The notes under the pieces are model-generated. The model made no database searches, had not been told where the DNA came from, and saw nothing but the letters and a program-made list of their open reading frames with translations. A stretch of DNA of 64,000 nucleotides from Marisediminicola antarctica (lineage in GTDB: Bacteria; Actinomycetota; Actinomycetes; Actinomycetales; Microbacteriaceae): NCBI RefSeq assembly GCF_009930795.1, contig NZ_CP017146.1, positions 310,001 to 374,000 on the forward strand. The letters are read 5' to 3'. Positions within the stretch are counted from its first letter, which is position 1. Every line of letters begins with the position of its first letter. This document shows, in pieces, positions 1-64,000 of the stretch. The position numbers and the translations under genes were made by a program.

Positions 1-94
1 CGAGATCGACCGAGTTGACGGCCGTCTGGCTGCCGAAGCGCTTGGTCAGCCCGCTCGTCTCGATCGCGAGGTCACAGTCGCCGGTGGTGGTCAC
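1..94 (-). CDS. ABC transporter ATP-binding protein, N-terminus only
   Basis: Only the first 31 codons are present; the gene runs off the left edge. Reading from the GTG at 94, the translation contains LTKRFGSQTAV, the usual start of an ABC ATPase just before the Walker A loop, which lies outside the window. Its GTG overlaps the TGA of the LolA-like gene (GTGA, 91-94), so the two are probably translationally coupled and form one transporter-related operon. Substrate and type of transporter cannot be read from this fragment. Confidence 0.75.
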   Translation of the reverse strand, partial: MTTTGDCDLAIETSGLTKRFGSQTAVNSVDL

Positions 95-1262
95 CGACCG
101 TTGGCCGCATCCAGCAATTGCTCGGGCGACACCGCCCCCACGAACGCGCGTCCGTCGTCGGTCAGGAACACATTCAGGAGAGCCGTGCTCAGGAGTCGTC
201 CGCCGCCCATCGGCTCGGTCGCCGCGGAGTAGAGCGGCGACTCGACGAGGTCAGCGGGCAGGTAGGACGCCGGCAGTTCCACGATCGAGCTCCATCCCTC
301 GCCCGACACCGCGTAGTCGCTGGCCTCCATCATGCCGTGGCCGGTGCCCCGGTCGGGCTTCGGCCCTGCGGGCGCGGTGTATTCGGGCACGGTGTACTCG
401 GGCACGGTGTATTCGGTGACGGTGGCGCCGGGCGGCGGCGCGAACGCGAACCGGTCGGCGTCGGGGCTCTCAAGCGTCAGATCGGTGAATGCCACCCGAA
501 ACGCTGGGGCGTCCTGCCCACGCGCGAGGATCTCGAATGCCAGCGGGAGGCCCGTCTCGGAGTCGACCGCGATTGACACGGAGCCAACGAGGGTCTGCGC
601 GTCCCGCGGGGTGAGCACGAGCTCGTACGGGGGCGTCCAGCGACGGTCGCGTCGGTGCCGACGGTGACGACGGTGGTGGGGTCCAGTTCGGCGAGCACGC
701 GATCGGCGAGCTCCCCCGGCGTCGGCACCCCACCGGCATCCGGCACCGCCCTCTCGGCGTAGTCGGCATAGTCGGCGTAGTCGGCGGGCAGCACGAGGTG
801 CGTCGCGGTGCGGTCGCTCGAGTCGTAAAGCCAGACCTCGTTGCCGTTGCGCACGATGTTGCGCTCGGCGAGCTGGTCGAAGACCTGCACCCGGGCGAGA
901 TCGGGCCCGTCGACGAACACGCGCGCGGTGTGCGATCCCGTCAGGAGTTCGAGGGCGGAGGCGATGTTCGGCTCGTTTCCGGATGCGCCGGGTCCGGATG
1001 CGCCGGGTCCGGATGCGCCGGGTCCGGAGACGCCCGACAGGTCGGGGAGGCCGAGGTCGGATTTCTGCTCGACGGTGCCGGAAAAGGCGTCCACCTCTGA
1101 GGTGGCAACGAGCTCGAGGAGCTCGTCCGGAGCAATGTCGGGAAGGTCGGCGGCGGCCGTGGCGCCGAGAGGTGCGATGACTGCTCCCGCGACGATGACG
1201 GCGGGGACGATCACGGCGGGCAGCCACCGTGAGAGCCTCGCGGGCCCGGGCGTTCGACTCAT
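91..1262 (-). pseudogene. LolA/DUF2092-like secreted or membrane-anchored protein, one-base frameshift
   Basis: The first part (from ATG 1262) begins MSRTPGPARLSRWLPAVIVP, a signal peptide or anchor, followed by a LolA-like beta domain. That frame stops making sense after TVAGRP, and the rest (YELVLTPRD ... FAFAPPPGATV ... LLDAANGR) continues in another frame to the stop at 91. The break falls in a run of five G at 629-633. One extra G would give GRPPYELVL and a 390-aa protein, so a sequencing or assembly slip is as likely as a real mutation. The family is the actinobacterial outer-membrane-lipoprotein-carrier-like protein often placed before an ABC ATPase, as here. Three in-frame minisatellites lie inside it: 15 bp x3 at 981-1025, 9 bp x3 at 754-780 and 15 bp x3 at 376-420. 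A 5-bp inverted repeat (1264-1278) covers the ribosome-binding region. Confidence 0.75.
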
Positions 1263-1411
1263 GGAAGTGACCTCGTCACAAACGAATTCATTCCATCAGG
1301 CTACGCCCGGGCCACAGGCAGGAACAGGCCCCGCAACAAACCCGAGGTGTGCCACAGGGAACCGGTGGGCGGCCAGCGCGGTTGGTTAGCACTGTCGGTC
1401 AGCCCTGTTGG

Positions 1412-1867
1412 TTAGCGAGGAACGTCGCCGCGCCAGGCGCCCGTCGGGCTGTTGCGGCTCTCGATGAACTTCTTGAAGTTCTTCAGGTCGGACTTGATGA
1501 CGTGGTCGTCGACTCCGAAGACGGAGCCGACCTTCTCGAGGAATCCCTCGGCCTCCCAGTCGAGCTGCACGGTGACCCGCGAACTCGTGTCACTGAGCTT
1601 GTGGAAGGTCACGACTCCCGCGTGGTCCTCGTCGCCGCCGGTGCTGTTCCACGCGACGCGCTCATCCGCGTGCTGCTCGGAGATCGTCGCGTCGAATTCG
1701 CGCTCCACGCCGGCGATCTTGACCTTCCAATGGGTGTGTGTGTCGTCGATCTGGGTGATCGACTCGACGAAGCTCAGAAACTGCGGGAAGGACTCGAATT
1801 GGGTCCACTGGTTGTAGGCGATGCTCACGGGAACGTCGACGTCGATTGCTTCAATAACCTGAGTCAC
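1412..1867 (-). CDS. SRPBCC family (cyclase/dehydrase-like) protein
   Basis: The 151-aa product from GTG 1867 has the START/SRPBCC helix-grip pattern: an N-terminal strand (VIEAIDVDVP), then AYNQWTQFESFPQF, which is the conserved helix after it, a FVESITQIDDT strand and a C-terminal helix (DLKNFKKFIESR). The start is chosen because AAGGAG lies seven bases upstream and no SRPBCC-like sequence precedes it; an ATG just upstream is closed by a stop two codons later. Related proteins bind hydrophobic ligands in a cavity; a specific ligand cannot be inferred. It lies 49 bp downstream of dps on the same strand and may share its transcript. Confidence 0.85.
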   Translation of the reverse strand: MTQVIEAIDVDVPVSIAYNQWTQFESFPQFLSFVESITQIDDTHTHWKVKIAGVEREFDATISEQHADERVAWNSTGGDEDHAGVVTFHKLSDTSSRVTVQLDWEAEGFLEKVGSVFGVDDHVIKSDLKNFKKFIESRNSPTGAWRGDVPR

Positions 1868-1916
1868 TTCATGCTCCTTCGGTTGTTGGTGCTCGTGAAT
1901 CTGTGGAGTGGCGGTG

Positions 1917-2388
1917 CTAGGTGCGGCTGGTGCGTGAACGTGGCTTCGCGTTTCCCGCGCTGACCATCCAGGCGAACTGCTCAAGCTTCTCGATGATCGC
2001 GTGCAGGATGTCGGCACTCGTCGGGTCTTCCTCATCGATTTCGTCGTGCACACCCCTCATGGTTGCCACGGTCGCCTCGAGTCGCTCGGTGATGAGGTCG
2101 ACAACAGTGGCGGTGTCCACCTCGTCTCCAGGGTACTTCGGCAGCGTGGTCTGGTCCACGATGGTCTGGCTGCGCCCATCCGGCATCGCGTGCAGAGCGC
2201 GCATGCGGTCGGCGACCTGATCGGAGAACTCGCGCGCCGCCACGATGATTTCGTCGAGCTGAAGGTGGAGGTCGCGGAAGTTCTTGCCCACGACGCTCCA
2301 GTGGGCCTGCTTGCCCCTGCAGGTGGAGCTCGATCAGGTCGACGAGGACCTTCTGGAGATTGTCATCGAGCGTTTGTGACGCTTTCAT
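1917..2388 (-). pseudogene. dps: Dps DNA-protecting ferritin, apparent one-base frameshift
   Basis: From ATG 2388 (AAGGAA upstream) the frame reads MKASQTLDDNLQKVLVDLIE and LHLQG, then goes out of frame. The rest of a normal Dps (VGKNFRDLHLQLDEIIVAAR ... DEEDPTSADILHAIIEKLEQF) is in the frame ending at 1917. Removing one C from the CCCC run at 2314-2317 restores KQAHWSVVGKNF and a 156-aa protein of normal Dps length. The break sits exactly at the conserved AHW motif whose His is a ferroxidase ligand, so a real mutation would remove the active site. Intact Dps stores iron as 12-mers and shields DNA in starvation. A homopolymer error in the assembly is a strong alternative. Confidence 0.85.
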
Positions 2389-2452
2389 GCGTGTTCCTTC
2401 CGGTTGGGTACTCCACCAAAGCAACCGAAATTGGATGTCTCCTGTGAACGGG

Positions 2453-3877
2453 TCAGATGTCTCGGTCGACGGGGAGCCGCCCGCGGCGCACAGCGGCGAC
2501 GAGAGCTTCGTGGTCCGCCTCGGTCTGGTCGGCGTAGGCACGCGCGAAATTGGCGAAGGCGGTCTCGAGCTTGTCACCCTTGCCCGCGTAGCCCGCGATC
2601 ATCGACGCGCCGCTCGTGCGCGCGTGACCCTTCGCCAGCAGGCGGCCGCAGACCGTCACGTAGTCAGCCATCGCCGCCGCTCCGATCGCGTCGAGCGGAA
2701 GTGTGCCCTTCATGTTGCGGAATTGCCGCACGTAGTACTGGCGGCCCGCCACCGTCGCCCAGCCCAGCAGTGGGTCGCTCACGGTCTGCAGCGCCTGCTG
2801 GTACTCGACGACTCGCTGACCCTGGTGCGCGTGCCAGGCAGAGTCTCCGTGCACGAATGGCGCGATGACCGAGCGTCTGGCCTGCTTCAGCTGCAGGAAG
2901 ACCACGTCGTCGGGGCTCGAGCCCTGGCACAGCGCCACGAACGCGCGCAGGCCGACGCTGCCGACGCCGACGACCTTGTTCGCGATGTCGAGGAGCGTGT
3001 AGCCGCCGAGCACTCGCCTCCAGTGCGGCGCGAGCGTTTCGAGGTACCCGTCGAGCGCCTCGGCGAGCAGCACCGACTCCTCCTCGGTCGGATGCATGAT
3101 GAGCGGGGGCTCCTCGACGATGCGCCGGCGGCCCCCCTCCTCGGTCGCAAAGCGCGGAACCGCACGGTCGCTTGTGCGGCGCTTGGCCCGCTCCGCTGCC
3201 TTGTCGATGCCCTTCTGCAGCGACTTCTCCGTTGTCACCGCGTGCAGCCTGTCGACGTCGAGCCGCTGGAAGGAGCGGTCCAGCAACGGCTGCCCCGCGA
3301 GCTCGCGCACGTGCTCGCGATAGGCGCGCACGCAGGACTCCACCGCCGTGCGGCACTGATCCTCGGTGAACGAGTTCTGCCGTCCGGCAACCCAGATGCT
3401 CGCGGCGAGGCGACGCAGGTCCCACTCCCAGGCCCCGGGGTGCGCCTCGTCGAAGTCGTTGAGGTCGATCACGAGGTCACGCTCGGGCGACGCGTAGAAG
3501 CCGAAGTTGCCCACGTGGGCATCGCCGCAGATCACCGGGGTGATGCCCGTCGCCGGCAGTGCCGCGAAATCGTTCGCCATGACGATCGCCGTGCCGCGCA
3601 GGAATCCGTAGGGCGAGGCAATCATCCGTCCGACCCGGAGGGGGATCAGCCGCTCCTGCCGCCCCTCGTGGGACTGGATCACGAGGTCGACCGGGTCGGC
3701 GCGGTCGGCGGTCGGCGCCCAGTCGGCGAGCGAGGACCGGGGCACCCCCTTCCGCATGCCTTTGCCGAGCGCATACCGCTCGGTTCGCGGTGTCGGTGTG
3801 CGCCGCAGCGAGCCGTAGTCGTCGCCGCTCACTTCGGCGTGCACGACGTGGCCGTTCGGATCCCCATGCTGTGCCAT
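2453..3877 (-). CDS. DUF2252 family protein (kinase-like fold)
   Basis: This 474-aa protein has the full DUF2252 signature: RMIASPYGFLRG (about residues 84-95), GDAHVGNFGFYASPERDLVIDLNDFDE (about 118-144) and HQGQRVVEYQQALQ near the C-terminus. GDAHxGN followed by a downstream DFD resembles the catalytic and metal-binding loops of aminoglycoside-phosphotransferase-like kinases, but the family has no established substrate. The gene lies 64 bp upstream of dps on the same strand and reads as a stand-alone or first gene. No signal peptide or membrane segment is seen. Confidence 0.9.
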   Translation of the reverse strand: MAQHGDPNGHVVHAEVSGDDYGSLRRTPTPRTERYALGKGMRKGVPRSSLADWAPTADRADPVDLVIQSHEGRQERLIPLRVGRMIASPYGFLRGTAIVMANDFAALPATGITPVICGDAHVGNFGFYASPERDLVIDLNDFDEAHPGAWEWDLRRLAASIWVAGRQNSFTEDQCRTAVESCVRAYREHVRELAGQPLLDRSFQRLDVDRLHAVTTEKSLQKGIDKAAERAKRRTSDRAVPRFATEEGGRRRIVEEPPLIMHPTEEESVLLAEALDGYLETLAPHWRRVLGGYTLLDIANKVVGVGSVGLRAFVALCQGSSPDDVVFLQLKQARRSVIAPFVHGDSAWHAHQGQRVVEYQQALQTVSDPLLGWATVAGRQYYVRQFRNMKGTLPLDAIGAAAMADYVTVCGRLLAKGHARTSGASMIAGYAGKGDKLETAFANFARAYADQTEADHEALVAAVRRGRLPVDRDI

Positions 3878-3911
3878 GGGACAACTGTGCCACCCCGGAG
3901 CGACCTGCGGG

Positions 3912-4274
3912 TCAGTGCTCGGCGCTCAACGCCGCCCGGGCCAGGTCGAGGGCGGCATCCGGATCCACCCTCAGCTCGCGGATGCGCTGCGCGAACGCGG
4001 TCGCCGCCGCTTGCGCCTGCCGCTGAGTCGCGTCGCCCGTCGCGGCGATGAAGGTGCCCTTGCGCCCGCGCGTCTCTATGACCTCGTCGCGCTCGAGCTC
4101 CCGGTAGCTGCGGGCCACGGTGTTGGGTGCGATGCCGAGCTCGTCGGCGAGCCCCCGGACGGTCGGCAGCTTCGCTCCGGGCACGAGCGACCCGGCCCGC
4201 ACGGCCTCGATGATCTGCACCCGGATCTGCTCGAACGGCGGCACGCCCGACGCGGCGTCGATCACGAGGTTCAT
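3912..4274 (-). CDS. GntR-family regulator, YtrA-type
   Basis: The 120-aa product starting at ATG 4274 contains the GntR winged helix: PPFEQIRVQIIEAVRAGSL (about 12-30), PGAKLPTVRGLADELGIAPN and TVARSYRELERDEVIETRGRKG. After the DNA-binding domain only about 45 residues remain, so there is no large effector domain, as in the short YtrA-type group. The ATG overlaps the stop of the endonuclease-like gene (ATGA, 4271-4274), so the two are co-transcribed. YtrA-type regulators usually control adjacent ABC or membrane genes; none is adjacent here, so the target is unknown. Confidence 0.9.
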   Translation of the reverse strand: MNLVIDAASGVPPFEQIRVQIIEAVRAGSLVPGAKLPTVRGLADELGIAPNTVARSYRELERDEVIETRGRKGTFIAATGDATQRQAQAAATAFAQRIRELRVDPDAALDLARAALSAEH

Positions 4275-5110
4275 TGTTCGCTCCGTTCGTCGATGACCCT
4301 GATCAGCGCCTGCACCGGTGTGTGGTCCGACGGCCAGGATCCCTCGTACCGGGTCACGTTGATGACTGCCTGCCCAACCTCGAAGGCATCTCCGACGAGT
4401 ATCCAGTCGATGCGCTCTCCTCCGAGGATCGGCGCGCGATAGTGCGGCGCTGTGCCCCACTGTTCGCTGAGTCTTTCGTGAGCGACCTGCCAGGAGTCGC
4501 GCAGCAGCCCCTGCGCGACAAGCACACGGTGTGCCGCGCCGCTCGCATCCGCGTTGAAGTCTCCGATAACCACGGCCGGCATCTCGCTGCGTTCGACGAG
4601 CTCCCTGATGGCCTCGGCGGAACGTTCCCTCGACGGGGCGTTGATGTGGTCGAAGTGGGTAGTGATGGCGACGAACACCGCGCCGGTGGCGGTGTCGTGG
4701 AACGTCGCGCGCACGATGACGCGGGGAATCTGATTGCCCCAGGTGACCGAGCCAGCCAGCTCGGGGGTGTCGGACAGCGCGCTCTGGCTCCAGTCGAGCA
4801 GTTCCAGCCGACGGGAGTCATAGAAGATCACGGAGTGCTCACCGCCATGGTCAGCGCGGCGACCGTGCCCGACGAAACGGTAGTCGGTGCCGAGGGTGTC
4901 GGTGAGGAACTGCAGCTGGTCGGGCAGCGCCTCCTGGATGCCGAGAAGCGTCGGCTGCTCGCCCAGCAGGAGCCTCTTCACCAGCCCCTTCCGATGGGAC
5001 CAGTTGTCGCTGCTGCGCGGGTCCACCTGCGGCATCCGGCGGCGAATGTTGTAGCTCATCACATGCAAATCGGGGGCATCGGCCGGGCCGACCAGCGGAG
5101 CATCCGTCAT
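4271..5110 (-). CDS. Endonuclease/exonuclease/phosphatase-family protein
   Basis: The 279-aa product has the EEP-fold motifs in order: HVMSYNIRRRM (15-25), GIQEALPDQLQFL with the metal-binding Glu, THFDHINAPSRERSAEAIRE, VIGDFNADASG and the C-terminal SDHTPVQALI. These residues coordinate divalent metal and the scissile phosphate in DNase I-like enzymes. There is no signal peptide, so it acts in the cytoplasm; the substrate (nucleic acid or phosphoester) cannot be told. A TACTCT -10-like box at 5117-5122 lies 6 nt before the ATG, which suggests a leaderless transcript. The downstream GntR gene overlaps it by 4 bp. Confidence 0.9.
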   Translation of the reverse strand: MTDAPLVGPADAPDLHVMSYNIRRRMPQVDPRSSDNWSHRKGLVKRLLLGEQPTLLGIQEALPDQLQFLTDTLGTDYRFVGHGRRADHGGEHSVIFYDSRRLELLDWSQSALSDTPELAGSVTWGNQIPRVIVRATFHDTATGAVFVAITTHFDHINAPSRERSAEAIRELVERSEMPAVVIGDFNADASGAAHRVLVAQGLLRDSWQVAHERLSEQWGTAPHYRAPILGGERIDWILVGDAFEVGQAVINVTRYEGSWPSDHTPVQALIRVIDERSEQ

Positions 5111-5180
5111 GGCTCAAGAGTACGGGCGGCAGCGCCGTAACAATTGCGCCGCTCACATCCGCCTGGGTGATGATGGGGTC

Positions 5181-6194
5181 ATGGACTTCCCCGCACCGAC
5201 GCTGACCCTGCCGATTCTCGATCTCTCCCGCCTGGAGGGCGGGGAAACCGAGGCGGAGGCATTCCGTGCCGAGCTGCGCGAGGCTACCCACGAGTACGGG
5301 TTCTTCTACCTCACCGGGCACGGGGTGCCTGCCGAACTCATCGAGCGGGTAATGACGACCTCGCGGGCCTTCTTCGACCTGCCCGAGGCCGACAAGATGG
5401 CGATCGAGAACCTCAACAGCCCGCACTTCCGCGGCTACACGCGCGTTGGCGGCGAGCTGACCCTGGGCCAGGTGGACTGGCGCGAGCAGATCGACATCGG
5501 GCCCGAGCGCCCCGCCGTTCCAAAGGGCGAGGGCGTTCCGGACTACTACGTGCTCGATGGGCCGAACCAGTGGCCGGCTGCGCTACCCGAGCTACAGGAG
5601 GTCATCACCGCCTGGCACGACGAGCTGAGCACAGTCGCGCTCACCCTCATGCAGGCCTGGGCAAAATCGCTGGGCGCCGACGAGCACGTCTTCGACGAGG
5701 CGTTCGCGACGGACTCCTCTACCCTCATCAAGATCGTGCGCTACCCGGGCAAGTCCGATCCCGAGCCCAAGCAGGGCGTGGGTGCACACAAGGACTCGGG
5801 CGTGCTCACGCTGCTGTTCGTCGAGCCCGGCAAGGGCGGCCTGCAGGTGGAGAAGGACGGCAACTGGATCGACGCTCCCCCGGTCGACGGCGCATTCGTG
5901 GTCAACATCGGCGAGCTGCTCGAGGTCGCAACAGACGGCTATCTCAAGGCAACCGTGCACCGGGTCATCTCGCCGCGCATCGGCGACGACCGCATCTCCA
6001 TTCCGTTCTTCTACAGCCCGGCACTCGGCGGGACGATCCCGCTGCTGACCCTGCCGGACTCCCTTGAGGCGCCCGGCATCACGGTAGATCCGGCGAATCC
6101 GATCTTCCGCACCTATGGCGAGAACGCCCTCAAGAGCCGTCTGCGCGCGCACCCCGACGTGGCGGCGATCCACCACCCCGAACTGCTTTCGTAA
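5181..6194 (+). CDS. Isopenicillin-N-synthase-family 2-oxoglutarate/Fe(II) oxygenase
   Basis: The protein of 337 aa has a DIOX_N domain (LPILDLSRLEG ... YGFFYLTGHGVP) and a C-terminal jelly roll with the Fe(II) facial triad: His and Asp in AHKDSGVLTLL and His in ATVHRVISP. The RISIPFFY segment supplies the Arg-x-Ser that binds 2-oxoglutarate. The start ATG 5181 fits the domain boundary; an in-frame ATG at 5109 would add 24 residues unlike the family. It is a soluble oxygenase; such bacterial members act on diverse small molecules and the substrate is unknown. The gene is convergent with putA, and the two are separated by repeat array A and an IS110 copy. Confidence 0.9.
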   Translation: MDFPAPTLTLPILDLSRLEGGETEAEAFRAELREATHEYGFFYLTGHGVPAELIERVMTTSRAFFDLPEADKMAIENLNSPHFRGYTRVGGELTLGQVDWREQIDIGPERPAVPKGEGVPDYYVLDGPNQWPAALPELQEVITAWHDELSTVALTLMQAWAKSLGADEHVFDEAFATDSSTLIKIVRYPGKSDPEPKQGVGAHKDSGVLTLLFVEPGKGGLQVEKDGNWIDAPPVDGAFVVNIGELLEVATDGYLKATVHRVISPRIGDDRISIPFFYSPALGGTIPLLTLPDSLEAPGITVDPANPIFRTYGENALKSRLRAHPDVAAIHHPELLS

Positions 6195-6220
6195 CGCAGA
6201 AGCGGGCGCCAGCGCTGCTG

Positions 6221-6301
6221 TCATTATTCAGGAGCAGTGGCCGGATTGCCCGTCGCAGAATTCAGGAGTCGGGCCGGATTGCCCGTCGCAGAATTCAGGA
6301 G
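6221..6301 (+). repeat. 33-bp inverted-array element, locus A, F arm (3 units)
   Basis: Three units containing TTCAGGAG are spaced 34 and 33 bp (CAG at 6229, 6263, 6296). The first is the standard TCATTATTCAGGAG; the second and third are the variant CGCAGAATTCAGGAG within an almost exact 33-bp tandem duplication (GGCCGGATTGCCCGTCGCAG shared). The arm starts 27 bp after the stop of the oxygenase gene. The mirrored variant CTCCTGAATTCTGCAAGCG appears on the R arm at 6420, so both arms share the same deviation. Confidence 0.85.
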
Positions 6302-6476
6302 TTTGCTGCCGTCTCGCGCTCGAAACTCATGACCCTGGTGGGCGAATGCGGCCAGGACCAGCCACTTCCCAGCATCCACCCGCTCGATCGACTGCTAATC
6401 GTCCCTTGGCTGGGCCGACCTCCTGAATTCTGCAAGCGCGCCGCGCGCCGAACTCCTGACACGTGAATACCGGTTT

Positions 6477-7712
6477 TTAGGCTGCGGTGGGGGTGAGGGT
6501 CACCTGGTATCCGAGGGTGCGGAGCTGGTTGATGGCGTTGGATTTTGTTCGGTCGGGGTGGCGGTTGGAGTAGTAGTTCGGTCCGAGTTCGGTGAAGGCT
6601 TCCCCGGTGGTGCCCATCTTCCAGACGGCGACAAGGATACTGTGCTCGAGGGCGACGATCGCCTTGATGCTGCCGCGCCGAGCGGCGATCCGTCGGTATT
6701 TCACGGCGAGGTGCGTGTTCTTCTGTCGGGTGATGACCAGGGCGGAGATCCCGAGGGCGGCCTTCAGGTGCGCATTACCGGGGCGCGTTTTGGTCGATTT
6801 CACTCGTCCCGCGGACTCGTTCGATCCCGGACAGACCCCGGCCCAGGACGCAAGATGTCCGGGGCTGGGGAAAATATGCATGTTCCCGCCGGTCTCGGCG
6901 ATGATCACGTCCGCAACACGAACAGAGACCCCCGGAATGGTGGTGAGGGTCTCTCGAAAGACCCGAAAGGGTTCCATCACCACCTCGATTCGGGCGGTGA
7001 TCTCATCGATCAGGGTCGCACTGTGATCGAGTTGGGTGAGGTGCAGGTTCACCATGAACGCGTGGTGGTCCCTAAACCGTCCGGTGAGGGCTTCGACCAG
7101 TTCCGGGATCTTCGCCCGCAGCCGGCCCTTGGCCAGAGCGGCAAGTTTCACGGGGTCGCGTTCCCCGGCGACCAGGGCATCGAGGATGCTGCGCGCCGAG
7201 ACCCCGTTCAGCTGGGACACCACCGAGGACAGCTTGATCCCGGCGTCCTCGAGGATCTTCTCGATCCGCTGGATATGCCGGCTGCGCTCCTGCACGATCG
7301 TGGCCCGGGTCCGGGTCAGATCCCGCAACTCCCGGATCGGTTCCGGTGGCACGAACGAGGCCCGCACCAGTCCGTGAGCGGCCAGTTGGGCCAGCCAGCC
7401 CGCGTCCGAGACATCCGTTTTCCGGCCCGGGAAATTACGCACATCCCGCGCGTTGACAAGCGTCACCGGCAGCACCGATTCCAACAGATAGTAGAACGGC
7501 TTCCAATAATCACCGGTCGCCTCCATCACAACCGTTGTCACCCGGTTCGCGAGGAGATGCTCCCGCAACTCCAGCACCTGCGACGTTGTTGCACCCCAGG
7601 TAGTAACTTTCTGCTCGAACGTCCCGGGCCGTTTCCCAGGCACTCGAACACAGACCTTCACGTCCCGCTTGGAGATATCCATCCCCGCAGCACGCTCATG
7701 GACCACGTCCAT
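6477..7712 (-). CDS. IS110-family transposase (DEDD/Ser), copy 1
   Basis: The 411-aa transposase has an N-terminal RuvC-like DEDD domain: Asp12 (GMDISKRDVKV), Glu64 (MEATGDYW), Asp100 and Asp103 (KTDVSDAGWLA). A coiled linker follows (about 125-255), then the C-terminal Transposase_20 domain with TIPGVSVRVADVIIAETGG, HLASWAGVCPG and the conserved Ser300 of NESAGRVKS. The start is placed at the ATG (7712) that follows AGGAGG with a 6-nt spacer; ATG 7715 is also possible. Its translation equals that of the other two copies. IS110 enzymes recombine a circular intermediate into target DNA using a bridge RNA. It appears intact. Confidence 0.95.
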   Translation of the reverse strand: MDVVHERAAGMDISKRDVKVCVRVPGKRPGTFEQKVTTWGATTSQVLELREHLLANRVTTVVMEATGDYWKPFYYLLESVLPVTLVNARDVRNFPGRKTDVSDAGWLAQLAAHGLVRASFVPPEPIRELRDLTRTRATIVQERSRHIQRIEKILEDAGIKLSSVVSQLNGVSARSILDALVAGERDPVKLAALAKGRLRAKIPELVEALTGRFRDHHAFMVNLHLTQLDHSATLIDEITARIEVVMEPFRVFRETLTTIPGVSVRVADVIIAETGGNMHIFPSPGHLASWAGVCPGSNESAGRVKSTKTRPGNAHLKAALGISALVITRQKNTHLAVKYRRIAARRGSIKAIVALEHSILVAVWKMGTTGEAFTELGPNYYSNRHPDRTKSNAINQLRTLGYQVTLTPTAA

Positions 7713-7991
7713 CATTTTCCTCCTCATCCCATATATTGACGGGCCCACCACGGAAGAGGTTAGGAAAAATCAGAAATCTGACACACGTGCTCGGAGCAAC
7801 AATCCACAGTTCTCGTAAGAAAACCCCTCCTGCCACGCTGAATAACAAGCTCTCAGCATCAAGGAAAAACCGGCATCCCCGTGGCGAGCACCTCCATCAT
7901 CCGTCCGAGCACGACGCCGCGCCAGACCCGCAACGCGACCCAACCCGAAATTCAGCAACCACCACGGAGGGGCAACGCCCCTGAGACGCTG
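7713..7991 (-). ncRNA. Putative bridge RNA region, IS110 copy 1
   Basis: This 279-bp segment between the IS left end and the transposase start has no supported ORF. It begins with a perfect hairpin, AGGGGC-GTT-GCCCCT. In IS110-group elements such as IS621 this position encodes the bridge RNA. It is the same segment as in copies 2 and 3; the internal guide-like matches are described under copy 2. The RNA ends are not known from sequence. Confidence 0.5.
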
Positions 7992-8042
7992 AATAATGAC
8001 AGCCGACCCCGGCCACTACTCCTGAATAATGACGGCCGCGGC

Positions 8043-11000
8043 TCAGAGGGTGCGGATCCGCGAGGCCGGGTCGGGGTTGCCGAAGCGGTGCGAGGTGATG
8101 CTGATCGCCTGCTCGCGCAGGAAAGGCAGCAGCTCGACCCGGCCCTCGGTCGTGACCGGTCCGGAGTAGATGGCGACATCCGGGTTGCCGCCGAGGGCGT
8201 CGGCGAGAACCGCCGCGCTCCCGCCGATGAGCCGGATGCGCTCAGGCCGCGTGCCGGACGCCGCGACGCGAGCGGCGAAGGCCGCATCCGTCTCCACGAC
8301 TGGCGCGCTTGCGGCGAGCGGGCTGTTCTCGCTGCGCAGAAGCGCGACGACACCGGCCGCGACTGGAACAGCGGTGCTGATCGACACGGAAGTCCGCGCG
8401 ATCGTCGCGGCGACGAGCAGCCGCACCAGCTGCGCCTGCGAGGCGTCCTCTGAGAGCCTGATGGTGACCGGGATCGGCCGGTAGCGGAATACGTTGCGCT
8501 CCGCCTTCAGGCCCGACACGTCGCGGGCGACGCCGAACTCGGCCTCCCACGCGGCTTGGTCGCTCACGGCGGCCGCGCGCACCCGGTCGAACTCGTCGAA
8601 GCCGATGCCTGCCTGTGACGCCTCGATCACCTTCTTGACCCTCGGGCTGATGCCCTTGAGTCGCACGGAACCGCGGGGCTTCTCGAAAACGGGCTCGATG
8701 TTGCCGAGCGTGAACAGGTAATTCGGTCCACCTGCCTTCGTGCTCGTGCCGACGCTCGAGCGCTTCCACCCGCCGAAGGGCTGGCGGCGCACGACCGCGC
8801 CGGTGATTCCACGGTTGACGTAGAGGTTGCCGGCCTCGACCTCGTCGATCCACTGCTCGATCTCGGACGGGTCGAGCGAGTGGATTCCCGCTGTGAGCCC
8901 ATAGTCTGGCGCGTTCTGCAGAGCGATTGCCTCGTCGAGGGTCTCGGCGTGCATGATGCCGAGCACCGGGCCGAAGTACTCGGTGAGGTGGAACTCGCTG
9001 CCGGCCGCAACCCCGTCGCGCACCCCTGGGGACCAGAGCCGTCCGGTGTCGTCGAGCTGCGAGGGCTTTACCAGCCAGCTCTCCCCGTCGGCGAGCACGG
9101 TGAGCCCGCGCTGCAGCTTGCCAGCGGCGGGCTCGACGATCGGGCCCATCTGCGTGGTCGGGTCGTCTGGCCAGCCGACCCGCAGGGTGCGCACGGCATC
9201 CTCGAGCTGGCGACGGAACCGCGCCGACTTCGCGACGCTGCCGACGAGGATCACGAGTGAGGCGGCGGAGCACTTCTGCCCGGCGTGCCCGAACGCGCTC
9301 TTCACGATGTCCGCGGCGGCGAGGTCGAGGTCGGCGCTCGGGGTCACGATGATGGCGTTCTTGCCGCTCGTCTCGGCGAGCAGCGGGAGGTCGGAGCGCC
9401 AGCTGCGGAACAGCGCGGCTGTCTCCCAGGCTCCGGTGAGGATGACGCGGCCGACACTCGGGTGGGTGATCAGCTGGGTGCCGAGCTCACCCTCCTCGAC
9501 GTCGACGAGTGCGAGCACTTCGCGGGGGACGCCGCCGTCCCAGAGGGCCTGGACCATGATGGCTGCGCTGCGCCTGGCCTGCGGGGCCGGCTTGATGATC
9601 ACGCCGGCACCCGAGGCGAGGGCGGCGAGCACGCCGCCAGCCGGGATGGCGACCGGGAAGTTCCACGGCGGGGTCACGACGATGAGCTTCGATGGCACGA
9701 ACACGGCCCGCTCGAGCGCCTCGAGGTCGAGCGCGCGCTCGGCGTAGTAGTGGGCGAAGTCGATGGCCTCGCTCACCTCCACATCGCCCTCGGCGATCGT
9801 CTTGCCGGTCTCGCTCGCCATGACCTCGATGAGCTCGGCGCGGGCTGCCTCGAGAGCGTTCCCTGCCCCGTGCAGCACCTTCGCCCGCGACTCGGCATCG
9901 CGCTCGCCCCAGGCAGTTCCGGCCGCGGCGGTGCTGCGCACGATGACCTCGAGGCTCTGGGCGTCGGTGACGTTCGCGTCGGCGAGCTGGCTCGCACCGA
10001 GGGTGGATGTCGCGGAGCGCTGCAGGATGCGCCGACCCCAGTCGCGGTTTGCGCCGATCGCGGGGTCGGTGTCGGCGGTGTTCTCGAACTTCTCCATTGC
10101 CGTGTGTGCGGCCGGGGCATCGCGGTTCTGCACGCGGTTCGATGGGGGCACGGTCTGGTCGAGCTGCGCGAGCGAGGCGAGGAACCGTTCGGCCTCGCGG
10201 TCGAACACCTTCTCCGAGGTCGCGAGCTCGAACACGCCCGACATGAAGTTCTCCGGGCTCGCGTTCTCCTCAAGCCGGCGGATCAGGTAGGAGATCGCCG
10301 AGTCGAATTCGGTGGGGCGCACCACCGGGGTGTACAGCAGCAGCCCGCCGACGTCGCGGCGCACGGCATCCGCCTGTCCGGTCGCCATGCCGAGGAGCAT
10401 CTCGAATTCGATTCGCGATTCGACCTTGCGGTCCTTGGCGAGCAGCCAGGCGAAGGCGAGGTCGAAGAGGTTGTGTCCGGCGACGCCGATGCGCACGGCA
10501 TCCGTCCGCTCGGGGGTGAGGGCCCAGTCGAGCACGCGCTTGTAATTCGTGTCGGTGTCCTGCTTGGTGGAGTAGGTCGCGAGCGGCCAGTGGTGCAGCT
10601 CCGAGTCGACGTGCTCCATCGCGAGGTTGGCGCCCTTGACGACGCGCACCTTGATTCCGGCACCGCCGGCAACCCGGCGCTCGGTCGCCCACCCGGTGAG
10701 TCGCTGCAGCGCGCCGAGGGCGTCAGGCAGGTAGGCCTGCAACACGATGCCGGCCTCCAGGCTCTTCAGCTTGGGGTTCTCGAGAATCCGCTCGAAGACC
10801 GCGATCGTGAGGTCGAGGTCGCGAAATTCCTCCATGTCGAGGTTGATGAACTTGGTGGCCCCTGATGCCGCGGCGAGCTCGTACAGCGGAGTGAGCCGGG
10901 TCGCAACGCGCTCGACGGTCTCGTCGAAGGCCCACATCGAGAGCTGGCTCGCGACAGAGGAGACCTTGATCGAGACATAGTCGACGTCACTGCGCTCAAG

Positions 11001-11519
11001 CAGCGCGCGGGTTCCCTCGAGTCGGCGGTCGGCCTCGCCGTCGCCGAGCACTGCCTCGCCGAGCAGGTTGAGATTGAGCCGGATGCCCTGGCTGCGCAGC
11101 TCCTGCATGCTCTTGTCGAGCTTCTCCGGGCGCGCGTCGAGGATGAGGTGGCCGACCATGCCGCGGAGCACGGCGCGGGAGATCGGAACAATGGGCCACG
11201 GAAGAATCGGAGCGAATCCGCCGCCGAGCTGGATCGCGATGCGCATGTACCAGGGGAGGAACGTCGGAATATTGCGGGAGAGCGTCTCCAGGTTCTTGCC
11301 CGCGACCTTCAGGTCTTCCGGGCGAACGACCCGGTCGACGAACCCGATTGTGAAGTCGAGCCCGACCGGGTCCTTGAGCACTCCAGCCAGTCGCTCCGCT
11401 GACGTGTCGGGCGCGACATCCGCGCTCTCGGCAAGCCATCGCCGCACCGTCGCAATGGTCTCGGAAGAGATGTTGTGCGGGCGCACGGGTGTACCAGCGA
11501 GCTCATTCGACATAGTCAC
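8043..11519 (-). CDS. putA: Bifunctional proline dehydrogenase / glutamate-semialdehyde dehydrogenase
   Basis: The 1158-aa protein joins an FAD proline dehydrogenase barrel (about 60-440, with DAVRIGVAGHNLFDLA and RDVGGLLLYTPVVRPTEF) to an aldehyde dehydrogenase (about 520-1000, with VTPPWNFPVAIPAGG, AETSGKNAIIV and the catalytic Cys of GHAGQKCSAAS). It oxidises proline to P5C and then to glutamate, with channelling in the family. There is no DNA-binding N-terminus of the E. coli PutA kind. The start GTG 11519 has AAAGG 9 nt upstream; ATG 11513 is an alternative. A LysR gene is divergent from it across a palindromic intergenic region, which suggests control by that regulator. Confidence 0.95.
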   Translation of the reverse strand: MTMSNELAGTPVRPHNISSETIATVRRWLAESADVAPDTSAERLAGVLKDPVGLDFTIGFVDRVVRPEDLKVAGKNLETLSRNIPTFLPWYMRIAIQLGGGFAPILPWPIVPISRAVLRGMVGHLILDARPEKLDKSMQELRSQGIRLNLNLLGEAVLGDGEADRRLEGTRALLERSDVDYVSIKVSSVASQLSMWAFDETVERVATRLTPLYELAAASGATKFINLDMEEFRDLDLTIAVFERILENPKLKSLEAGIVLQAYLPDALGALQRLTGWATERRVAGGAGIKVRVVKGANLAMEHVDSELHHWPLATYSTKQDTDTNYKRVLDWALTPERTDAVRIGVAGHNLFDLAFAWLLAKDRKVESRIEFEMLLGMATGQADAVRRDVGGLLLYTPVVRPTEFDSAISYLIRRLEENASPENFMSGVFELATSEKVFDREAERFLASLAQLDQTVPPSNRVQNRDAPAAHTAMEKFENTADTDPAIGANRDWGRRILQRSATSTLGASQLADANVTDAQSLEVIVRSTAAAGTAWGERDAESRAKVLHGAGNALEAARAELIEVMASETGKTIAEGDVEVSEAIDFAHYYAERALDLEALERAVFVPSKLIVVTPPWNFPVAIPAGGVLAALASGAGVIIKPAPQARRSAAIMVQALWDGGVPREVLALVDVEEGELGTQLITHPSVGRVILTGAWETAALFRSWRSDLPLLAETSGKNAIIVTPSADLDLAAADIVKSAFGHAGQKCSAASLVILVGSVAKSARFRRQLEDAVRTLRVGWPDDPTTQMGPIVEPAAGKLQRGLTVLADGESWLVKPSQLDDTGRLWSPGVRDGVAAGSEFHLTEYFGPVLGIMHAETLDEAIALQNAPDYGLTAGIHSLDPSEIEQWIDEVEAGNLYVNRGITGAVVRRQPFGGWKRSSVGTSTKAGGPNYLFTLGNIEPVFEKPRGSVRLKGISPRVKKVIEASQAGIGFDEFDRVRAAAVSDQAAWEAEFGVARDVSGLKAERNVFRYRPIPVTIRLSEDASQAQLVRLLVAATIARTSVSISTAVPVAAGVVALLRSENSPLAASAPVVETDAAFAARVAASGTRPERIRLIGGSAAVLADALGGNPDVAIYSGPVTTEGRVELLPFLREQAISITSHRFGNPDPASRIRTL

Positions 11520-11593
11520 GAGGGTAAACCTTTGAACGGGGGTCGGGCGGATGTTCCCAGTGTGACGCCCGCAAACGATAAGGTGAAGTGACC

Positions 11594-11612
11594 TTTGTTT
11601 ATCGATAACAAT
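11594..11612. promoter_or_regulatory. Candidate LysR-type operator between putA and lysR gene
   Basis: The divergent gap of 122 bp contains TTATCGATAA (11599-11608), a perfect 10-bp palindrome within TGTTTATCGATAACA, which also fits the T-N11-A pattern of LysR boxes. It lies 34 bp before the LysR start and about 75 bp before putA, in the only AT-rich part of the gap. Binding by the adjacent LysR protein is an inference from position. Confidence 0.5.
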
Positions 11613-11641
11613 CGGATTTGCTTACTGTTTTAGGGAGTCGG

Positions 11642-12556
11642 ATGCTGGACCTGCGTCGCCTGCGCCTGCTGCGCGAGCTGAGCATCCGCGGCACCCTCGC
11701 GGCCGTCGCCGAGGCGCTGTCGTACTCCCCCTCCGCCGTCTCCCAGCAGCTCGCCCTGCTCGAGGCCGAGGCCGGGGTGCCGCTGCTGCAGAAGAGCGGG
11801 CGCCGGGTGCTGCTCACCCCGCAGGGGCAGGTGCTCGTGCGCCACACCACCCTCCTGCTCGAGCGAATGGAGCTCGCCGAGGCGGACCTCACGGGCTCGC
11901 TCCAGGCCGTCGCCGGCACCGTGCGCATCGCGGTCTTCCAGTCGGCCGCGCTCGCGATCGTGCCCCAGGCGCTCACACTGCTCGCGGCCGAGCACCCGGG
12001 ACTCCGGGTCGAGGTCGTGCAGCGCGAGCCAGAGGCGGCCCTCTCCGCCGTCTGGGCGCGCGACTTCGACCTCGTGGTCGCGGAGCAGTATCCCGGCCAC
12101 GCCGCGCCGATCGTCGGTGACCTCGACCGCATCGCGCTATGCACGGATGCCCTGCGGCTCGGCACCCCGCCCGGCGCAGGCATCCGCTCGCTCGCGGGGG
12201 CGAGCGCCCACGCCTGGGTGATGGAACCGCGCGGCACGGCGTCGCGCCACTGGGCCGAGCAGGCCTGCCGCCTCGCCGGGTTTGAGCCCGACGTGCGGTT
12301 CGAGACCGCCGACCTCATGGCGCACACCCGCCTCATCGAGTCGGGCAATGCCGTGGCGATCCTGCCCGACCTCGTCTGGGCCGGGCGGGTGCCATCGGTC
12401 GACACCGTCGAGCTCGACGGTGCTCCACGCCGTACGGTGTTCACCTCGGCGCGGGCGGCGAGCGCGAGCCGGCCCGCGATCCGTGCGGTGCGCCGGGTGC
12501 TCTCACGCTCGGTCGAGTTCGTGGCCCCCGAGGGTGAGCCCGCCGCCACGAACTAG
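11642..12556 (+). CDS. LysR-family transcriptional regulator
   Basis: The 304-aa product from ATG 11642 (AGGGAG upstream) has a winged helix at residues 1-60 (MLDLRRLRLLRELSIRGTLA, SPSAVSQQLALLE) and a periplasmic-binding-like effector domain (about 88-295). It is divergent from putA and is the best candidate to regulate it in response to proline or a metabolite. A TAGGCT box overlapping its stop codon (12554-12559) is positioned to start the next gene, so that gene has its own promoter. Confidence 0.93.
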   Translation: MLDLRRLRLLRELSIRGTLAAVAEALSYSPSAVSQQLALLEAEAGVPLLQKSGRRVLLTPQGQVLVRHTTLLLERMELAEADLTGSLQAVAGTVRIAVFQSAALAIVPQALTLLAAEHPGLRVEVVQREPEAALSAVWARDFDLVVAEQYPGHAAPIVGDLDRIALCTDALRLGTPPGAGIRSLAGASAHAWVMEPRGTASRHWAEQACRLAGFEPDVRFETADLMAHTRLIESGNAVAILPDLVWAGRVPSVDTVELDGAPRRTVFTSARAASASRPAIRAVRRVLSRSVEFVAPEGEPAATN

Positions 12557-12565
12557 GCTCTCGGC

Positions 12566-14131
12566 ATGAACAGCGACCACGCGACTGCCCGCAACATCGT
12601 GATCGTCGGCGGAGGCCACAACGGCCTCGTCGCCGCGGCCTACCTCGCCGCCGCCGGCCGCACGGTCACCGTGCTCGAGCGGCTCGAGAACGTCGGCGGC
12701 GCCGCCGTCTCAGCCCAGGCCTTCACTGGGGTCGACGCCCGCCTCTCCCGCTACTCCTACCTCGTCAGCATGCTGCCGGCCCGAATCATCCGCGAGCTCG
12801 GCCTCGACATCTCCCTCATCCGCCGCCGCTACTCCTCCTACACACCCGACCCGGGCACCGACCGCGGGCTCCTTGTCGACAACGGCGACCCTGCGGCGAC
12901 GGCGCGCTCGTTCGAGTCGATCGGCGCGGGGGCGGATGTCGCGGCCTGGGGCGACTTCTACGACGGGACGGGCCGCGTGGCCCGGGCACTGTTCCCGACG
13001 GTCTGCGACCCGCTACTGACGCGGGACGAGGCCAAACGCGCCCTCGGCGATGACCGACTCTGGGCGGCGATCGTCGAGGAGCCGATCGGGCGTCATATCG
13101 AGGCATCCTTCCGGCACGACCTCGTGCGCGGGGTCGCCCTCACCGACGGCCTAATTGGCACCTTCGCACCGGCCGACGATGAAACCCTCGCGGCGAATCG
13201 CTGCTTTTTGTACCACGTGATCGGAAACGAGACAGGCGACTGGGACGTTCCCGTGGGCGGCATGGGTGCCGTGAGCGGCGCCCTCGAGCGGGCCGCCCGG
13301 CAGGCGGGCGCGAGCATCGTCACCGGAGCCCTCGTCACCTCGATCACCCCGGACGGCGAGGTGCGCTACCGACGCGGCGACAGCGAGCACACTCTCGGCG
13401 CCGGCACAGTGCTCGCCGGGGTCGCCCCGCACGTGCTCGCGGGCCTCGTCGGCGAGGCGCCGGCCGAGAAGCCGGAGGGCGCGCAGGTCAAGGTAAACCT
13501 GCTGCTGACGCGGCTGCCCGCCCTGCGCGAGTCCGACATCGACCCGGCCGCCGCCTTCGGGGGAACCTTCCACATCAACGAGACCTACTCGCAGCTCGAG
13601 ACGGCGTACCGCGCGGCGAGCGCTGGCAACGTGCCGGACCCGCTGCCCGCCGAAATCTACTGCCACTCGCTCAGCGACCCGAGCATTCTGTCGCCCGAGC
13701 TCGCCGCGACGGGCGCGCACACTCTCACGGTGTTCGCGCTGCACACCCCCGACCGGATGATTACCGCGGAGAACGCCGAGACGATGCGCGGGCGACTGCA
13801 GGCCGCGGCGCTCGCCTCGCTCAACAGCGTGCTTGCCGAGCCGATCGAGCCTCTGCTGCTTGCCGATGCCGATGGCGCCCCCACGATCGAGACCAAGACG
13901 ACCCGCGACATCGAAACGGCGCTCAACATGCCCGGCGGCAATATCTTCCACGGCCCACTCGACTGGCCCTTCGCCGAGAGCGGCGACGAGCGGGCGACCG
14001 CGGCGCAGCGGTGGGGCGTCGCGACGCGTCATCCGCGCATCCTGCTGTGCGGCTCGGGGGCGCGGCGTGGCGGCGCCGTGAGCGGCATCGGCGGGCACAA
14101 TGCGGCGATGGCCGTGCTCGAGGGCGACTGA
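12566..14131 (+). CDS. FAD-dependent oxidoreductase, PYROXD2/phytoene-desaturase-like
   Basis: The 521-aa protein begins with a Rossmann dinucleotide motif (IVIVGGGHNGLVAAAYLAAA, about 11-30) and the following TVTVLERLENVGGAA typical of the CrtI/amine-oxidase superfamily. The C-terminal FAD segment is ILLCGSGARRGGAVSGIGGHNAAMAVL. Sequence layout (NIFHGPLDWPFAE near the end) matches the PYROXD2-type group rather than true carotenoid desaturases; no carotenoid genes lie nearby. The substrate is unknown. TAGGCT at 12554-12559 sits 6 nt before the ATG, consistent with a leaderless message. Confidence 0.85.
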   Translation: MNSDHATARNIVIVGGGHNGLVAAAYLAAAGRTVTVLERLENVGGAAVSAQAFTGVDARLSRYSYLVSMLPARIIRELGLDISLIRRRYSSYTPDPGTDRGLLVDNGDPAATARSFESIGAGADVAAWGDFYDGTGRVARALFPTVCDPLLTRDEAKRALGDDRLWAAIVEEPIGRHIEASFRHDLVRGVALTDGLIGTFAPADDETLAANRCFLYHVIGNETGDWDVPVGGMGAVSGALERAARQAGASIVTGALVTSITPDGEVRYRRGDSEHTLGAGTVLAGVAPHVLAGLVGEAPAEKPEGAQVKVNLLLTRLPALRESDIDPAAAFGGTFHINETYSQLETAYRAASAGNVPDPLPAEIYCHSLSDPSILSPELAATGAHTLTVFALHTPDRMITAENAETMRGRLQAAALASLNSVLAEPIEPLLLADADGAPTIETKTTRDIETALNMPGGNIFHGPLDWPFAESGDERATAAQRWGVATRHPRILLCGSGARRGGAVSGIGGHNAAMAVLEGD

Positions 14132-14206
14132 CCGGCTCTCGCATCTCCGCGAGTCGCCCACCGGCCGCCGCACTGTGGTTGGATGTCTCCAACCCGGGAG
14201 GCCAGC

Positions 14207-14515
14207 ATGACCAGCACCACCTCGATGAGCCGCACTCGTCCGCTCATCGGCATCGCAATCGCGATCGCGGGAATCTCCCTCATGTCCTGGGGATTCGTCG
14301 CCGGCATCGACGCCGCACTCGATGCCAGCGGGAGCGGCCCCGGTTTCTTCGTCGCGGTCTTCTTCGCCGGCGCCGCACTCGTGATCACGACAGCTGTGCT
14401 GGCCGTCATCGGGCTGTCTCGCGGTGAGCACCGAGGCCTGTGGATCGGCTCCCTCGTGCTGTCGGCGCTGCCCGCCGTCGCGATCCTCGCACTCGTGGTG
14501 CGGGCACAGGGCTGA
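14207..14515 (+). CDS. Small membrane protein, three predicted TM helices
   Basis: A 102-aa protein from ATG 14207 with GGGAGG 6 nt upstream. Hydrophobic segments lie at about 13-32 (PLIGIAIAIAGISLMSWGF), 47-68 (FFVAVFFAGAALVITTAVLA) and 77-98 (LWIGSLVLSALPAVAILALV). No family or catalytic motif is recognised. It is isolated between the oxidoreductase and a small acidic protein, so context does not suggest a role. Confidence 0.75.
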   Translation: MTSTTSMSRTRPLIGIAIAIAGISLMSWGFVAGIDAALDASGSGPGFFVAVFFAGAALVITTAVLAVIGLSRGEHRGLWIGSLVLSALPAVAILALVVRAQG

Positions 14516-14592
14516 CCCCCGTTCTCTTTGCCTTTTCTCCCGGGTGCTCGCTAGGCTCAGAGACCGAGCAACACCGCGGGAAAGAGAAGACA

Positions 14593-14811
14593 ATGGGTCA
14601 ATTCGACCAATTCGCCAACCAGGGTGGCGCTGCCGCATGGGATCCCGACGAGACAGCCAAGGCCAAGCGCGTCGCTGAGGAACAGCTGAAGAACGCCGAC
14701 TACGCCGGCGACCTGCCCGAGCCGCTTTCCCGCGGCGCCGAGCCGGTTGTGACGGACAGTCCCGCCGACGATAGCGCTAGCGGCACCGCGGACGAGTCGA
14801 TCGACTCCTAA
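14593..14811 (+). CDS. Small hydrophilic acidic protein
   Basis: A 72-aa protein from ATG 14593, preceded by GGAAAGAGAAG, with TAGGCT at about 14551-14556 as a possible -10 giving a leader of about 35 nt. The sequence is charged at first (DETAKAKRVAEEQLKNADYA) and then disordered, ending in an Asp/Ser-rich tail. No domain is recognised. A real short gene is supported by the start signals and by codon-position GC typical of its neighbours; the function is unknown. Confidence 0.6.
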   Translation: MGQFDQFANQGGAAAWDPDETAKAKRVAEEQLKNADYAGDLPEPLSRGAEPVVTDSPADDSASGTADESIDS

Positions 14812-14872
14812 CCGGACTGGCGCTCAGGGCCACTCGAGCTCAGGCATCCATCGGTCTGGCGGCCACTCGCTC

Positions 14873-15421
14873 TCACGGCCACTCGCTCGCCGCGCTCACC
14901 CGTGACGGTGGCATCGCCACGTCGGCCGCCCAGCGCGCGAGCCACTCCGGCAGGTTCACCTCGCTCGGGTCGGCTCCGGTCACACTGGCCAGCTCCGTCA
15001 CGGTGACGGTGCCCCCAGTGCGCTTGAGGAACTTCGCCCGCACGAAGCCCGTCGCGTAGAGCTCGCCGCCAACCACGAAGCGCTGCTCGATGTAGACGGC
15101 GCGCTGGTCGTAGCCGACGATGCGGGTCTCGAGAACGAAGCGCTGCCAGGGCTGCAGGGACCGGCGAAAGCTGATCGTCTCGCTCGCCGCGACCGGATAG
15201 AAGCCGGCGGCCGAGATCGCGGTCCAGGCGCCCGAGCGTTGCATCGCGTCCATCCGGCCGAGGTCCATGATCGACAGGTAGACGCCGTTGTTCATGTGCC
15301 CGAGCACGTCGAGGTCGGTCGGAACGACGCGCAGCCGGAGGCGGCCGACCTCGTGGATGCCGAGTTTCGGCCCGCGATGACGGCGCAACCAGACGAGCAA
15401 GGTTCGAAATATCATGTGCAC
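14873..15421 (-). CDS. THEM6-like acyl-CoA thioesterase family protein
   Basis: The product has one hot-dog (4HBT) domain; the diagnostic part is VVPTDLDVLGHMNNGVYLSI (about residues 29-48), where the Asp and HMNN segment form the thioesterase active-site region. A TAGCGT box (15429-15434) lies 7 nt before GTG 15421, supporting a leaderless start there (182 aa); ATG 15415 (180 aa) is the alternative. The enzyme would hydrolyse an acyl thioester, but substrate is unknown. Repeat array B lies upstream between this gene and alkA. Confidence 0.85.
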   Translation of the reverse strand: MHMIFRTLLVWLRRHRGPKLGIHEVGRLRLRVVPTDLDVLGHMNNGVYLSIMDLGRMDAMQRSGAWTAISAAGFYPVAASETISFRRSLQPWQRFVLETRIVGYDQRAVYIEQRFVVGGELYATGFVRAKFLKRTGGTVTVTELASVTGADPSEVNLPEWLARWAADVAMPPSRVSAASEWP

Positions 15422-15537
15422 CCGGGCCACGCTACCGTCGGCCGCGGAACACGGATGCTGTGTTGTGGGCCTCCCACAATTGGGCGCCGGTGCCCGCGGG
15501 CGCGGGGAAGCGGTATCCGCCAAGGCGCCCTCCCTCG

Positions 15538-15669
15538 GCTTTCATCATTCAGGAGATGACACTCGGCACTGCTTTCATCATTCAGGAGCCGGGCATGATC
15601 ACTGCTTTCATCATTCAAGAGCCGGGCATGATCACTGCTTTCATCATTCAGGAGCCGGGCGGGCGGATG
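15538..15669 (+). repeat. 33-bp inverted-array element, locus B, F arm (4 units)
   Basis: Four copies of GCTTTCATCATTCAGGAG begin at 15538, 15571, 15604 and 15637, exactly 33 bp apart (the third has CAAGAG). The 15 bp between units are also nearly identical in the middle copies (CCGGGCATGATCACT). The arm faces an R arm at 15750. The 95-bp spacer contains a 9-bp stem GGATGCTGC (15665-15673) / GCAGCATCC (15700-15708). Confidence 0.92.
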
Positions 15670-15749
15670 CTGCGGAGCACCCGGTTTCGGCCGATTTCGG
15701 CAGCATCCGGCCCTCAAAACCCCGCCCAGGACGGCAGCACCATCGCCAG

Positions 15750-15832
15750 CTCCTGAATGATGAAAGGGGTGGTCACACCCGGATCCTGAATTGTGCAGCC
15801 GGCCAGAAGCCCAAACTCCTGAATGATGAAAG
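15750..15832 (-). repeat. 33-bp inverted-array element, locus B, R arm (3 units)
   Basis: CTCCTGAATGATGAAAG occurs at 15750-15766 and 15816-15832, with a degenerate unit (ATCCTGAATTGTG) between them at 15783-15795. The CTG cores are 33 bp apart in both steps. The arm begins 16 bp downstream of the alkA stop codon in the direction of alkA transcription. The whole 15422-15848 gap contains no credible gene. Confidence 0.9.
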
Positions 15833-15848
15833 TACGTGGCGCGCCCGC

Positions 15849-16766
15849 TCAGTGCCCCCGGTGGTCCTGGATGGTCATGCGCGGCCCGAAGCGCGGCTTT
15901 CGGAACCCACTGCCCTCGATGATGCGCATGACCCGCTGGCGATGCCCGCGCCACGGCTCGAGCAGCTCGAGCATGCCGTCGTCGTCGACCGGCCTGCCCA
16001 CAAGCGCCAACCCGACCACGGCGGGAAGGTGGTAGTCGCCGACGCTCACCGAGTCGGGGTCGCCGTGCGCGCGCTGGCTCGTCTCGGCCGCCGTCCACAC
16101 CCCGACGCCGGGCACCGAGCGCAGCCCACGAGCGACGTCGGCACCGCCCCGACCGAAACGCAGGGTGCGCTCGAGCCCGCTCGCGACGGATGCCGCGGCG
16201 AGCGCCGTGCGGGACCGCTGCGGGTCGACGCCCGCCCGGTGCCAGTCCCACGACGGCACAAGCCGCCAGGTCGAGGGCGCCGGGAACACACGCATCCCCT
16301 CCGGTGCCGGTCCGGGCGCCGGATCCCCGTGCCCCCGGATGAGCGAGCTCCAGGCGCGCCTCGCCTCCTTGCTGGTGACCTTCTGCTCGAGTATTGCCGC
16401 GAGCATTGCCTCGAGCACGAGGTTGGTGCGGAGCAGCCGCTGCCCGGTCAGGCGCCGCTGCGCCTCGTGCAGGAAGGCGTTGCCGCTCACGTCGAACCCC
16501 GACTGGTCGTCGCCGTGCCCGAGCAGCTCCGGCACCCCGGCGATCGCCCATTCGGCGCCGTCGCCCCACGCGGCCGCCTCGACGGCTGAACCGCGAACCT
16601 CGAGGTGGAGCGTCGCAGTGCCGGCGGGGGTGCGCAGCGCGCGCCACACACCATCGCCGTCCCACCGCAGCGTCGGGTCGAGCGCACCGCGGCCGAGGGG
16701 CCGCAGCGTCTGCCGCAGATTCACCGGCGTCTGGGGCGCCCAGACCGTCGACAGCGGCGCGTTCAT
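15849..16766 (-). CDS. AlkA-type DNA-3-methyladenine glycosylase
   Basis: The 305-aa protein carries a HhH-GPD domain: AMLAAILEQKVTSKEARRAW (about 131-150), the helix-hairpin-helix LRSVPGVGVWTAAETSQRA (about 227-245) and the catalytic Asp in VGDYHLP. It removes alkylated or damaged bases in base-excision repair. The N-terminal about 100 residues form the AlkA-like beta domain (TLHLEVRGSAVEAAAWG). The ATG at 16766 is taken as the start; upstream codons in the same frame are low-complexity. The gene is followed immediately by repeat array B. Confidence 0.88.
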   Translation of the reverse strand: MNAPLSTVWAPQTPVNLRQTLRPLGRGALDPTLRWDGDGVWRALRTPAGTATLHLEVRGSAVEAAAWGDGAEWAIAGVPELLGHGDDQSGFDVSGNAFLHEAQRRLTGQRLLRTNLVLEAMLAAILEQKVTSKEARRAWSSLIRGHGDPAPGPAPEGMRVFPAPSTWRLVPSWDWHRAGVDPQRSRTALAAASVASGLERTLRFGRGGADVARGLRSVPGVGVWTAAETSQRAHGDPDSVSVGDYHLPAVVGLALVGRPVDDDGMLELLEPWRGHRQRVMRIIEGSGFRKPRFGPRMTIQDHRGH

Positions 16767-16915
16767 GCCACGGACCGGACTCCCGAGCACGCCAGCAGGG
16801 CTGGTCGCTCGTTCATCGTCATGGGGACATTCTCGCCGAGCGCGGCGGTATCCGCATTCGCGCGGCGGCATCCGCATTCCTGCGCGGGCATCCGCACCCG
16901 ACGTAGGGTGGTGCG

Positions 16916-17779
16916 GTGGCCGTTCCGAAGATCCTGCTCTACTACGCGTTCACCCCGCTCGCCGACCCAGACGCTGTGCGCCTCTGGCAGCGCGAGCTGT
17001 GCGAGGCGCTCGGCCTGAAGGGCCGCATCCTCATCTCGAAGGACGGCATAAACGGAACGGTCGGCGGCGACCTGCCGAATGTGAAGAGGTACCTTCGGCG
17101 CACCCGCGAGTACCCCGCTCTCGCGGACATGGACGTCAAGTGGGCCGAGGGCGCTGGCGACGACTTCCCGCGGCTGAGCGTGAAGGTGCGCGCGGAGATC
17201 GTGAGCTTCGGGGCGCCCGGCGAGCTCGTCGTCGACTCCACCGGGGTCGTCGGCGGCGGCACGAAGCTCACGCCGGAGCAGCTGCACGAGCTCATCGCGG
17301 CGAAAGACGTGACCTTCTTCGACGGCCGCAACCGCATCGAGGCGGAAATCGGCCGGTTCGAGGGGGCGGTGGTTCCGGATGTCTCCAACACCCGCGAATT
17401 CGTCGCGGATCTGGAGAGCGGTCGCTACGACCACCTCAAGGCGCAGCCGGTCGTGACCTACTGCACGGGCGGCATCCGGTGCGAGGTGCTGAGTTCTCTC
17501 ATGGTCAACCGCGGGTTCACCGAGGTGTACCAGCTCGACGGCGGCATTGCCCGCTACGGCGCGACCTACGGCGACGGCGGACTCTGGCACGGCTCGCTCT
17601 ACGTCTTCGACGAGCGCCTCTCGATCGACTTCAGCGACGACGCCGAGGTCATCGGGCGATGCTACGCCTGCGGGGCGCCGAGCAGCACGACCGCGAACTG
17701 CGGCGAGCGCTCCTGCCGGGAGCAGCGCGTGGTGTGCACCGAGCACGAGGCGACAACCGCCTGCGCAGCGCACGCCTAA
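16916..17779 (+). CDS. trhO: tRNA uridine(34) hydroxylase, rhodanese-like
   Basis: The 287-aa product has the TrhO (YceA) layout: N-terminal acylphosphatase-like domain ([17 protein letters not shown]), a rhodanese domain with the catalytic Cys in [11 protein letters not shown], and a C-terminal Cys cluster ([22 protein letters not shown]). The family hydroxylates U34 of certain tRNAs on the way to 5-methoxyuridine-type bases. GTG 16916 is the start; TAGGGT (16904-16909) lies 6 nt before it, so the message is probably leaderless. Confidence 0.92.
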
Positions 17780-17821
17780 CCCGCTGCGGGCACGCGGGCG
17801 TCCCGCCATAGGGTGGGCGGC

Positions 17822-18763
17822 ATGGGCAATAGACGAATCAGCGCGGCCGCGGTCGGGGCGGTGCTGCTCGCGGCGTCCGTCTGGCCCGCCCTGCACTTCT
17901 CTTCGGGCCGGGTGCGCCGCTGGCGCCGGGGCGCGGGGCTAGCGCGCCGCGCCGGGCGTCTCGGCGTCCGCGTGTTCGGCCAGGGCAACCCCGTTCTCGT
18001 GCTGCTGCCGGGCATCGCGGCGAGCGAGGCCTACTTCGGAGCGGCCTACGACCGACTCGGAGAGATCGCGACGGTGGTCGTGATCGATCCCCTCGGCTTC
18101 GGCTCGTCGATGGATGCCGGGGTCAGCACCGACTCGTTCGCCCTCGAGGAGCACCTCGCCGCCATCACCGGCGCCCTCAGCGCCCTCGACCTCGACGGGC
18201 GCCCGCTGCACGTGGCCGGCCACTCGATGGGCGCGTCACTCGCGATCCAGTGGGCGGCGGCGAGCGACGGCGACATCCGCACGGTCGTCGCATTCGACGC
18301 CCCGCTGTACCGAACCCGGGCGGAGACAGACGAGCGGGTGCGGCATCTGGGCTGGTTCGAGGCGCTGCTGTCGACTGGCGCGCTCGCCCACACGGTGTGC
18401 GCATGGATGTGCCGGCACCGCTCCGCCGCCTCCGTGCTCGCCGTCGCGCTCAACCCGACGATGCCGGCGGCCATCGCCCGGGACGGCGTCAAGCACACCT
18501 GGTTCTCCTACATCCAGAGCTTCGAGGCCCTCGTTGCCGCCGACACCTGGACCGGAGCGGTCACCTCGCTGTCGGGCCGGGGCGTGCCACTGCTGCTCGT
18601 CGACGGCGAGGTCGATCCGGTGCCGGTCCCCGGGCGCGCGCTCGCCCTCTCGGCGGAATTCGCGGGCGTCACCGCGCGCACCCACCGCGGCGGTCACGGC
18701 CTCCCCCTCGCCTCGCCCGGCTGGTGCAGCGACCTGCTCTACCGGCAGATCACCGCGGCCTGA
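17822..18763 (+). CDS. Alpha/beta hydrolase
   Basis: The 313-aa protein starts with one hydrophobic segment (about 6-22, AVGAVLLAASVWPALHF) and continues as an alpha/beta hydrolase: VLVLLPGIAAS, the nucleophile elbow HVAGHSMGASLAIQW (Ser of GHSMG), an acidic residue after PLLLVDGEVDPVPV, and the His in RGGHGLPL. It may be membrane-anchored. The substrate is unknown. TAGGGT at 17809-17814 sits 7 nt before the ATG, indicating its own leaderless promoter despite the short gap after trhO. Confidence 0.85.
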   Translation: MGNRRISAAAVGAVLLAASVWPALHFSSGRVRRWRRGAGLARRAGRLGVRVFGQGNPVLVLLPGIAASEAYFGAAYDRLGEIATVVVIDPLGFGSSMDAGVSTDSFALEEHLAAITGALSALDLDGRPLHVAGHSMGASLAIQWAAASDGDIRTVVAFDAPLYRTRAETDERVRHLGWFEALLSTGALAHTVCAWMCRHRSAASVLAVALNPTMPAAIARDGVKHTWFSYIQSFEALVAADTWTGAVTSLSGRGVPLLLVDGEVDPVPVPGRALALSAEFAGVTARTHRGGHGLPLASPGWCSDLLYRQITAA

Positions 18764-18804
18764 AGCCACTGGTCCGCACCGACGATCAACGATAGGAATG
18801 AACG

Positions 18805-20700
18805 ATGACCTCGGTGACAACCCAGTTGCGGCGCTACCCCGTCGTCGCGGTCACACTCGGTGTCGGGCTGATCGGGCTGCTGCTGGAGTTCGTCGGGCCG
18901 GATGACTGGGCCCGATGGGTCGTCAGCGCATACGCGCTCGTCATCGCCGCCGTCAACACGTGGTCGATGCTCAGGAAGCTGCTGAAGGGGCACGCCGGGC
19001 TCGACATTCTCGCGGTCGCCGCGATCCTCGCCACCGTCGCTGTTGGTGAGTACTGGGCAAGCCTCGTGATCGTGCTCATGCTGTCGGGGGGCGAGGCGCT
19101 CGAGCAGTACGCGGGTTACCGCGCCCGGCGCGAACTGCGGGCACTGCTCGATCGCGCACCCCAGTCGGCACACCGCCTCGTCGACGGCGACGTGGTCACC
19201 GACGTGCCGATCGACGAGGTGGGGGTCGGCGACCAGCTCGTCGTGCATCCCGGCGAGGTCGTGCCGGTCGACGGCATCCTGCTCTCGGATGCCGCCGCGT
19301 TCGACGAGTCGCAGCTGACCGGCGAGAGCCTGCCGGTCGAGCGCGCGAGGGGCGATGCGCTGCTCAGCGGATCGGTCAACGGCGAGCGGGCCGTCACGAT
19401 GGAGGCGACGGCGATCGCCGCGGAGAGCCAGTACCAGGCAGTCGTGCAGCTGGTGCGGAAGGCCTCCGAGTCGCGCGCGCCGCTCGTGCGGCTCGCTGAC
19501 CGCTACGCCGTGCCGTTCACCCTCGTCTCGTTTGCGATCGCCGGTTTCGCCTGGTTCGTCAGCGGCGATCCGAGCCGGTTCGCGGAGGTGCTCGTCGTCG
19601 CGACGCCGTGCCCCCTGCTGATCGCCGCCCCGGTCGCCTTCATCTCGGGCATCAGCCGTGCCGCGAAGTCCGGCATCATCGTTAAGGGCGGCGGCACCCT
19701 CGAGCAGCTCTCGCGCGTGCGCACCGTCGCGTTCGACAAGACCGGCACGCTCACCCACGGCACACCCGAGGTCACCGCCGTGCGCCCTGCGAGCGGATTC
19801 ACGGGCGACGACCTGCTCTCCCTCGCGGCGAGCGCCGAGCAGTATTCCGGCCACGTGCTCGCGTCGGCGGTCGTCACCGCGGCGGGCGCGCGGGGCCTGC
19901 CACCGGCGCCCGTGACCGGGGCGGACGAGACGACAGCCAGCGGGGTCAGCGCGATCGTCGACGGGCGCGCTGTCATGGTGGGCAAGCGCTCGTTCATCGA
20001 GTCAGCCGGCATCCCGATCGACTCACCTCCGCCGGAGAGCGGCCAGATGGCGATCTACGTCGCGGTCGACGGCCGTTATGCCGGCGACGTTATCCTGGCC
20101 GACCGCATCCGGGACAACGCGAAGGCGACCCTCGACCAGCTCGAGGCGCTGGGGGTGCGCCACACGATCATGCTCACGGGCGATCTCGAGGCGACGGCGC
20201 GACACATCGCTGCCGAGCTGGGCATCACCCAGGTGCGGGCGCAGTGCCTGCCAGAGGGCAAGGTGGATGCCGTCAAGAGCGTGACCGACCGGCCGGTGAT
20301 GATGGTCGGCGACGGGGTCAACGACGCCCCGGTGCTCGCCGTCGCCGACATCGGCGTCGCGATGGGCGCGAAGGGCTCGACGGCAGCCAGCGAATCGGCG
20401 GATGTCGTGATCATGCTGGACGACTTCTCACGCATCCTGCGGGCGATCTCGATCGGTAGGCAGACAACCAATGTCGCGCTTCAGGCGATCTGGCTCGGAA
20501 TCGCCCTGAGCCTGGGGCTCATGATCGTCGCGACCTTCGGGCTGCTGCCGGCGATCGTCGGCGCCGCCCTCCAGGAGGTGGTCGACCTGTTCACGATCCT
20601 CTACGCACTTCGGGCTCTCACCGAGAGGAGGGGCCGACGTGGAGGGCCGAGCGTCAGTAGCGCTCCGGCTCCGGGGCACGCTCGAACCGCCGCCCGGTGA
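18805..20700 (+). CDS. Heavy-metal P1B-type ATPase
   Basis: The 631-aa pump has the P-type order: TM pairs (about 10-80), actuator loop with LTGESLPVE (about 171-179), the CPx metal-site helix VATPCPLLIAAP (about 267), phosphorylation site FDKTGTLTHG (about 310) and hinge GDGVNDAPVLAVADIGVAMG. It lacks an N-terminal Cys-rich metal-binding domain and the first TM pair of longer relatives, so it is a short member. It should export or import a soft metal ion; the ion cannot be fixed from these motifs. It overlaps the next gene's 3' end by 47 bp (convergent). Confidence 0.9.
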   Translation: MTSVTTQLRRYPVVAVTLGVGLIGLLLEFVGPDDWARWVVSAYALVIAAVNTWSMLRKLLKGHAGLDILAVAAILATVAVGEYWASLVIVLMLSGGEALEQYAGYRARRELRALLDRAPQSAHRLVDGDVVTDVPIDEVGVGDQLVVHPGEVVPVDGILLSDAAAFDESQLTGESLPVERARGDALLSGSVNGERAVTMEATAIAAESQYQAVVQLVRKASESRAPLVRLADRYAVPFTLVSFAIAGFAWFVSGDPSRFAEVLVVATPCPLLIAAPVAFISGISRAAKSGIIVKGGGTLEQLSRVRTVAFDKTGTLTHGTPEVTAVRPASGFTGDDLLSLAASAEQYSGHVLASAVVTAAGARGLPPAPVTGADETTASGVSAIVDGRAVMVGKRSFIESAGIPIDSPPPESGQMAIYVAVDGRYAGDVILADRIRDNAKATLDQLEALGVRHTIMLTGDLEATARHIAAELGITQVRAQCLPEGKVDAVKSVTDRPVMMVGDGVNDAPVLAVADIGVAMGAKGSTAASESADVVIMLDDFSRILRAISIGRQTTNVALQAIWLGIALSLGLMIVATFGLLPAIVGAALQEVVDLFTILYALRALTERRGRRGGPSVSSAPAPGHARTAAR

Positions 20701-21076
20701 TCGCGGCCGGGGTGATCCGCACATAGATGTACTTGAGGGTCGGGATCCACGGCACGAGCGGCGTCTGGTCGGCCTCGTCGATCTCGGCCTGCCGCTCGAG
20801 CCGGCGGGCGGTGCCCTTCACGACGACGCTCCACGCGTCCTCGTCGGTGAACCCGTCGATCTCAACCGCGACGTGCGAGTTCACGGTCAGCTCGAGCAGC
20901 TTGGTACCCGGGGCGGTGCGCAACAGCAGCGTCTCGCCGTCGGCGTAGTAGTTGACGGGAAAGATGTCGATTTCGCCCGCCGCGCTGAGCGCCAGCCGCG
21001 CAAGCGAATTGTGGCGCAACAGCTGCCACCTCTCCTCCTCGCCCAGTTCGACGACGGATCCTTCGCCCTCCCACAT
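20654..21076 (-). CDS. Pyridoxamine 5'-phosphate oxidase-like flavin-binding protein
   Basis: A 140-aa split-barrel protein: LLRHNSLARLALSAAGEIDI, FPVNYYADGETLLLRTAPGTK, VAVEIDGFTDEDAWSVVVKG and a C-terminal segment (RITPAAITGRRF). This is the actinobacterial PNPOx-like group, many of which bind F420 or flavin or haem; no assignment to a cofactor is possible. The start is ATG 21076. Its last 47 bp overlap the end of the P-type ATPase gene on the other strand. Confidence 0.88.
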   Translation of the reverse strand: MWEGEGSVVELGEEERWQLLRHNSLARLALSAAGEIDIFPVNYYADGETLLLRTAPGTKLLELTVNSHVAVEIDGFTDEDAWSVVVKGTARRLERQAEIDEADQTPLVPWIPTLKYIYVRITPAAITGRRFERAPEPERY

Positions 21077-21159
21077 GCTGTCCCCTTTCCACTCGCGGCC
21101 CGGCGCCGCATCCCCAGATCATCAGGATCGGAGACACGGCGCCAGAGACGAACGTCCCT

Positions 21160-22785
21160 TTAGTGCTCCGATGCCTTTTCGGCGCCGTGCCCGGTGAGCG
21201 AGCGAACCTTCATCTCGGCGGCGATGCGCGGGTCTTCCTTGCGCGTCGACGTGATCGAACCGAGCCAGCCGAGCAGGAAGCCGGCGGGGATCGAGACGAT
21301 GCCCGGGTTGTTCAACGGGAACCACGCGAAGTCGACTCCTTCGCCGAACACCGAAGTGGGCGTGCCGGAGAACACGGGTGAGAAGACGATCAGCAGCACG
21401 GTGAGGCCGAGGCCGCCGTACATGCTCCAGACCGCGCCGCGGGTGGTGAACCCCTTCCAGTACAGCGAATACAGGATCGTCGGCAGGTTCGAGCTTGCCG
21501 CCACGGCGAACGCGAGCGCCACCAGGAAGGCGATGTTCTGCCCCTGCACGCCGATCCCGCCCGCGATCGCGAGGATGCCGATCACGATGACCGTGCGACG
21601 GGCGACCTTGACCTCGGCGTCGGGGTTGACCTTGCCCTTCTTGATCACGTTCGCGTAGATGTCGTGGGCAAAGGATGCTGCTGCGGTGATGGTGAGGCCG
21701 GCGACGACCGCGAGGATCGTCGCAAACGCCACTGCCGAGATGATGCCCATGAGCACCGGTCCGCCGAGCGAGAGGGCGAGCAGCGGGGCCGCGGAGTTGA
21801 CGCCGCCCGGGGCCGATTTGATGACATCCGGTCCGACGAGCGCCGCGGCGCCGTAGCCGAGGATGAGCGTGAACAGGTAGAAGACGCCGATGAGCCAGAT
21901 CGCCCAGACGACCGAGCGGCGCGCCTCGCGGGCCGTCGGCACCGTGTAGAAGCGCATGAGCACGTGCGGGAGCCCCGCGGTGCCGAGCACGAGGGCGACC
22001 GCGAGCGAGATGAAGTCGAGCGGGTTGCCGCCGTACTGGAGCCCCGGGCTGAGGATCGCGTCGGCCGGGATGCTCGTCGATGCGGCGACCGCGGTGTCGA
22101 GCAGCTTCGACAGGCTGAACCCGTTGAGCACGAGAACCCAGATCGTCATGACTCCCGCGCCGGTCATGAGCAGGAACGCCTTGACGATCTGCACCCAGGT
22201 GGTGCCCTTCATGCCGCCGACGAGCACGTAGACGATCATCAGCACGCCGACGACGGCGACGACGATCGACTGGCCGAGCTTGTCCTCGATGCCCAGCAGC
22301 AGGGCGACGAGCCCGCCGGCGCCGGCCATCTGTGCGAGCAGGTAGAACAGGCACACCGCGAGGGTTGTGGTCGCCGCGGCCATCCGCACCGGGCCCTGCT
22401 TGAGGCGGAACGACAGGACGTCGGCCATCGTGAACTTGCCCGTGTTGCGCATGAGCTCGGCAACCAGCAGCAGCGCCACGAGCCAGGCGACGAGGAACCC
22501 GATCGAGTAGAGGAAGCCGTCGTAGCCGTTGACGGCAATCGCGCCGACAATGCCGAGGAAGGATGCCGCGGAGAGGTAGTCTCCCGCGATCGCGAATCCG
22601 TTCTGTGGCCCGGTGAAGGAACGGCCGCCGGCATAGTAGTCGTTGGCGGACTTGCTGTTGCGGCCCGACCGGATGACGATGATCATCGTCAGGATCACGA
22701 AGGCGAGAAAGATCGACATGTTGAGGAGCGGGTTGTTCCCCTCGAGCGCCACACTGGGCGCTGCCGCGACACTGAGCATGGTCAC
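21160..22785 (-). CDS. actP: Acetate/cation symporter, SSS family
   Basis: The 541-aa membrane protein has about 13 TM helices and the sodium:solute symporter signatures, including SKSANDYYAGGRSFTGPQNG (about 44-63), GDYLSAASFLGIVGAIA and MKGTTWVQIVKAFLL. The pairing with an upstream DUF485 gene is the standard yjcH-actP arrangement for uptake of acetate or other short monocarboxylates. The ATG overlaps the DUF485 stop (ATGA, 22782-22785), so the two are translated together from the promoter at 23238-23266. Confidence 0.92.
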   Translation of the reverse strand: MTMLSVAAAPSVALEGNNPLLNMSIFLAFVILTMIIVIRSGRNSKSANDYYAGGRSFTGPQNGFAIAGDYLSAASFLGIVGAIAVNGYDGFLYSIGFLVAWLVALLLVAELMRNTGKFTMADVLSFRLKQGPVRMAAATTTLAVCLFYLLAQMAGAGGLVALLLGIEDKLGQSIVVAVVGVLMIVYVLVGGMKGTTWVQIVKAFLLMTGAGVMTIWVLVLNGFSLSKLLDTAVAASTSIPADAILSPGLQYGGNPLDFISLAVALVLGTAGLPHVLMRFYTVPTAREARRSVVWAIWLIGVFYLFTLILGYGAAALVGPDVIKSAPGGVNSAAPLLALSLGGPVLMGIISAVAFATILAVVAGLTITAAASFAHDIYANVIKKGKVNPDAEVKVARRTVIVIGILAIAGGIGVQGQNIAFLVALAFAVAASSNLPTILYSLYWKGFTTRGAVWSMYGGLGLTVLLIVFSPVFSGTPTSVFGEGVDFAWFPLNNPGIVSIPAGFLLGWLGSITSTRKEDPRIAAEMKVRSLTGHGAEKASEH

Positions 22786-23129
22786 TTGTTCTCCGCCCCT
22801 TCAAGCTGTTCACGCAGTTCTGCACCGAGCGGGTCGAGGCGGCGATTCGCGAACGAGACGTACCACATGGTGATTCCGAAGGTCGTCACGAACTGGGAGA
22901 GCCCGAGCACGATCCCGAGGTTGACGTTGCCGAAGACCGGGGTCGACATGAACTCGGGCGCGAGTGCCGCCACGAGCACGAAAGCGAAATACCAGATCAT
23001 GAAGGCAGCCGCGATCGGCAGCACGAAGTTGTGGTGGCTGTGCTTGAGCTTGAGGAACCGCGGCGACTCCGCAATCGCCTCGTAGTCGATCGTGGACACC
23101 ATCGGTGGACCGGGCTGGTCTGGGCTCAT
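22782..23129 (-). CDS. DUF485 membrane protein (YjcH-like)
   Basis: The 115-aa protein has two TM helices (FVLPIAAAFMIWYFAFVLVAAL about 45-66 and VLGLSQFVTTFGITMWYVSF about 84-103) separated by a short loop, as in DUF485. It is nearly always encoded just before actP and is thought to assist the symporter. The start ATG 23129 is preceded by AAGGAA. The longer upstream frame is not hydrophobic and lies in the leader region. Confidence 0.9.
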   Translation of the reverse strand: MSPDQPGPPMVSTIDYEAIAESPRFLKLKHSHHNFVLPIAAAFMIWYFAFVLVAALAPEFMSTPVFGNVNLGIVLGLSQFVTTFGITMWYVSFANRRLDPLGAELREQLEGAENK

Positions 23130-23191
23130 GAGGCTTCCTTGTCTCGGTTCGGGTGTGCGATGCGACTTCCTCGTCGAAGCCCTCCATCGCC

Positions 23192-23266
23192 TTCTGTATG
23201 CACAGAACGGCTTCAGCATGGCACGAGGAGCCGTTTAATCCTAAGAAATCACCGATATGTATACAA
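23192..23266 (-). promoter_or_regulatory. Promoter and leader hairpin/operator of the DUF485-actP operon
   Basis: On the minus strand TTGTAT (23261-23266) and TAGGAT (23238-23243) are separated by 17 bp, a good sigma-A-type promoter in an AT-rich island, giving a leader of about 100 nt. Downstream of the predicted start lies TTCTGT-ATGC-ACAGAA (23192-23207), a perfect 6-bp inverted repeat extended by GCC/GGC, which may be a repressor operator or RNA hairpin. A TGTATACA palindrome overlaps the -35. Confidence 0.6.
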
Positions 23267-23313
23267 AACCAGTGCACAGGCTGTTCTACCCCACGGCGCA
23301 GTGACCGCGGAAA

Positions 23314-23670
23314 CTACCGCCAGAACACCGCGATAACGGTGTTCACGAGGGCGAGGGCGCCGATCGCCGGCACGACCCAGGCCGCGGGGCGCTCCTTCTT
23401 GCGGTTGAGGAATCCGACGACGACGATGACGACGACGACGACGAGTTTGACGGCGACCTTGGCGTTGTTCGACTCGTGGAGGTCGCCCATCTCAATCACC
23501 GCCACGAGCGCGAGGCCGGTCGCGAGCTGCGTCCAAGCCCCGTGCATGATGGCCGGGAGCACCACGGCGCGGCCGGTCTTGAACGATCGGATCTGCACAA
23601 GCACGCCCCCGAGCAGCGAGGCCAGTCCAACGAAATGCAGCACAACGAGCACGTTCTTCAGGATCTCCAC
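23314..23670 (-). CDS. Four-TM membrane protein of unknown function
   Basis: A 118-aa hydrophobic protein with segments at about 5-25 (VLVVLHFVGLASLLGGVLV), 45-60 (WTQLATGLALVAVIEM), 70-88 (VAVKLVVVVVIVVVGFLNR) and 97-116 (AAWVVPAIGALALVNTVIA). This resembles small actinobacterial integral membrane proteins; no function is known. GTG 23670 follows a TAGGGT box (23677-23682) by 6 nt, a leaderless-type start. Confidence 0.8.
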   Translation of the reverse strand: MEILKNVLVVLHFVGLASLLGGVLVQIRSFKTGRAVVLPAIMHGAWTQLATGLALVAVIEMGDLHESNNAKVAVKLVVVVVIVVVGFLNRKKERPAAWVVPAIGALALVNTVIAVFWR

Positions 23671-23785
23671 GGCGCCACCCTAGCAAGGGGCGGACGGCCG
23701 CGGCAGGCGGCGCGGGGGAGTCGGCCGCATCCGCCGCCCGCCCGCGATTAGCGCGGAGGGGGCGCCGACCACAAAGATAGGAGTC

Positions 23786-24811
23786 ATGAGCATCGGCATC
23801 CTGACCAGCGGCGGCGATTGTCCCGGACTTAACGCGGTCATTCGCGGCGCGGTTCTGAAGGGCACCCAGATCTACAACCAGGAATTCGTCGGGTTCCGCG
23901 GCGGCTGGCGAGGCGTCGTCGATGGCGACATCATGCCCCTTGCGCGTAAGGACATCCAGGGCATCTCGAAGCAGGGCGGCACGATTCTCGGCACCTCGCG
24001 CACCAACCCGTTCGAGGGCGACGGCGGTGCGGACCGGGTACGCGAGAACATGGCCCGGCTCGGCGTCGACTCGCTCATCGCCATCGGCGGCGAGGGCACG
24101 CTCGCCGCCGCCAAGCGGCTCACGGATGCCGGCATCAAGATCGTCGGTGTTCCCAAAACCGTCGATAACGACCTCTCCGCCACGGACTACACCTTCGGCT
24201 TCGACACCGCGGTGCAGATCGCGACGGACGCGATGGACCGGCTGCGTACAACCGGCGACTCGCACGGACGGTGCATGGTCGCCGAGGTCATGGGCCGGCA
24301 CGTCGGCTGGATCGCCCTGCACTCGGGCATGGCGGCGGGCGCCCACGTCATCCTGATCCCGGAGCAGAAGACGAGCCTGGACCAGATCTGCGCGTGGGTG
24401 CAGTCGGTCAAGGACCGCGGGCGCGCACCGCTCGTCGTCGTCGCCGAGGGATTTCACCTCGACTCGATGGACGACCCGCACTCCGAGCGCGGGCTCGACG
24501 CCTTCGGCCGGCCCCGCCTCGGCGGCATTGGCGAGATCCTCGCGCCGATCATCGAGGAGCGCACCGGCCTCGAGACGCGGGCCACGACCCTCGGCCACAT
24601 CCAGCGCGGCGGAACCCCGAGCTCGTACGACCGCGTGCTCGCCACTCGCTACGGCATGGCGGCCGTCGACTCGGTCATGCACCAGCGCTGGGGACGGATG
24701 GTGTCGCTCAGCGGCACGTCGATCACCCACGTCGCGTTCGAGGACGCGCTCGGAAAACTGAACACGGTGTCGCAGTCCCGCTACGACGAAGCCGCGATCC
24801 TCTTCGGATAG
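23786..24811 (+). CDS. pfkA: 6-phosphofructokinase
   Basis: The 341-aa enzyme has TSGGDCPGLNAVIRG (8-22), GGEGT for nucleotide binding, PKTVDNDLSATDYTFGFDTA with the catalytic Asp, and MGRHVGWIALHSG. Gly at the third position after GG together with Lys in PKTVDND is the mixed pattern of actinobacterial group III enzymes, which use ATP despite the PPi-type Lys. It phosphorylates fructose 6-phosphate in glycolysis. The ATG follows GATAGGAG. It is monocistronic by context. Confidence 0.95.
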   Translation: MSIGILTSGGDCPGLNAVIRGAVLKGTQIYNQEFVGFRGGWRGVVDGDIMPLARKDIQGISKQGGTILGTSRTNPFEGDGGADRVRENMARLGVDSLIAIGGEGTLAAAKRLTDAGIKIVGVPKTVDNDLSATDYTFGFDTAVQIATDAMDRLRTTGDSHGRCMVAEVMGRHVGWIALHSGMAAGAHVILIPEQKTSLDQICAWVQSVKDRGRAPLVVVAEGFHLDSMDDPHSERGLDAFGRPRLGGIGEILAPIIEERTGLETRATTLGHIQRGGTPSSYDRVLATRYGMAAVDSVMHQRWGRMVSLSGTSITHVAFEDALGKLNTVSQSRYDEAAILFG

Positions 24812-24866
24812 GGGGCCGACGGCATCCGTCATCTCGAGCGATCACTCGCCGGGGTAGCGTAGAAGG

Positions 24867-25853
24867 ATGTTCCGCGCCCTCAGAGTCGAGAAGCCCACCG
24901 GCGATCCTGCCGCCACCCCCGCGACCCTCGTCGAGCTCGACGACTCCGACCTGATGCCGGGCGACGTCACGGTGGACGTCGAGTACTCGAGTATCAACTT
25001 CAAGGACGGCCTCGCCCTCACCGGGCGCCCCGGCGTCATCAAGGACTATCCGCTGGTTGCCGGGATCGACCTTGTGGGGGTCGTCGCGGCATCCGCCAAC
25101 GCGGAATGGATGCCGGGCGACCGGGTCATTCTCAACGGGTGGGGCATCGGCGAGAAGCACCACGGCGGGCTCGCGGAGCGCGCCCGGGTCAACGGCGAGT
25201 GGCTCGTGCGCCTTCCCGACGGCCTCGACCCGCACCACGCCGCAGCGATAGGCACCGCCGGGTACACCTCGATGCTCGCCGTGCTCGCGCTCGAGCGCCA
25301 CGGGATCGGCGACGGCGACGTGCTCGTCACGGGGGCGGCCGGCGGCGTCGGATCTATTGCGATAGCCCTGCTCGCCGGACTCGGACACCGCGTGGTCGCG
25401 TCGACCGGGCGGCTCGATGAAACCGAGTACCTTGCGAAGCTCGGGGCGAGCGAGGTCATCGACCGCGCCCTCCTGGGCCTGCCGGGCAAGGCGCTGCAGT
25501 CGCAGCGCTGGGCGGCCGCAGTGGACTCCGCGGGCAGCCACACCCTCGCCAACGTGCTCGCGCAGACCAACTACGGCGGCATCGTCGCGAGCTGCGGGCT
25601 CGCGCACGGCCCGGACCTCCCGACCACCGTGATGCCGTTCATCCTGCGGTCGGTCACTCTCGCCGGCATCAACTCGGTGCAGGCGCCCCGCGCGCTGCGG
25701 GAGGAGGCGTGGGGCCGCCTCGCGCGCGACCTCGACCGCGACCTGCTCGACTCGCTCAGCACCACGGTCGCGCTAGGCGACGCCCCGGGCATCGCCGAGG
25801 ACATCCTTGCCGGGCGCATCCGCGGGCGCACCGTTGTCGACGTGCGCGCCTGA
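24867..25853 (+). CDS. AcuI/YhdH-type NADPH quinone/acrylyl-CoA reductase
   Basis: A 328-aa zinc-free MDR reductase with INFKDGLALTGRPGVIKDYP (about 43-62), VAGIDLVGVV, GWGIGEKHHGGLAERARVN and the NADPH loop VLVTGAAGGVGSIAIALLAG. These are the diagnostic motifs of the AcuI/YhdH group, which reduces acrylyl-CoA or similar alpha,beta-unsaturated compounds. TAGCGT (24855-24860) lies 6 nt before ATG 24867. The F arm of repeat array C starts 2 bp after its stop codon. Confidence 0.9.
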   Translation: MFRALRVEKPTGDPAATPATLVELDDSDLMPGDVTVDVEYSSINFKDGLALTGRPGVIKDYPLVAGIDLVGVVAASANAEWMPGDRVILNGWGIGEKHHGGLAERARVNGEWLVRLPDGLDPHHAAAIGTAGYTSMLAVLALERHGIGDGDVLVTGAAGGVGSIAIALLAGLGHRVVASTGRLDETEYLAKLGASEVIDRALLGLPGKALQSQRWAAAVDSAGSHTLANVLAQTNYGGIVASCGLAHGPDLPTTVMPFILRSVTLAGINSVQAPRALREEAWGRLARDLDRDLLDSLSTTVALGDAPGIAEDILAGRIRGRTVVDVRA

Positions 25854-25900
25854 TCGCTTTCATCATTCAGGAGTTCCGGCGCCCGGCCGCCTTCATTATT

Positions 25901-26179
25901 CAGCGTCTCAGGGGCGTTGCCCCTCCGTGGTGGTTGCTGAATTTCGGGTTGGGTCGCGTTGCGGGTCTGGCGCGGCGTCGTGCTCGGACGGATGATGGAG
26001 GTGCTCGCCACGGGGATGCCGGTTTTTCCTTGATGCTGAGAGCTTGTTATTCAGCGTGGCAGGAGGGGTTTTCTTACGAGAACTGTGGATTGTTGCTCCG
26101 AGCACGTGTGTCAGATTTCTGATTTTTCCTAACCTCTTCCGTGGTGGGCCCGTCAATATATGGGATGAGGAGGAAAATG
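25901..26179 (+). ncRNA. Putative bridge RNA region, IS110 copy 2
   Basis: This non-coding leader starts with the hairpin AGGGGC-GTT-GCCCCT (25910-25924). Two internal stretches resemble recombination sites. TTATTCAGCGT (26047-26057) equals the left junction (target half plus element end), and CAGGAG (26060-26065) equals the right target half. CACGTGTGTCAG (26103-26114) resembles the element right end CACGTGTCAG. In bridge RNAs such segments would be target- and donor-binding loops. The assignment is inference; no covariance model was run. Confidence 0.5.
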
Positions 26180-27415
26180 ATGGACGTGGTCCATGAGCGT
26201 GCTGCGGGGATGGATATCTCCAAGCGGGACGTGAAGGTCTGTGTTCGAGTGCCTGGGAAACGGCCCGGGACGTTCGAGCAGAAAGTTACTACCTGGGGTG
26301 CAACAACGTCGCAGGTGCTGGAGTTGCGGGAGCATCTCCTCGCGAACCGGGTGACAACGGTTGTGATGGAGGCGACCGGTGATTATTGGAAGCCGTTCTA
26401 CTATCTGTTGGAATCGGTGCTGCCGGTGACGCTTGTCAACGCGCGGGATGTGCGTAATTTCCCGGGCCGGAAAACGGATGTCTCGGACGCGGGCTGGCTG
26501 GCCCAACTGGCCGCTCACGGACTGGTGCGGGCCTCGTTCGTGCCACCGGAACCGATCCGGGAGTTGCGGGATCTGACCCGGACCCGGGCCACGATCGTGC
26601 AGGAGCGCAGCCGGCATATCCAGCGGATCGAGAAGATCCTCGAGGACGCCGGGATCAAGCTGTCCTCGGTGGTGTCCCAGCTGAACGGGGTCTCGGCGCG
26701 CAGCATCCTCGATGCCCTGGTCGCCGGGGAACGCGACCCCGTGAAACTTGCCGCTCTGGCCAAGGGCCGGCTGCGGGCGAAGATCCCGGAACTGGTCGAA
26801 GCCCTCACCGGACGGTTTAGGGACCACCACGCGTTCATGGTGAACCTGCACCTCACCCAACTCGATCACAGTGCGACCCTGATCGATGAGATCACCGCCC
26901 GAATCGAGGTGGTGATGGAACCCTTTCGGGTCTTTCGAGAGACCCTCACCACCATTCCGGGGGTCTCTGTTCGTGTTGCGGACGTGATCATCGCCGAGAC
27001 CGGCGGGAACATGCATATTTTCCCCAGCCCCGGACATCTTGCGTCCTGGGCCGGGGTCTGTCCGGGATCGAACGAGTCCGCGGGACGAGTGAAATCGACC
27101 AAAACGCGCCCCGGTAATGCGCACCTGAAGGCCGCCCTCGGGATCTCCGCCCTGGTCATCACCCGACAGAAGAACACGCACCTCGCCGTGAAATACCGAC
27201 GGATCGCCGCTCGGCGCGGCAGCATCAAGGCGATCGTCGCCCTCGAGCACAGTATCCTTGTCGCCGTCTGGAAGATGGGCACCACCGGGGAAGCCTTCAC
27301 CGAACTCGGACCGAACTACTACTCCAACCGCCACCCCGACCGAACAAAATCCAACGCCATCAACCAGCTCCGCACCCTCGGATACCAGGTGACCCTCACC
27401 CCCACCGCAGCCTAA
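26180..27415 (+). CDS. IS110-family transposase (DEDD/Ser), copy 2
   Basis: Identical translation to copy 1: Asp12, Glu64, Asp100/Asp103 of the RuvC-like domain and Ser300 of the C-terminal domain are all present, 411 aa, no frameshift. AGGAGG (26168-26173) precedes ATG 26180 by 6 nt; ATG 26177 and an upstream GTG at 26141 in the same frame are less likely starts. With identical copies elsewhere in the window, the element has transposed recently. Confidence 0.95.
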   Translation: MDVVHERAAGMDISKRDVKVCVRVPGKRPGTFEQKVTTWGATTSQVLELREHLLANRVTTVVMEATGDYWKPFYYLLESVLPVTLVNARDVRNFPGRKTDVSDAGWLAQLAAHGLVRASFVPPEPIRELRDLTRTRATIVQERSRHIQRIEKILEDAGIKLSSVVSQLNGVSARSILDALVAGERDPVKLAALAKGRLRAKIPELVEALTGRFRDHHAFMVNLHLTQLDHSATLIDEITARIEVVMEPFRVFRETLTTIPGVSVRVADVIIAETGGNMHIFPSPGHLASWAGVCPGSNESAGRVKSTKTRPGNAHLKAALGISALVITRQKNTHLAVKYRRIAARRGSIKAIVALEHSILVAVWKMGTTGEAFTELGPNYYSNRHPDRTKSNAINQLRTLGYQVTLTPTAA

Positions 27416-27568
27416 AAACCGGTATTCACGTGTCAGGAGTGGCAGCCCACGGCCGCTTTCATTATTCAGGAGCGGCAGCCCACGGCATCCACTCAATGAA
27501 CCTATTCCGCGGTTTTCGCGGCCGGTTCGAGCTCAATTCGTCGATTCTGGGGGCTAGCACCGCACCCA

Positions 27569-27651
27569 CTCCTGAATGATGAATAGTGATTCGCCCACCC
27601 CCTCCTGAATGATGAAAGCCGATCGGCCCAGACATTCCTGAATGATGAAAG
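27569..27651 (-). repeat. 33-bp inverted-array element, locus C, R arm (3 units)
   Basis: R units at 27569-27585, 27602-27618 and 27636-27651 have CTG cores at 27574, 27607 and 27640, exactly 33 bp apart. The 96-bp spacer to the F arm contains the short hairpin CCGCG-GTTTT-CGCGG (27507-27521). The arm ends 29 bp before the DUF1304 start codon and so lies in that gene's promoter region. Confidence 0.92.
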
Positions 27652-27680
27652 CTGAGCGGCGGCGTGGGAGCATTGCGGCC

Positions 27681-28079
27681 ATGGGCAGCCTTCTCCTCGT
27701 GACCGGTGCCGTGCTCGCCGTGCTCGCCGCCGCGGTGCACGTGTACATCTTCGTTCTCGAGAGTGTGCTCTGGACGCACCCGTCGACGTGGCGGGTCTTC
27801 GGGCTGCGGAGCCAGGCGGATGCCGAGACAACCCGGCCACTGGCCTTCAACCAGGGCTTCTACAACCTGTTCCTTGCGCTCGGCGTGGCGGTCGGCATCG
27901 CGCTCCTCGCAGTGAACATGTCCGCCGGCCTCGCCCTCCTGCTGACGTCGACTCTCAGCATGGTGCTCGCCGCCCTTGTTCTCGTCACGAGCAATCGCCG
28001 GATGCTGCGTGCCGCCGCCATCCAGGGGCTGCTGCCGCTGCTCGCGGCGCTCAGTATCGCGCTCTCCTTCACTGTGTAG
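27681..28079 (+). CDS. DUF1304 membrane protein
   Basis: The 132-aa protein has four TM helices and the DUF1304 signature: HVYIFVLESVLWTHPSTWRVFG (about 17-38), then NQGFYNLFLALGVAVGIAL. The start ATG 27681 follows GTGGGAG; an upstream in-frame ATG lies inside the last repeat unit and would add 13 charged residues. The function of the family is unknown. It is separated from hemL by an AC-rich direct repeat. Confidence 0.88.
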   Translation: MGSLLLVTGAVLAVLAAAVHVYIFVLESVLWTHPSTWRVFGLRSQADAETTRPLAFNQGFYNLFLALGVAVGIALLAVNMSAGLALLLTSTLSMVLAALVLVTSNRRMLRAAAIQGLLPLLAALSIALSFTV

Positions 28080-28102
28080 CCCGGCGCTGCCCTGCGCAGT
28101 CC

Positions 28103-28255
28103 CACAACCACCGCGAGTCGCCCACACACGTCCCCACCAGACACCCACAAGCCACACAAATGGGCAACTCACGAAAGAGGGACACCACAACCACCGCGAG
28201 TCGCCCACACACGTCCCCACCAGACACCCACAAGCCACACAAGCGGGCAACTCAC
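28103..28255. repeat. Direct repeat, about 70 bp x2, period 83 bp
   Basis: Two nearly identical copies (28103-28172 and 28186-28255) of an A/C-rich sequence with almost no T on the plus strand, beginning CACAACCACCGCGAGTCGCC and ending GGGCAACTCACG. They fill most of the gap between the DUF1304 gene and the hemL stop. There is no ORF or terminator-like hairpin in the unit. A perfect palindrome ACACGCGTGT (28273-28282) follows. Confidence 0.85.
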
Positions 28256-28317
28256 GGGAAATGGGAGCAGTGACACGCGTGTGCAGCTCGCGCAGCGTGG
28301 AGTCAGCGCACCGGGCC

Positions 28318-29709
28318 TCAGGCCGAGGGCACCGCCGCAGCGGCCGCGCGTGCCGCAGCCGGCAGAGCGTCGAGGATGCGCAAGATCGCGACCTCGTCGT
28401 GTGCGGCCGACACGAACCACGACTCGAACACCGACGGCGGCAGCGAGACACCCGCGGAGAGCATCGCGTGGAAGAACGGCGGGTACCGGAACGATTGCTG
28501 CGTCTTGACCGCCGCGTAGTCCCTGGGCGCCTCCGGGCTGAACACGAACGAGAACAGGTTGCCGGCCCGCTGCACCGAGTGCTCCACGCCCTCAGCCGCC
28601 AGCGCGGAGGACACGGCCGCCGAGAGCGTGTCGGCCACGGCATCCAGGCGCGCGTAGACGGCAGGCTCGGCCAGCCGCAGCGTCGCGATGCCCGCGGCGA
28701 CGGCCACCGGGTTCCCGCTCAGGGTGCCCGCCTGGTAGACCGGCCCGAGCGGCGCGAGGAAGTCCATGACGTCAGCGCGACCGCCGAGGCCCGCGAGCGG
28801 CATTCCGCCTCCGATGACCTTGCCGAAGGCAATGAGGTCGGGCGCCCAGTCGGCACCGTCCGGGACGACGCCCGCGGCCTCGAGCCCCCACCAGCCGGCG
28901 GGCCCGACCCGGAAGCCGGTCAGCACCTCGTCGAGGATGAGAAGCGCGCCGTGCTCGCGGGCGATGGCCGACAAGGCGCGGTTGAAGCCCCGCTCGGGAG
29001 GCACAACCCCCATGTTCGCGGATGCTGCCTCGACGATCACGGCGGCGATGCGCGGTCCATGCTCGGCGAACACCGCGTGCACGGCGTCGAGGTCGTTGTA
29101 GGGGAGAACGAGGGTCTGCGCTGCAGTCGCGGCCGTCACCCCCGCCGAGCCGGGCATTGACAGGGTCGCGAGCCCGGAGCCGGCCTCGGCGAGCAGCGCA
29201 TCGGAGTGCCCGTGGTAGTGCCCGGCGAACTTGACGAGCAGCTCGCGGCCGGTGAATCCGCGGGCGAGGCGGATGGCCGTCATCGTGGCCTCGGTGCCGG
29301 TCGAGACCAGTCGCAGTTTTTCGATCGGGGCACCCGCGGATCCGCCCGCGGCATCCGCGGTCACCGAGACGCGCTCACGCACCAGTTCGGCGAGCTCGGT
29401 CTCGGCTGGCGTCGACGCGCCGAACGAGAGCCCGCGGGCCGCGGCGGCCTGCACCGCCTCGATGACCTGCGGATGCGCGTGGCCGAGGATCGCCGGGCCC
29501 CAGGAGCAGACGAGGTCGACGTACTCGCGGCCCTCGGCATCCGTGATGTACGGGCCCGTTGCCGAGACCATGAAGCGCGGCGTGCCGCCGACCGAGCCGA
29601 AGGCCCGCACCGGGGAGTTGACCCCTCCGGGGATGGAGTTCTTCGCGCGCGTGAAGTAGAGCTCGTTGGTCTGCATGGCACCGGTTTCATTAGTGATGGT
29701 GGTCGTCAT
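28318..29709 (-). CDS. hemL: Glutamate-1-semialdehyde 2,1-aminomutase
   Basis: A class III PLP aminotransferase of 463 aa: [19 protein letters not shown] near the start, [10 protein letters not shown], and the PLP Lys in [13 protein letters not shown]. It converts glutamate-1-semialdehyde to 5-aminolevulinate. It is the last gene of the minus-strand haem operon; its ATG overlaps the hemB stop (ATGA, 29706-29709). Residues [14 protein letters not shown] form a small insertion compared with a typical HemL. Confidence 0.96.
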
Positions 29710-30695
29710 CGCTCGGCCAGCCAGTTGGCGAGTTCGACGGCCCAGTAGGTGAGTACGGCGTCCGCACCGGCGCGGCGGATGCCGACGACCGACTCCTCGA
29801 TCGCCCGCCGACGGTCGATCCAGCCGTTCGCGGCCGCCGCCTCGATCATGGCGTACTCGCCGGACACCTGATATGCCCAAACGGGAATATCACTGAGAGC
29901 GGCCGTCTCGGCGAGCACGTCGAGGTAGCTCATCGCGGGCTTCACCATGACGATGTCGGCGCCCTCGGCGGTATCGAGGATGGTCTCCCGCAGCCCCTCG
30001 CGCGCGTTTCCGGGGTCGAGCTGGTAGCTGCGGCGGTCGCCGGTGAGGGTCGATTGCACCGCCTCGCGGAACGGTCCGTAGAACGCCGAGGCGTACTTTG
30101 CCGAGTAGGCGAGGATCGCGGTGTCAGTGTGCCCCTGATCGTCGAGGATGTCTCGCACGGCGGCGACCTGGCCGTCCATCATTCCGGAAAGACCGAGCAG
30201 CTGGGATCCCGACTGCGCTTGCGCGATCGCCATGTCGCGGTAGCGCACGAGGGTGGCGTCGTTGTCGACGCGTCCGCGGCGGTCGACGACGCCGCAGTGG
30301 CCATGGTCGGTGAACTCGTCGAGGCACAGATCTGTTTGCACGACGAGAGCGTCGCCGACCTCCGCGACAGCGGCGCGGGTCGCGACGTTGAGGATGCCGT
30401 CCGGATCGGTCGCCCCCGAGCCGGTGGCGTCGCGGTGCTCGGGCACGCCGAAGAGCATCACTCCCCCGATGCCCGCGGCGGCGGCATCCGACAGCGCCCG
30501 CTTGAACGAGTCGAGCGAGTGCTGCTGCACGCCGGGCATCGACGAGATGTCGACGGGGTCGGATGCGCCCTCCCGCACGAACATCGGCAGCACGAGCTCC
30601 GCTGGGTGCAGCCGGGTCTCGGCCACGAGACGACGCATCGCGGGGGTGGACCTCAGTCGCCGCGGCCGGTCACGCGGGGCGAAGTGGTCAGTCAT
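29706..30695 (-). CDS. hemB: Delta-aminolevulinic acid dehydratase (porphobilinogen synthase)
   Basis: The 329-aa enzyme condenses two aminolevulinates to porphobilinogen. Its Schiff-base Lys residues are in [16 protein letters not shown] and [10 protein letters not shown]. The metal site is [14 protein letters not shown], where only the first and last Cys of the zinc-type triad are obvious, so the metal type is uncertain. The start ATG 30695 gives an 8-bp overlap with the end of hemD; an upstream in-frame start would lengthen it by seven residues. Confidence 0.95.
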
Positions 30696-31479
30696 TCGGG
30701 TCCCCCGGCTCGCCACTGAGCTCGAGCGCGTAGTCGACGAGCGATTCGATGAGAGATTCGGCCGAGCGGTACTCGGCGATGATGTGCACGGCGAGACCGG
30801 CGGCTCGGGCGTCGAAGGCGGTCCGCGGGCCGATGCAGGCGATCGTGGTTCCCTCGGGGATGGGCGCCAGCTGCAGCGACACCTGCCGCGCGATGCTCCC
30901 GGAGGTCACGAGGATCGCCCGGATGCTGCCCGAAGCCACATCGGCCGCGATTCGCTCGCTGACGGGAACGCCGACGGTGCGGTAGGCGGCGACGAACTTG
31001 GTGTCGAAGCCGAGGCTGGTGAGGCCAGCGACCAGCGTCGGCTCGGCGATCTCCGACTGCGGGACGAGCACACGCCCGCGGACGGAGGTGCGTGGCCACT
31101 CCCTGACGAGGCCCCTGGCGGAGTTGTCGCCCTCGGGAATGAAGTCGACCCGGTAGCCGGCGAGGCTCAGGGCGGCCGCGGTCGTCTCGCCGACGGCCGC
31201 GATCTTCGTCGCCGCGGGAACCTTGGTGCGCTGGCTCATTAGAACGTCCACGGTCGTCGCGCTCGTGACAACGAGCCACTCGAATTCGCCGCCCTCGAGT
31301 TCCTCCAGTGCGCTCGCGAGCGCGTGCGGGTCCTCGGTGCTGGCGAAGTTGATGAGCGGCGCGATGACGGGGACGCCCGCGTGCGCGCGCAGGGCGGCCG
31401 CGACGCTGTCTCCCCAGGCACCGCCGCGCGGTACGAGAACCCGCCAGCCTGCGAGGGCGGTTTGTCGGCGGGAGGTCAC
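30688..31479 (-). CDS. hemD: Uroporphyrinogen-III synthase
   Basis: The 263-aa product has the weakly conserved HemD fold: [20 protein letters not shown] at the N-terminus, [16 protein letters not shown] in the first half and [17 protein letters not shown] with [17 protein letters not shown] in the second. It closes hydroxymethylbilane to uroporphyrinogen III. GTG 31479 overlaps the hemC stop (GTGA), which fixes the start. Confidence 0.92.
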
Positions 31480-32414
31480 GAGATCGACCCGGCCGGCACA
31501 AGCTCGCCCGCGCCGAGCGAGAGCAGCTCTCTGGCGACGTGGGCGGCGACCGTCTCGGCGGGCCGCGGGTCGTCGTCGAGGTAGAGGGCGTGCGCGCTCG
31601 TGATGTGCTCGGTGCCGTCGGGGCTGTAGACGCGCGCCGAGAGGAAGATCAGACCGTCGTCGAGGAGCGCGTGCGCGCCGATCGGCGCGGCGCAGCCCGC
31701 CTCGAGGATGCGCAGCACCTCCCGCTCGGCGGTCACGGTGAGCCGGGTGGGCCGGTGCTCGATCGAGGCGACGGCCGAGCGCACGACACGGTCGGGCTTC
31801 GCGACCGTCTCGATGGCGAGGGCACCCTGGCCCGGCGCCGTCGGCCACCCATCGAGGGTACAGAACTCGGTGACGGCCTCGAGCCGGCCGAGCCGGGCGA
31901 GCCCGGCCGCAGCGAGCATCACGGCGTCGAGGTCACCCGACGCGACCTTGCCGAGGCGCGTGTCGACGTTGCCGCGGATGTCGACCACCTCGAGGTCGGG
32001 GCGGCGGCGGCGCAGCTGCGCGGCGCGGCGCGGCGACCCGGTGCCGACCGTCGCACCGGGCGGGAGGGTGTCGAGGGTCATGCCGTCCCTCGCGCACACG
32101 GCATCGCGCGCGTCGGCGCGCTTCGGGATCCCGGCGATCATAAGCCCCTCGGCGGGGGCGGTCGGCAGGTCCTTCAACGAGTGCACGACGACGTCGCAGC
32201 GACCGTCGCGCAGGGCCTCGCGCAGGCCGATCGCGAAGACGCCGGTGCCGCCGAGAGTCGACAGGGACTGCTTCGAGCGGTCGCCCTCGGTCGTGATCGG
32301 GACGAGTTCGACGGGAAGGCCGGATGCCTTCGCGAGCGAGTCCGCCACGGTCTGGCTCTGCGCCATCGCGAGCGCGCTCGCGCGGGTGCCGAGCCGGATG
32401 AGCTCGACCGTCAC
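31476..32414 (-). CDS. hemC: Hydroxymethylbilane synthase (porphobilinogen deaminase)
   Basis: The 312-aa protein has LGTRASALAMAQSQTVAD at its start, VHSLKDLPTAPAEGL, the substrate-binding GTGSPRRAAQLRRRRPDL and the Cys that carries the dipyrromethane cofactor in LEAGCAAPIGAHA. It polymerises four porphobilinogens. GTG 32414 overlaps the hemH stop (GTGA, 32411-32414). Confidence 0.96.
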   Translation of the reverse strand: MTVELIRLGTRASALAMAQSQTVADSLAKASGLPVELVPITTEGDRSKQSLSTLGGTGVFAIGLREALRDGRCDVVVHSLKDLPTAPAEGLMIAGIPKRADARDAVCARDGMTLDTLPPGATVGTGSPRRAAQLRRRRPDLEVVDIRGNVDTRLGKVASGDLDAVMLAAAGLARLGRLEAVTEFCTLDGWPTAPGQGALAIETVAKPDRVVRSAVASIEHRPTRLTVTAEREVLRILEAGCAAPIGAHALLDDGLIFLSARVYSPDGTEHITSAHALYLDDDPRPAETVAAHVARELLSLGAGELVPAGSIS

Positions 32415-33625
32415 GGCTGCAGCCCCGCGACGGTCGGTTTGAATCCGAGCCGCACGTTCTCGCAGCATCCGGGACGGCACACGTCGTACCAAGGCCCGAG
32501 GGCGGTGAGCGAGGGGCGCTGCTCGACGGGCAGCGCGTCGCGCCGCTCGATCACAAGGTCGATGAGGCCGCTGACATACGCCGCGTGCACCCCGGGGGTC
32601 GGTACGCGCACCGCCAGGATGCCGTGCTTCGCCGAGGTCTCCATGGCCTCGGTGTCGAGATCCCACTTCACCTCCATGTGGTCGCTCACGAAGCCGAGCG
32701 GCACGATGACGACGGCCTGGATGCCGGCGGCGGCAAGGTCGTCGATGGCGTCGTTGATGTCGGGCTCGAGCCACGGCTGGGTGGGCGGGCCGGAGCGGGA
32801 CTGGTAGACAAGCGACCAGTTCAGGGGAGCCTCCGCCTCCTGGGCCGTGATGACGACCTCGGCGACCGCGAGGTGCTGGGCCGCATAGGCGCCACCCTCG
32901 CCGAAGCCGCGACTGGCCGGGCCGCTCTTCGCGGCATCCGTCGACGGGATCGAGTGGGTCGTGAAGAGCACGTGAGTCTGCTCCAGAGGGATTCCCGCGG
33001 CGTCGACCTTGGCGAGTCCGCCCGCGAGCGCCTCGATGAAGGGCGTGACGAAGCCGGGGTGGTCGAAGAACTGGCGCACCTTGTCAATCTCGATGACGCC
33101 GTCGAGCCCGGTGTCGGCGAGCGCCTGCGCGTAGTCCTCGCGATACTGCCGGCAGCTCGAGTAGGAGCTGTAGGCGCTCGTGCCGATCGCGATGAGCTTG
33201 GTGAAGCCGCGCTCATTCGCCTCGACGAGCGCCTCGCGCAGGTAGGGGTCCCAGTTGCGGTTGCCCCACAGCACGGGAAGGTCGATGCCGCGACGCGCAA
33301 GCTCGGCCTCAAGGGCGGCCTTGAGCTCGCGGTTCTGGTCGTTGATCGGGCTGACCCCGCCGAAATGACGGTAGTGGTGGGCGACCTCTTCGAGTCGCTC
33401 GTCGGGGATCCCGCGGCCGCGCGTGACGTTGCGCAGGAACGGGATCACGTCGTCCTGTCCCTCGGGACCGCCGAAGCTCGCCAGCAGGATCGCGTCGTAC
33501 GCGGTGGGCTCGGTGACATGCTCGGGGCCGGATGCTGCGGCGGGGGTCGCGGCGCGAACGAACTGTTCAGTCTGCTCGGCCGGCCCAGTCTGCTCGGCCG
33601 GCCCAGTCTGCTCGGCGACGCTCAT
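32411..33625 (-). CDS. hemH: Coproporphyrin III ferrochelatase
   Basis: The 404-aa enzyme (also called CpfC) inserts iron into coproporphyrin III in the pathway used by actinobacteria. Visible motifs are LLASFGGPEGQDDVIPFLRN, GVSPINDQNRELK, FTTHSIPSTDA and the C-terminal WYDVCRPGCCENVR, which with an upstream Cys (SSYSSCRQY) is the Cys set expected to hold a 2Fe-2S cluster. The N-terminal tail holds a 6-aa repeat (AEQTGP, 18 bp at 33568-33618). The start ATG overlaps the hemQ stop. Confidence 0.95.
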   Translation of the reverse strand: MSVAEQTGPAEQTGPAEQTEQFVRAATPAAASGPEHVTEPTAYDAILLASFGGPEGQDDVIPFLRNVTRGRGIPDERLEEVAHHYRHFGGVSPINDQNRELKAALEAELARRGIDLPVLWGNRNWDPYLREALVEANERGFTKLIAIGTSAYSSYSSCRQYREDYAQALADTGLDGVIEIDKVRQFFDHPGFVTPFIEALAGGLAKVDAAGIPLEQTHVLFTTHSIPSTDAAKSGPASRGFGEGGAYAAQHLAVAEVVITAQEAEAPLNWSLVYQSRSGPPTQPWLEPDINDAIDDLAAAGIQAVVIVPLGFVSDHMEVKWDLDTEAMETSAKHGILAVRVPTPGVHAAYVSGLIDLVIERRDALPVEQRPSLTALGPWYDVCRPGCCENVRLGFKPTVAGLQP

Positions 33626-34326
33626 GCGAGCACCTCCGGGAGTGCGCTGGTCGGAATGCGGCGGCCCGTATAGAACGGGACCTCCTCTCGCACGTGCATC
33701 CGTGCCTCCGTCTGGCGCAGGTGGCGCATGAGGTCGACGAGGTCGACGAGGTCCGGCGCCTCGAGGGCGAGGATCCATTCGTAGTCGCCGAGGGCGAAGG
33801 ACGCGACGGTGTTCGCGAGCACCTGCGGGTACTGGCTGCCCTTTCGACCGTGGTCGCCCAGCATCGCCCGACGCTCGTCCTCGGGAAGGAGATACCACTC
33901 GTACGAGCGCACGAACGGATACACGGTGAGCCAGGTTTCCGGCTCCTTGCCCTTCATGAAGGCGGGGAGGTGGTTCGACGTGAACTCCGCGTCGCGGTGC
34001 ACGCCCATCGCGTTCCACACCGGGTGCAGGTGGTACAGGAGTGAGGTGCGGCGGAGGATGCGCAGCGCGGCCTGAATGTCTTCGGGGTTCGGCCCGTGCA
34101 GCCAGATCATGAGGTCGGCATCGGCGCGGATCGACGACACGTCGTAGAACCCGCGCACGGTGACGCCGGTCGCCTCGACCTTGGCGACGGCGGTGTCGAG
34201 CTTGCCGACGAGGGCCTCCTCGTCGGCCTCCGGGAGCCTCGTCGCGGTATCGGCGCGGCGAAATACCGCCCAGAGGGTGTAGCCGAGAGTGATGTCTGGT
34301 TGTGGCGCATCAGCGCTGTTAGTCAT
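33622..34326 (-). CDS. hemQ: Coproheme decarboxylase (chlorite dismutase family)
   Basis: The 234-aa protein (ChdC) performs the last step, oxidative decarboxylation of coproheme to haem b. Family motifs include GVTVRGFYDVSSIRADADL, MIWLHGPNPEDIQ, VYPFVRSYEWYLLPEDERRA, MLGDHGRKG and DYEWILALEAPDLVDLVDLM. It is linked to hemH by an ATGA overlap, and the products act consecutively. A GACAAT box 6 nt before the ATG could be a weak -10. Confidence 0.95.
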   Translation of the reverse strand: MTNSADAPQPDITLGYTLWAVFRRADTATRLPEADEEALVGKLDTAVAKVEATGVTVRGFYDVSSIRADADLMIWLHGPNPEDIQAALRILRRTSLLYHLHPVWNAMGVHRDAEFTSNHLPAFMKGKEPETWLTVYPFVRSYEWYLLPEDERRAMLGDHGRKGSQYPQVLANTVASFALGDYEWILALEAPDLVDLVDLMRHLRQTEARMHVREEVPFYTGRRIPTSALPEVLA

Positions 34327-34415
34327 GATCCCATTGTCTCTCGCTGACCTGCATGCTCAAAAACGGGCTGGGAATCAGCCGAGCACGCACAGGGCAGTTG
34401 CAGACCAGTCACGGA

Positions 34416-34655
34416 TCAGTCGCGCGACAGCACCGCCCACGCGACGAGTCCGCCGACGATCGCGACTGCGGCGGTGACTCCCGCTACCCACGGCACGGGG
34501 TTGTCCTCGTAGCTGGCCTGGGCCTTCCGCGCGAAGACCCCCACCTGCTTGGGCACGTTGAGCTTGTCCTCGATCTCGTCGAGCGTGCTCTCGAGCTGGG
34601 CGCGCGTCTGGGCGACCTTGCTCTGGATGTCGGAGGTGCTTCTGGAATCTGTCAC
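34416..34655 (-). CDS. DUF3618 small membrane protein
   Basis: The 79-aa protein has the DUF3618 pattern: a polar helix (DIQSKVAQTRAQLESTLDEI) with EDKLNVPKQ, then one TM helix (WVAGVTAAVAIVGGLVAWAVL). It is a predicted cell-envelope-associated protein of unknown function. GTG 34655 overlaps the holin-family gene stop (GTGA), and the pair commonly occurs together in Microbacteriaceae-type genomes. Confidence 0.88.
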   Translation of the reverse strand: MTDSRSTSDIQSKVAQTRAQLESTLDEIEDKLNVPKQVGVFARKAQASYEDNPVPWVAGVTAAVAIVGGLVAWAVLSRD

Positions 34656-35065
34656 TTTGTCATCCCCTTGATGGTGTCGATGTCGCGCTTGACGCTCTCG
34701 ATGGTTGCAGTGGGCTGCGGCGGCAGGCCGTCCTTGAGCTTGCGGTAGCCGACGAGCGCGAAGATCGCGGCGATCACGAGCAGCACGAAGGCCACGAGAA
34801 GGGCGGCGAGCCAGCCGGGCATCACGTAGGACAACCCCAGCACGGCGGCCGTCAGCAGCACACCGAGCATGTACAGCACGACGACGACAGCGACGGCGAT
34901 GAGTGCGCCGCCGATTCCCCACGCCTTGAACTTGCCGATCATCTCGACCTTGAGCTGCTGGATCTCGCCCATGACGAGTTCGCGGACGAGCGTGGGCACG
35001 TCGGCGATCAGCTCGAACAGCGACCGCTTCTTCTTCTTCGTTTCCTGGTCAATGGGAACACTCAT
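34652..35065 (-). CDS. Phage-holin-family (PF07332-like) membrane protein
   Basis: The 137-aa protein has a charged N-terminus (QETKKKKRSLFELIADVPTL), an amphipathic region RELVMGEIQQLKVEMIGKF, and two TM helices (about 51-75 and 84-108), ending in a polar tail. The name comes from the domain family; there are no phage genes nearby, so it is a housekeeping membrane protein. GGAGAGGACAGG precedes ATG 35065. Confidence 0.85.
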   Translation of the reverse strand: MSVPIDQETKKKKRSLFELIADVPTLVRELVMGEIQQLKVEMIGKFKAWGIGGALIAVAVVVVLYMLGVLLTAAVLGLSYVMPGWLAALLVAFVLLVIAAIFALVGYRKLKDGLPPQPTATIESVKRDIDTIKGMTK

Positions 35066-35091
35066 GACCTGTCCTCTCCGCGCACGAATGG

Positions 35092-35391
35092 TTAGTTGGA
35101 CGCCGGCTGGGGCGAGACGCTGTCCGGCGATGACCGCCTCGAACGCGCCGCGCGCTTCTTGGCCCGCGACTTGTGCATGGCCCGCTTGACGTTGTCGCTC
35201 ACGAAGTCGACGACATCCGGCGCCTTGTCCCTGGCCAGTTCGCCGGCCTGGTGCATCTGGTGCTGGACGGGTCGGGAGTGCCAGAAGCTGTCGGCAGCCC
35301 TGGCGATCTGGTTGTACCGCTCACGGCCAGCCCTGCTGCCGAGCACGTACCCAACGGCCAGTCCCGTAACGAGCATCAGCTTTCCCCGCAT
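35092..35391 (-). CDS. YtxH-like short protein
   Basis: A 99-aa protein with one hydrophobic N-terminal segment (KLMLVTGLAVGYVLGSRAGR, about 4-23), whose VGYVLGSRAGRERY motif is typical of YtxH-like actinobacterial proteins, followed by an amphipathic helix and a very basic C-terminus (KSRAKKRAARSRRSS). Its function is not known. It begins the three-gene small-membrane-protein set inserted between hemG and hemQ. Confidence 0.8.
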   Translation of the reverse strand: MRGKLMLVTGLAVGYVLGSRAGRERYNQIARAADSFWHSRPVQHQMHQAGELARDKAPDVVDFVSDNVKRAMHKSRAKKRAARSRRSSPDSVSPQPASN

Positions 35392-35438
35392 GGTGACTCC
35401 ACTTCCGTCGTTGCCCGTTTTCTAGGCGGTCAAATGTT

Positions 35439-36737
35439 TCAATGATCCGTCAACCCTAGCCCGGGTTCTCTGGCGAGGTCGGAGAGAAGATCGGCTGCGG
35501 CCTGTCGCGCCTGGCCGACGACGGCCGCGAGTCCCGCGCCGGACACGCGCTCGCCCACCCGCACGACGCCCTCGGACGCCTCCTCGGCCTCGCCCGGACC
35601 GGTCCAGTCGATACGGTCGTAGGCGAGCACCGCCTCGGCAGCGATGTCGACGCCGAGGAGCCGCGCGGCATCTGCCCTCGCCTGCTCGCGCAGGTCGCGC
35701 CCCGCCGGCATCCCCTCGTAGGAGAGCCGAACCACGTGGGCGCCTTCCGCGCGGTCCTCGAGCCAGGCCCACTTGGCGGTGGCGTGGGTGAGGGCCTTCG
35801 CGCCGACTCCCGCGGCCCCGGCGGCGACGAGCACGCCGGTGCCGCGCGGGGCGGCGTCGAGAGCGGGGGCGCGAAGGACGAGGGTCGCGAGAGTGATGGG
35901 GGTGCCGGTCTGGGCTCCCAGCTCGGCCGCGACGACGACCCGGTCGGCGGTGAGGCGTCGGCCGTCGGCGAGGCTGGCGCCCCCGGCATCCGCCTCCGCC
36001 ACGGGGGCGGACAGGATGATCTCGGCGCGCCCGTCGAGCTCGCGGGCGAGGGCGTCGATGAGCTGGAAGAGCCCGCCGGAGAGGCCCTGCACGGCGGAGC
36101 CCGCCGGCGCCGCCTCGCGCAGTGTCAGCACGGCCTTGGCGAGGGAGCCCTCGCTGAGCATCGCGGTGCGCAGGCGCGGTGCGACGACGTCGACATCGAG
36201 GTCGTTCGGGTGGGCCGAGTGGATGGCGCCGGCGACGGGGGTGACGAGCCGGTCGAGCACCGCGCGGCCCATCCGCTTGCGGACCACGGCGCCGAGGCTG
36301 CGCTCCCGGGAGCCGACGAAGCCCGACATCAGGGCGTCGAGTTGAGCGCGGAGGGCGCCGCCGAGGCCCACGATGCGGATGACGTCGCTTGCGAGCGGCA
36401 CGGACGGGATGCCGAGCAGCCCGGCCTTGGGGAGCGGCAGGGCGGCGCCGGTGCGCGGCTGCAGCCACGCCCCGCCGGTGTTGGGAAGCACGAGCGCGCC
36501 GGCGAGGCCCAGCTCGGTGACGAGATCGGCGACGGTGCCGCGCCGCGTCGCGAAGCTCTCTGCTCCGGCATCCGTCTCGATGCCGCCGAGGGTGTGGGCC
36601 GCGACCTTGCCGCCGAGGCGGTCGCTCCCCTCGACGACGGTGACGCGGGCGCCTCCGGCGACGAGGTCGCGGGCGACGACGAGTCCGGCGATGCCGCCGC
36701 CGACGACGATGATGTGGGAATCGGTCACGGCGGTCAC
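35439..36737 (-). CDS. hemG: Coproporphyrinogen III oxidase (HemY/CgoX)
   Basis: The 432-aa flavoprotein opens with HIIVVGGGIAGLVVARDLVA and VEGSDRLGGKV (FAD binding) and ends with GERVSGAGLAAVVGQARQAA, the HemY C-terminal signature. In this pathway it oxidises coproporphyrinogen III to coproporphyrin III (CgoX). GTG 36737 or GTG 36728 is the start. An F unit of array D, with IS110 copy 3 inserted in it at 36750, lies just 13 bp upstream, so hemG has been cut off from hemE transcription unless the IS supplies a promoter. Confidence 0.95.
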   Translation of the reverse strand: MTAVTDSHIIVVGGGIAGLVVARDLVAGGARVTVVEGSDRLGGKVAAHTLGGIETDAGAESFATRRGTVADLVTELGLAGALVLPNTGGAWLQPRTGAALPLPKAGLLGIPSVPLASDVIRIVGLGGALRAQLDALMSGFVGSRERSLGAVVRKRMGRAVLDRLVTPVAGAIHSAHPNDLDVDVVAPRLRTAMLSEGSLAKAVLTLREAAPAGSAVQGLSGGLFQLIDALARELDGRAEIILSAPVAEADAGGASLADGRRLTADRVVVAAELGAQTGTPITLATLVLRAPALDAAPRGTGVLVAAGAAGVGAKALTHATAKWAWLEDRAEGAHVVRLSYEGMPAGRDLREQARADAARLLGVDIAAEAVLAYDRIDWTGPGEAEEASEGVVRVGERVSGAGLAAVVGQARQAAADLLSDLAREPGLGLTDH

Positions 36738-36749
36738 TCTTTCATTATT

Positions 36750-37028
36750 CAGCGTCTCAGGGGCGTTGCCCCTCCGTGGTGGTTGCTGAATTTCGGGTTG
36801 GGTCGCGTTGCGGGTCTGGCGCGGCGTCGTGCTCGGACGGATGATGGAGGTGCTCGCCACGGGGATGCCGGTTTTTCCTTGATGCTGAGAGCTTGTTATT
36901 CAGCGTGGCAGGAGGGGTTTTCTTACGAGAACTGTGGATTGTTGCTCCGAGCACGTGTGTCAGATTTCTGATTTTTCCTAACCTCTTCCGTGGTGGGCCC
37001 GTCAATATATGGGATGAGGAGGAAAATG
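36750..37028 (+). ncRNA. Putative bridge RNA region, IS110 copy 3
   Basis: This leader is identical by eye to that of copy 2, with the same terminal hairpin and the same internal target-like and donor-like stretches. Here it also forms the DNA directly upstream of hemG on the opposite strand, so any antisense promoter in it would affect haem synthesis. Confidence 0.5.
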
Positions 37029-38264
37029 ATGGACGTGGTCCATGAGCGTGCTGCGGGGATGGATATCTCCAAGCGGGACGTGAAGGTCTGTGTTCGAGTG
37101 CCTGGGAAACGGCCCGGGACGTTCGAGCAGAAAGTTACTACCTGGGGTGCAACAACGTCGCAGGTGCTGGAGTTGCGGGAGCATCTCCTCGCGAACCGGG
37201 TGACAACGGTTGTGATGGAGGCGACCGGTGATTATTGGAAGCCGTTCTACTATCTGTTGGAATCGGTGCTGCCGGTGACGCTTGTCAACGCGCGGGATGT
37301 GCGTAATTTCCCGGGCCGGAAAACGGATGTCTCGGACGCGGGCTGGCTGGCCCAACTGGCCGCTCACGGACTGGTGCGGGCCTCGTTCGTGCCACCGGAA
37401 CCGATCCGGGAGTTGCGGGATCTGACCCGGACCCGGGCCACGATCGTGCAGGAGCGCAGCCGGCATATCCAGCGGATCGAGAAGATCCTCGAGGACGCCG
37501 GGATCAAGCTGTCCTCGGTGGTGTCCCAGCTGAACGGGGTCTCGGCGCGCAGCATCCTCGATGCCCTGGTCGCCGGGGAACGCGACCCCGTGAAACTTGC
37601 CGCTCTGGCCAAGGGCCGGCTGCGGGCGAAGATCCCGGAACTGGTCGAAGCCCTCACCGGACGGTTTAGGGACCACCACGCGTTCATGGTGAACCTGCAC
37701 CTCACCCAACTCGATCACAGTGCGACCCTGATCGATGAGATCACCGCCCGAATCGAGGTGGTGATGGAACCCTTTCGGGTCTTTCGAGAGACCCTCACCA
37801 CCATTCCGGGGGTCTCTGTTCGTGTTGCGGACGTGATCATCGCCGAGACCGGCGGGAACATGCATATTTTCCCCAGCCCCGGACATCTTGCGTCCTGGGC
37901 CGGGGTCTGTCCGGGATCGAACGAGTCCGCGGGACGAGTGAAATCGACCAAAACGCGCCCCGGTAATGCGCACCTGAAGGCCGCCCTCGGGATCTCCGCC
38001 CTGGTCATCACCCGACAGAAGAACACGCACCTCGCCGTGAAATACCGACGGATCGCCGCTCGGCGCGGCAGCATCAAGGCGATCGTCGCCCTCGAGCACA
38101 GCATCCTTGTCGCCGTCTGGAAGATGGGCACCACCGGGGAAGCCTTCACCGAACTCGGACCGAACTACTACTCCAACCGCCACCCCGACCGAACAAAATC
38201 CAACGCCATCAACCAGCTCCGCACCCTCGGATACCAGGTGACCCTCACCCCCACCGCAGCCTAA
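37029..38264 (+). CDS. IS110-family transposase (DEDD/Ser), copy 3
   Basis: 411 aa with the same sequence as the other copies, including all DEDD residues and Ser300. One synonymous change separates it from copies 1 and 2. The start ATG 37029 has AGGAGG 6 nt upstream. Probably active. Confidence 0.95.
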   Translation: MDVVHERAAGMDISKRDVKVCVRVPGKRPGTFEQKVTTWGATTSQVLELREHLLANRVTTVVMEATGDYWKPFYYLLESVLPVTLVNARDVRNFPGRKTDVSDAGWLAQLAAHGLVRASFVPPEPIRELRDLTRTRATIVQERSRHIQRIEKILEDAGIKLSSVVSQLNGVSARSILDALVAGERDPVKLAALAKGRLRAKIPELVEALTGRFRDHHAFMVNLHLTQLDHSATLIDEITARIEVVMEPFRVFRETLTTIPGVSVRVADVIIAETGGNMHIFPSPGHLASWAGVCPGSNESAGRVKSTKTRPGNAHLKAALGISALVITRQKNTHLAVKYRRIAARRGSIKAIVALEHSILVAVWKMGTTGEAFTELGPNYYSNRHPDRTKSNAINQLRTLGYQVTLTPTAA

Positions 38265-38485
38265 AAACCGGTATTCACGTGTCAGGAGTCTGTCGGTGGG
38301 AGGACGTCGCCGGTGGTGCGGAGACCGGTGACGACCCGGGTCGACCGCGGACGACCGGTGAGCTAACCGAGGAGATTCGGGCGACACGCCGAGTTCGTAG
38401 ACACGCGGAGGCGGAGTGTCTCCTGATCTCCTGCGTTACGTGGCGGCGAGCCCACGCGCCCAAGCTCCGCCGCCACCAGCCCCCA

Positions 38486-38502
38486 CTCCTGAATGATGAA
38501 AG
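38486..38502 (-). repeat. 33-bp inverted-array element, locus D, R unit
   Basis: CTCCTGAATGATGAAAG lies 52 bp after the hemE stop codon, in hemE orientation. It is followed by an eight-base GGGCTGGT-like tandem repeat (38503-38555) that runs up to the hemE stop. It pairs with the F unit beside hemG, with one G-T pair at the variable position. Confidence 0.85.
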
Positions 38503-38554
38503 TGGGCTGGTGGGCTGGTGGGCTGGCGGGCTCGTGGGCTGGCGGGCAAGTGGG

Positions 38555-39613
38555 CTAGTGGGCCGAGTGCACGAGCTGAACGATGCGGGTGAGCACGTCG
38601 GGGTCGGTCTCCGGCGGAACCCCGTGGCCGAGATTCACAACGTGGGCCGGCGCGGCCCTGCCGCGCTCGATCACGTCGAGCACGTGGGCCTCGAGCACTG
38701 GCCAAGGGGCCGCGAGCAGAGCCGGGTTGATGTTGCCCTGCACCGGGACGGTGCCGCCGAGGCGACGGATGCCCTCGTCGAGCGGAATCCGATCGTCGAT
38801 GCCCACGACATCCGCACCGATGTCGCGCATCGCGCCGAGCAGCTCGCCGGTGCCGACACCGAAGTGCACGATCGGCATGCCGAGGTCGTGCACGTGGGCG
38901 ATTGCGCGGCGCGAGTATGGGGCGACGTGCGCGGTGTAGTCGGCGAGCGAGAGCGACCCGGCCCACGAGTCGAACAGCTGCGCCGCGCTCGCGCCGGCGA
39001 GGATCTGCGCGCGCAGGAACGCGCCCGTCACGTCGGCGGCCCAGGTCATGAGCGCCGCCCAGGTGCCGGGGTCGGCGTGCATGAGCGTGCGGGCGCGGAG
39101 GTGGTCCTTCGAGGGTCCGCCCTCGACGAGGTAGGCAGCGAGGGTGAACGGCGCGCCGGCGAAGCCGATGAGTGGAGTCGAGCCGGGCTGCTCGACGGTG
39201 CGGGCGACTCCCGCCGTGACGGGGGAGAGGGATGCGGGATCGAGCGGCGCGAGAGCCGCGACATCCGCCGCCGTCCGGATCGGGGCACCGAGCACCGGGC
39301 CCCTTCCGGGCACGATGTCGACATCGACGCCCGCGAGCTTGAGGGGCACGACGATGTCGCTGAAGAAGATGGCGGCGTCGACGCCGTGCCGGCGCCAGGG
39401 CTGGAGGGTGATCTCGCTCGACAGCTCGGGGTCGAGGCACGCGTCGAGCATTGCGGTGCCGACGCGCAGCTCCCGGTACTCGGGCAGCGACCGCCCGGCC
39501 TGGCGCATGAACCACACAGGGGTCGTCTCGGGCCGGTCCCCCCGGTAGGCGCGGATGACTGCGGATGCGGCGGTTCGGCCGTCGACGAGGGGGTGGTCAG
39601 CTGGGAGGTTCAC
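38555..39613 (-). CDS. hemE: Uroporphyrinogen decarboxylase
   Basis: The 352-aa enzyme converts uroporphyrinogen III to coproporphyrinogen III. Signatures are [59 protein letters not shown] and GNINPALL near the C-terminus. GTG 39613 (GAAAG upstream) starts close to the divergent hemA, with 62 bp between the two start codons, so the haem genes share one regulatory region. Originally it was probably followed by hemG; the gap now holds array D and an IS110 copy. Confidence 0.95.
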
Positions 39614-39663
39614 GTCTTTCAGTCTGCCACCCGCCTCCGTTCCCTGCTCCCATCGGCGAGCGT

Positions 39664-39678
39664 TACGATGAGGGAGTG
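39664..39678 (+). promoter_or_regulatory. hemA -10 box and leaderless start
   Basis: TTACGAT (39663-39669) is a good -10 and lies 6 nt before GTG 39676, placing the transcription start on the start codon. AGGGA between the two looks like a ribosome-binding site but would be at the very 5' end. Clear -35 is not seen. Confidence 0.55.
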
Positions 39679-40956
39679 CTTCTTTGCCTGACCGCCAACC
39701 ACCGGAACGCGAGCTTCGACATCCTCGAGAAGCTCTCCGTTGGCGCACCGTCAGCCGCGGGCGGCCTCGTCGCCGGCACCACGGGGGTCTCCGGCGCCGT
39801 CGTGCTCGCGACCTGCAACCGCTTCGAGGCCTATCTCGAGGTCGACGAACCGGTGGCCTCCGCCGACTCCTCCGCCGTCGACGCAACCGTCGACGCGATG
39901 AGCGCGGCGAGCGGCGTCAGCGCCGCCGAGCTGCGCGATTCGGTCACCGTGATCACCGGCGACGCGGTCGTCGAGCACCTGTTCTCTGTCTCGGCAGGGC
40001 TCGAGTCGGTCGTCATCGGCGAGGACGAGATCTCCGGCCAGGTTCGCCGGGCACTCGAGCAGGCCCGCTCAGCCGGAACGACATCGTCCGGGCTCGAGCA
40101 GCTGTTCCAGCGCGCCTCGACCACCTCGCGCACCGTGAAGACGACCACCGCCGTGGGCACCGCCGGACGCTCGCTGGTCCGGCTCGCTCTCGAGCTCGCC
40201 TCGAGCCGGGTGACCGACTGGACCCAGGCCCGCGTGCTCATGATCGGCACCGGCTCCTACGCTGGCGCCTCTCACGCGGCCCTGCGCGACCGCGGCGCCG
40301 ACGACATCACCGTGTACTCGCCGTCCGGGCGAGCGGCGAAGTTCGCTCTCTCCCGCGGCATCCGGCCGACCACGGATCTCGCCGCCGCGATCGCCGCCGC
40401 CGACGTCATCGTGAGCTGCACGATCGTCGAGGGCCATATCCTCACCGCGGACCTGCTCGCCGGATCGGAGCGCACGCTCGTGATCGACCTCGGACTCCCC
40501 CGCAACGTCGACCCGGCCGTCGCCGAGCTCGCCGGGATCGAGCTCCTCGACCTCGAGACGATCAGCCTGCACGCCCCACTCGAGGAGCTCAACGCGACGA
40601 CCGAGGCCCGCAGCGTCGTCGGGCAGGCCGCCGCCGCCTTCGCCGCCGCTGAGGCCGAGCAGTCCCTCGCCCCCGCCGTGGTCGCCCTGCGCCGACACAT
40701 CTTCGACCTGCTCGACGCCGAGATCGACCGTGCACGCGGCCGCGGCGACTCGTCCCCGCAAACCGAGGCGGCGCTGCGCCACCTCGCGAGTGTGCTGCTG
40801 CACACCCCATCGGTGCGCGCGCGTGAGCTCGTCCGCGCCGGCGAGGCCCAGGCCTTCACTGATGGCCTCGCCGCCCTCTTCGGCATCGACGCGGGCCCGA
40901 CCGCGACGATCGCCGCCATCGCCGCCATCGCCGGGGAGCGTCAGGAACTCGCGTGA
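39676..40956 (+). CDS. hemA: Glutamyl-tRNA reductase
   Basis: The 426-aa protein starts [20 protein letters not shown] and holds the catalytic Cys47 in [15 protein letters not shown]. The NADPH domain begins [21 protein letters not shown], and the C-terminal dimerisation helix includes [18 protein letters not shown]. It reduces Glu-tRNA to glutamate-1-semialdehyde, the committed step of haem synthesis. Translation upstream of GTG 39676 is not family-like. The stop overlaps the GNAT start (GTGA). Confidence 0.95.
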
Positions 40957-41543
40957 TCCCCGCGCAGTTCGGTCCCCCGGTTCGAGCTGGTCGCGTTCTG
41001 CTGCGGATGATGTCGACGGACGACATCGACGACGTCCATGCCTATCAGGGGCGCGATGACGTGTGCCGCTACCTCCTCTTCGAGGCGAGGACCCGGGAGC
41101 AGGTGGCCGAGCAGGTCGCCCGCCACGCCGCCTCGACCGTGCTCGCCGCCGACGGCGACTACTGGCAGATCGCTGTCGTCCTGCCCGCGAGCGGCCACGA
41201 GGCCGAACGGGTGATCGGCGACATCTACTTCACGCTCAAGAGCCGCGAGAATCTGGCAGGGGAGATCGGCTGGACCTTCCACCCCGACTTCCGAGGCCGG
41301 GGCTACGCGACCGAGGCGGCATCCGCGGTGCTGCGTCGCGCCTTCGCCGAGCTCGGCCTGCACCGCGTGATCGCCGAACTCGACCCGCGCAACGCAGCCT
41401 CGATCGCGCTCTGCCACCGGCTGGGCATGCGCGAGGAGGCCTACTTTGTGAAGGACCTGATGTTCCGGGGCGACTGGGCCGACACGGGCATCTATGCGAT
41501 GCTCGACGTCGAGTGGTCGACGCGATCCGTGATCGCCGGCTGA
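40953..41543 (+). CDS. GNAT-family N-acetyltransferase (RimJ/RimL type)
   Basis: The 196-aa protein has the GNAT order: [58 protein letters not shown] (the acetyl-CoA pyrophosphate loop is RGRGYA) and [20 protein letters not shown]. This is the ribosomal-protein/small-molecule acetyltransferase subgroup. The substrate is unknown. GTG 40953 overlaps the hemA stop, so the two are co-transcribed. Confidence 0.9.
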
Positions 41544-41553
41544 GGGTCGTGCG

Positions 41554-41937
41554 ATGACGCCGGAGGGGATGACGCCGGAGGAGGTGGCCCGGTTCCGCGG
41601 GATGCTGCAGCTGCAGCGCACCGGAACTTTGGCGGCGATCGCCGAGCTCGGCTCCTCGCTCGTCGAGTTGCGCGCGGCCCGCAGCGATGGCACGGCCGAC
41701 GACGAGCACGATCCCGACGGCTCGACCCTCTCCGGCGAGTGGTCGAGGGTGTCGGGCCTCGACGCTGACTTCGCCGGAACTCTCGCCTCGATCGACCGAG
41801 CTCTGGGGCGCATCGACGCCGGAGGCTACGGCCGCTGCCTTCGCTGCGACGGCCCGATCGGCGCCGCGCGCCTCGAGGCGCGGCCCGCGGCCGAGCTCTG
41901 CATCGAGTGCGCGCGAGCCGCGGAGGAGCGCCGCTGA
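41554..41937 (+). CDS. TraR/DksA-type zinc-finger protein
   Basis: The 127-aa protein has an N-terminal coiled coil and a C-terminal C4 zinc finger (CLRCDGPIG ... LCIECARAAEE). Such proteins resemble DksA and may bind the RNA polymerase secondary channel. A 15-bp tandem duplication makes the first ten residues MTPEGMTPEE, and the second ATG (41569) is directly preceded by GGAGGGG, so either could be used. It lies 10 bp after the GNAT gene and shares its operon. Confidence 0.85.
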   Translation: MTPEGMTPEEVARFRGMLQLQRTGTLAAIAELGSSLVELRAARSDGTADDEHDPDGSTLSGEWSRVSGLDADFAGTLASIDRALGRIDAGGYGRCLRCDGPIGAARLEARPAAELCIECARAAEERR

Positions 41938-41956
41938 CAGCATCCGTCCCGCGGGC

Positions 41957-42853
41957 TCAGGCCACGTACTCGAGCAGGTCTAGGCCGAACACGCGCATCG
42001 CGTCGTGCACGGAGAGCCGGGTCGCCAGCGACGTGTCGGCGAACTGCACCGTGAGCGCGTAGGCGATGCCCGCGCGGGGACCGTTGAGCAGGCCGACCTC
42101 GCTGCGCACGCCCCGATCGCTCCCGGTCTTGTTGATGAGTCGGATGCCGTGGTCGGCCGTCCTGTGGTCGAGCGGGTCGAGGCCGAAGCCGGCGGCGACC
42201 ATCGACAGGTCGGCGTTGTTGCTCATCCAGTCGAGCACACGCTGGCTCGTGACGTGGTCGACGATCTGCCCGCGGCAGAGCGCCGTGACGAGCCAGGTGA
42301 GTTCGGACGTCGAGCCGACCGACAGATGCGGGGCGTCGTCGGGGCCCCTCGTGGCGCGCACAAAATCGAGCAGGGCGGTCTTGCTGAGCCCGAGTGACTC
42401 GGCGCGCGCCCGCACCGAATCGAGCCCGACCTGGCGCAGAAGCGCGTTCGTGGCGAGGTTGTCGCTTACCGCGCCGACGAGCGCCGCCAGATCGATGACC
42501 GGGAGCACCGGTGCCTGCATGTGCTGCCAGAGGCCGGCGCCGGAGATCCGGTCGGACGGCGACTTGTCGACGATGCCGAATCCCGCGGCATCCTTCGCGG
42601 TCATCCTCGCCGACACCTCGATGAGCAGCAGGAGCTTGCCGACGCTCGCCGTCGGCAGCACGATGCGGTCGTCCACGGAGATCAGCGACTGGCCGTTCCG
42701 CAAGTCGACGACGTTGGCCGAGACCTGGGCGCCCGCATAGGCGATCCCGCCGAGCGCCTCGAACCCCGCAACGAATGTGCCGGCCGCCTCGTCTCCCCGG
42801 TGGCGACCGGCCCTGGGCGTGCGGATGCGTTCGCGGCGGTCCTGTGTCATCAT
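41957..42853 (-). CDS. Beta-lactamase-class-A-fold serine hydrolase
   Basis: The 298-aa protein has the class A triad of motifs: SVGK (Ser-x-x-Lys) in LPTASVGKLLLL, SDN in VGAVSDNLATN and KTG in RLINKTGSDRG. The Glu of the omega loop (ExxLN) is not evident in LDFVRATRGPDD, so it may not be an efficient beta-lactamase. It has no signal peptide, which is odd for an enzyme acting on cell-wall substrates. The start ATG 42853 overlaps the peptidase stop (TGATG); ATG 42850 and GTG 42856 are also in frame. Confidence 0.8.
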   Translation of the reverse strand: MMTQDRRERIRTPRAGRHRGDEAAGTFVAGFEALGGIAYAGAQVSANVVDLRNGQSLISVDDRIVLPTASVGKLLLLIEVSARMTAKDAAGFGIVDKSPSDRISGAGLWQHMQAPVLPVIDLAALVGAVSDNLATNALLRQVGLDSVRARAESLGLSKTALLDFVRATRGPDDAPHLSVGSTSELTWLVTALCRGQIVDHVTSQRVLDWMSNNADLSMVAAGFGLDPLDHRTADHGIRLINKTGSDRGVRSEVGLLNGPRAGIAYALTVQFADTSLATRLSVHDAMRVFGLDLLEYVA

Positions 42854-44838
42854 CACCAAATGGTCACGCGCTCGTCCGGGGCAAGCCAGAGCTCGTCGGA
42901 TTCCCCGAGCCCGAAGGTCTCGTAAAACTCGTCGATGTTGCGCACGATCTGGTTGCAGCGGAACTCGTTCGGGGAGTGCGGGTCGATCGTGAGCAGGCGC
43001 ACGACCTCCTCGTCCCGCGCCTTCATCTGCCAGGCCTGGGCCCAGGAGATGAAGAAGCGCTGGGCGCCGGACATCCCGTCGATCACGGGCGGAGTCTCGC
43101 CGCCGAGCGAGAGAAGGTAGGCCTTCCAGGCGATGCCGAGGCCGCCGAGGTCGCCGATGTTCTCACCGATCGTCAGGGCGCCGTTGACGTGGTTGTCGGG
43201 CACCTGCGCCGGGGCGAGGACGTTGTACTGGCCGATGAGCGAGGCGGTGAGCTTCTCGAAGGCGGCGCGATCGGCCTCCGTCCACCAGTCGGTCAGCAGC
43301 CCGTCGCCGTCGTACTTCGAGCCCTGGTCATCGAAGCCGTGCCCGATCTCGTGCCCGATGACCGCACCGATCGCACCGTAGTTGGCCGCCGCGTCGCGCG
43401 TCTCGTCGAAGAAGGGGTACTGCAGGATCGCGGCGGGAAACACGATCTCGTTGAAGCCGGGGTTGTAGTACGCGTTGATCGTCTGCGGGGTCATGAACCA
43501 CTCGTCGCGGTCGAGCGGCTTGCCGATCTTGCCGAGCTCGCGCTGGAACTCGAACTCGTTCGTCGCGCGCACGTTTCCAAGCAGGTCGCTCGCCTCGATC
43601 TCGAGTCCCGAGTAGTCGCGCCACTTCGACGGAAAGCCGATCTTGGGGGTGAACTTCTCGAGCTTCTCGAGGGCGCGGCCCCGCGTGTCCTCGGTCATCC
43701 ACGCGAGCGAGCTGATGCTCTGGCGGTAGGCCTCGATGAGGTGCTCAACCAGCACATCCATGCTCGCTTTCGCGGTCGCGGGGAAGTGCCGGGCAACGTA
43801 AGTGCGTCCGACGGCCTCGCCGAGCGAGCCCTCGACGAGCGAGACTCCCCGCTTCCAGCGCGCCCGCATCTCAGGGGTTCCGGTGAGTGTGCGGCCGTAA
43901 AAGTCGAAATTGGCCGCGACGAAGGGGTCGGAGAGGTAGGCGGCGTTGGAGCGGATGACCTGCCAGGCGAGCCAGTCGGTCCACGCCTCGAGCCGGTCGG
44001 GGGTGAGTAGGGCGGCGACGCTCTCGACGAAGCTCGGCTCGCGCACGACGACCTCGGCAAGCGCGCCGGACGGGGCGTCGACACCGTCAAGCCAGGTGTT
44101 GAGGTCGATGCCCACCGCGAGCGTCGCCGCCGCGCTCCACTGCATCGGGTTGTAAGTGGCCTCGCTGTCGCGTGTGCGCACGTTGTCCCAGTGGGCGGCG
44201 GCGATCGCGGTCTCGAGGTCCACGACGCGGGCGGCGCGCTCGGCGGCATCCGTCCCCGTCCGCTCGTCGGCAGGCGCCGCGAGGGTGAACATCGTCTCGA
44301 CGAACTCGCGGTACTTGGCGCGGACGGCCGCGAACGACTCCTCGCGGTAGTACGATTCGTCGGGCAGGCCGAGGCCGCCCTGCTCGACGAACACGAGGTA
44401 GCGGTCGGGACGGCCTGGGTCGTTGTCGACGAACAGCTGGAGGAAGCCCGACGTGCCCTTGCGCTCGAGGCGCCCGAGAGTGCCCAGCAGGGAGTCGATG
44501 TCGGTCACGGCGGCGACCTCGGCGAGCAGCGGGCGGAGTGGGTCCGCGCCGAGCTCGTTGACACGCGCCTCGTCCATGAAGCTCGCGTAGAGGTCGCCGA
44601 ACTTGCGCTCCTCGGTCGCGGGCTCAGCCGATTGCGCCTCGATGATGATGTCCTGCACCGCCTTCTCCGCCGCCTCGGCCAGCACGTAGAACGAGCCGTA
44701 ACGCGCCTTGTCGGAAGGGATCTCGGTGCGGGTGATCCACTTGCCGTTCACGTGGCGGAACAGGTCGTCTTGGGGGCGCACCACCGAGTCGAGCTCTGAG
44801 GTGTCGATTCCGGACGAGAGGGGGTTTTCGGCGCTCAT
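42853..44838 (-). CDS. M13 family metallopeptidase (neprilysin-like)
   Basis: The 661-aa protein has the M13 zinc site HEIGHGFDDQGS (HExxH), the third ligand Glu in GENIGDLGGLGIAW, and substrate-binding NAYYNPGFNEIVFPAAILQ. The N-terminal half (PQDDLFRHVNGKWI) is the M13_N domain. No signal peptide is seen, as usual for actinobacterial members, which are cytosolic or exported by another route. TAGGCT (44847-44852) lies 8 nt before the ATG. Confidence 0.93.
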   Translation of the reverse strand: MSAENPLSSGIDTSELDSVVRPQDDLFRHVNGKWITRTEIPSDKARYGSFYVLAEAAEKAVQDIIIEAQSAEPATEERKFGDLYASFMDEARVNELGADPLRPLLAEVAAVTDIDSLLGTLGRLERKGTSGFLQLFVDNDPGRPDRYLVFVEQGGLGLPDESYYREESFAAVRAKYREFVETMFTLAAPADERTGTDAAERAARVVDLETAIAAAHWDNVRTRDSEATYNPMQWSAAATLAVGIDLNTWLDGVDAPSGALAEVVVREPSFVESVAALLTPDRLEAWTDWLAWQVIRSNAAYLSDPFVAANFDFYGRTLTGTPEMRARWKRGVSLVEGSLGEAVGRTYVARHFPATAKASMDVLVEHLIEAYRQSISSLAWMTEDTRGRALEKLEKFTPKIGFPSKWRDYSGLEIEASDLLGNVRATNEFEFQRELGKIGKPLDRDEWFMTPQTINAYYNPGFNEIVFPAAILQYPFFDETRDAAANYGAIGAVIGHEIGHGFDDQGSKYDGDGLLTDWWTEADRAAFEKLTASLIGQYNVLAPAQVPDNHVNGALTIGENIGDLGGLGIAWKAYLLSLGGETPPVIDGMSGAQRFFISWAQAWQMKARDEEVVRLLTIDPHSPNEFRCNQIVRNIDEFYETFGLGESDELWLAPDERVTIW

Positions 44839-44849
44839 GGAGGTAAAGC

Positions 44850-45410
44850 CTAGGCCGTGCCGCTGACACTCCCGCTGCGGGTCGGTGTCGGGTCGGTGGT
44901 GTGGTCGTGGGCATCCGCTGCCGCGGTGCGCGTGAACAGCGGACGGCAGGTCGTGCAGACCTCACCGGATGCCTCCGCATCGGCATCCGTCGCCCGCCGT
45001 TCGCTCTCGAGGCGATCGCGGAGCGCCCAGAGGAGCAGGGCGATCGCGGCGATCGCGACGACCGGGCGGACGGCTCCGAACAGGAGCGGCTCGGCCGAGC
45101 GGAGGTCGGTCGAGAAGTGCAGCGCCACGAGGCCGAGGGCGGGCCAGCGGAGGTCGCAGAGGGTCGCATCGGCACCGATCGGGGTGCGGAAGTAGCTCGC
45201 GACGATGAGCCCGGTGAGCGCGGATCCCGAGGCGACCGCGGCGAGCGACCACAGGGCTCCGGCATCCGCTCCCGCAAAGGGAAGGGCGGAGGCCAGCACG
45301 AGCAGCGCGGCAGACAGCACGGCGACGGCGAGCGCGGCGAACCAGCGAACGGCAGGCCAGCTGCGCAGGTCGGCGGTCAGGCGTCGCAACGACTGCACGG
45401 GACTCCTCAC
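44850..45410 (-). CDS. Membrane protein with Cys/His-rich C-terminal tail
   Basis: A 186-aa protein with about four hydrophobic segments (about 22-46, 51-70, 88-100 and 110-128) and a cytoplasmic-type tail containing EVCTTCRPLF and ADAHDHTTD, a possible metal- or thiol-reactive site. No family is recognised. A CsoR-like palindrome (45440-45455) lies 30 bp upstream of its start, overlapping its likely promoter, which would link it to copper, persulfide or formaldehyde stress. The function is not known. Confidence 0.65.
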   Translation of the reverse strand: MRSPVQSLRRLTADLRSWPAVRWFAALAVAVLSAALLVLASALPFAGADAGALWSLAAVASGSALTGLIVASYFRTPIGADATLCDLRWPALGLVALHFSTDLRSAEPLLFGAVRPVVAIAAIALLLWALRDRLESERRATDADAEASGEVCTTCRPLFTRTAAADAHDHTTDPTPTRSGSVSGTA

Positions 45411-45439
45411 GCTGGGGCACCTCGAAGCGAGGGCTGGTT

Positions 45440-45455
45440 ATACCCTACGGGGTAT
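45440..45455. promoter_or_regulatory. CsoR/CstR-type operator candidate
   Basis: ATACCC-TACG-GGGTAT is a perfect 6-bp inverted repeat with 4-bp spacing inside TTATACCCTACGGGGTATTA. This is close to operators of the CsoR/CstR/FrmR repressor family (TACCC...GGGTA). It lies between a minus-strand membrane protein gene (30 bp away) and the plus-strand MATE gene (126 bp away). No CsoR-family gene is in the window. Confidence 0.5.
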
Positions 45456-45580
45456 TACTGGGGATCGGCAAGGAGGACCGGTGGCGGGCGTGCTGACCGT
45501 GGCACCGCGGCCGGGCCCCGGGGCCGGGCCCCGGGTACCATCGCCGCGAGTGGATGCCGTGCCGCCGGTAGCGTGGAGGC

Positions 45581-46897
45581 GTGCGCGCCCCAACTCCCCA
45601 CCCCCTCGACCGGGAGATCTTCCGGCTCGCGGTCCCGGCGCTCGGCGCGCTCGTCGCGGAACCGCTCTTTTTGCTCACCGACACTGCACTCGTCGGCCAC
45701 CTCGGCGAGGTGCCGCTCGGCGGGCTGAGCATCGCGAGCGCGATCCTGCAGACCGCAGTCGGGCTGCTCGTATTCCTCGCCTACGCGACGACCCCGATGG
45801 TCGCCAGGCGGCTCGGCGCCGGAGACCGGCCCGGCGCGATCCGGGCGGGCATCGATGGACTCTGGCTCGCCGTCGCGGTCGGCGCGCTGCTCCTCACCGG
45901 CGGACTGATCGGCGGCGAAGCGCTCGTGCTGCTTTTCGGAGCGCCGGATGCCGTGTCGGACGCGGCCACGACCTACCTGCTCATCTCGCTCTGGGGCCTC
46001 CCCGCGATGCTGCTCGTACTCGCCGCGACAGGCCTACTGCGCGGCCTGCAGGACACCAGGACGCCCCTCGTCGTGGCCGGACTGGGCTTTCTCGCGAACG
46101 CCGCGCTCAACGCCGTGTTCATCTACGGCTTCGGCTGGGGGATCGCGGGCTCCGCGATCGGAACCGTCGTCGCCCAGTGGGGCATGGCCGCCGTCTATCT
46201 CGTCATCGCCGTGCGCGCGGCGCGGCAGACGGGTTCGACGCTGCGACCTGGGCTCTCCGGGGTGTCGGGAGCGGTGGCATCCGGGGGCTGGCTACTGCTG
46301 CGCACACTGTCGCTGCGGATCGCGCTCCTCGCGACGGTCGTCGTGGCGACCAGGCAGGGAGTCACCGAGCTCGCCACCATGCAGATCGCCCTCACGATCT
46401 TCTCGACGCTCGCGTTCGCGCTCGACTCCCTCGCTATCGCGGGGCAGGCGATGATCGGCCACGGACTCGGGGCATCCGACCGGTCCCGCGTGGCGGCGAT
46501 CACCCGACGGCTGATCACCCTCGGATTGCTCGCGGGACTCGGGCTCGGGGTGCTCGTTGCTCTCCTCGCTCCCCTGCTCGGCCCGGTCTTCACGGGCGAT
46601 CCGGCGATCCACGCGGCGCTCGCGAGCGTCGCCCTCGTGATGGCGGTGGGCGTGCCGCTGGCCGGCTACGTCTTCGTGCTCGACGGGGTCCTGATCGGCG
46701 CGGGTGACGCGCGCTACCTCGCGGTCACCGGCATCGCCAATCTCGCCGTCTACGCGCCGCTGCTCTGGCTCGCGGCCGGAACCGGCAGCGTCGTGTGGCT
46801 GTGGGCGTCGTTCGGCCTCGGCTACATCGGCGCGCGGGCGCTCACCCTTGGCATTCGTGCCCGCGGCGAGCGCTGGATCGTCACGGGCGCCCGCTGA
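45581..46897 (+). CDS. MATE-family efflux transporter (DinF-like)
   Basis: The 438-aa protein has about 12 TM helices in two MATE halves; conserved parts are FRLAVPALGALVAEPLFLLT (about 13-32), DTALVGHLGEVPLGGLSIA, and in the second half LDSLAIAGQAMIGHGLGASD. It exports cationic or drug-like compounds using an ion gradient. GTG 45581 follows TAGCGT (45569-45574) by 6 nt. Confidence 0.9.
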   Translation: MRAPTPHPLDREIFRLAVPALGALVAEPLFLLTDTALVGHLGEVPLGGLSIASAILQTAVGLLVFLAYATTPMVARRLGAGDRPGAIRAGIDGLWLAVAVGALLLTGGLIGGEALVLLFGAPDAVSDAATTYLLISLWGLPAMLLVLAATGLLRGLQDTRTPLVVAGLGFLANAALNAVFIYGFGWGIAGSAIGTVVAQWGMAAVYLVIAVRAARQTGSTLRPGLSGVSGAVASGGWLLLRTLSLRIALLATVVVATRQGVTELATMQIALTIFSTLAFALDSLAIAGQAMIGHGLGASDRSRVAAITRRLITLGLLAGLGLGVLVALLAPLLGPVFTGDPAIHAALASVALVMAVGVPLAGYVFVLDGVLIGAGDARYLAVTGIANLAVYAPLLWLAAGTGSVVWLWASFGLGYIGARALTLGIRARGERWIVTGAR

Positions 46898-46954
46898 GTG
46901 CGGGCAACTCGCGGGGCGTGTGTGCCGTGCCGCCGCTCGGATAACCTGTTCCCT

Positions 46955-48199
46955 GTGTCGAAAACCGCCCCCATCGCGCTCGCGCGCCCCGAGCTGACAG
47001 CGTGGCGCAATTCGCTGTTCGTGCTCTTCGCGCTCTGCGGGATCGGGCTCGCGAGCTGGGCCGCGCGCATCCCCACCGTGAGCGCGTCGCTCGGCCTCAC
47101 GACGGGCGACGTCGGTGTGCTCCTCTTCGGCATCGCCGCGGGGTCGATCGGCGGGCTGCTCGTCTCGAGCCACCTCATCGCCGCCGTCGGCACTCGCACG
47201 GTCATTACCTGGGCGCTCATCATCGGCCCGCTCGGCCTCACTCTCGCCGCCGTCGGAGCGACCGTGCTGGTCAGCTTCCCCGTCGCGATCGCCGGGCTTG
47301 CGGTATTCGGCGCCGCGCTCGGCGCCTGCGACGTCTCGATCAACGTCTCCGGTGCCGCTAACGAGCGGGCCATCGGCCGCAACATCATGCCGATCTACCA
47401 CGCCTTCTTCAGTATCGGCACGATCGCCGGCGCCCTGGTCGCGGCACTCACCGAGCAGCTCCGGGTGCCGCTTGAGGTACACATCGGCGGAATCGCCGTC
47501 GTGTCGATCATCGCCATGCTGGCGAGCGTGCGTTTTTTGCGCCCCGAGCCGGTCTCCGAGGCGGAGGCGGGGACGGATGCCGCGAGCGGGCCCAGCGACG
47601 GCTGGCGCGGTCGGCTCAGCATCTGGCGCAACCCGCGCACGATCTTCATCGGCCTCATCGTGCTCGGGATGGCGTTCACCGAGGGCTCGGCGAACGACTG
47701 GCTCGCGTACGCCATGGTGGAAGGGCACAACACCGACAAGCCGACGGGCGCGCTCGTCTTCGGCGTCTTCGTCACGGCCATGACCGTCGGACGCCTCGGC
47801 GGCGTCCGGCTCCTCGACCGCTTCGGCCGCGTGCCGGTGCTCCGCGTCTCGGCTGTGCTCGCCGCGATCGGCCTGATCACGCTCATCTTCGTGCCCGTCG
47901 TCTGGATCGCCGTCATCGGTGTTGTGCTCTGGGGCCTCGGCGCGTCGCTCGGTTTCCCGGTCGGCATGTCGGCCGCCGCGGACGACCCCCGAACAGCCGC
48001 CGCGAGCGTGAGCGCGGTGGCGACGATCGGCTACGTCGCGTTCCTCGTCGGCCCGCCCGTGATCGGATTCCTCGGCGAGCAGGTCGGCATCCTGAACGGG
48101 CTTCTGCTCGTGCTCGTGCTCGTCGCCCTTGCCGGGGTGTTCTCGCACAAGGCCCGAGAACTGACCCCATTGGCGAAGTCGGCCGCTCAGGCTGGATAG
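46955..48199 (+). CDS. MFS transporter (sugar/drug-type)
   Basis: The 414-aa protein has 12 TM helices. Motifs include [20 protein letters not shown] (about 24-43) with ARIP after TM1, [20 protein letters not shown] in TM4-5 and [20 protein letters not shown]. This matches a large actinobacterial MFS group annotated as drug or fucose-permease-like exporters. GTG 46955 is chosen because TAACCT (46942-46947) lies 7 nt upstream and the preceding codons are not membrane-like. Confidence 0.88.
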
Positions 48200-48209
48200 G
48201 GTTCTAGGC

Positions 48210-48905
48210 GTGCGTCTTGTCATTGCCCGTTGCTCCGTCGATTACGCAGGACGTCTCAGCGCGCACCTGCCGGTCGCGACCCGCCTCCTCCTGCTCAAGG
48301 CCGACGGGAGCGTGCTCGTGCACAGCGACTCCCTCAGCTACAAGCCGCTCAACTGGATGAGCCCGCCGTGCAGCATCAGTTTCCCCGAGGTCGCCGACGA
48401 CGCGCGGGAGGTCGGAGTCACCGAGACCTGGAAGGTCACGCAGGCGAAGACATCCGACCTGCTCGTGATCTCGATCCACGAGATCATCCACGACTCGGCC
48501 CACGAGCTCGGCATCGACCCCGGCCTGCAGAAGGACGGCGTCGAGGCCCACCTGCAGAAGCTGCTCGCGGAGCAGATCGACCTGCTCGGGGACGGCTACC
48601 GGCTCGTTCGGCGCGAGTACATGACCGCGATCGGGCCCGTCGACATTCTCGCGACCGACCATGCCGGGGCATCCGTCGCGATCGAAATCAAGCGCCGAGG
48701 AGACATCGACGGCGTCGAGCAGCTCACGAGGTACCTCGAGCTGATGAACCGCGACCCGCGTCTGTCCCCTGTGGCCGGCGTGTTCGCCGCCCAGGAGATC
48801 AAGCCGCAGGCACGCACGCTCGCCCTGGACCGCGGCATCCGCTGCGTCACGCTCGACTACGATGCGATGCGCGGGCTGGACGACAGCGACTCCCGCCTCT
48901 TCTAG
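48210..48905 (+). CDS. nucS: Mismatch-specific endonuclease NucS (EndoMS)
   Basis: The 231-aa protein matches NucS over its length: N-terminal DNA-binding domain ([20 protein letters not shown]), linker and C-terminal nuclease with the D-E-K site in [12 protein letters not shown] and AIEIKRRGD. The tail SDSRLF resembles the beta-clamp-binding motif of actinobacterial NucS. It cuts G-T-type mismatches and replaces MutS/MutL in this phylum, so its presence supports the taxonomic call. TAGGGT (48197-48202) lies 7 nt before GTG 48210. Confidence 0.95.
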
Positions 48906-48913
48906 ACCCACTC

Positions 48914-48931
48914 GCTTTCGTTATTCAGGAG
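48914..48931 (+). repeat. 33-bp inverted-array element, locus E, F unit
   Basis: GCTTTCGTTATTCAGGAG begins 9 bp after the nucS stop. With the R unit at 49050 it forms an inverted pair extended inward (CAGGAGTGG / CCACTCCTG). The 118-bp spacer contains a nested hairpin: CCGCCAC (48978-48984), GCCGC-ATCT-GCGGC (48989-49002) and GTGGCGG (49008-49014). Confidence 0.88.
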
Positions 48932-49049
48932 TGGTGGGCGGGCACACCCGCTCCCGACGGTGACGTGCGGCGCCAAACCGCCACAATCGCCGCATCTGCG
49001 GCAGTTCGTGGCGGGTGGGAGGTGGGCCGTCCACTCCAGCCGCCGTCCA

Positions 49050-49066
49050 CTCCTGAATGATGAAAG
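49050..49066 (-). repeat. 33-bp inverted-array element, locus E, R unit
   Basis: CTCCTGAATGATGAAAG lies just upstream of the HAD gene, covering the place where its -35 should be (the -10 is 49080-49085). No IS has inserted here. A single unit per arm makes this the simplest form of the element. Confidence 0.88.
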
Positions 49067-49091
49067 GATGCGCGCGGCTTAGGCTGTGACG

Positions 49092-49775
49092 GTGAAGCCC
49101 CACTGGACCTGCATCCTCATCGACCTCGACGGCACGATCACCGACTCCGCTCCCGGAATCACCTCGAGCCTCGCGTGGATGTTCGAGCAACTCGGCCGCC
49201 CCATCCCGACGCCGGTCGAACTGCTCCGCTATGTCGGCCCGCCGCTGCTCACCTCGTTCCGCGACTTCGCCGGCTTCAGCCCCGCGCAGTCCGCGCACGC
49301 ACTCGAGGTGTACCGCAGCCACTACATCGTGAAGGGCCTCTACGACAGCTCGGTCTACCACGGCATCCCCGAGGTGCTCTCGGCGATCGGCGCGAGTGAC
49401 ATCCCGCTCTCCCTCGCGACCTCGAAGCCCGAGACGCCGGCGAACCTGATTCTCAACCACTTCGAACTCGCGCGGCACTTCGACATCATCGCGGGGGCAT
49501 CCGACGACGAGGTGCGCAGTACCAAGGCGGATGTCGTCGCGGTCGCCCTCGAGCGCCTCGCGGCGGCGGGGGCCGACGTCTCGAACCCGATCATGGTCGG
49601 CGACCGTGAGCACGACATCGAGGGAGCCGCGGCGCACGGCATTCCGACGATCTTCGTCGAGTGGGGCTACGGCTCGGTCGCCGAGCGGGTCGGATCACAC
49701 TCCAGCGCGAAACATCCGGGCGAGCTTCCGGGACTGCTGCTCGGTGAGGTCGAACGAGCGGACCTTTCCGCCTGA
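49092..49775 (+). CDS. HAD-family hydrolase, phosphoglycolate-phosphatase-like
   Basis: The product (227 aa) carries the HAD motifs: I = ILIDLDGTITDS, II = SLATSKPETP, III/IV = NPIMVGDREHDIEGAAAHGI. A cap domain lies between motif I and II (LAWMFEQLGRPIPTPVELLR). It is a soluble phosphatase for a small phosphoester. TAGGCT at 49080-49085 places the transcription start at GTG 49092; the GTG at 49086 would fall inside the promoter, so 49092 is preferred. Confidence 0.88.
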   Translation: MKPHWTCILIDLDGTITDSAPGITSSLAWMFEQLGRPIPTPVELLRYVGPPLLTSFRDFAGFSPAQSAHALEVYRSHYIVKGLYDSSVYHGIPEVLSAIGASDIPLSLATSKPETPANLILNHFELARHFDIIAGASDDEVRSTKADVVAVALERLAAAGADVSNPIMVGDREHDIEGAAAHGIPTIFVEWGYGSVAERVGSHSSAKHPGELPGLLLGEVERADLSA

Positions 49776-49785
49776 CCGGCTGCTC

Positions 49786-50868
49786 TCAGCGCGCGAGACG
49801 CTCGACGACGCCCCCGAAAAGCCGCGGCAGCGCCACGGCGGCCGGCACGATCGCTCCTCGGAGGGGGGACGTGGCCACGGCGACCAGGCCGGCCGTGAGC
49901 ACGCGGAAGTCGCGCGTGCGCAGCATCCACTCCCGCTCGTAGTAGCCGGGCCGCCCGGCCGCGATGCACTCGATCGCCGCGCGCGCCTGCGCGAGGCCCA
50001 CCCTGATGCCCTCGCCGGTGATCGCGTCGACGTAGCCGGATGCGTCGCCGACGAGCATCACGCGCCCGAATGACCGCCGCGTCGCGCGCTGGTCGAACGG
50101 CCCGGCGCCGCGAAGTGTGCTCGCCGGTGCGACACCGGCCAGGCGCGATGCGAGCGTGGGGACGGATGCGATGGCCTCGTCGAAGTCGGTGCGGGCCGGG
50201 CCGAGCAGGGCGATTCCGACGAGGTCATGCGAGACAGGGGTCACATAGGCCTCGGCGAGCGGAGTCCAGTGCACCTCGATGAGGTCGCTCCACGGCGCGA
50301 TTGCGTAGTGTCGGCGCAGCCCGAAGCGCCGCCCCTGCTGCGGCACCGCGATCTCGAGACCGCAGAGGCGCCGCACGGTCGAATGAAGCCCGTCCGCGCC
50401 GAGCAGGTAGCGGCCGGTGACTCCCGCGGCGGTGACGCTGGCGCCGTCCTGCTCGATCGTGTCGACGCGGTCGGCCACCCGGCCGACCCCGAGTTCCTCA
50501 GCGCGCCCGGCCAGCGCCCGGCTCAACTCGGTGCGCCGCACTCCCAGGCCGCTGCCGGAGCGAAACCGGTGGTCGACGCGGCGCCCGGCGGACTGGTAGC
50601 TGACCCCCCGAAGCGGATGCCCGTGCGGCGCGACCCCGAGGCGGGCGAGCGCCGGGACTGCACCGGGCATGATTCCCTCGCCACATGCCTTGTCGATCGA
50701 GCCCGATCCGCCGTCGGCGGAGCCCGATCCGCCGTCGGCGGAGTCCGGGCCGCCCCGCGGCTCGATGATCGTGGCGCTGAGCCCGATCAGGCGTGCCTCG
50801 ATCGCCGCCGCAAGGCCGACCGGTCCGCCGCCCACGATAAGCACATCGACCTGAGGCGCCGCCATCAT
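49786..50868 (-). CDS. FAD-dependent hydroxylase/oxidoreductase of the type III PKS operon
   Basis: The 360-aa protein has the flavoprotein hydroxylase layout: VDVLIVGGGPVGLAAAIEAR (about 7-26), the Cys-containing DKACGEGIMPGAV and the second FAD motif GRVMLVGDASGYVDAITGEG. It resembles geranylgeranyl-reductase/SrsC-like enzymes. A 7-aa repeat (SADGGSG, 21 bp from 50702) lies after the first FAD motif. As third gene after a type III PKS and a methyltransferase, it would hydroxylate the phenolic ring. ATG 50868 overlaps the methyltransferase stop. Confidence 0.85.
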   Translation of the reverse strand: MMAAPQVDVLIVGGGPVGLAAAIEARLIGLSATIIEPRGGPDSADGGSGSADGGSGSIDKACGEGIMPGAVPALARLGVAPHGHPLRGVSYQSAGRRVDHRFRSGSGLGVRRTELSRALAGRAEELGVGRVADRVDTIEQDGASVTAAGVTGRYLLGADGLHSTVRRLCGLEIAVPQQGRRFGLRRHYAIAPWSDLIEVHWTPLAEAYVTPVSHDLVGIALLGPARTDFDEAIASVPTLASRLAGVAPASTLRGAGPFDQRATRRSFGRVMLVGDASGYVDAITGEGIRVGLAQARAAIECIAAGRPGYYEREWMLRTRDFRVLTAGLVAVATSPLRGAIVPAAVALPRLFGGVVERLAR

Positions 50869-51404
50869 GACGCGGGAGCGCCGCGCGCGTCGAGGGCGGC
50901 GAGCGCTCGGTTCTCGGTCGGGATGCGGAACGCGAGCAGCAGCACGGCGTTGAGCGCGGTGAACACGATCGCGGTGACCCAGGCGGTGTGCACGAGCGGC
51001 AGCGCGATCCCCTCGATCGCAACGACAATGTAGTTCGGGTGCCTCATCCACGAGAAACGGTACGGGCCGCGCTCGACCCGGCCGAGCCCGGGGACGACGA
51101 TCACCCGGGTGTTCCACTGGTGGCCGAGGGAGGAGATGATCCAGTAGCGCCCAGCCTGGCAGAGCGCGACGACTGCCAGCATCGGCCAGCCGAGCCACGG
51201 GATGAACGGCCGGTCGAAGAAGTAGACCTCCGCGACGCAGGCGACCAGGAGTCCCGTGTGCAGGGCCACCATCGCGGGGAAGTGGCCCTGGCCGTACTCG
51301 ATGCCGCCACGCTCGAAGGCCCAGCGTGCATTCCGCTTCGAGATGACGAGCTCGACGAGGCGCTCGACCCCCGTGGCGAGGATCAGGGCGAGGTAGCCGA
51401 TCAC
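50865..51404 (-). CDS. Isoprenylcysteine-carboxyl-methyltransferase-family membrane methyltransferase
   Basis: The 179-aa integral membrane protein has five or so TM helices and the family motifs GQGHFPAMVALHTGL, LGHQWNTRVIVVPG and RGPYRFSWMRHPNYIVVAIEG (RHPxY being the SAM-binding part). SrsB in Streptomyces griseus, from the same gene arrangement, O-methylates alkylresorcinols; the context suggests the same here. GTG 51404 overlaps the PKS stop (GTGA); GTG 51413 is also possible. Confidence 0.85.
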   Translation of the reverse strand: MIGYLALILATGVERLVELVISKRNARWAFERGGIEYGQGHFPAMVALHTGLLVACVAEVYFFDRPFIPWLGWPMLAVVALCQAGRYWIISSLGHQWNTRVIVVPGLGRVERGPYRFSWMRHPNYIVVAIEGIALPLVHTAWVTAIVFTALNAVLLLAFRIPTENRALAALDARGAPAS

Positions 51405-52468
51405 GACGGCCACCGCAGCAGCACGAGCTCGCCGGAGATTCCGGGGCCGAGGGCGAACAGCAGGGTGCGGTCGCCAGCCTCGTGGCCCGAGGCGAGCGAG
51501 TCGGCCAGGATGTGCAGTACCGACACAGAGGACAGGTTGCCGACGCGGGCGAGCGACGCCCAGCTGATGTCGAGTTCGCCGTCGTCGAGCTCGAGGCTGT
51601 GCGCGAAGGCCTCGAGCACCCGCGGGCCACCCGGATGAGCGACCCAGCGGTCGATCGAGGCGATGGAACATCCGTTCGACTCGAGGAACGCATCGACGTC
51701 GTCGCCGAAGTGCCGCTCGACGATCTCGCCCACCCTGGCCGTGAGCACGATACGGAAGCCGGTCTCGCTCGCGTTGAAGCCGATCACGTCCTCGGTGTCG
51801 GGGTAGAGCTGGCTGCGGGTGTCGACGACGTCGGGCCCGGTCACCGGCATACGCTTCGCCCGCTCGTCGCCGACCATGATGACGGCCCCGGCGCCATCGC
51901 CGAACAGCCCGGTGGCGACGAGGTTGGCCATCGAGTCGTCGTCGCGCTGAAAGGTGAGCGAGCAGAGCTCGACGGCGATGAGCGCCGCGACGCCCTCGGG
52001 GTGGCCCGCGGGGTAGTCATTGCCCCGCGCGATCCCCGCCGCTCCCGCCACGCAGCCGAGCCCGTACATCGGCACCCGCTTGACGTCGGGGCGCAGGCCG
52101 AGCCTCGCGACGAGCAGGCCGTCGATCGAGGGGGCGGAGATTCCGGTGACGGAGGTAAACATGAGGTAGTCGATGTCGGCGGGTTCGAGGCCGGATGCGT
52201 CGAGCGCGGCGCGCAGGGACTCCTCGGCAAGGTCCGCGGCGACCTCGATGAACATACCGTTCGTCTCGGAGAAGGTCTGCGGGTCGAGGTACTTCTCGAT
52301 CGGCATCACGAGGTGCCGGGTGTCGACGCTGCTCGAGCCGTGCAGCCGCGCCAGAACGGCGCGCTTCGAGGGGTCCTGGGTGACCAGTGAACCGATCATT
52401 TCGGTGATCTCGGATTGGGAGTACACGAAAGCGGGGAGGGCGGGCGCGACCGCCGCGATTCGGGCCAT
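51401..52468 (-). CDS. Type III polyketide synthase (alkylresorcinol/alkylpyrone type)
   Basis: A 355-aa chalcone-synthase-fold enzyme with the catalytic Cys in MYGLGCVAGAAGIARG, His in WVAHPGGPRVLEAF and Asn in RVGNLSSVSVLHI. It extends an acyl starter with malonyl units and cyclises the product. The operon PKS-methyltransferase-flavoprotein equals the srsABC arrangement for methylated phenolic lipids, so a membrane phenolic lipid is the likely product. ACGGTA (minus strand TACCGT, 52474-52479) lies 5 nt before the ATG. Confidence 0.92.
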   Translation of the reverse strand: MARIAAVAPALPAFVYSQSEITEMIGSLVTQDPSKRAVLARLHGSSSVDTRHLVMPIEKYLDPQTFSETNGMFIEVAADLAEESLRAALDASGLEPADIDYLMFTSVTGISAPSIDGLLVARLGLRPDVKRVPMYGLGCVAGAAGIARGNDYPAGHPEGVAALIAVELCSLTFQRDDDSMANLVATGLFGDGAGAVIMVGDERAKRMPVTGPDVVDTRSQLYPDTEDVIGFNASETGFRIVLTARVGEIVERHFGDDVDAFLESNGCSIASIDRWVAHPGGPRVLEAFAHSLELDDGELDISWASLARVGNLSSVSVLHILADSLASGHEAGDRTLLFALGPGISGELVLLRWPS

Positions 52469-52697
52469 TGCAGACGGTAACACGGCAGGGTGTGCTCGCC
52501 CAACGAAGTGGGGTCCCCCACACAGACGACACCTCTGCCGAGCGGGGTACAAATGCTTCCCCCAGTTCGGGGTGAAGCGCGGCCTGTCGCCTTTCGCCGG
52601 TGCAGCGGTGCGGCCTAGGTTCGAAGTCACCACCCGAGTCGGGGCCCAGAACCAGGGCCGACAGCCCTCCTCCACGCATCCCAGTGAGACATCGACA

Positions 52698-52802
52698 ATG
52701 ACTTCTTTCGCCCTGATCGCCTTCGTCATCGGCGCGGCTCTCGCGCTCGTCTTCGTCGTCGCAGTCCTCGCGTCGAGCGCACGCCGCTCCCACATTTCCT
52801 GA
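52698..52802 (+). CDS. Short single-TM membrane peptide
   Basis: A 34-codon ORF: MTSFALIAFVIGAALALVFV then VAVLASSARRSHIS, a single hydrophobic helix with a basic tail. TAGGTT (about 52614-52619) upstream could be its -10. There is no strong ribosome-binding site. It lies alone in the 437-bp gap between the PKS and the OYE gene, whose other part (52469-52697) shows no gene. It may be a genuine small protein, but the evidence is limited to the sequence. Confidence 0.4.
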   Translation: MTSFALIAFVIGAALALVFVVAVLASSARRSHIS

Positions 52803-52905
52803 CCCTGCGAACCTGACATTCGCCCGAGTGGCGGAATACCTCGTTGGAGCGCCTCGTTGGCCCGAGGGTGGCGTGCCCTGCGTGCGCCGGATCCTCTCTT
52901 GGAGG

Positions 52906-54009
52906 ATGACGACAGCTCCCAACGAAAGAAGCACCGTGCCGCTCTTCTCCCCGACCACCCTCGGCTCCCTCTCTCTCAGCAACCGGGTCGTGATGGCGCC
53001 GCTCACGCGCGTTCGCTCCGGAGAGACCGGGGTGCCGAACGATCTCGTCGTGGAGTATTATTCCCAGCGCGCGACCACCGGCCTGATCGTCTCCGAGGGC
53101 ACCTACACGAGTGCCGAGAGCCAGTCCTACCCCGGCCAGCCCGGAATCGTCAGCCCCGGGCAGATCGAGGGCTGGCGCCGCGTCGCCGATGCCGTCCACG
53201 GGAAGGGCGGGCTCATCGTGATGCAGCTCATGCACGGCGGCCGTGTCACGCACCCCTCGATCAACGGCGGCAACCAGCCCATCGCGCCGAGCGCCGTCGC
53301 GATCGCCGGCGATGTTCGAACCCCCGACGGCAAGCTTCCCTACCCCGTTCCGCACGCGCCGTCCGAGGCCGAGATCAGCGGGCTTGTCGCCGAGCACGTG
53401 CTCGCCGCCCGCAACGCCATCAGCGCCGGATTCGACGGCGTCGAGGTGCACTCCGCGAACGGCTACCTGCTGCACGAGTTCCTCTCGCCGGTCTCCAACG
53501 TGCGCGATGACTCCTACGGCGGGTCGCCCGCGAACCGCGCCCGCTTCGGCATCGAGGTCATCACCGCCGTCGCCGACGAGATCGGGGCCGACCGCGTCGG
53601 CGTGCGCATCTCGCCGTCCCACAACATCCAGGACGTCGCCGAGACGGATGCCGATGAGACTCGCGCCACCTATGAGGCGCTCGTCGACGGTATCGCCCCG
53701 CTCGGACTCGCCTACCTGAGCGTGCTGCACGCGGAGCCGGCAGGCGAGCTCGTGCAGCACCTGCGCGCGCGCTTCGGCGGCCCGCTGATGGCCAACAGCG
53801 GCTTCGGCGTTGTGACCACGCGCGATGACGCGGAGCAGCTCATCGCCGACGACTCGGCCGACGTGATCGCGGTCGGCCGCATGATCATCGCCAATCCCGA
53901 CCTCGTGCGCCGCTGGAGCGAGCGCCGTGAGGTGAACGAGCCCGATGCGTCGACGTTCTACGGCACGGACGAGCGCGGCTACACCGACTACCCGGCGCTC
54001 GCGAGCTGA
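52906..54009 (+). CDS. Old-yellow-enzyme-family NADH:flavin oxidoreductase
   Basis: The protein (367 aa from ATG 52906) is a TIM-barrel FMN ene-reductase: LFSPTTLGSLSLSNRVVMAPL, QLMHGGRVTHPSING, the substrate-binding HSANGYLLHEFLSP (His/Asn pair) and the phosphate loop ADVIAVGRMIIANPDLV. It reduces activated C=C bonds, such as enones. GGAGG touches ATG 52906, so GTG 52937 with GAAAGAAG upstream is an alternative start. It is monocistronic. Confidence 0.9.
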   Translation: MTTAPNERSTVPLFSPTTLGSLSLSNRVVMAPLTRVRSGETGVPNDLVVEYYSQRATTGLIVSEGTYTSAESQSYPGQPGIVSPGQIEGWRRVADAVHGKGGLIVMQLMHGGRVTHPSINGGNQPIAPSAVAIAGDVRTPDGKLPYPVPHAPSEAEISGLVAEHVLAARNAISAGFDGVEVHSANGYLLHEFLSPVSNVRDDSYGGSPANRARFGIEVITAVADEIGADRVGVRISPSHNIQDVAETDADETRATYEALVDGIAPLGLAYLSVLHAEPAGELVQHLRARFGGPLMANSGFGVVTTRDDAEQLIADDSADVIAVGRMIIANPDLVRRWSERREVNEPDASTFYGTDERGYTDYPALAS

Positions 54010-54018
54010 CCCGCGGCG

Positions 54019-55497
54019 TCAGTCTGCCGGCATGCTGCCCTGCTGCGGCCGGCGGGGCGGCGGGGCGGCGGGGCGGGGCGGCGCGGCAGGCTCGATCGGG
54101 CTCCTGGGCTCGTCGGGAGCCGTCAGGCCGACCACCTCGAACAACTCGTCCGGTCCCTGGTCGAGCCGGAACGGCGGGTACTCGTCGCGCATGAGCGCGA
54201 CGTAGGCGATCACCCGGAACACCCAGCGGTTGATGCCGAGGATGAAGTCGAACAGGCCCCGCCGGTAGCGGCCGGTGAACAGCAGGATGACCGCCGCGAT
54301 CAGCACGAGAATGCCGATGAGCGAAATGCCGCCTCGGGCTTCGAACCCCGGTGTCTGGTCATCCCACTCCCAGACCTGGCCCGCACTGCCCGTGAGCGCG
54401 CCCAGGATGAGCAGGTGCGGGAGCGCAAGCAGCCACCACTTGACGAGCACGAGGCCATTGGAGAGTTTCTCCGGGTACTCGACGTCGAAGTCGGCGGGGT
54501 ACTCGGTGCTGCTGAGTGAGAACGGCGGATACCGGTCGGTGCCGAGCGCCGAGTAGGAGTAGAAGCCCACGCGCCAACTCCAGCGCAGCACGCCGACATT
54601 GAAGTTGAACAGGCCTCGCGGGTACCGACCGGTGAAGAGGATCGCGAATCCGGCGACGATGGTCGTCACGAGAAACGCGAACCAGAGCACGATGAGCACG
54701 AGATAGTGCGGGATCGCGAGCAGCCACTTCACCAGCCACAACCAGCGCGAGAGCTGCGGGTCGAGCTCGCCGCGCAACCGCGCGGGGTAGACGCCCCGGC
54801 GGTCATCATGAGGCGCACCGACGGGTGTCCCACCACCGAGCCCGGAGGCTCCCAGCACTATCAGCGGGATCCCGAGCACGAGCAGCGGCAACCCGACGAG
54901 CAGAAGAGCGACCGCGGCGGGCCCGATCACGCTCGACCGCACGCCCGCGCGCAACCCGACATCGACGGGAGCCGAGGCATCCGCGTTCATGACGACGATT
55001 GCCCAGTCGCCCGAGGCAAGTTCCCACTCGAGCTCCTGAAACCCGACGCCCTCGACCGACTCGGTCCAGAACTCCTGCTCACCCGGTGGCGCGGGCGTGC
55101 CGGTTCCCAGGATTTCGCGGTAGCGGGGCTGGAACGTGGTGCCCACGGATCTGACGACGGTGTGTTCGACACCCTCGAGGTAGTCGGCGACCTCGTCGGC
55201 GGGCCCGATGCCGAGGAACACCTCGCTCTCGGATCCGGCGGTGCCCTGCAGCGCGAAGCCGAGCACGCCCGCCGGCAGCACGGCATTGTCGACGCTGCCA
55301 TCCACGAAAATCCTGAAGTTCTCGGAGGTGATGGCGTGCCCGTCGGATGCGTACTGCTCCGTCGCCGTGGAGAGGTAGCTGCCCTCCTGCTGCTGCAGCG
55401 CCACCCATCCTGCAGTGAGGCCGAGGGAGCTGAGCGCCAATCCGATGGTCGCGAACAGCACACCGATCACGAGCATCGCGGCGTAGACGAATTTCAT
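54019..55497 (-). CDS. DUF4389 membrane protein
   Basis: The 492-aa protein has an N-terminal TM helix (about 5-30), an extracytoplasmic domain (about 35-185), a TM region (about 190-215) and two DUF4389 domains (about 240-330 and 345-440) sharing the motifs VKWLLAIPHYLVL / VKWWLLALPHLLI and LFTGRYPRGLFNFNVGV / LFTGRYRRGLFDFILGI. The C-terminus is Pro-rich. The function is unknown. No operon partners are apparent, and the next 3' gene is convergent (OYE). Confidence 0.85.
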   Translation of the reverse strand: MKFVYAAMLVIGVLFATIGLALSSLGLTAGWVALQQQEGSYLSTATEQYASDGHAITSENFRIFVDGSVDNAVLPAGVLGFALQGTAGSESEVFLGIGPADEVADYLEGVEHTVVRSVGTTFQPRYREILGTGTPAPPGEQEFWTESVEGVGFQELEWELASGDWAIVVMNADASAPVDVGLRAGVRSSVIGPAAVALLLVGLPLLVLGIPLIVLGASGLGGGTPVGAPHDDRRGVYPARLRGELDPQLSRWLWLVKWLLAIPHYLVLIVLWFAFLVTTIVAGFAILFTGRYPRGLFNFNVGVLRWSWRVGFYSYSALGTDRYPPFSLSSTEYPADFDVEYPEKLSNGLVLVKWWLLALPHLLILGALTGSAGQVWEWDDQTPGFEARGGISLIGILVLIAAVILLFTGRYRRGLFDFILGINRWVFRVIAYVALMRDEYPPFRLDQGPDELFEVVGLTAPDEPRSPIEPAAPPRPAAPPPRRPQQGSMPAD

Positions 55498-55633
55498 GAG
55501 GAGCTCTTCTCGTGTGGCGCCAATTTATCCCGTGGACGATTCAGAATTTCTCGCCGCCGCACGGGGTGTCAACCCCTGTCGGCGGCCGTGGCGGGGCGGA
55601 CCATGCGAATGATGTGGCGTCTGCCCGGCCCGG

Positions 55634-55708
55634 CCCGGTCGGTCCCGGCCCGGTCGGTCCCGGCCCGGTCGGTCCCGGCCCGGTCAGTCCCGACCCGGTC
55701 AGTCCCGA
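55634..55708. repeat. 15-bp tandem repeat, 5 copies, over the aldehyde dehydrogenase stop codon
   Basis: Units of CCCGGTC(G/A)GTCCCG(G/A) start at 55634, 55649, 55664, 55679 and 55694. The last units encode the C-terminus of the aldehyde dehydrogenase, and the stop (55699-55701) lies inside the array. The rest of the 55498-55698 gap has no gene. Confidence 0.85.
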
Positions 55709-57168
55709 CCCAGCCGATGCACCGACTTGAGCGCGAGGTAGGCCGAGACGCCCTCCGGCCCGTACTCGGTGCCGAGCCCGCTGTCTTTGCGCCCGCCGAA
55801 CGGTGCGGCGAGGTTCGAGCCGTAGAAGTTGATGCCGATGCTTCCCGAGTCGATCCGCGCGGCGAGCGACGTCGCGTGCTCCTCGTCGGTACCGAAGATT
55901 GCGCCGCCGAGGCCGAAACTCGAGTCGTTCGCGATGCGCACCGCGTCGGCCTCGTCGGAGTAGGGCAGCACCACGAGCACGGGGCCGAAGATTTCCTCCT
56001 GGGCGACGCGCATCGAGCTCGTCACGTCGCGGAACACCGTTGGCGTCACGTAGTAGCCGCGGTCGAACTCGCTCGGGGTGCCCCCGGTCGCGATGCGCGC
56101 GCCCTCCGCCCGGCCGATCCCGATGTACCCCTCGATGCTCTCGCGCTGGCGCGCCGAGACGACCGGGCCGAACACGGTGAGGGGGTCGAGGGGGTCGCCC
56201 TGCTGGGCCTGCCGCACTTCGCGGACCACCCGCTCGACGGTCTCGTCGTAGAGCGCGACCGGCGCCAGGATGCGCGTGGAGTTGTAGCAGGTCTGTCCCG
56301 TGTTGCGCAGGCAGGTGCGCAGCACGAGCGAGGAGAAGTTGTCGAGGTCCGCGTCGGGCAGCACTATCGCGGCCGATTTGCCGCCGAGTTCCAGCGTGAC
56401 GGGGCGCAGCAGGCTGCCGCACTGCGCCGCGATGATACGGCCGGCCGCGGTCGAGCCCGTGAACGCGACCTTGTCGACGAGCGGGTGCGTGACGAGGTGG
56501 CCGCCAGCGACGCGGCTGCCCGTGACGAGGTTGATCACTCCGGCCGGGATGCCCGCGGCGATCGCGGCCTCGATGAGCACGCGCAGGTCGACGGGCGTCT
56601 CGGATGCCGGCTTGATCACGACGGTGCAGCCGGCGAGCAGCGCCGGGGCCAGCTTGACCATGACGAGCGTCAAGGGGAAGTTCCACGGCGCAATGAGCGC
56701 GCACACACCGATGGGCTGGCGGCGCACGAGCGTGTAGTTGTCGCCGCCGGGGAACGGCCGGCGGTCCTCGGCATCCAGCCACCCGGCGAGTCCGGCGAAG
56801 TAGCGCAGGATGCCCGCGGAGTGGGCGGCGGCCGAGCGGGACTCCGAGATCGGGGTGCCGTTCTCGGCGGTTATGTGCGCGGCCATCGCCGCCCCCCTGA
56901 CCTCGAGCTCGTCGGCGAAGCGGCGCAGCACGACGGCGCGCTCCTCGGCGGCGAGCCTCGACCAGCCCGGTCTCGCGAAGGCCGCCGAGGCGGCGCGGAC
57001 GGCTGCATCGACATCGGCCTCCGAGGCATCCGGAACCGAGCCCCATACCTTCTCCGTCGCCGGGTTGACGATCTCGATGCGGCCGGGCCCGGCGGCCGGG
57101 CGCCACCCGCCGTCGACGAAGACGTCGTCGAAGTAGGCGCTCAGCGTGTTCTGTTCGGTTGTGCTCAC
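55699..57168 (-). CDS. NAD-dependent aldehyde dehydrogenase
   Basis: The 489-aa enzyme has GVCALIAPWNFPLTLVMVKL, the catalytic Glu in VTLELGGKSAAIVLP and the catalytic Cys in LRNTGQTCYNSTRI. It is the last gene of the nine-gene operon and would oxidise the aldehyde made by the P450 and SDR enzymes (CreC-like role). GTG 57168 has AGGAG 7 nt upstream; the gap to the HD gene is 20 bp. Confidence 0.92.
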   Translation of the reverse strand: MSTTEQNTLSAYFDDVFVDGGWRPAAGPGRIEIVNPATEKVWGSVPDASEADVDAAVRAASAAFARPGWSRLAAEERAVVLRRFADELEVRGAAMAAHITAENGTPISESRSAAAHSAGILRYFAGLAGWLDAEDRRPFPGGDNYTLVRRQPIGVCALIAPWNFPLTLVMVKLAPALLAGCTVVIKPASETPVDLRVLIEAAIAAGIPAGVINLVTGSRVAGGHLVTHPLVDKVAFTGSTAAGRIIAAQCGSLLRPVTLELGGKSAAIVLPDADLDNFSSLVLRTCLRNTGQTCYNSTRILAPVALYDETVERVVREVRQAQQGDPLDPLTVFGPVVSARQRESIEGYIGIGRAEGARIATGGTPSEFDRGYYVTPTVFRDVTSSMRVAQEEIFGPVLVVLPYSDEADAVRIANDSSFGLGGAIFGTDEEHATSLAARIDSGSIGINFYGSNLAAPFGGRKDSGLGTEYGPEGVSAYLALKSVHRLGRD

Positions 57169-57188
57169 GGTGCGGCTCCTCGCCTGGG

Positions 57189-57845
57189 TCAGAGAATGTC
57201 GAGCTTGAGCAGCTCGCGGGACCGCGCGAGCTCGGCCGTCGCCATGCGCCTGGCCGCGTCGGTGATGAGCTCGGAGTAGGTCCGCTCGGTGAGCTGCTCG
57301 TAGTATTCGGCCGGGGTCTTGTCGAACCAGCCGGAGGCGAGCGCGATGCCGGCGGGGGTGAAGCGCCACAGCCGGTCGGCGTCGCGCACGAGCTCGTCTT
57401 CGAGGCAGTGCGCAACGGGCCGCGTGTCATGACCGTCGATGATGCGCGTGACGGCGTCAACGACCCCCTCGGGATAGCCGAGCGGGGGAAGCAGGTCCCG
57501 GGCGATGCGGCACCCCTCGACCTCGTGCAGGTAGCGCACGTCGGACGTGCGCCAATCGGCTACGAAGCCCTCGCTGAAGATGCGATCCTCGTCGATCGCC
57601 GACCAGCCGGAGTCATGCAGGAGGATCGCGAGCCGCACCACGAGATCGTCAGCCTGCGGATGCTCGTCGAGCAGCAGTTCGGCAAAGAAGAACGACAGCG
57701 GTGTGTGGGTGTCGTTCTGGCGGGTGCGCAGGAACGGCGCCGCCGCCCGCCATACCTCGTCGAGGCAATCCCGCTCGACGCGGGGCGACTGGCCGGTCGC
57801 GACGGATCCGCCGAGGTCGAGCGGATGCTGGCTCTGAATTGTCAC
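57189..57845 (-). CDS. HD-domain hydrolase 1
   Basis: The 218-aa protein has the HD metal site VRLAILLHDSGWSAIDED and downstream residues HEVEGCRIARDLL, IIDGHDTRP and VRDADRLWRFTPAGIALA. It is a clear paralogue of the HD protein at 60251-60955. HD enzymes are metal phosphohydrolases; in an operon with a phosphate-transferring enzyme pair, removal of an activating phosphate from an intermediate is a reasonable role. Its ATG overlaps the reductase stop (ATGA). Confidence 0.85.
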   Translation of the reverse strand: MTIQSQHPLDLGGSVATGQSPRVERDCLDEVWRAAAPFLRTRQNDTHTPLSFFFAELLLDEHPQADDLVVRLAILLHDSGWSAIDEDRIFSEGFVADWRTSDVRYLHEVEGCRIARDLLPPLGYPEGVVDAVTRIIDGHDTRPVAHCLEDELVRDADRLWRFTPAGIALASGWFDKTPAEYYEQLTERTYSELITDAARRMATAELARSRELLKLDIL

Positions 57846-59119
57846 GCGAGAACTCCTGCTGCTGGTGCCGCGCTAACGACGATGGATTTGAGCGGGACCG
57901 AGCTGTCGGCGGCGAGCCCGGCGGGAATCTGCCCACCCTGGGCGAGCGCGCGCCTGACGGTCATGTAGTCGGGGACACCATTGACGGAGTCGATGGCGAG
58001 CAGGTGACCGGCGCGGTAGTAGAGCACCGAGAACTTCTCGGCCTGCTGGTCGCCGCGCAGCACGATTTGGTCGTACCCCGTCGAGAGCCCCGCGATCTGC
58101 AGCTTGAGGTTGCCCTGGTCCGACCAGAACCACGGCACCGCGTGATACTTGGCCGGCTGCCCTACGAGGGTCGCCGCGGCGACCTTCGCCTGGTCGACCG
58201 CGTTCTGCATCGATTCGAGCCGAACCCGGCCCTCACCCGTGAGCGGATTCGGCATCACAGCGCAGTCGCCGGCGGCGACGACGCCGGGAAGGCTCGTACG
58301 CGCGAACTCGTCCACGACGATTCCGCCCTGGCACTCGAGCCCGAGCTGCTCCGCGATCTCCAGTCGCGGCACGACACCGATGCCGATGAGCACGACTTCG
58401 GCGGCGACGACTTCGCCGTCCTCGAGCGCGACACCGGTGACCCGGCCGTTACTCCCCACCAGTCCGGTGACGCTCATGCCCAGGCGCACGGTGGTACCGC
58501 GGCGCTCGTGCGCGGCACGGTAGAACTCGCTCACCTCGGGGGCGACGGCCCGCGCGATCAGGCGGTCGGCCGTCTCGAGCACGGTGACGTTCTTGCCGAA
58601 CGACCTCGCGGCCGCGGCGGCCTCGAGGCCGATGAATCCGCCGCCGATCACGGCGACCGATTCGGCCGTCGCGAGGTCGGCCTGCAGGCGCCGGGCGTCG
58701 GCCATGTTGCGCAGGTAGCCGACCCCACTCAGCTCCACTCCGGGCAGGGCAAGTCGGCGTGCAGCGGCCCCGACAGTAAGCGCGAGCAGGTCGAAGGAGA
58801 GCACCCTCCCGGCATCCGTCACAGCCTCACCGGCCGTCCCGTCGAAGCGGATCTCACCCACCTGTTCCCCGAGCACGAGACGTATTCCCTTGTCGGCATA
58901 GAACGCGGCGGTGCGCAGTTCGAGCGACTCCTCGTCAGCGGTGCCGGAGAGGAAGGCCTTCGAGAGCGGCGGCAACTGGTAGGGCAGCTGGTTCTCGGCC
59001 CCGACGATCGTGATCGGGTCAGAGTAGCCAAGCTCGCGCATCGTCACGGCCACCTGGACGCCCGACTGGCTCGCTCCGACGATAAGGGTTCCTGGCGACG
59101 GCCGTCGTTGATCAGTCAT
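57842..59119 (-). CDS. Ferredoxin reductase (FAD/NADH, Rieske-type)
   Basis: The 425-aa flavoprotein has PGTLIVGASQSGVQVAVTMR (FAD), SVAVIGGGFIGLEAAAAARS (NAD), the ATG-like ALTVGAAARRLALPGVE and GVVAAGDCAVMPNPL. The C-terminal reductase domain (SDQGNLKLQIAG) is typical of reductases supplying P450s and dioxygenases. It follows the ferredoxin gene, so the pair would pass electrons from NADH to the P450 at the start of the operon. Confidence 0.92.
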   Translation of the reverse strand: MTDQRRPSPGTLIVGASQSGVQVAVTMRELGYSDPITIVGAENQLPYQLPPLSKAFLSGTADEESLELRTAAFYADKGIRLVLGEQVGEIRFDGTAGEAVTDAGRVLSFDLLALTVGAAARRLALPGVELSGVGYLRNMADARRLQADLATAESVAVIGGGFIGLEAAAAARSFGKNVTVLETADRLIARAVAPEVSEFYRAAHERRGTTVRLGMSVTGLVGSNGRVTGVALEDGEVVAAEVVLIGIGVVPRLEIAEQLGLECQGGIVVDEFARTSLPGVVAAGDCAVMPNPLTGEGRVRLESMQNAVDQAKVAAATLVGQPAKYHAVPWFWSDQGNLKLQIAGLSTGYDQIVLRGDQQAEKFSVLYYRAGHLLAIDSVNGVPDYMTVRRALAQGGQIPAGLAADSSVPLKSIVVSAAPAAGVLA

Positions 59120-59130
59120 GGTCGCACTCC

Positions 59131-59505
59131 TCAGATCTGCTCGGGGGCGACGTGCACGGTGAACCCGTTGAAGTCGGCCTGGATGCGCAACTGGCAGGAG
59201 AGGCGGCTGTTCGGCAGCCGCTCGGATGCGGTGCCCTCGAGCATGTCGTCTTCGAGGTCATCCGGTGCGCCGACTAGCTCGAGCGACGCCTCGTCGACGT
59301 AGACGTGGCAGGTCGCGCAGGAGCACGCGCCGCCGCATTCGGCGACGATCCCCGGCACCCCGTTCTTGACGCCGGTCTCCATGACCGAGTCGCCGATGCG
59401 GCCCTCGATCTCGAAGAGCACGCCGCCGGGGGCGTAGTAGCGAATAGTGGGGGCGGCGACCAGGGTCGAGCCGGCGGTGGCGGATTCTGTGGCGTGAGTG
59501 TTCAT
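59131..59505 (-). CDS. 2Fe-2S plant/vertebrate-type ferredoxin
   Basis: The 124-aa protein has the cluster ligands in ECGGACSCATCHVYVDE (Cys-x5-Cys-x2-Cys) and a distal Cys in RLSCQLRIQ, the adrenodoxin/putidaredoxin pattern used with bacterial P450s. A 20-residue N-terminal extension precedes the fold. ATG 59505 overlaps the SDR stop (ATGA). Confidence 0.92.
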   Translation of the reverse strand: MNTHATESATAGSTLVAAPTIRYYAPGGVLFEIEGRIGDSVMETGVKNGVPGIVAECGGACSCATCHVYVDEASLELVGAPDDLEDDMLEGTASERLPNSRLSCQLRIQADFNGFTVHVAPEQI

Positions 59506-60254
59506 AGGAATTGCTTTCCTCCATCGACGACGAGCGTCTGTCCGGTGATGTACCCGGCAGACTCGCTCGCGAGAAACAGTGCGGTTCCGACAATGTCGTC
59601 GGGCAGGCAGGCGCGTTTGATCGCGCCGCGGTCGACCCCATAGGTGCTGGCGTCGTCCATGAGGGCCAGGCTCGCCTCGGTGAGCGTGAAGCCGGGGGCG
59701 ATCGTGTTGACGGTGGTGCCCCGCTCGCCGAGCTCGCGGGCGAGCACCCGCGTCATGCCGATCACGGCGGCTTTCGAAGCGACGTAGTGCATCCAGAGGG
59801 GTGAGCCCGAGAGCACGGTCGCCGACGAGATGTTGATGATCCGCGCCCCCTCCGCGCTGAGCACCGGGGTCGCGGCTACTGTCATGAGCCAGGTGCCCTT
59901 GACGTTGACCGCCATCACCCGGTCCCACTCGGCGGGGTCAATCTCGGTGAACGGGGTGCGGGTCAACGACGAGTAGATCGCCGCGTTGTTGACGAGCACG
60001 TCGATCGGACCGAATGCATCGACGGTGGCCGTGATGACCGCGCCGGTCGACTCGGGGGAGGTCACATCGACGTGCGCCCCGAGGGCGATTCCATCCGCTT
60101 CCCCGATCAGCCTGGCGGTCTCCACAGCCCCAGCGAGGTCGATGTCGGCGGCCACCACATTGGCGCCCTCCGCGGCGAATGCCAGCGCGAACGCGCGGCC
60201 AAGGCCGCGCGCCGCACCGGTGATGACGACGGTGCGCCCCACGAAACCGCTCAT
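59502..60254 (-). CDS. SDR-family alcohol dehydrogenase
   Basis: The 250-aa protein has the classical SDR signature: VVITGAARGLGRAFAL (TGxxxGxG), NNAA, IINISSATVLSG (catalytic Ser), YVASKAAV (Tyr-xxx-Lys). By context it would oxidise an alcohol made by hydroxylation to the aldehyde taken by the ALDH. The start ATG 60254 overlaps the HD2 stop (ATGA). Confidence 0.92.
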   Translation of the reverse strand: MSGFVGRTVVITGAARGLGRAFALAFAAEGANVVAADIDLAGAVETARLIGEADGIALGAHVDVTSPESTGAVITATVDAFGPIDVLVNNAAIYSSLTRTPFTEIDPAEWDRVMAVNVKGTWLMTVAATPVLSAEGARIINISSATVLSGSPLWMHYVASKAAVIGMTRVLARELGERGTTVNTIAPGFTLTEASLALMDDASTYGVDRGAIKRACLPDDIVGTALFLASESAGYITGQTLVVDGGKQFL

Positions 60255-60955
60255 GACTGATCCGCCTCGGAGTCGGCGCGGAGCGCGGTGAGCTCGTCGC
60301 CCACGCTCACCGAGGCGACCGCGGCGAGCGCTCGACCCATCGCCCGCCCCGGCTCCGTGAACAGCTCGTCCTGCACCCGCACAGAGCACAGCCGCAGCGC
60401 CTCCCGGCGGGTGACGCCGAACCAGCGGCACACAGTGTCGATGCCGTGAGGCGTCAGGCGCCATAGCTTGTCGGCATCCTTCACGATCGCGTCATTGAGG
60501 GAGAGGGCCTCGAGCCGGCTGTCGTGTCCGTCGATGATCGCAACAATCTCGTCGCGATCACCGACAGGGATGCCCAGCTCGTCGAGAATCGCGGTCGCAA
60601 TCCTCGCGCCCTCGATCTCGTGGTGGCGCACGAGGTCCTTGCGCCGCCCGCCGGGGGCGATCGCCTCGAGCGCGTCACCCTCCGACACCGTTGACCAGCC
60701 CGTGTCGTGCAGCAGGATCGCCGGCAGTACGACCTCCTCCCGCGCCGTGGGCAGCTGGCTCAGCAGTGCGCTCGCGAGGCCCCACGCGTAGAGCGTGTGG
60801 GCATCGTTGTCGCGCACGCCGAGATAGGGCAGCGCGCGCAACCAGATGGCCGCGTCCCGCCCGCCCGGCGCCACGAGCCCCGGAACGGCGGACCACTCCG
60901 GGATGAGTGGTGAGACGTCCCTCCCGAGCTGACCGGTGACTGTTGATGACGACAT
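60251..60955 (-). CDS. HD-domain hydrolase 2
   Basis: The 234-aa protein has LPAILLHDTGWSTVSEGD, HEIEGARIATAILDELG, IIDGHDSRLEAL and VKDADKLWRLTPHGIDTV. These align with HD1 of the same operon, so the two arose by duplication within it. One may be the phosphohydrolase of the pathway (CreD-like role), but which one is not known. The start ATG 60955 is preceded by AGAAGG; translation before it is not family-like. Confidence 0.85.
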   Translation of the reverse strand: MSSSTVTGQLGRDVSPLIPEWSAVPGLVAPGGRDAAIWLRALPYLGVRDNDAHTLYAWGLASALLSQLPTAREEVVLPAILLHDTGWSTVSEGDALEAIAPGGRRKDLVRHHEIEGARIATAILDELGIPVGDRDEIVAIIDGHDSRLEALSLNDAIVKDADKLWRLTPHGIDTVCRWFGVTRREALRLCSVRVQDELFTEPGRAMGRALAAVASVSVGDELTALRADSEADQS

Positions 60956-60980
60956 GAGGAGCCTTCTGTTCGGTTCGGGA

Positions 60981-62810
60981 CTATTCGCCGTCGAGGATCG
61001 TGACGGTGCCGTTGGACCCGTCAACCCGCAACCGCATACCCGTGGTGATGCGAGTGGATGCCGATCCCGTTCCGGTGACGGCCGGAAGGCCGTACTCACG
61101 GCAGACGATCGCCGCGTGCGACATCATGCCGCCGATGTCCGTGACGACCGCGCTGATTTTGCCGAAGATCGGGCCCCAGCTCGGAGCGGTCACGGGAGCA
61201 ACGAGGATCTCGCCCTGCTTGATGTCGGCGAGCTGGTCGGCTCCGGTGATGACGCGGGCGAGGCCCTCGACGGTGCCGGGGGACGCCGCCATTCCGCGAA
61301 GCCCGTCCCCGTCGTCGTCACCCGTGCCGAGCCAGCGCGCGACCTGCTCGGTCGTGATGCCGTAGAGCATGACCGTGAAGGGCTCGGTGATGATGGCGGG
61401 TGGCGTGTTGAGCACCGGCTGCGGCCGCTCGCTCTCGAGCGCCTCGACGATCGCGCGGCGACGCTCGATCTCCTGCGGCCAGTAGCTCGGGCCGATGGCC
61501 TTCGCGCCGACACCCCAGCCCGTGCTGAGGTCGAACAGCGCCTGGCGCACCTCTTCGCGGGTCAGGTAGAACATGTCGTTCGGCTGGTTCCAGAATCCGG
61601 CGTCGTGCATCATGCGCGAGAGCTCGCGGGCCTTGCGCCAGAAGACGCCCATCGTCCAGTGCTCGATGTAGAAGTTGTGGTCCTCGACGTAGGGGTAAAC
61701 CTGGCGGGCCAGCCCGAGCTTGCCTTCGAAGCTCTCCCGCGCCTCCGGCGGGAGCAGCTCGGAGTACTCGCCGGTGATGCGGTCCCGCTCGGCGACGAGC
61801 TTGCCGATCGGGCGGTGCAGGTCCTCTCCCGTGGCCGCGCGCACCGTGTAGTCGCAGATGTAACCCATGGGCAGGTCGAGATTGTCCCTCCAGTATTCGT
61901 CGCTCGCGTAGAACCCGTTGCCGGAGGTGAAGTTGAACCACGGGTCCTGCGCGGCCTCCCACGCGGCGATCCACTCGTCGCCCCGTGGCGACTTCGCCAC
62001 GGCCGCGAGCACGCTGGCAGCATCCGATCCGGGAGCGAATGACCCGGTCAGCCCGAGGTCGACGGCGAGCACGGCGAGCTTCTTGAGCTCGTCATCCGGG
62101 CGGAAGAGCACGGAGTCGACGCCCTGCACCATCTTCGCGACCGCGAGGTCGGGGATGCCGGGGAAGACCTCCTTGCAGAAGCCGAAGAAGTCGAGGTACG
62201 CGACGTAGCCGAGGTTGAGAAACTCGAAGTGGTACTGCCAGTTGCGGTAGCAGTCCTGGATGAGGCGGTCGAAATTGCCGAGCAGGTCGAAGGTGGGGTC
62301 GAGGCCTCGGCCACTCGTCACGTCGCTGAGGGGCACGACGTCGGGCAGTGCGGGGAACGAGATCGACTCGAGATCCTGGATGGTGCCGAGCACCTTGCCG
62401 TGCCACTGCTCGAGCAGGGAGTCCCAATTGGCAAAATAGTGCCCGGCGCGCTCCATGAAGGGCTCGACGCGGGCCGGGATCTCCTCCGGGGGCACCGCTA
62501 CCGGGCTCATGTAGCAGTAGCCGTTGTGGATGCGGAATTCGATGCCGTTGGCCGGCGGGATCAGGTAGTGGCGGGGGTTGTACTGGCCGAGGCACTTGAC
62601 CGCGAACTCGACCCCGATCGTCTCGAAGGGCTTGAACACGTTGGGCCAGTGCTGGCTGTCGCAGAACCAGAATTTTTCGTTCTCGACCTCCCTGAGGTTC
62701 TCCTGAAAGACAAGGTTGTAGGGGTAGAGCGCCTTCCAGCCCTCGGCCGCCTCGGGTGACGCGAGGTCATAGGGGCTCGGGAAGCTGGTTCGAGGAGCGG
62801 TAAGCGTCAT
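60981..62810 (-). CDS. PEP-synthase-like phosphohistidine (swivelling) subunit
   Basis: The 609-aa protein has a unique N-terminal part of about 450 residues and a C-terminal PEP-utilising mobile domain with the phosphorylated His in GGMMSHAAIVCREYGLPAV (about 572). The ATP-binding half is a separate protein encoded just upstream. This split is seen in phenylphosphate synthase (PpsA/PpsB) and in CreH/CreI, which phosphorylate a phenolic substrate with ATP. The substrate is inferred from the cluster. The start ATG 62810 is 50 bp after the upstream gene. Confidence 0.85.
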   Translation of the reverse strand: MTLTAPRTSFPSPYDLASPEAAEGWKALYPYNLVFQENLREVENEKFWFCDSQHWPNVFKPFETIGVEFAVKCLGQYNPRHYLIPPANGIEFRIHNGYCYMSPVAVPPEEIPARVEPFMERAGHYFANWDSLLEQWHGKVLGTIQDLESISFPALPDVVPLSDVTSGRGLDPTFDLLGNFDRLIQDCYRNWQYHFEFLNLGYVAYLDFFGFCKEVFPGIPDLAVAKMVQGVDSVLFRPDDELKKLAVLAVDLGLTGSFAPGSDAASVLAAVAKSPRGDEWIAAWEAAQDPWFNFTSGNGFYASDEYWRDNLDLPMGYICDYTVRAATGEDLHRPIGKLVAERDRITGEYSELLPPEARESFEGKLGLARQVYPYVEDHNFYIEHWTMGVFWRKARELSRMMHDAGFWNQPNDMFYLTREEVRQALFDLSTGWGVGAKAIGPSYWPQEIERRRAIVEALESERPQPVLNTPPAIITEPFTVMLYGITTEQVARWLGTGDDDGDGLRGMAASPGTVEGLARVITGADQLADIKQGEILVAPVTAPSWGPIFGKISAVVTDIGGMMSHAAIVCREYGLPAVTGTGSASTRITTGMRLRVDGSNGTVTILDGE

Positions 62811-62860
62811 TGCTAGGTGCCTTTCTGGGGACGGGGGTTGAGCGGGGAGGTACGGGAGGG

Positions 62861-63928
62861 TCAGCGGGCGCCGACCTGGCCGAGGAGGGACCGGGCGATG
62901 CTGCCGATTCCGAAGCCGGGGGTCAGAGTCGAGACGCTCGACGCGCGCTGGCTCCAGACCGTCTCCGGCCGCGACTGCAGCAGCAGGATGTTGGAGCCAG
63001 CGGGCAGGTCGGCGTCGAGCGCCCACTCGATGTCCTGCGGGCATCCGTAATAGCGCTCGGCTGTCTTGGCGAGCAGCGCGACGCTCGCGAGCTCGTCGTC
63101 GCTCAGGCTCGGCTGGGTGCGGCGCTCGGCGTCCACCCCGCGGCGGATGAGGCCCGGTCTATCAGGGTCGGGCACGAGCTCCTCCGCCTTGTCGGACACC
63201 GTGCGGCGCACGACGCTCAGCATGACCTTGTCGATGAGGAAGTTGTCGGGAGTCACCTCGCCCGAGACGACGAGTTCGCCAAGGCCCCAGCTCGAGTCGA
63301 TGACGATCTTTGACCGGTCGCCGTTGCTGGGGTCGATCGTCATCGCGACGCCGGCGGTTCGCGCGTTGACCATTTTCTGCACGCCGACGGCCATCGAGAG
63401 CCCGTCGTCGGTGATGTTGTTCGCGGCGCGGTATGAGATAGCGCGATCAGTGTAGAGGCTCGCCCAGCACTCGCGGATCTTCAGCAGCACGTCGGCGAGG
63501 CCCGTGACCCAGAGATAGGTGTCTTGCTGGCCCGCGAAACTCGCGTCGGGAAGGTCCTCCGCGGTCGCGCTCGACCGCACCGCGACCGGAACGTCGCCGC
63601 CGCACAGCGCCATCAGCCTTTCGTACGCCTCGATAGTGGCGTCGCGCACCGCATCCGGAACCGGCTGCTCCATGATGAGAGCGCGGATCGCGGTCGCGCG
63701 CCGCGTGACGTCGGCGGTGTCGTGCATGTCGAGGCCGGCGAGCGCCTCGAGGATGTGGGCGCGGAGCCCCGCACCCATCACGGCGTCGAAGGCCTCGGTC
63801 GTGACCGCGAATCCGGGGGGCACGGGTGAGCCGGCCGAAGTCATCTTGGCGAGACTCGCGCACTTGCCGCCGAGGCGGTCGTGCAGCGGCTCGACGGTGG
63901 AGTCGAATGCGAAGGTGTAGTTGCTCAT
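62861..63928 (-). CDS. PEP-synthase-like ATP-binding subunit
   Basis: The 355-aa protein is only the ATP-grasp, N-terminal half of PEP synthase: LGGKCASLAKMTSAGSPVPP and GFAVTTEAF at the start, AVRSSATAEDLPDASFAGQQ and STRAVSYR-like later, ending with an ATP-binding Glu/Gln-rich tail (PQDIEWALDADLPAG, LQSRPETVW). It should transfer the beta phosphate of ATP to the His of the 609-aa partner. ATG 63928 lies 3 bp after the stop of the P450-like gene. Confidence 0.88.
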   Translation of the reverse strand: MSNYTFAFDSTVEPLHDRLGGKCASLAKMTSAGSPVPPGFAVTTEAFDAVMGAGLRAHILEALAGLDMHDTADVTRRATAIRALIMEQPVPDAVRDATIEAYERLMALCGGDVPVAVRSSATAEDLPDASFAGQQDTYLWVTGLADVLLKIRECWASLYTDRAISYRAANNITDDGLSMAVGVQKMVNARTAGVAMTIDPSNGDRSKIVIDSSWGLGELVVSGEVTPDNFLIDKVMLSVVRRTVSDKAEELVPDPDRPGLIRRGVDAERRTQPSLSDDELASVALLAKTAERYYGCPQDIEWALDADLPAGSNILLLQSRPETVWSQRASSVSTLTPGFGIGSIARSLLGQVGAR

Positions 63929-63931
63929 GGC

Positions 63932-64000
63932 TCAGTTCTCCAGGTCTACGAGCACGGCCGCCGGTGTGCGGAACGACAGGTTGTGGCCGAACTCGATGTC
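63932..64000 (-). CDS. Probable cytochrome P450, C-terminal end only
   Basis: Only the last 22 codons are in the window, ending EFGHNLSFRTPAAVLVDLEN. This resembles the final beta strand region of bacterial P450s (…FRGPxxLPV…), and a P450 is expected at this place because a ferredoxin and ferredoxin reductase follow in the same operon. The haem-binding Cys would lie outside the window, so the call is tentative. Confidence 0.5.
   Translation of the reverse strand, partial: DIEFGHNLSFRTPAAVLVDLEN

What the first reader, a model, noticed from the sequence alone, without database searches (positions are those of the whole stretch)
6221..49066. Recurrent composite intergenic element: inverted arms of 33-bp-periodic repeats at five loci
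Five intergenic regions (A 6221-8035, B 15538-15832, C 25856-27651, D 36740-38502, E 48914-49066) share one architecture. One to four copies of GCTTTCAT(C/T)ATTCAGGAG are followed by a locus-specific spacer of 95, 96, 118, 118 or 197 bp, and then by one to three copies of the reverse complement. The period is exactly 33 bp in 10 of 11 steps (one is 34). Most arms begin within 2-52 bp of a stop codon; at locus A both arms abut the stops of two convergent genes. Spacers B, C and E hold their own hairpins. The layout differs from CRISPR, simple REP hairpins and MITEs with single terminal repeats, and may be a 3'-end/termination structure, a phased protein-binding array or a mobile repeat.
Basis: seen in the sequence. 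Interest (0 to 1): 0.88.

Follow-up and report, generated by a model that had tools for sequence, protein, structure and literature searches.

The report
Repeat elements tied to a nuclease
Short inward-facing DNA repeats between bacterial genes, spaced by whole turns of the double helix, look like the private binding sites of a DNA-cutting enzyme whose own gene sits between copies of the same repeat.

Summary
The motif occurs 124 times exactly in the 3.35-Mb chromosome (reversed control 0), in 42 two-armed elements, all head-in, mainly between convergent genes. Arm steps and, unexpectedly, the distance across each locus-specific spacer change by about 10.5 bp, here and in three sister species. 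That points to a protein complex on double-stranded DNA, not an RNA hairpin. Three long "loci" of the window are elements split by an IS110-family insertion. The element flanks, on both sides, a gene for an AbiEi-like winged-helix plus Vsr/PD-(D/E)XK-type endonuclease in the four motif-bearing genomes of the genus. Many homologues elsewhere are flanked by their own repeat "dialect" (43 of 64 loci above the 95% null, against 3 of 150 ordinary genes). A dialect read from one paralogue's flanks proved dispersed in its two genomes and near-absent from eight others; a second nuclease of this genome has ten doublets of its own. I conclude that these are cognate repeats of a nuclease, laid out like a REPtron but with an unrelated enzyme. 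Binding, cutting and spread are inferred. No description was found in the open-access library searched.

The parts
6217..6301 (+). Element A, F arm: three units (starts 6217, 6251, 6284)
6420..6437 (-). Element A, R unit; distance from last F unit 136 bp
6459..7988 (-). IS110-family insertion (transposase ORF 6477-7751) inside an R unit of element A
   Evidence: Pfam of another copy in this chromosome
7986..8036 (-). Element A, rest of the R arm (split unit and outermost unit at 8019-8036)
15538..15654 (+). Element B, F arm: four units, period 33
15750..15833 (-). Element B, R arm (scored units 15750 and 15816, 66 apart); inner distance 113
25856..25906 (+). Element C, F arm: first unit and a second unit split by the IS110 element
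25904..27433 (+). IS110-family insertion (ORF 26141-27415) inside an F unit of element C
27455..27472 (+). Element C, innermost F unit; inner distance 114
27569..27652 (-). Element C, R arm: three units, period 33
36738..36755 (+). Element D, F unit split by the IS110 element
36753..38282 (+). IS110-family insertion (ORF 36990-38264) in element D
38486..38503 (-). Element D, R unit
48914..48931 (+). Element E, F unit
49050..49067 (-). Element E, R unit; inner distance 136

Best explanation
The elements are the cognate DNA sites of a resident endonuclease with an AbiEi-like winged-helix N-terminus and a Vsr/PD-(D/E)XK-type C-terminus. SHOWN: the nuclease gene (chromosome 12.4-13.3 kb, outside the window) lies between two two-armed copies of the element in four genomes of the genus. 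Many homologues elsewhere lie between copies of other repeat dialects, and dialect clusters on the protein tree. INFERRED: the winged helix reads the clade-specific half of the motif and the (T)CAGGA core. Proteins on the head-in arms sit on one face of the helix and bridge the spacer, which is why spacer and unit lengths change by whole turns. The nuclease cuts or nicks at or near the sites, so that repair enlarges arms by tandem duplication and, rarely, seeds new sites. Gaps between convergent genes are where this is tolerated. In layout it is a REPtron (enzyme gene flanked by its repeats, repeats dispersed), built on an unrelated enzyme and on double-stranded phased sites instead of single-stranded hairpins.
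For: Phasing: pooled inner distances take the values 74, 82-84, 92-95, 103-109, 113-116, 122-127, 132-136, 144-148 and 155-167; best period 10.2-10.8 in each of four species; jitter controls reached the observed value 0 of 4000 in nine of ten tests and 9 of 4000 in the tenth. Flanking: TCAGGA elements on both sides at 15 of 30 nuclease loci printed (two of the 30 are truncated; a 16th, G321, has single copies on each side). With any dialect, left-right flank similarity exceeds the 95% null at 43 of 64 loci (28 above 99%), against 3 and 1 of 150 ordinary genes. Association: of 15 family genomes with at least 7 TTCAGGA pairs, 9 carry the nuclease subfamily at E<=1e-60, against 18 of the other 383 (Fisher p 3e-8). 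Same-genus G003 and G005, without the motif, have at best a 131-bit paralogue. Prediction test: the dialect of one paralogue pair occurs 21 and 39 times in its two genomes (flanks of the genes included), as 10 and 18 pairs at exactly 59 bp plus singles, and 0-1 times in 8 others. Second system here: nuclease 2,005,152-2,006,021 and 10 doublets of its dialect, three of them its own flanks. Dialect labels need 18 changes on the tree, against 34.2 shuffled, 0 of 200. Putative active-site residues E201, Q218, D228, E239, D241, H246 and D255 are kept in 58-63 of 62-63 homologues.
Against: No binding or cutting is shown. Spacers of dispersed elements are mostly unrelated, so copying of whole elements is not supported, and how new sites arise is unknown. 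21 of 64 nuclease loci show no flank match above the 95% null, among them all 5 of genus g5, 5 of 6 of g77, and this genome's own second nuclease (11.6; its shared motif was recognised by eye). 18 genomes with the subfamily have fewer than 7 TTCAGGA pairs; some have another dialect, several no recognisable flank. G193 has arrays, but its best nuclease carries another dialect, and G323's nuclease flanks differ from its arrays. Dialect labels (35 of 63 rows; the rest one group) were assigned by eye after seeing the flanks; most label groups lie within one genus, and of those that cross genera D1 is one branch with weak support (38) while D2, D6 and D11 need two changes. The predicted structure failed (pLDDT 46.7), and PDB profile hits are weak (best E 0.019).
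Confidence: 0.72

Rival explanations
1. Host architectural element: a conserved DNA-binding protein, possibly this nuclease acting as a structural protein, forms looped complexes at convergent gene ends, as a topological or transcriptional boundary or, given the origin bias, in chromosome organisation. The nuclease activity is incidental.
For: Whole-turn phasing. Positions conserved: 19 of 20 clusters of MAG CAN_BIN33 have at least one flank matching next to an element of this genome. 32 of 51 in convergent gaps. 74.5% of 51 clusters lie in the origin-proximal half, KS p 1.6e-5.
Against: Patchy: absent in two of six genomes of the genus. One genome can hold several nucleases with different dialects. 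The second family of this genome lies mostly within 20 kb of its own nuclease, far from the origin.
Confidence: 0.2
2. Non-autonomous mobile element (MITE-like) moved by the nuclease or another enzyme, with multi-site inverted ends.
For: Head-in multi-site ends; in G108 and G266 the nuclease gene sits between an F arm and an R arm, like an autonomous element. The dialect in G145/G247 has a semi-conserved centre.
Against: Spacers are locus-specific (beyond IS110 ends, one related trio and short matches). Close species share positions. Target duplications and clean empty sites were not examined.
Confidence: 0.12
3. RNA-level element: bidirectional terminator or 3'-UTR hairpin made by pairing of F and R.
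For: Convergent gene ends. 11 of 42 spacers fold with z below -2.
Against: In 73 clusters of relatives the periodicity is strongest at 10.3-10.5 (6.15) and lower at the 11 of A-form RNA (4.39), though strict cut-offs in this genome gave up to 10.8. F and R of one locus are no more alike than shuffled ones, apart from a weak signal at one base (p 0.011 and 0.033). Spacer hairpins are weaker than in ordinary convergent gaps.
Confidence: 0.05

Closest known systems
REP/BIME repeats with TnpA-REP (RAYT): REPtrons
   Same: Enzyme gene next to its repeats; repeats dispersed between genes; paired inverted copies with a variable linker; enzyme groups co-evolved with their repeats; enzyme gene mostly single copy (abstract and Introduction of PMC8266576).
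   Different: Flanked proteins match winged-helix and Vsr/PD-(D/E)XK-type families, not HuH; no GTAG-tagged hairpin; non-palindromic motif in whole-turn phase; arms of many units; mostly unrelated spacers.
Vsr-like (EDxHD) homing endonucleases such as I-Bth0305I (that 3r3p is this protein is recalled; the EDxHD family is named in the abstract start of PMC6083498)
   Same: Weak profile match of the C-terminal domain to 3r3p, 'mobile intron protein' (E 0.019); small nuclease that may favour its own surroundings.
   Different: Winged-helix N-terminus, repeat arrays, dispersed copies; no intron or single insertion site was noticed.
AbiEi antitoxins
   Same: N-terminal winged helix (PF13338 E 0.011-0.014 in 2 of 3 proteins, below cut-off; PADLOC AbiEi E 5e-4 and 0.0016); AbiEi binds inverted repeats at its own gene (recalled).
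   Different: No AbiEii toxin was noticed beside it (not searched for); fused to a nuclease; sites dispersed over the chromosome.
Noc/SlmA sites (recalled)
   Same: Dispersed sites depleted near the terminus.
   Different: Two-armed arrays between convergent genes; no Noc or SlmA link tested; one element lies near the expected terminus.
IS elements that target REPs (listing and abstract start of PMC1525189)
   Same: The IS110 copies here sit inside repeat units.
   Different: That is a secondary use of the repeat, not its origin.

Membership tests
REP/REPtron (TnpA-REP) | Enzyme gene flanked by cognate repeats | tested here: met
REP/REPtron (TnpA-REP) | Repeats dispersed genome-wide between genes, often as inverted pairs | tested here: met
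REP/REPtron (TnpA-REP) | Enzyme is a HuH (Y1) protein | tested here: not met
   Three flanked proteins scanned match REase_MTES_1575/DUF559 and AbiEi_4 only; a Y1 gene elsewhere in the genome was not searched for
REP/REPtron (TnpA-REP) | 20-50-nt palindrome preceded by a conserved tetranucleotide, mostly GTAG | tested here: not met
   18-bp non-palindromic consensus GCTTTCATnATTCAGGAG; some other dialects do contain palindromes
CRISPR | Direct repeats with unique spacers of one size, in one orientation | tested here: not met
   Two opposed arms, 42 dispersed loci
MITE | Copies homologous along their whole length with terminal repeats | tested here: not met
   Motif-masked comparison, (one trio excepted)
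MITE | Target-site duplication and empty sites | not tested
   Orthologous loci were aligned only where elements exist
Vsr/PD-(D/E)XK endonuclease | Fold-family match by sequence | tested here: met
   DUF559 above its cut-off in 2 of 3 proteins; MTES_1575 REase best E 2.6e-6 but below its cut-off in all 3
Vsr/PD-(D/E)XK endonuclease | Conserved catalytic-type residues | tested here: met
   assignment to the active site is by motif, inferred
Vsr/PD-(D/E)XK endonuclease | Fold by structure prediction | tested here: inconclusive
   pLDDT 46.7 from a 2-row alignment
Nucleoid-occlusion sites | Absent from the terminus | tested here: not met
   Strong depletion but one six-unit element at 2,168,546

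The most novel reading that the evidence does not exclude
A class of self-propagating or domesticated nuclease-repeat systems, independent of HuH transposases: winged-helix/Vsr-type nucleases of Actinomycetes each carry a private repeat dialect, bridge paired head-in sites on one face of the helix, and shape the gaps between genes over whole chromosomes, with several such systems running side by side in one cell.
Probability: 0.6. Interest if true: 0.92.

Novelty: categorically new. Interest (0 to 1): 0.86.

Why it matters
It gives a likely owner to a family of intergenic repeats and a likely role to proteins otherwise labelled DUF559. How REPs spread is still open (Introduction of PMC8266576). 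A second, unrelated enzyme-repeat pair, with many natural protein-dialect combinations, would suggest that the REPtron layout arose more than once. It would also offer a double-stranded, sequence-defined system in which recognition code, bridging geometry and spread can each be tested. The whole-turn quantisation of spacers is a geometric rule readable from sequence alone.

Tried and rejected
Rejected: RNA hairpin or terminator as the core function; clonal MITE copies; a fixed 33-bp unit as the rule; strict terminus exclusion (one element at 2,168,546). Range: the exact motif was absent from all 23 genomes of other families of the order and found at most once in each of the 31 other-genus genomes of the family. 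A search for head-in TTCAGGA pairs 5-35 bp apart in 297 genomes of the order found no clear excess over control outside the family (at most 5, in G540), but this pattern also misses this genome and G107 (0 each), so it is a weak test. Uninformative: the motif pair in viral contigs (0 hits); a third paralogue of this genome (106,886-107,704) has weak flanks, whose motif was found only at its own two flanks in the 884,157 bases held; structure prediction (not used for fold search). Class-level search: of 26 loci examined, several of them re-fetched, 7 lie outside the family; L396 (37.6) and L395 (26.1) have strong left-right matches, L391 is an artefact of a short contig, and several of these hits cover only the nuclease half, so that their left 'flank' is partly coding. 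Literature: ten searches in an open-access library (longer lists were cut to about ten shown) found no description of these repeats or of a DUF559/MTES_1575 protein with flanking repeats; subscription papers and preprints were not searched. Papers seen: passages of PMC3710099, abstract, outline and Introduction of PMC8266576; all others as listings only.

Limits: gene contexts come from my own codon-usage caller. The held DNA of this genome was chosen around motif hits plus a continuous 2.958-3.353 Mb, so conservation counts favour matches. Three split elements count twice among the 51 clusters. The null is not clean (maximum 79.3). The 64 loci are protein-search hits: the loci that one search returned, further hits picked by hand, and hits fetched with one G193 locus. 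Genes on the minus strand were not turned; this does not affect two-sided flanking. The subfamily search scored at most 5 candidates a genome.
Full report
WHAT THE WINDOW IS. The window is bases 310,001-374,000 of a single-contig chromosome of 3,352,609 bp. That this genome is M. antarctica ZS314 is recollection, not checked.

OBSERVATION. All five loci exist as described. The motif TCATNATTCAGGAG has 124 exact copies in the chromosome and none for the reversed pattern. The 9-mer ATTCAGGAG has 191 copies, against 5 for its reversed form, and the held stretches contain 191. A weight matrix groups the sites into 42 two-armed elements plus single or split ones, with no cluster in the wrong order. 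The consensus is GCTTTCATnATTCAGGAG, with the core ATTCAGGA nearly invariant.

IS110. Loci A, C and D are long because a 1,530-bp IS110-family element sits inside a repeat unit. In 10 of 10 copies found in the held DNA, the left flank ends in TCATTATTCAG and the right flank starts with CAGGAG. The held DNA was chosen around the motif, so copies elsewhere would not have been seen.

HELICAL PHASING. Steps within arms cluster at 20, 33-34, 43-44, 54 and 64-65 bp. The distance across the spacer, start of last F to start of first R, clusters at 93, 104, 115, 125, 135 and 146. The best Rayleigh period is 10.4-10.5, and jittered controls never reached the value (0 of 5000). Three sister species repeat this, with 20, 31 and 20 two-armed clusters; M. 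senii uses 31-bp arm steps. In ten tests over species and score cut-offs, best periods were 10.2-10.8; nine had 0 of 4000 jitters as strong, one 9 of 4000. Decay of single units in arms would add 33, 43 or 54 to the inner distance, but it cannot make the short values 74, 83, 93 and 104, which also step by about 10. With the observed phase, the centres of the two facing TTCAGGA cores are within half a base of a whole number of 10.5-bp turns apart (calculated). This calls for proteins on one face of B-form DNA. F and R of one locus are not more alike than shuffled ones except weakly at one base (p 0.011 and 0.033), while neighbours within an arm share 61% of the following eight bases against 37% at random, as tandem duplication would give. 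Spacers fold less strongly than ordinary whole convergent gaps.

SETTING AND HISTORY. 32 of 51 clusters lie in convergent gaps, against 57 of all 289 gaps of at least 100 bp in the held DNA, elements included; arms often abut both stop codons. 19 of 20 CAN_BIN33 clusters have at least one flank matching beside an element of this genome; for LF-bin-143 at least 8 of 32 do so with both flanks, and for M. senii few of 20. Aligned orthologous elements keep the place but differ in unit number and inner distance. So elements are old at the scale of close species and turn over within the genus. Motif-masked elements share little sequence, apart from IS110 ends, short matches and one related trio at 609,514, 649,528 and 656,543.

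WIDER FAMILY. Pairs of TTCAGGA at short distance are clearly enriched over the reversed control in 15 of 398 genomes of the family (at least 7 pairs), with clade-specific neighbouring bases and architectures; Salinibacterium sp. N14CT has cousins with 21-bp steps. Outside the family I have only weak tests.

THE NUCLEASE. In this genome, in CAN_BIN33 and in LF-bin-143, two elements flank one gene of about 300 codons; M. senii has the same arrangement. Pfam finds DUF559 (above its cut-off in 2 of 3 proteins), REase_MTES_1575 (best E 2.6e-6, below its cut-off) and a weak AbiEi_4 winged helix. PADLOC gives AbiEi and NCBIfam nothing. MTES_1575 was described as a novel Vsr-type REase in a HEPN fusion protein (passages of PMC3710099). 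Another genus (G107) has a homologue, 34% identical, between arrays of a different dialect. A search of 30 genomes gave scores of 268 bits or more only in nine array-bearing genomes; same-genus G003 has only a 131-bit paralogue and a fragment, G005 none. The family-wide search gave the subfamily (E<=1e-60) in 27 of 398 genomes: 9 of the 15 array-bearing ones and 18 of the other 383.

FLANKS AND DIALECTS. At 15 of 30 loci the gene has TCAGGA elements on both sides. In G108 and G266 the gene lies between an F arm and an R arm with 20-22-bp steps. Counting any dialect, 43 of 64 loci exceed the 95% null for left-right similarity and 28 exceed the 99% null, against 3 and 1 of 150 ordinary genes. 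21 of 64 do not, including all 5 of genus g5, 5 of 6 of g77, and this genome's second nuclease. On a tree of 63 homologues the dialect labels (35 rows labelled by eye, the rest one group) need 18 changes against 34.2 shuffled, 0 of 200. Most label groups lie within one genus. The window's dialect is shared with two genomes of another genus (G334, G363) whose nucleases group with it (one branch, support only 38). A second dialect, GGAAAnTCAGGA, is shared by a paralogue of this genome, G026, G170 and G108 (two changes).

PREDICTION TESTS. From the flanks of a paralogue in G145 and G247 I read CATCTCAAGGAGTTGCTG. It occurs 21 and 39 times in those genomes (up to 2 mismatches, the gene's own flanks included), as 10 and 18 pairs exactly 59 bp apart plus singles, and 0 or 1 times in eight others. 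From the flanks of this genome's second nuclease (2,005,152) I read GGAAATTCAGGA, saw paired copies in the held DNA, and then found 10 doublets in the chromosome, 79-80 bp long with unrelated centres; three are the gene's own flanks, and 8 lie between 1,987 and 2,007 kb around that gene. The same exercise failed for the third paralogue.

MECHANISM. Shown: cognate association, head-in order, whole-turn geometry, dialect-protein clustering, conserved catalytic-type residues (E201, Q218, D228, E239, D241, H246, D255 in 58-63 of 62-63 rows). Inferred: the winged helix binds the units; bound proteins bridge the arms; nicking or cutting drives unit duplication and occasional seeding; autoregulation through the flanking copies. 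Unknown: how a new site with an unrelated spacer arises, and whether the host profits.

COMPARISON. The layout is that of a REPtron, as the Introduction of PMC8266576 describes it, but the enzyme class and the motif type fail its defining features, so I do not file it there. The weak match to a mobile intron protein (3r3p, E 0.019) hints at homing-type relatives. I call it categorically new because no enzyme-repeat pair of this class turned up in ten library searches. If a non-HuH REPtron is counted as the same kind, "new variant" would be the right word.

Noticed in passing
window 6459-7988, 25904-27433, 36753-38282: IS110-family element inserted inside repeat units in one orientation; its 5' non-coding part holds TTATTCAG and CAGGAG words like the target, as a bridge-RNA target loop would (bridge RNA recalled, not tested).
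   Followed up: partly
chromosome of the window, 0-3,352,609: Elements are biased to the origin half (best dnaA match at 407 kb; mean direction 577 kb, R 0.51; KS p 1.6e-5) with a near-void from 1.62 to 2.77 Mb broken by one six-unit element at 2,168,546.
   Followed up: partly
L375-L384: Eight of ten doublets of the second dialect lie within about 20 kb of their nuclease gene (three are its own flanks), as if new sites were seeded locally.
   Followed up: no
L357-L374: Doublets of the G145/G247 dialect have a semi-conserved centre in which TGTTGCTC and GAGCAAC forms alternate, as if the middle could be inverted.
   Followed up: no
L396: In another actinobacterial family (f22) a distant homologue has GATCGTACTGACCCGTAT repeats on both sides, so the arrangement may be class-wide.
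   Followed up: partly
elements at 609514, 649528, 656543 of the chromosome: Three elements share 80-83% identity over 79-88 bp next to or within their spacers, the one case that looks like copying of an element.
   Followed up: no
L137 4354-5346 (chromosome 12.4-13.3 kb): The nuclease gene of this genome escaped my codon-usage gene caller, which suggests atypical composition.
   Followed up: no
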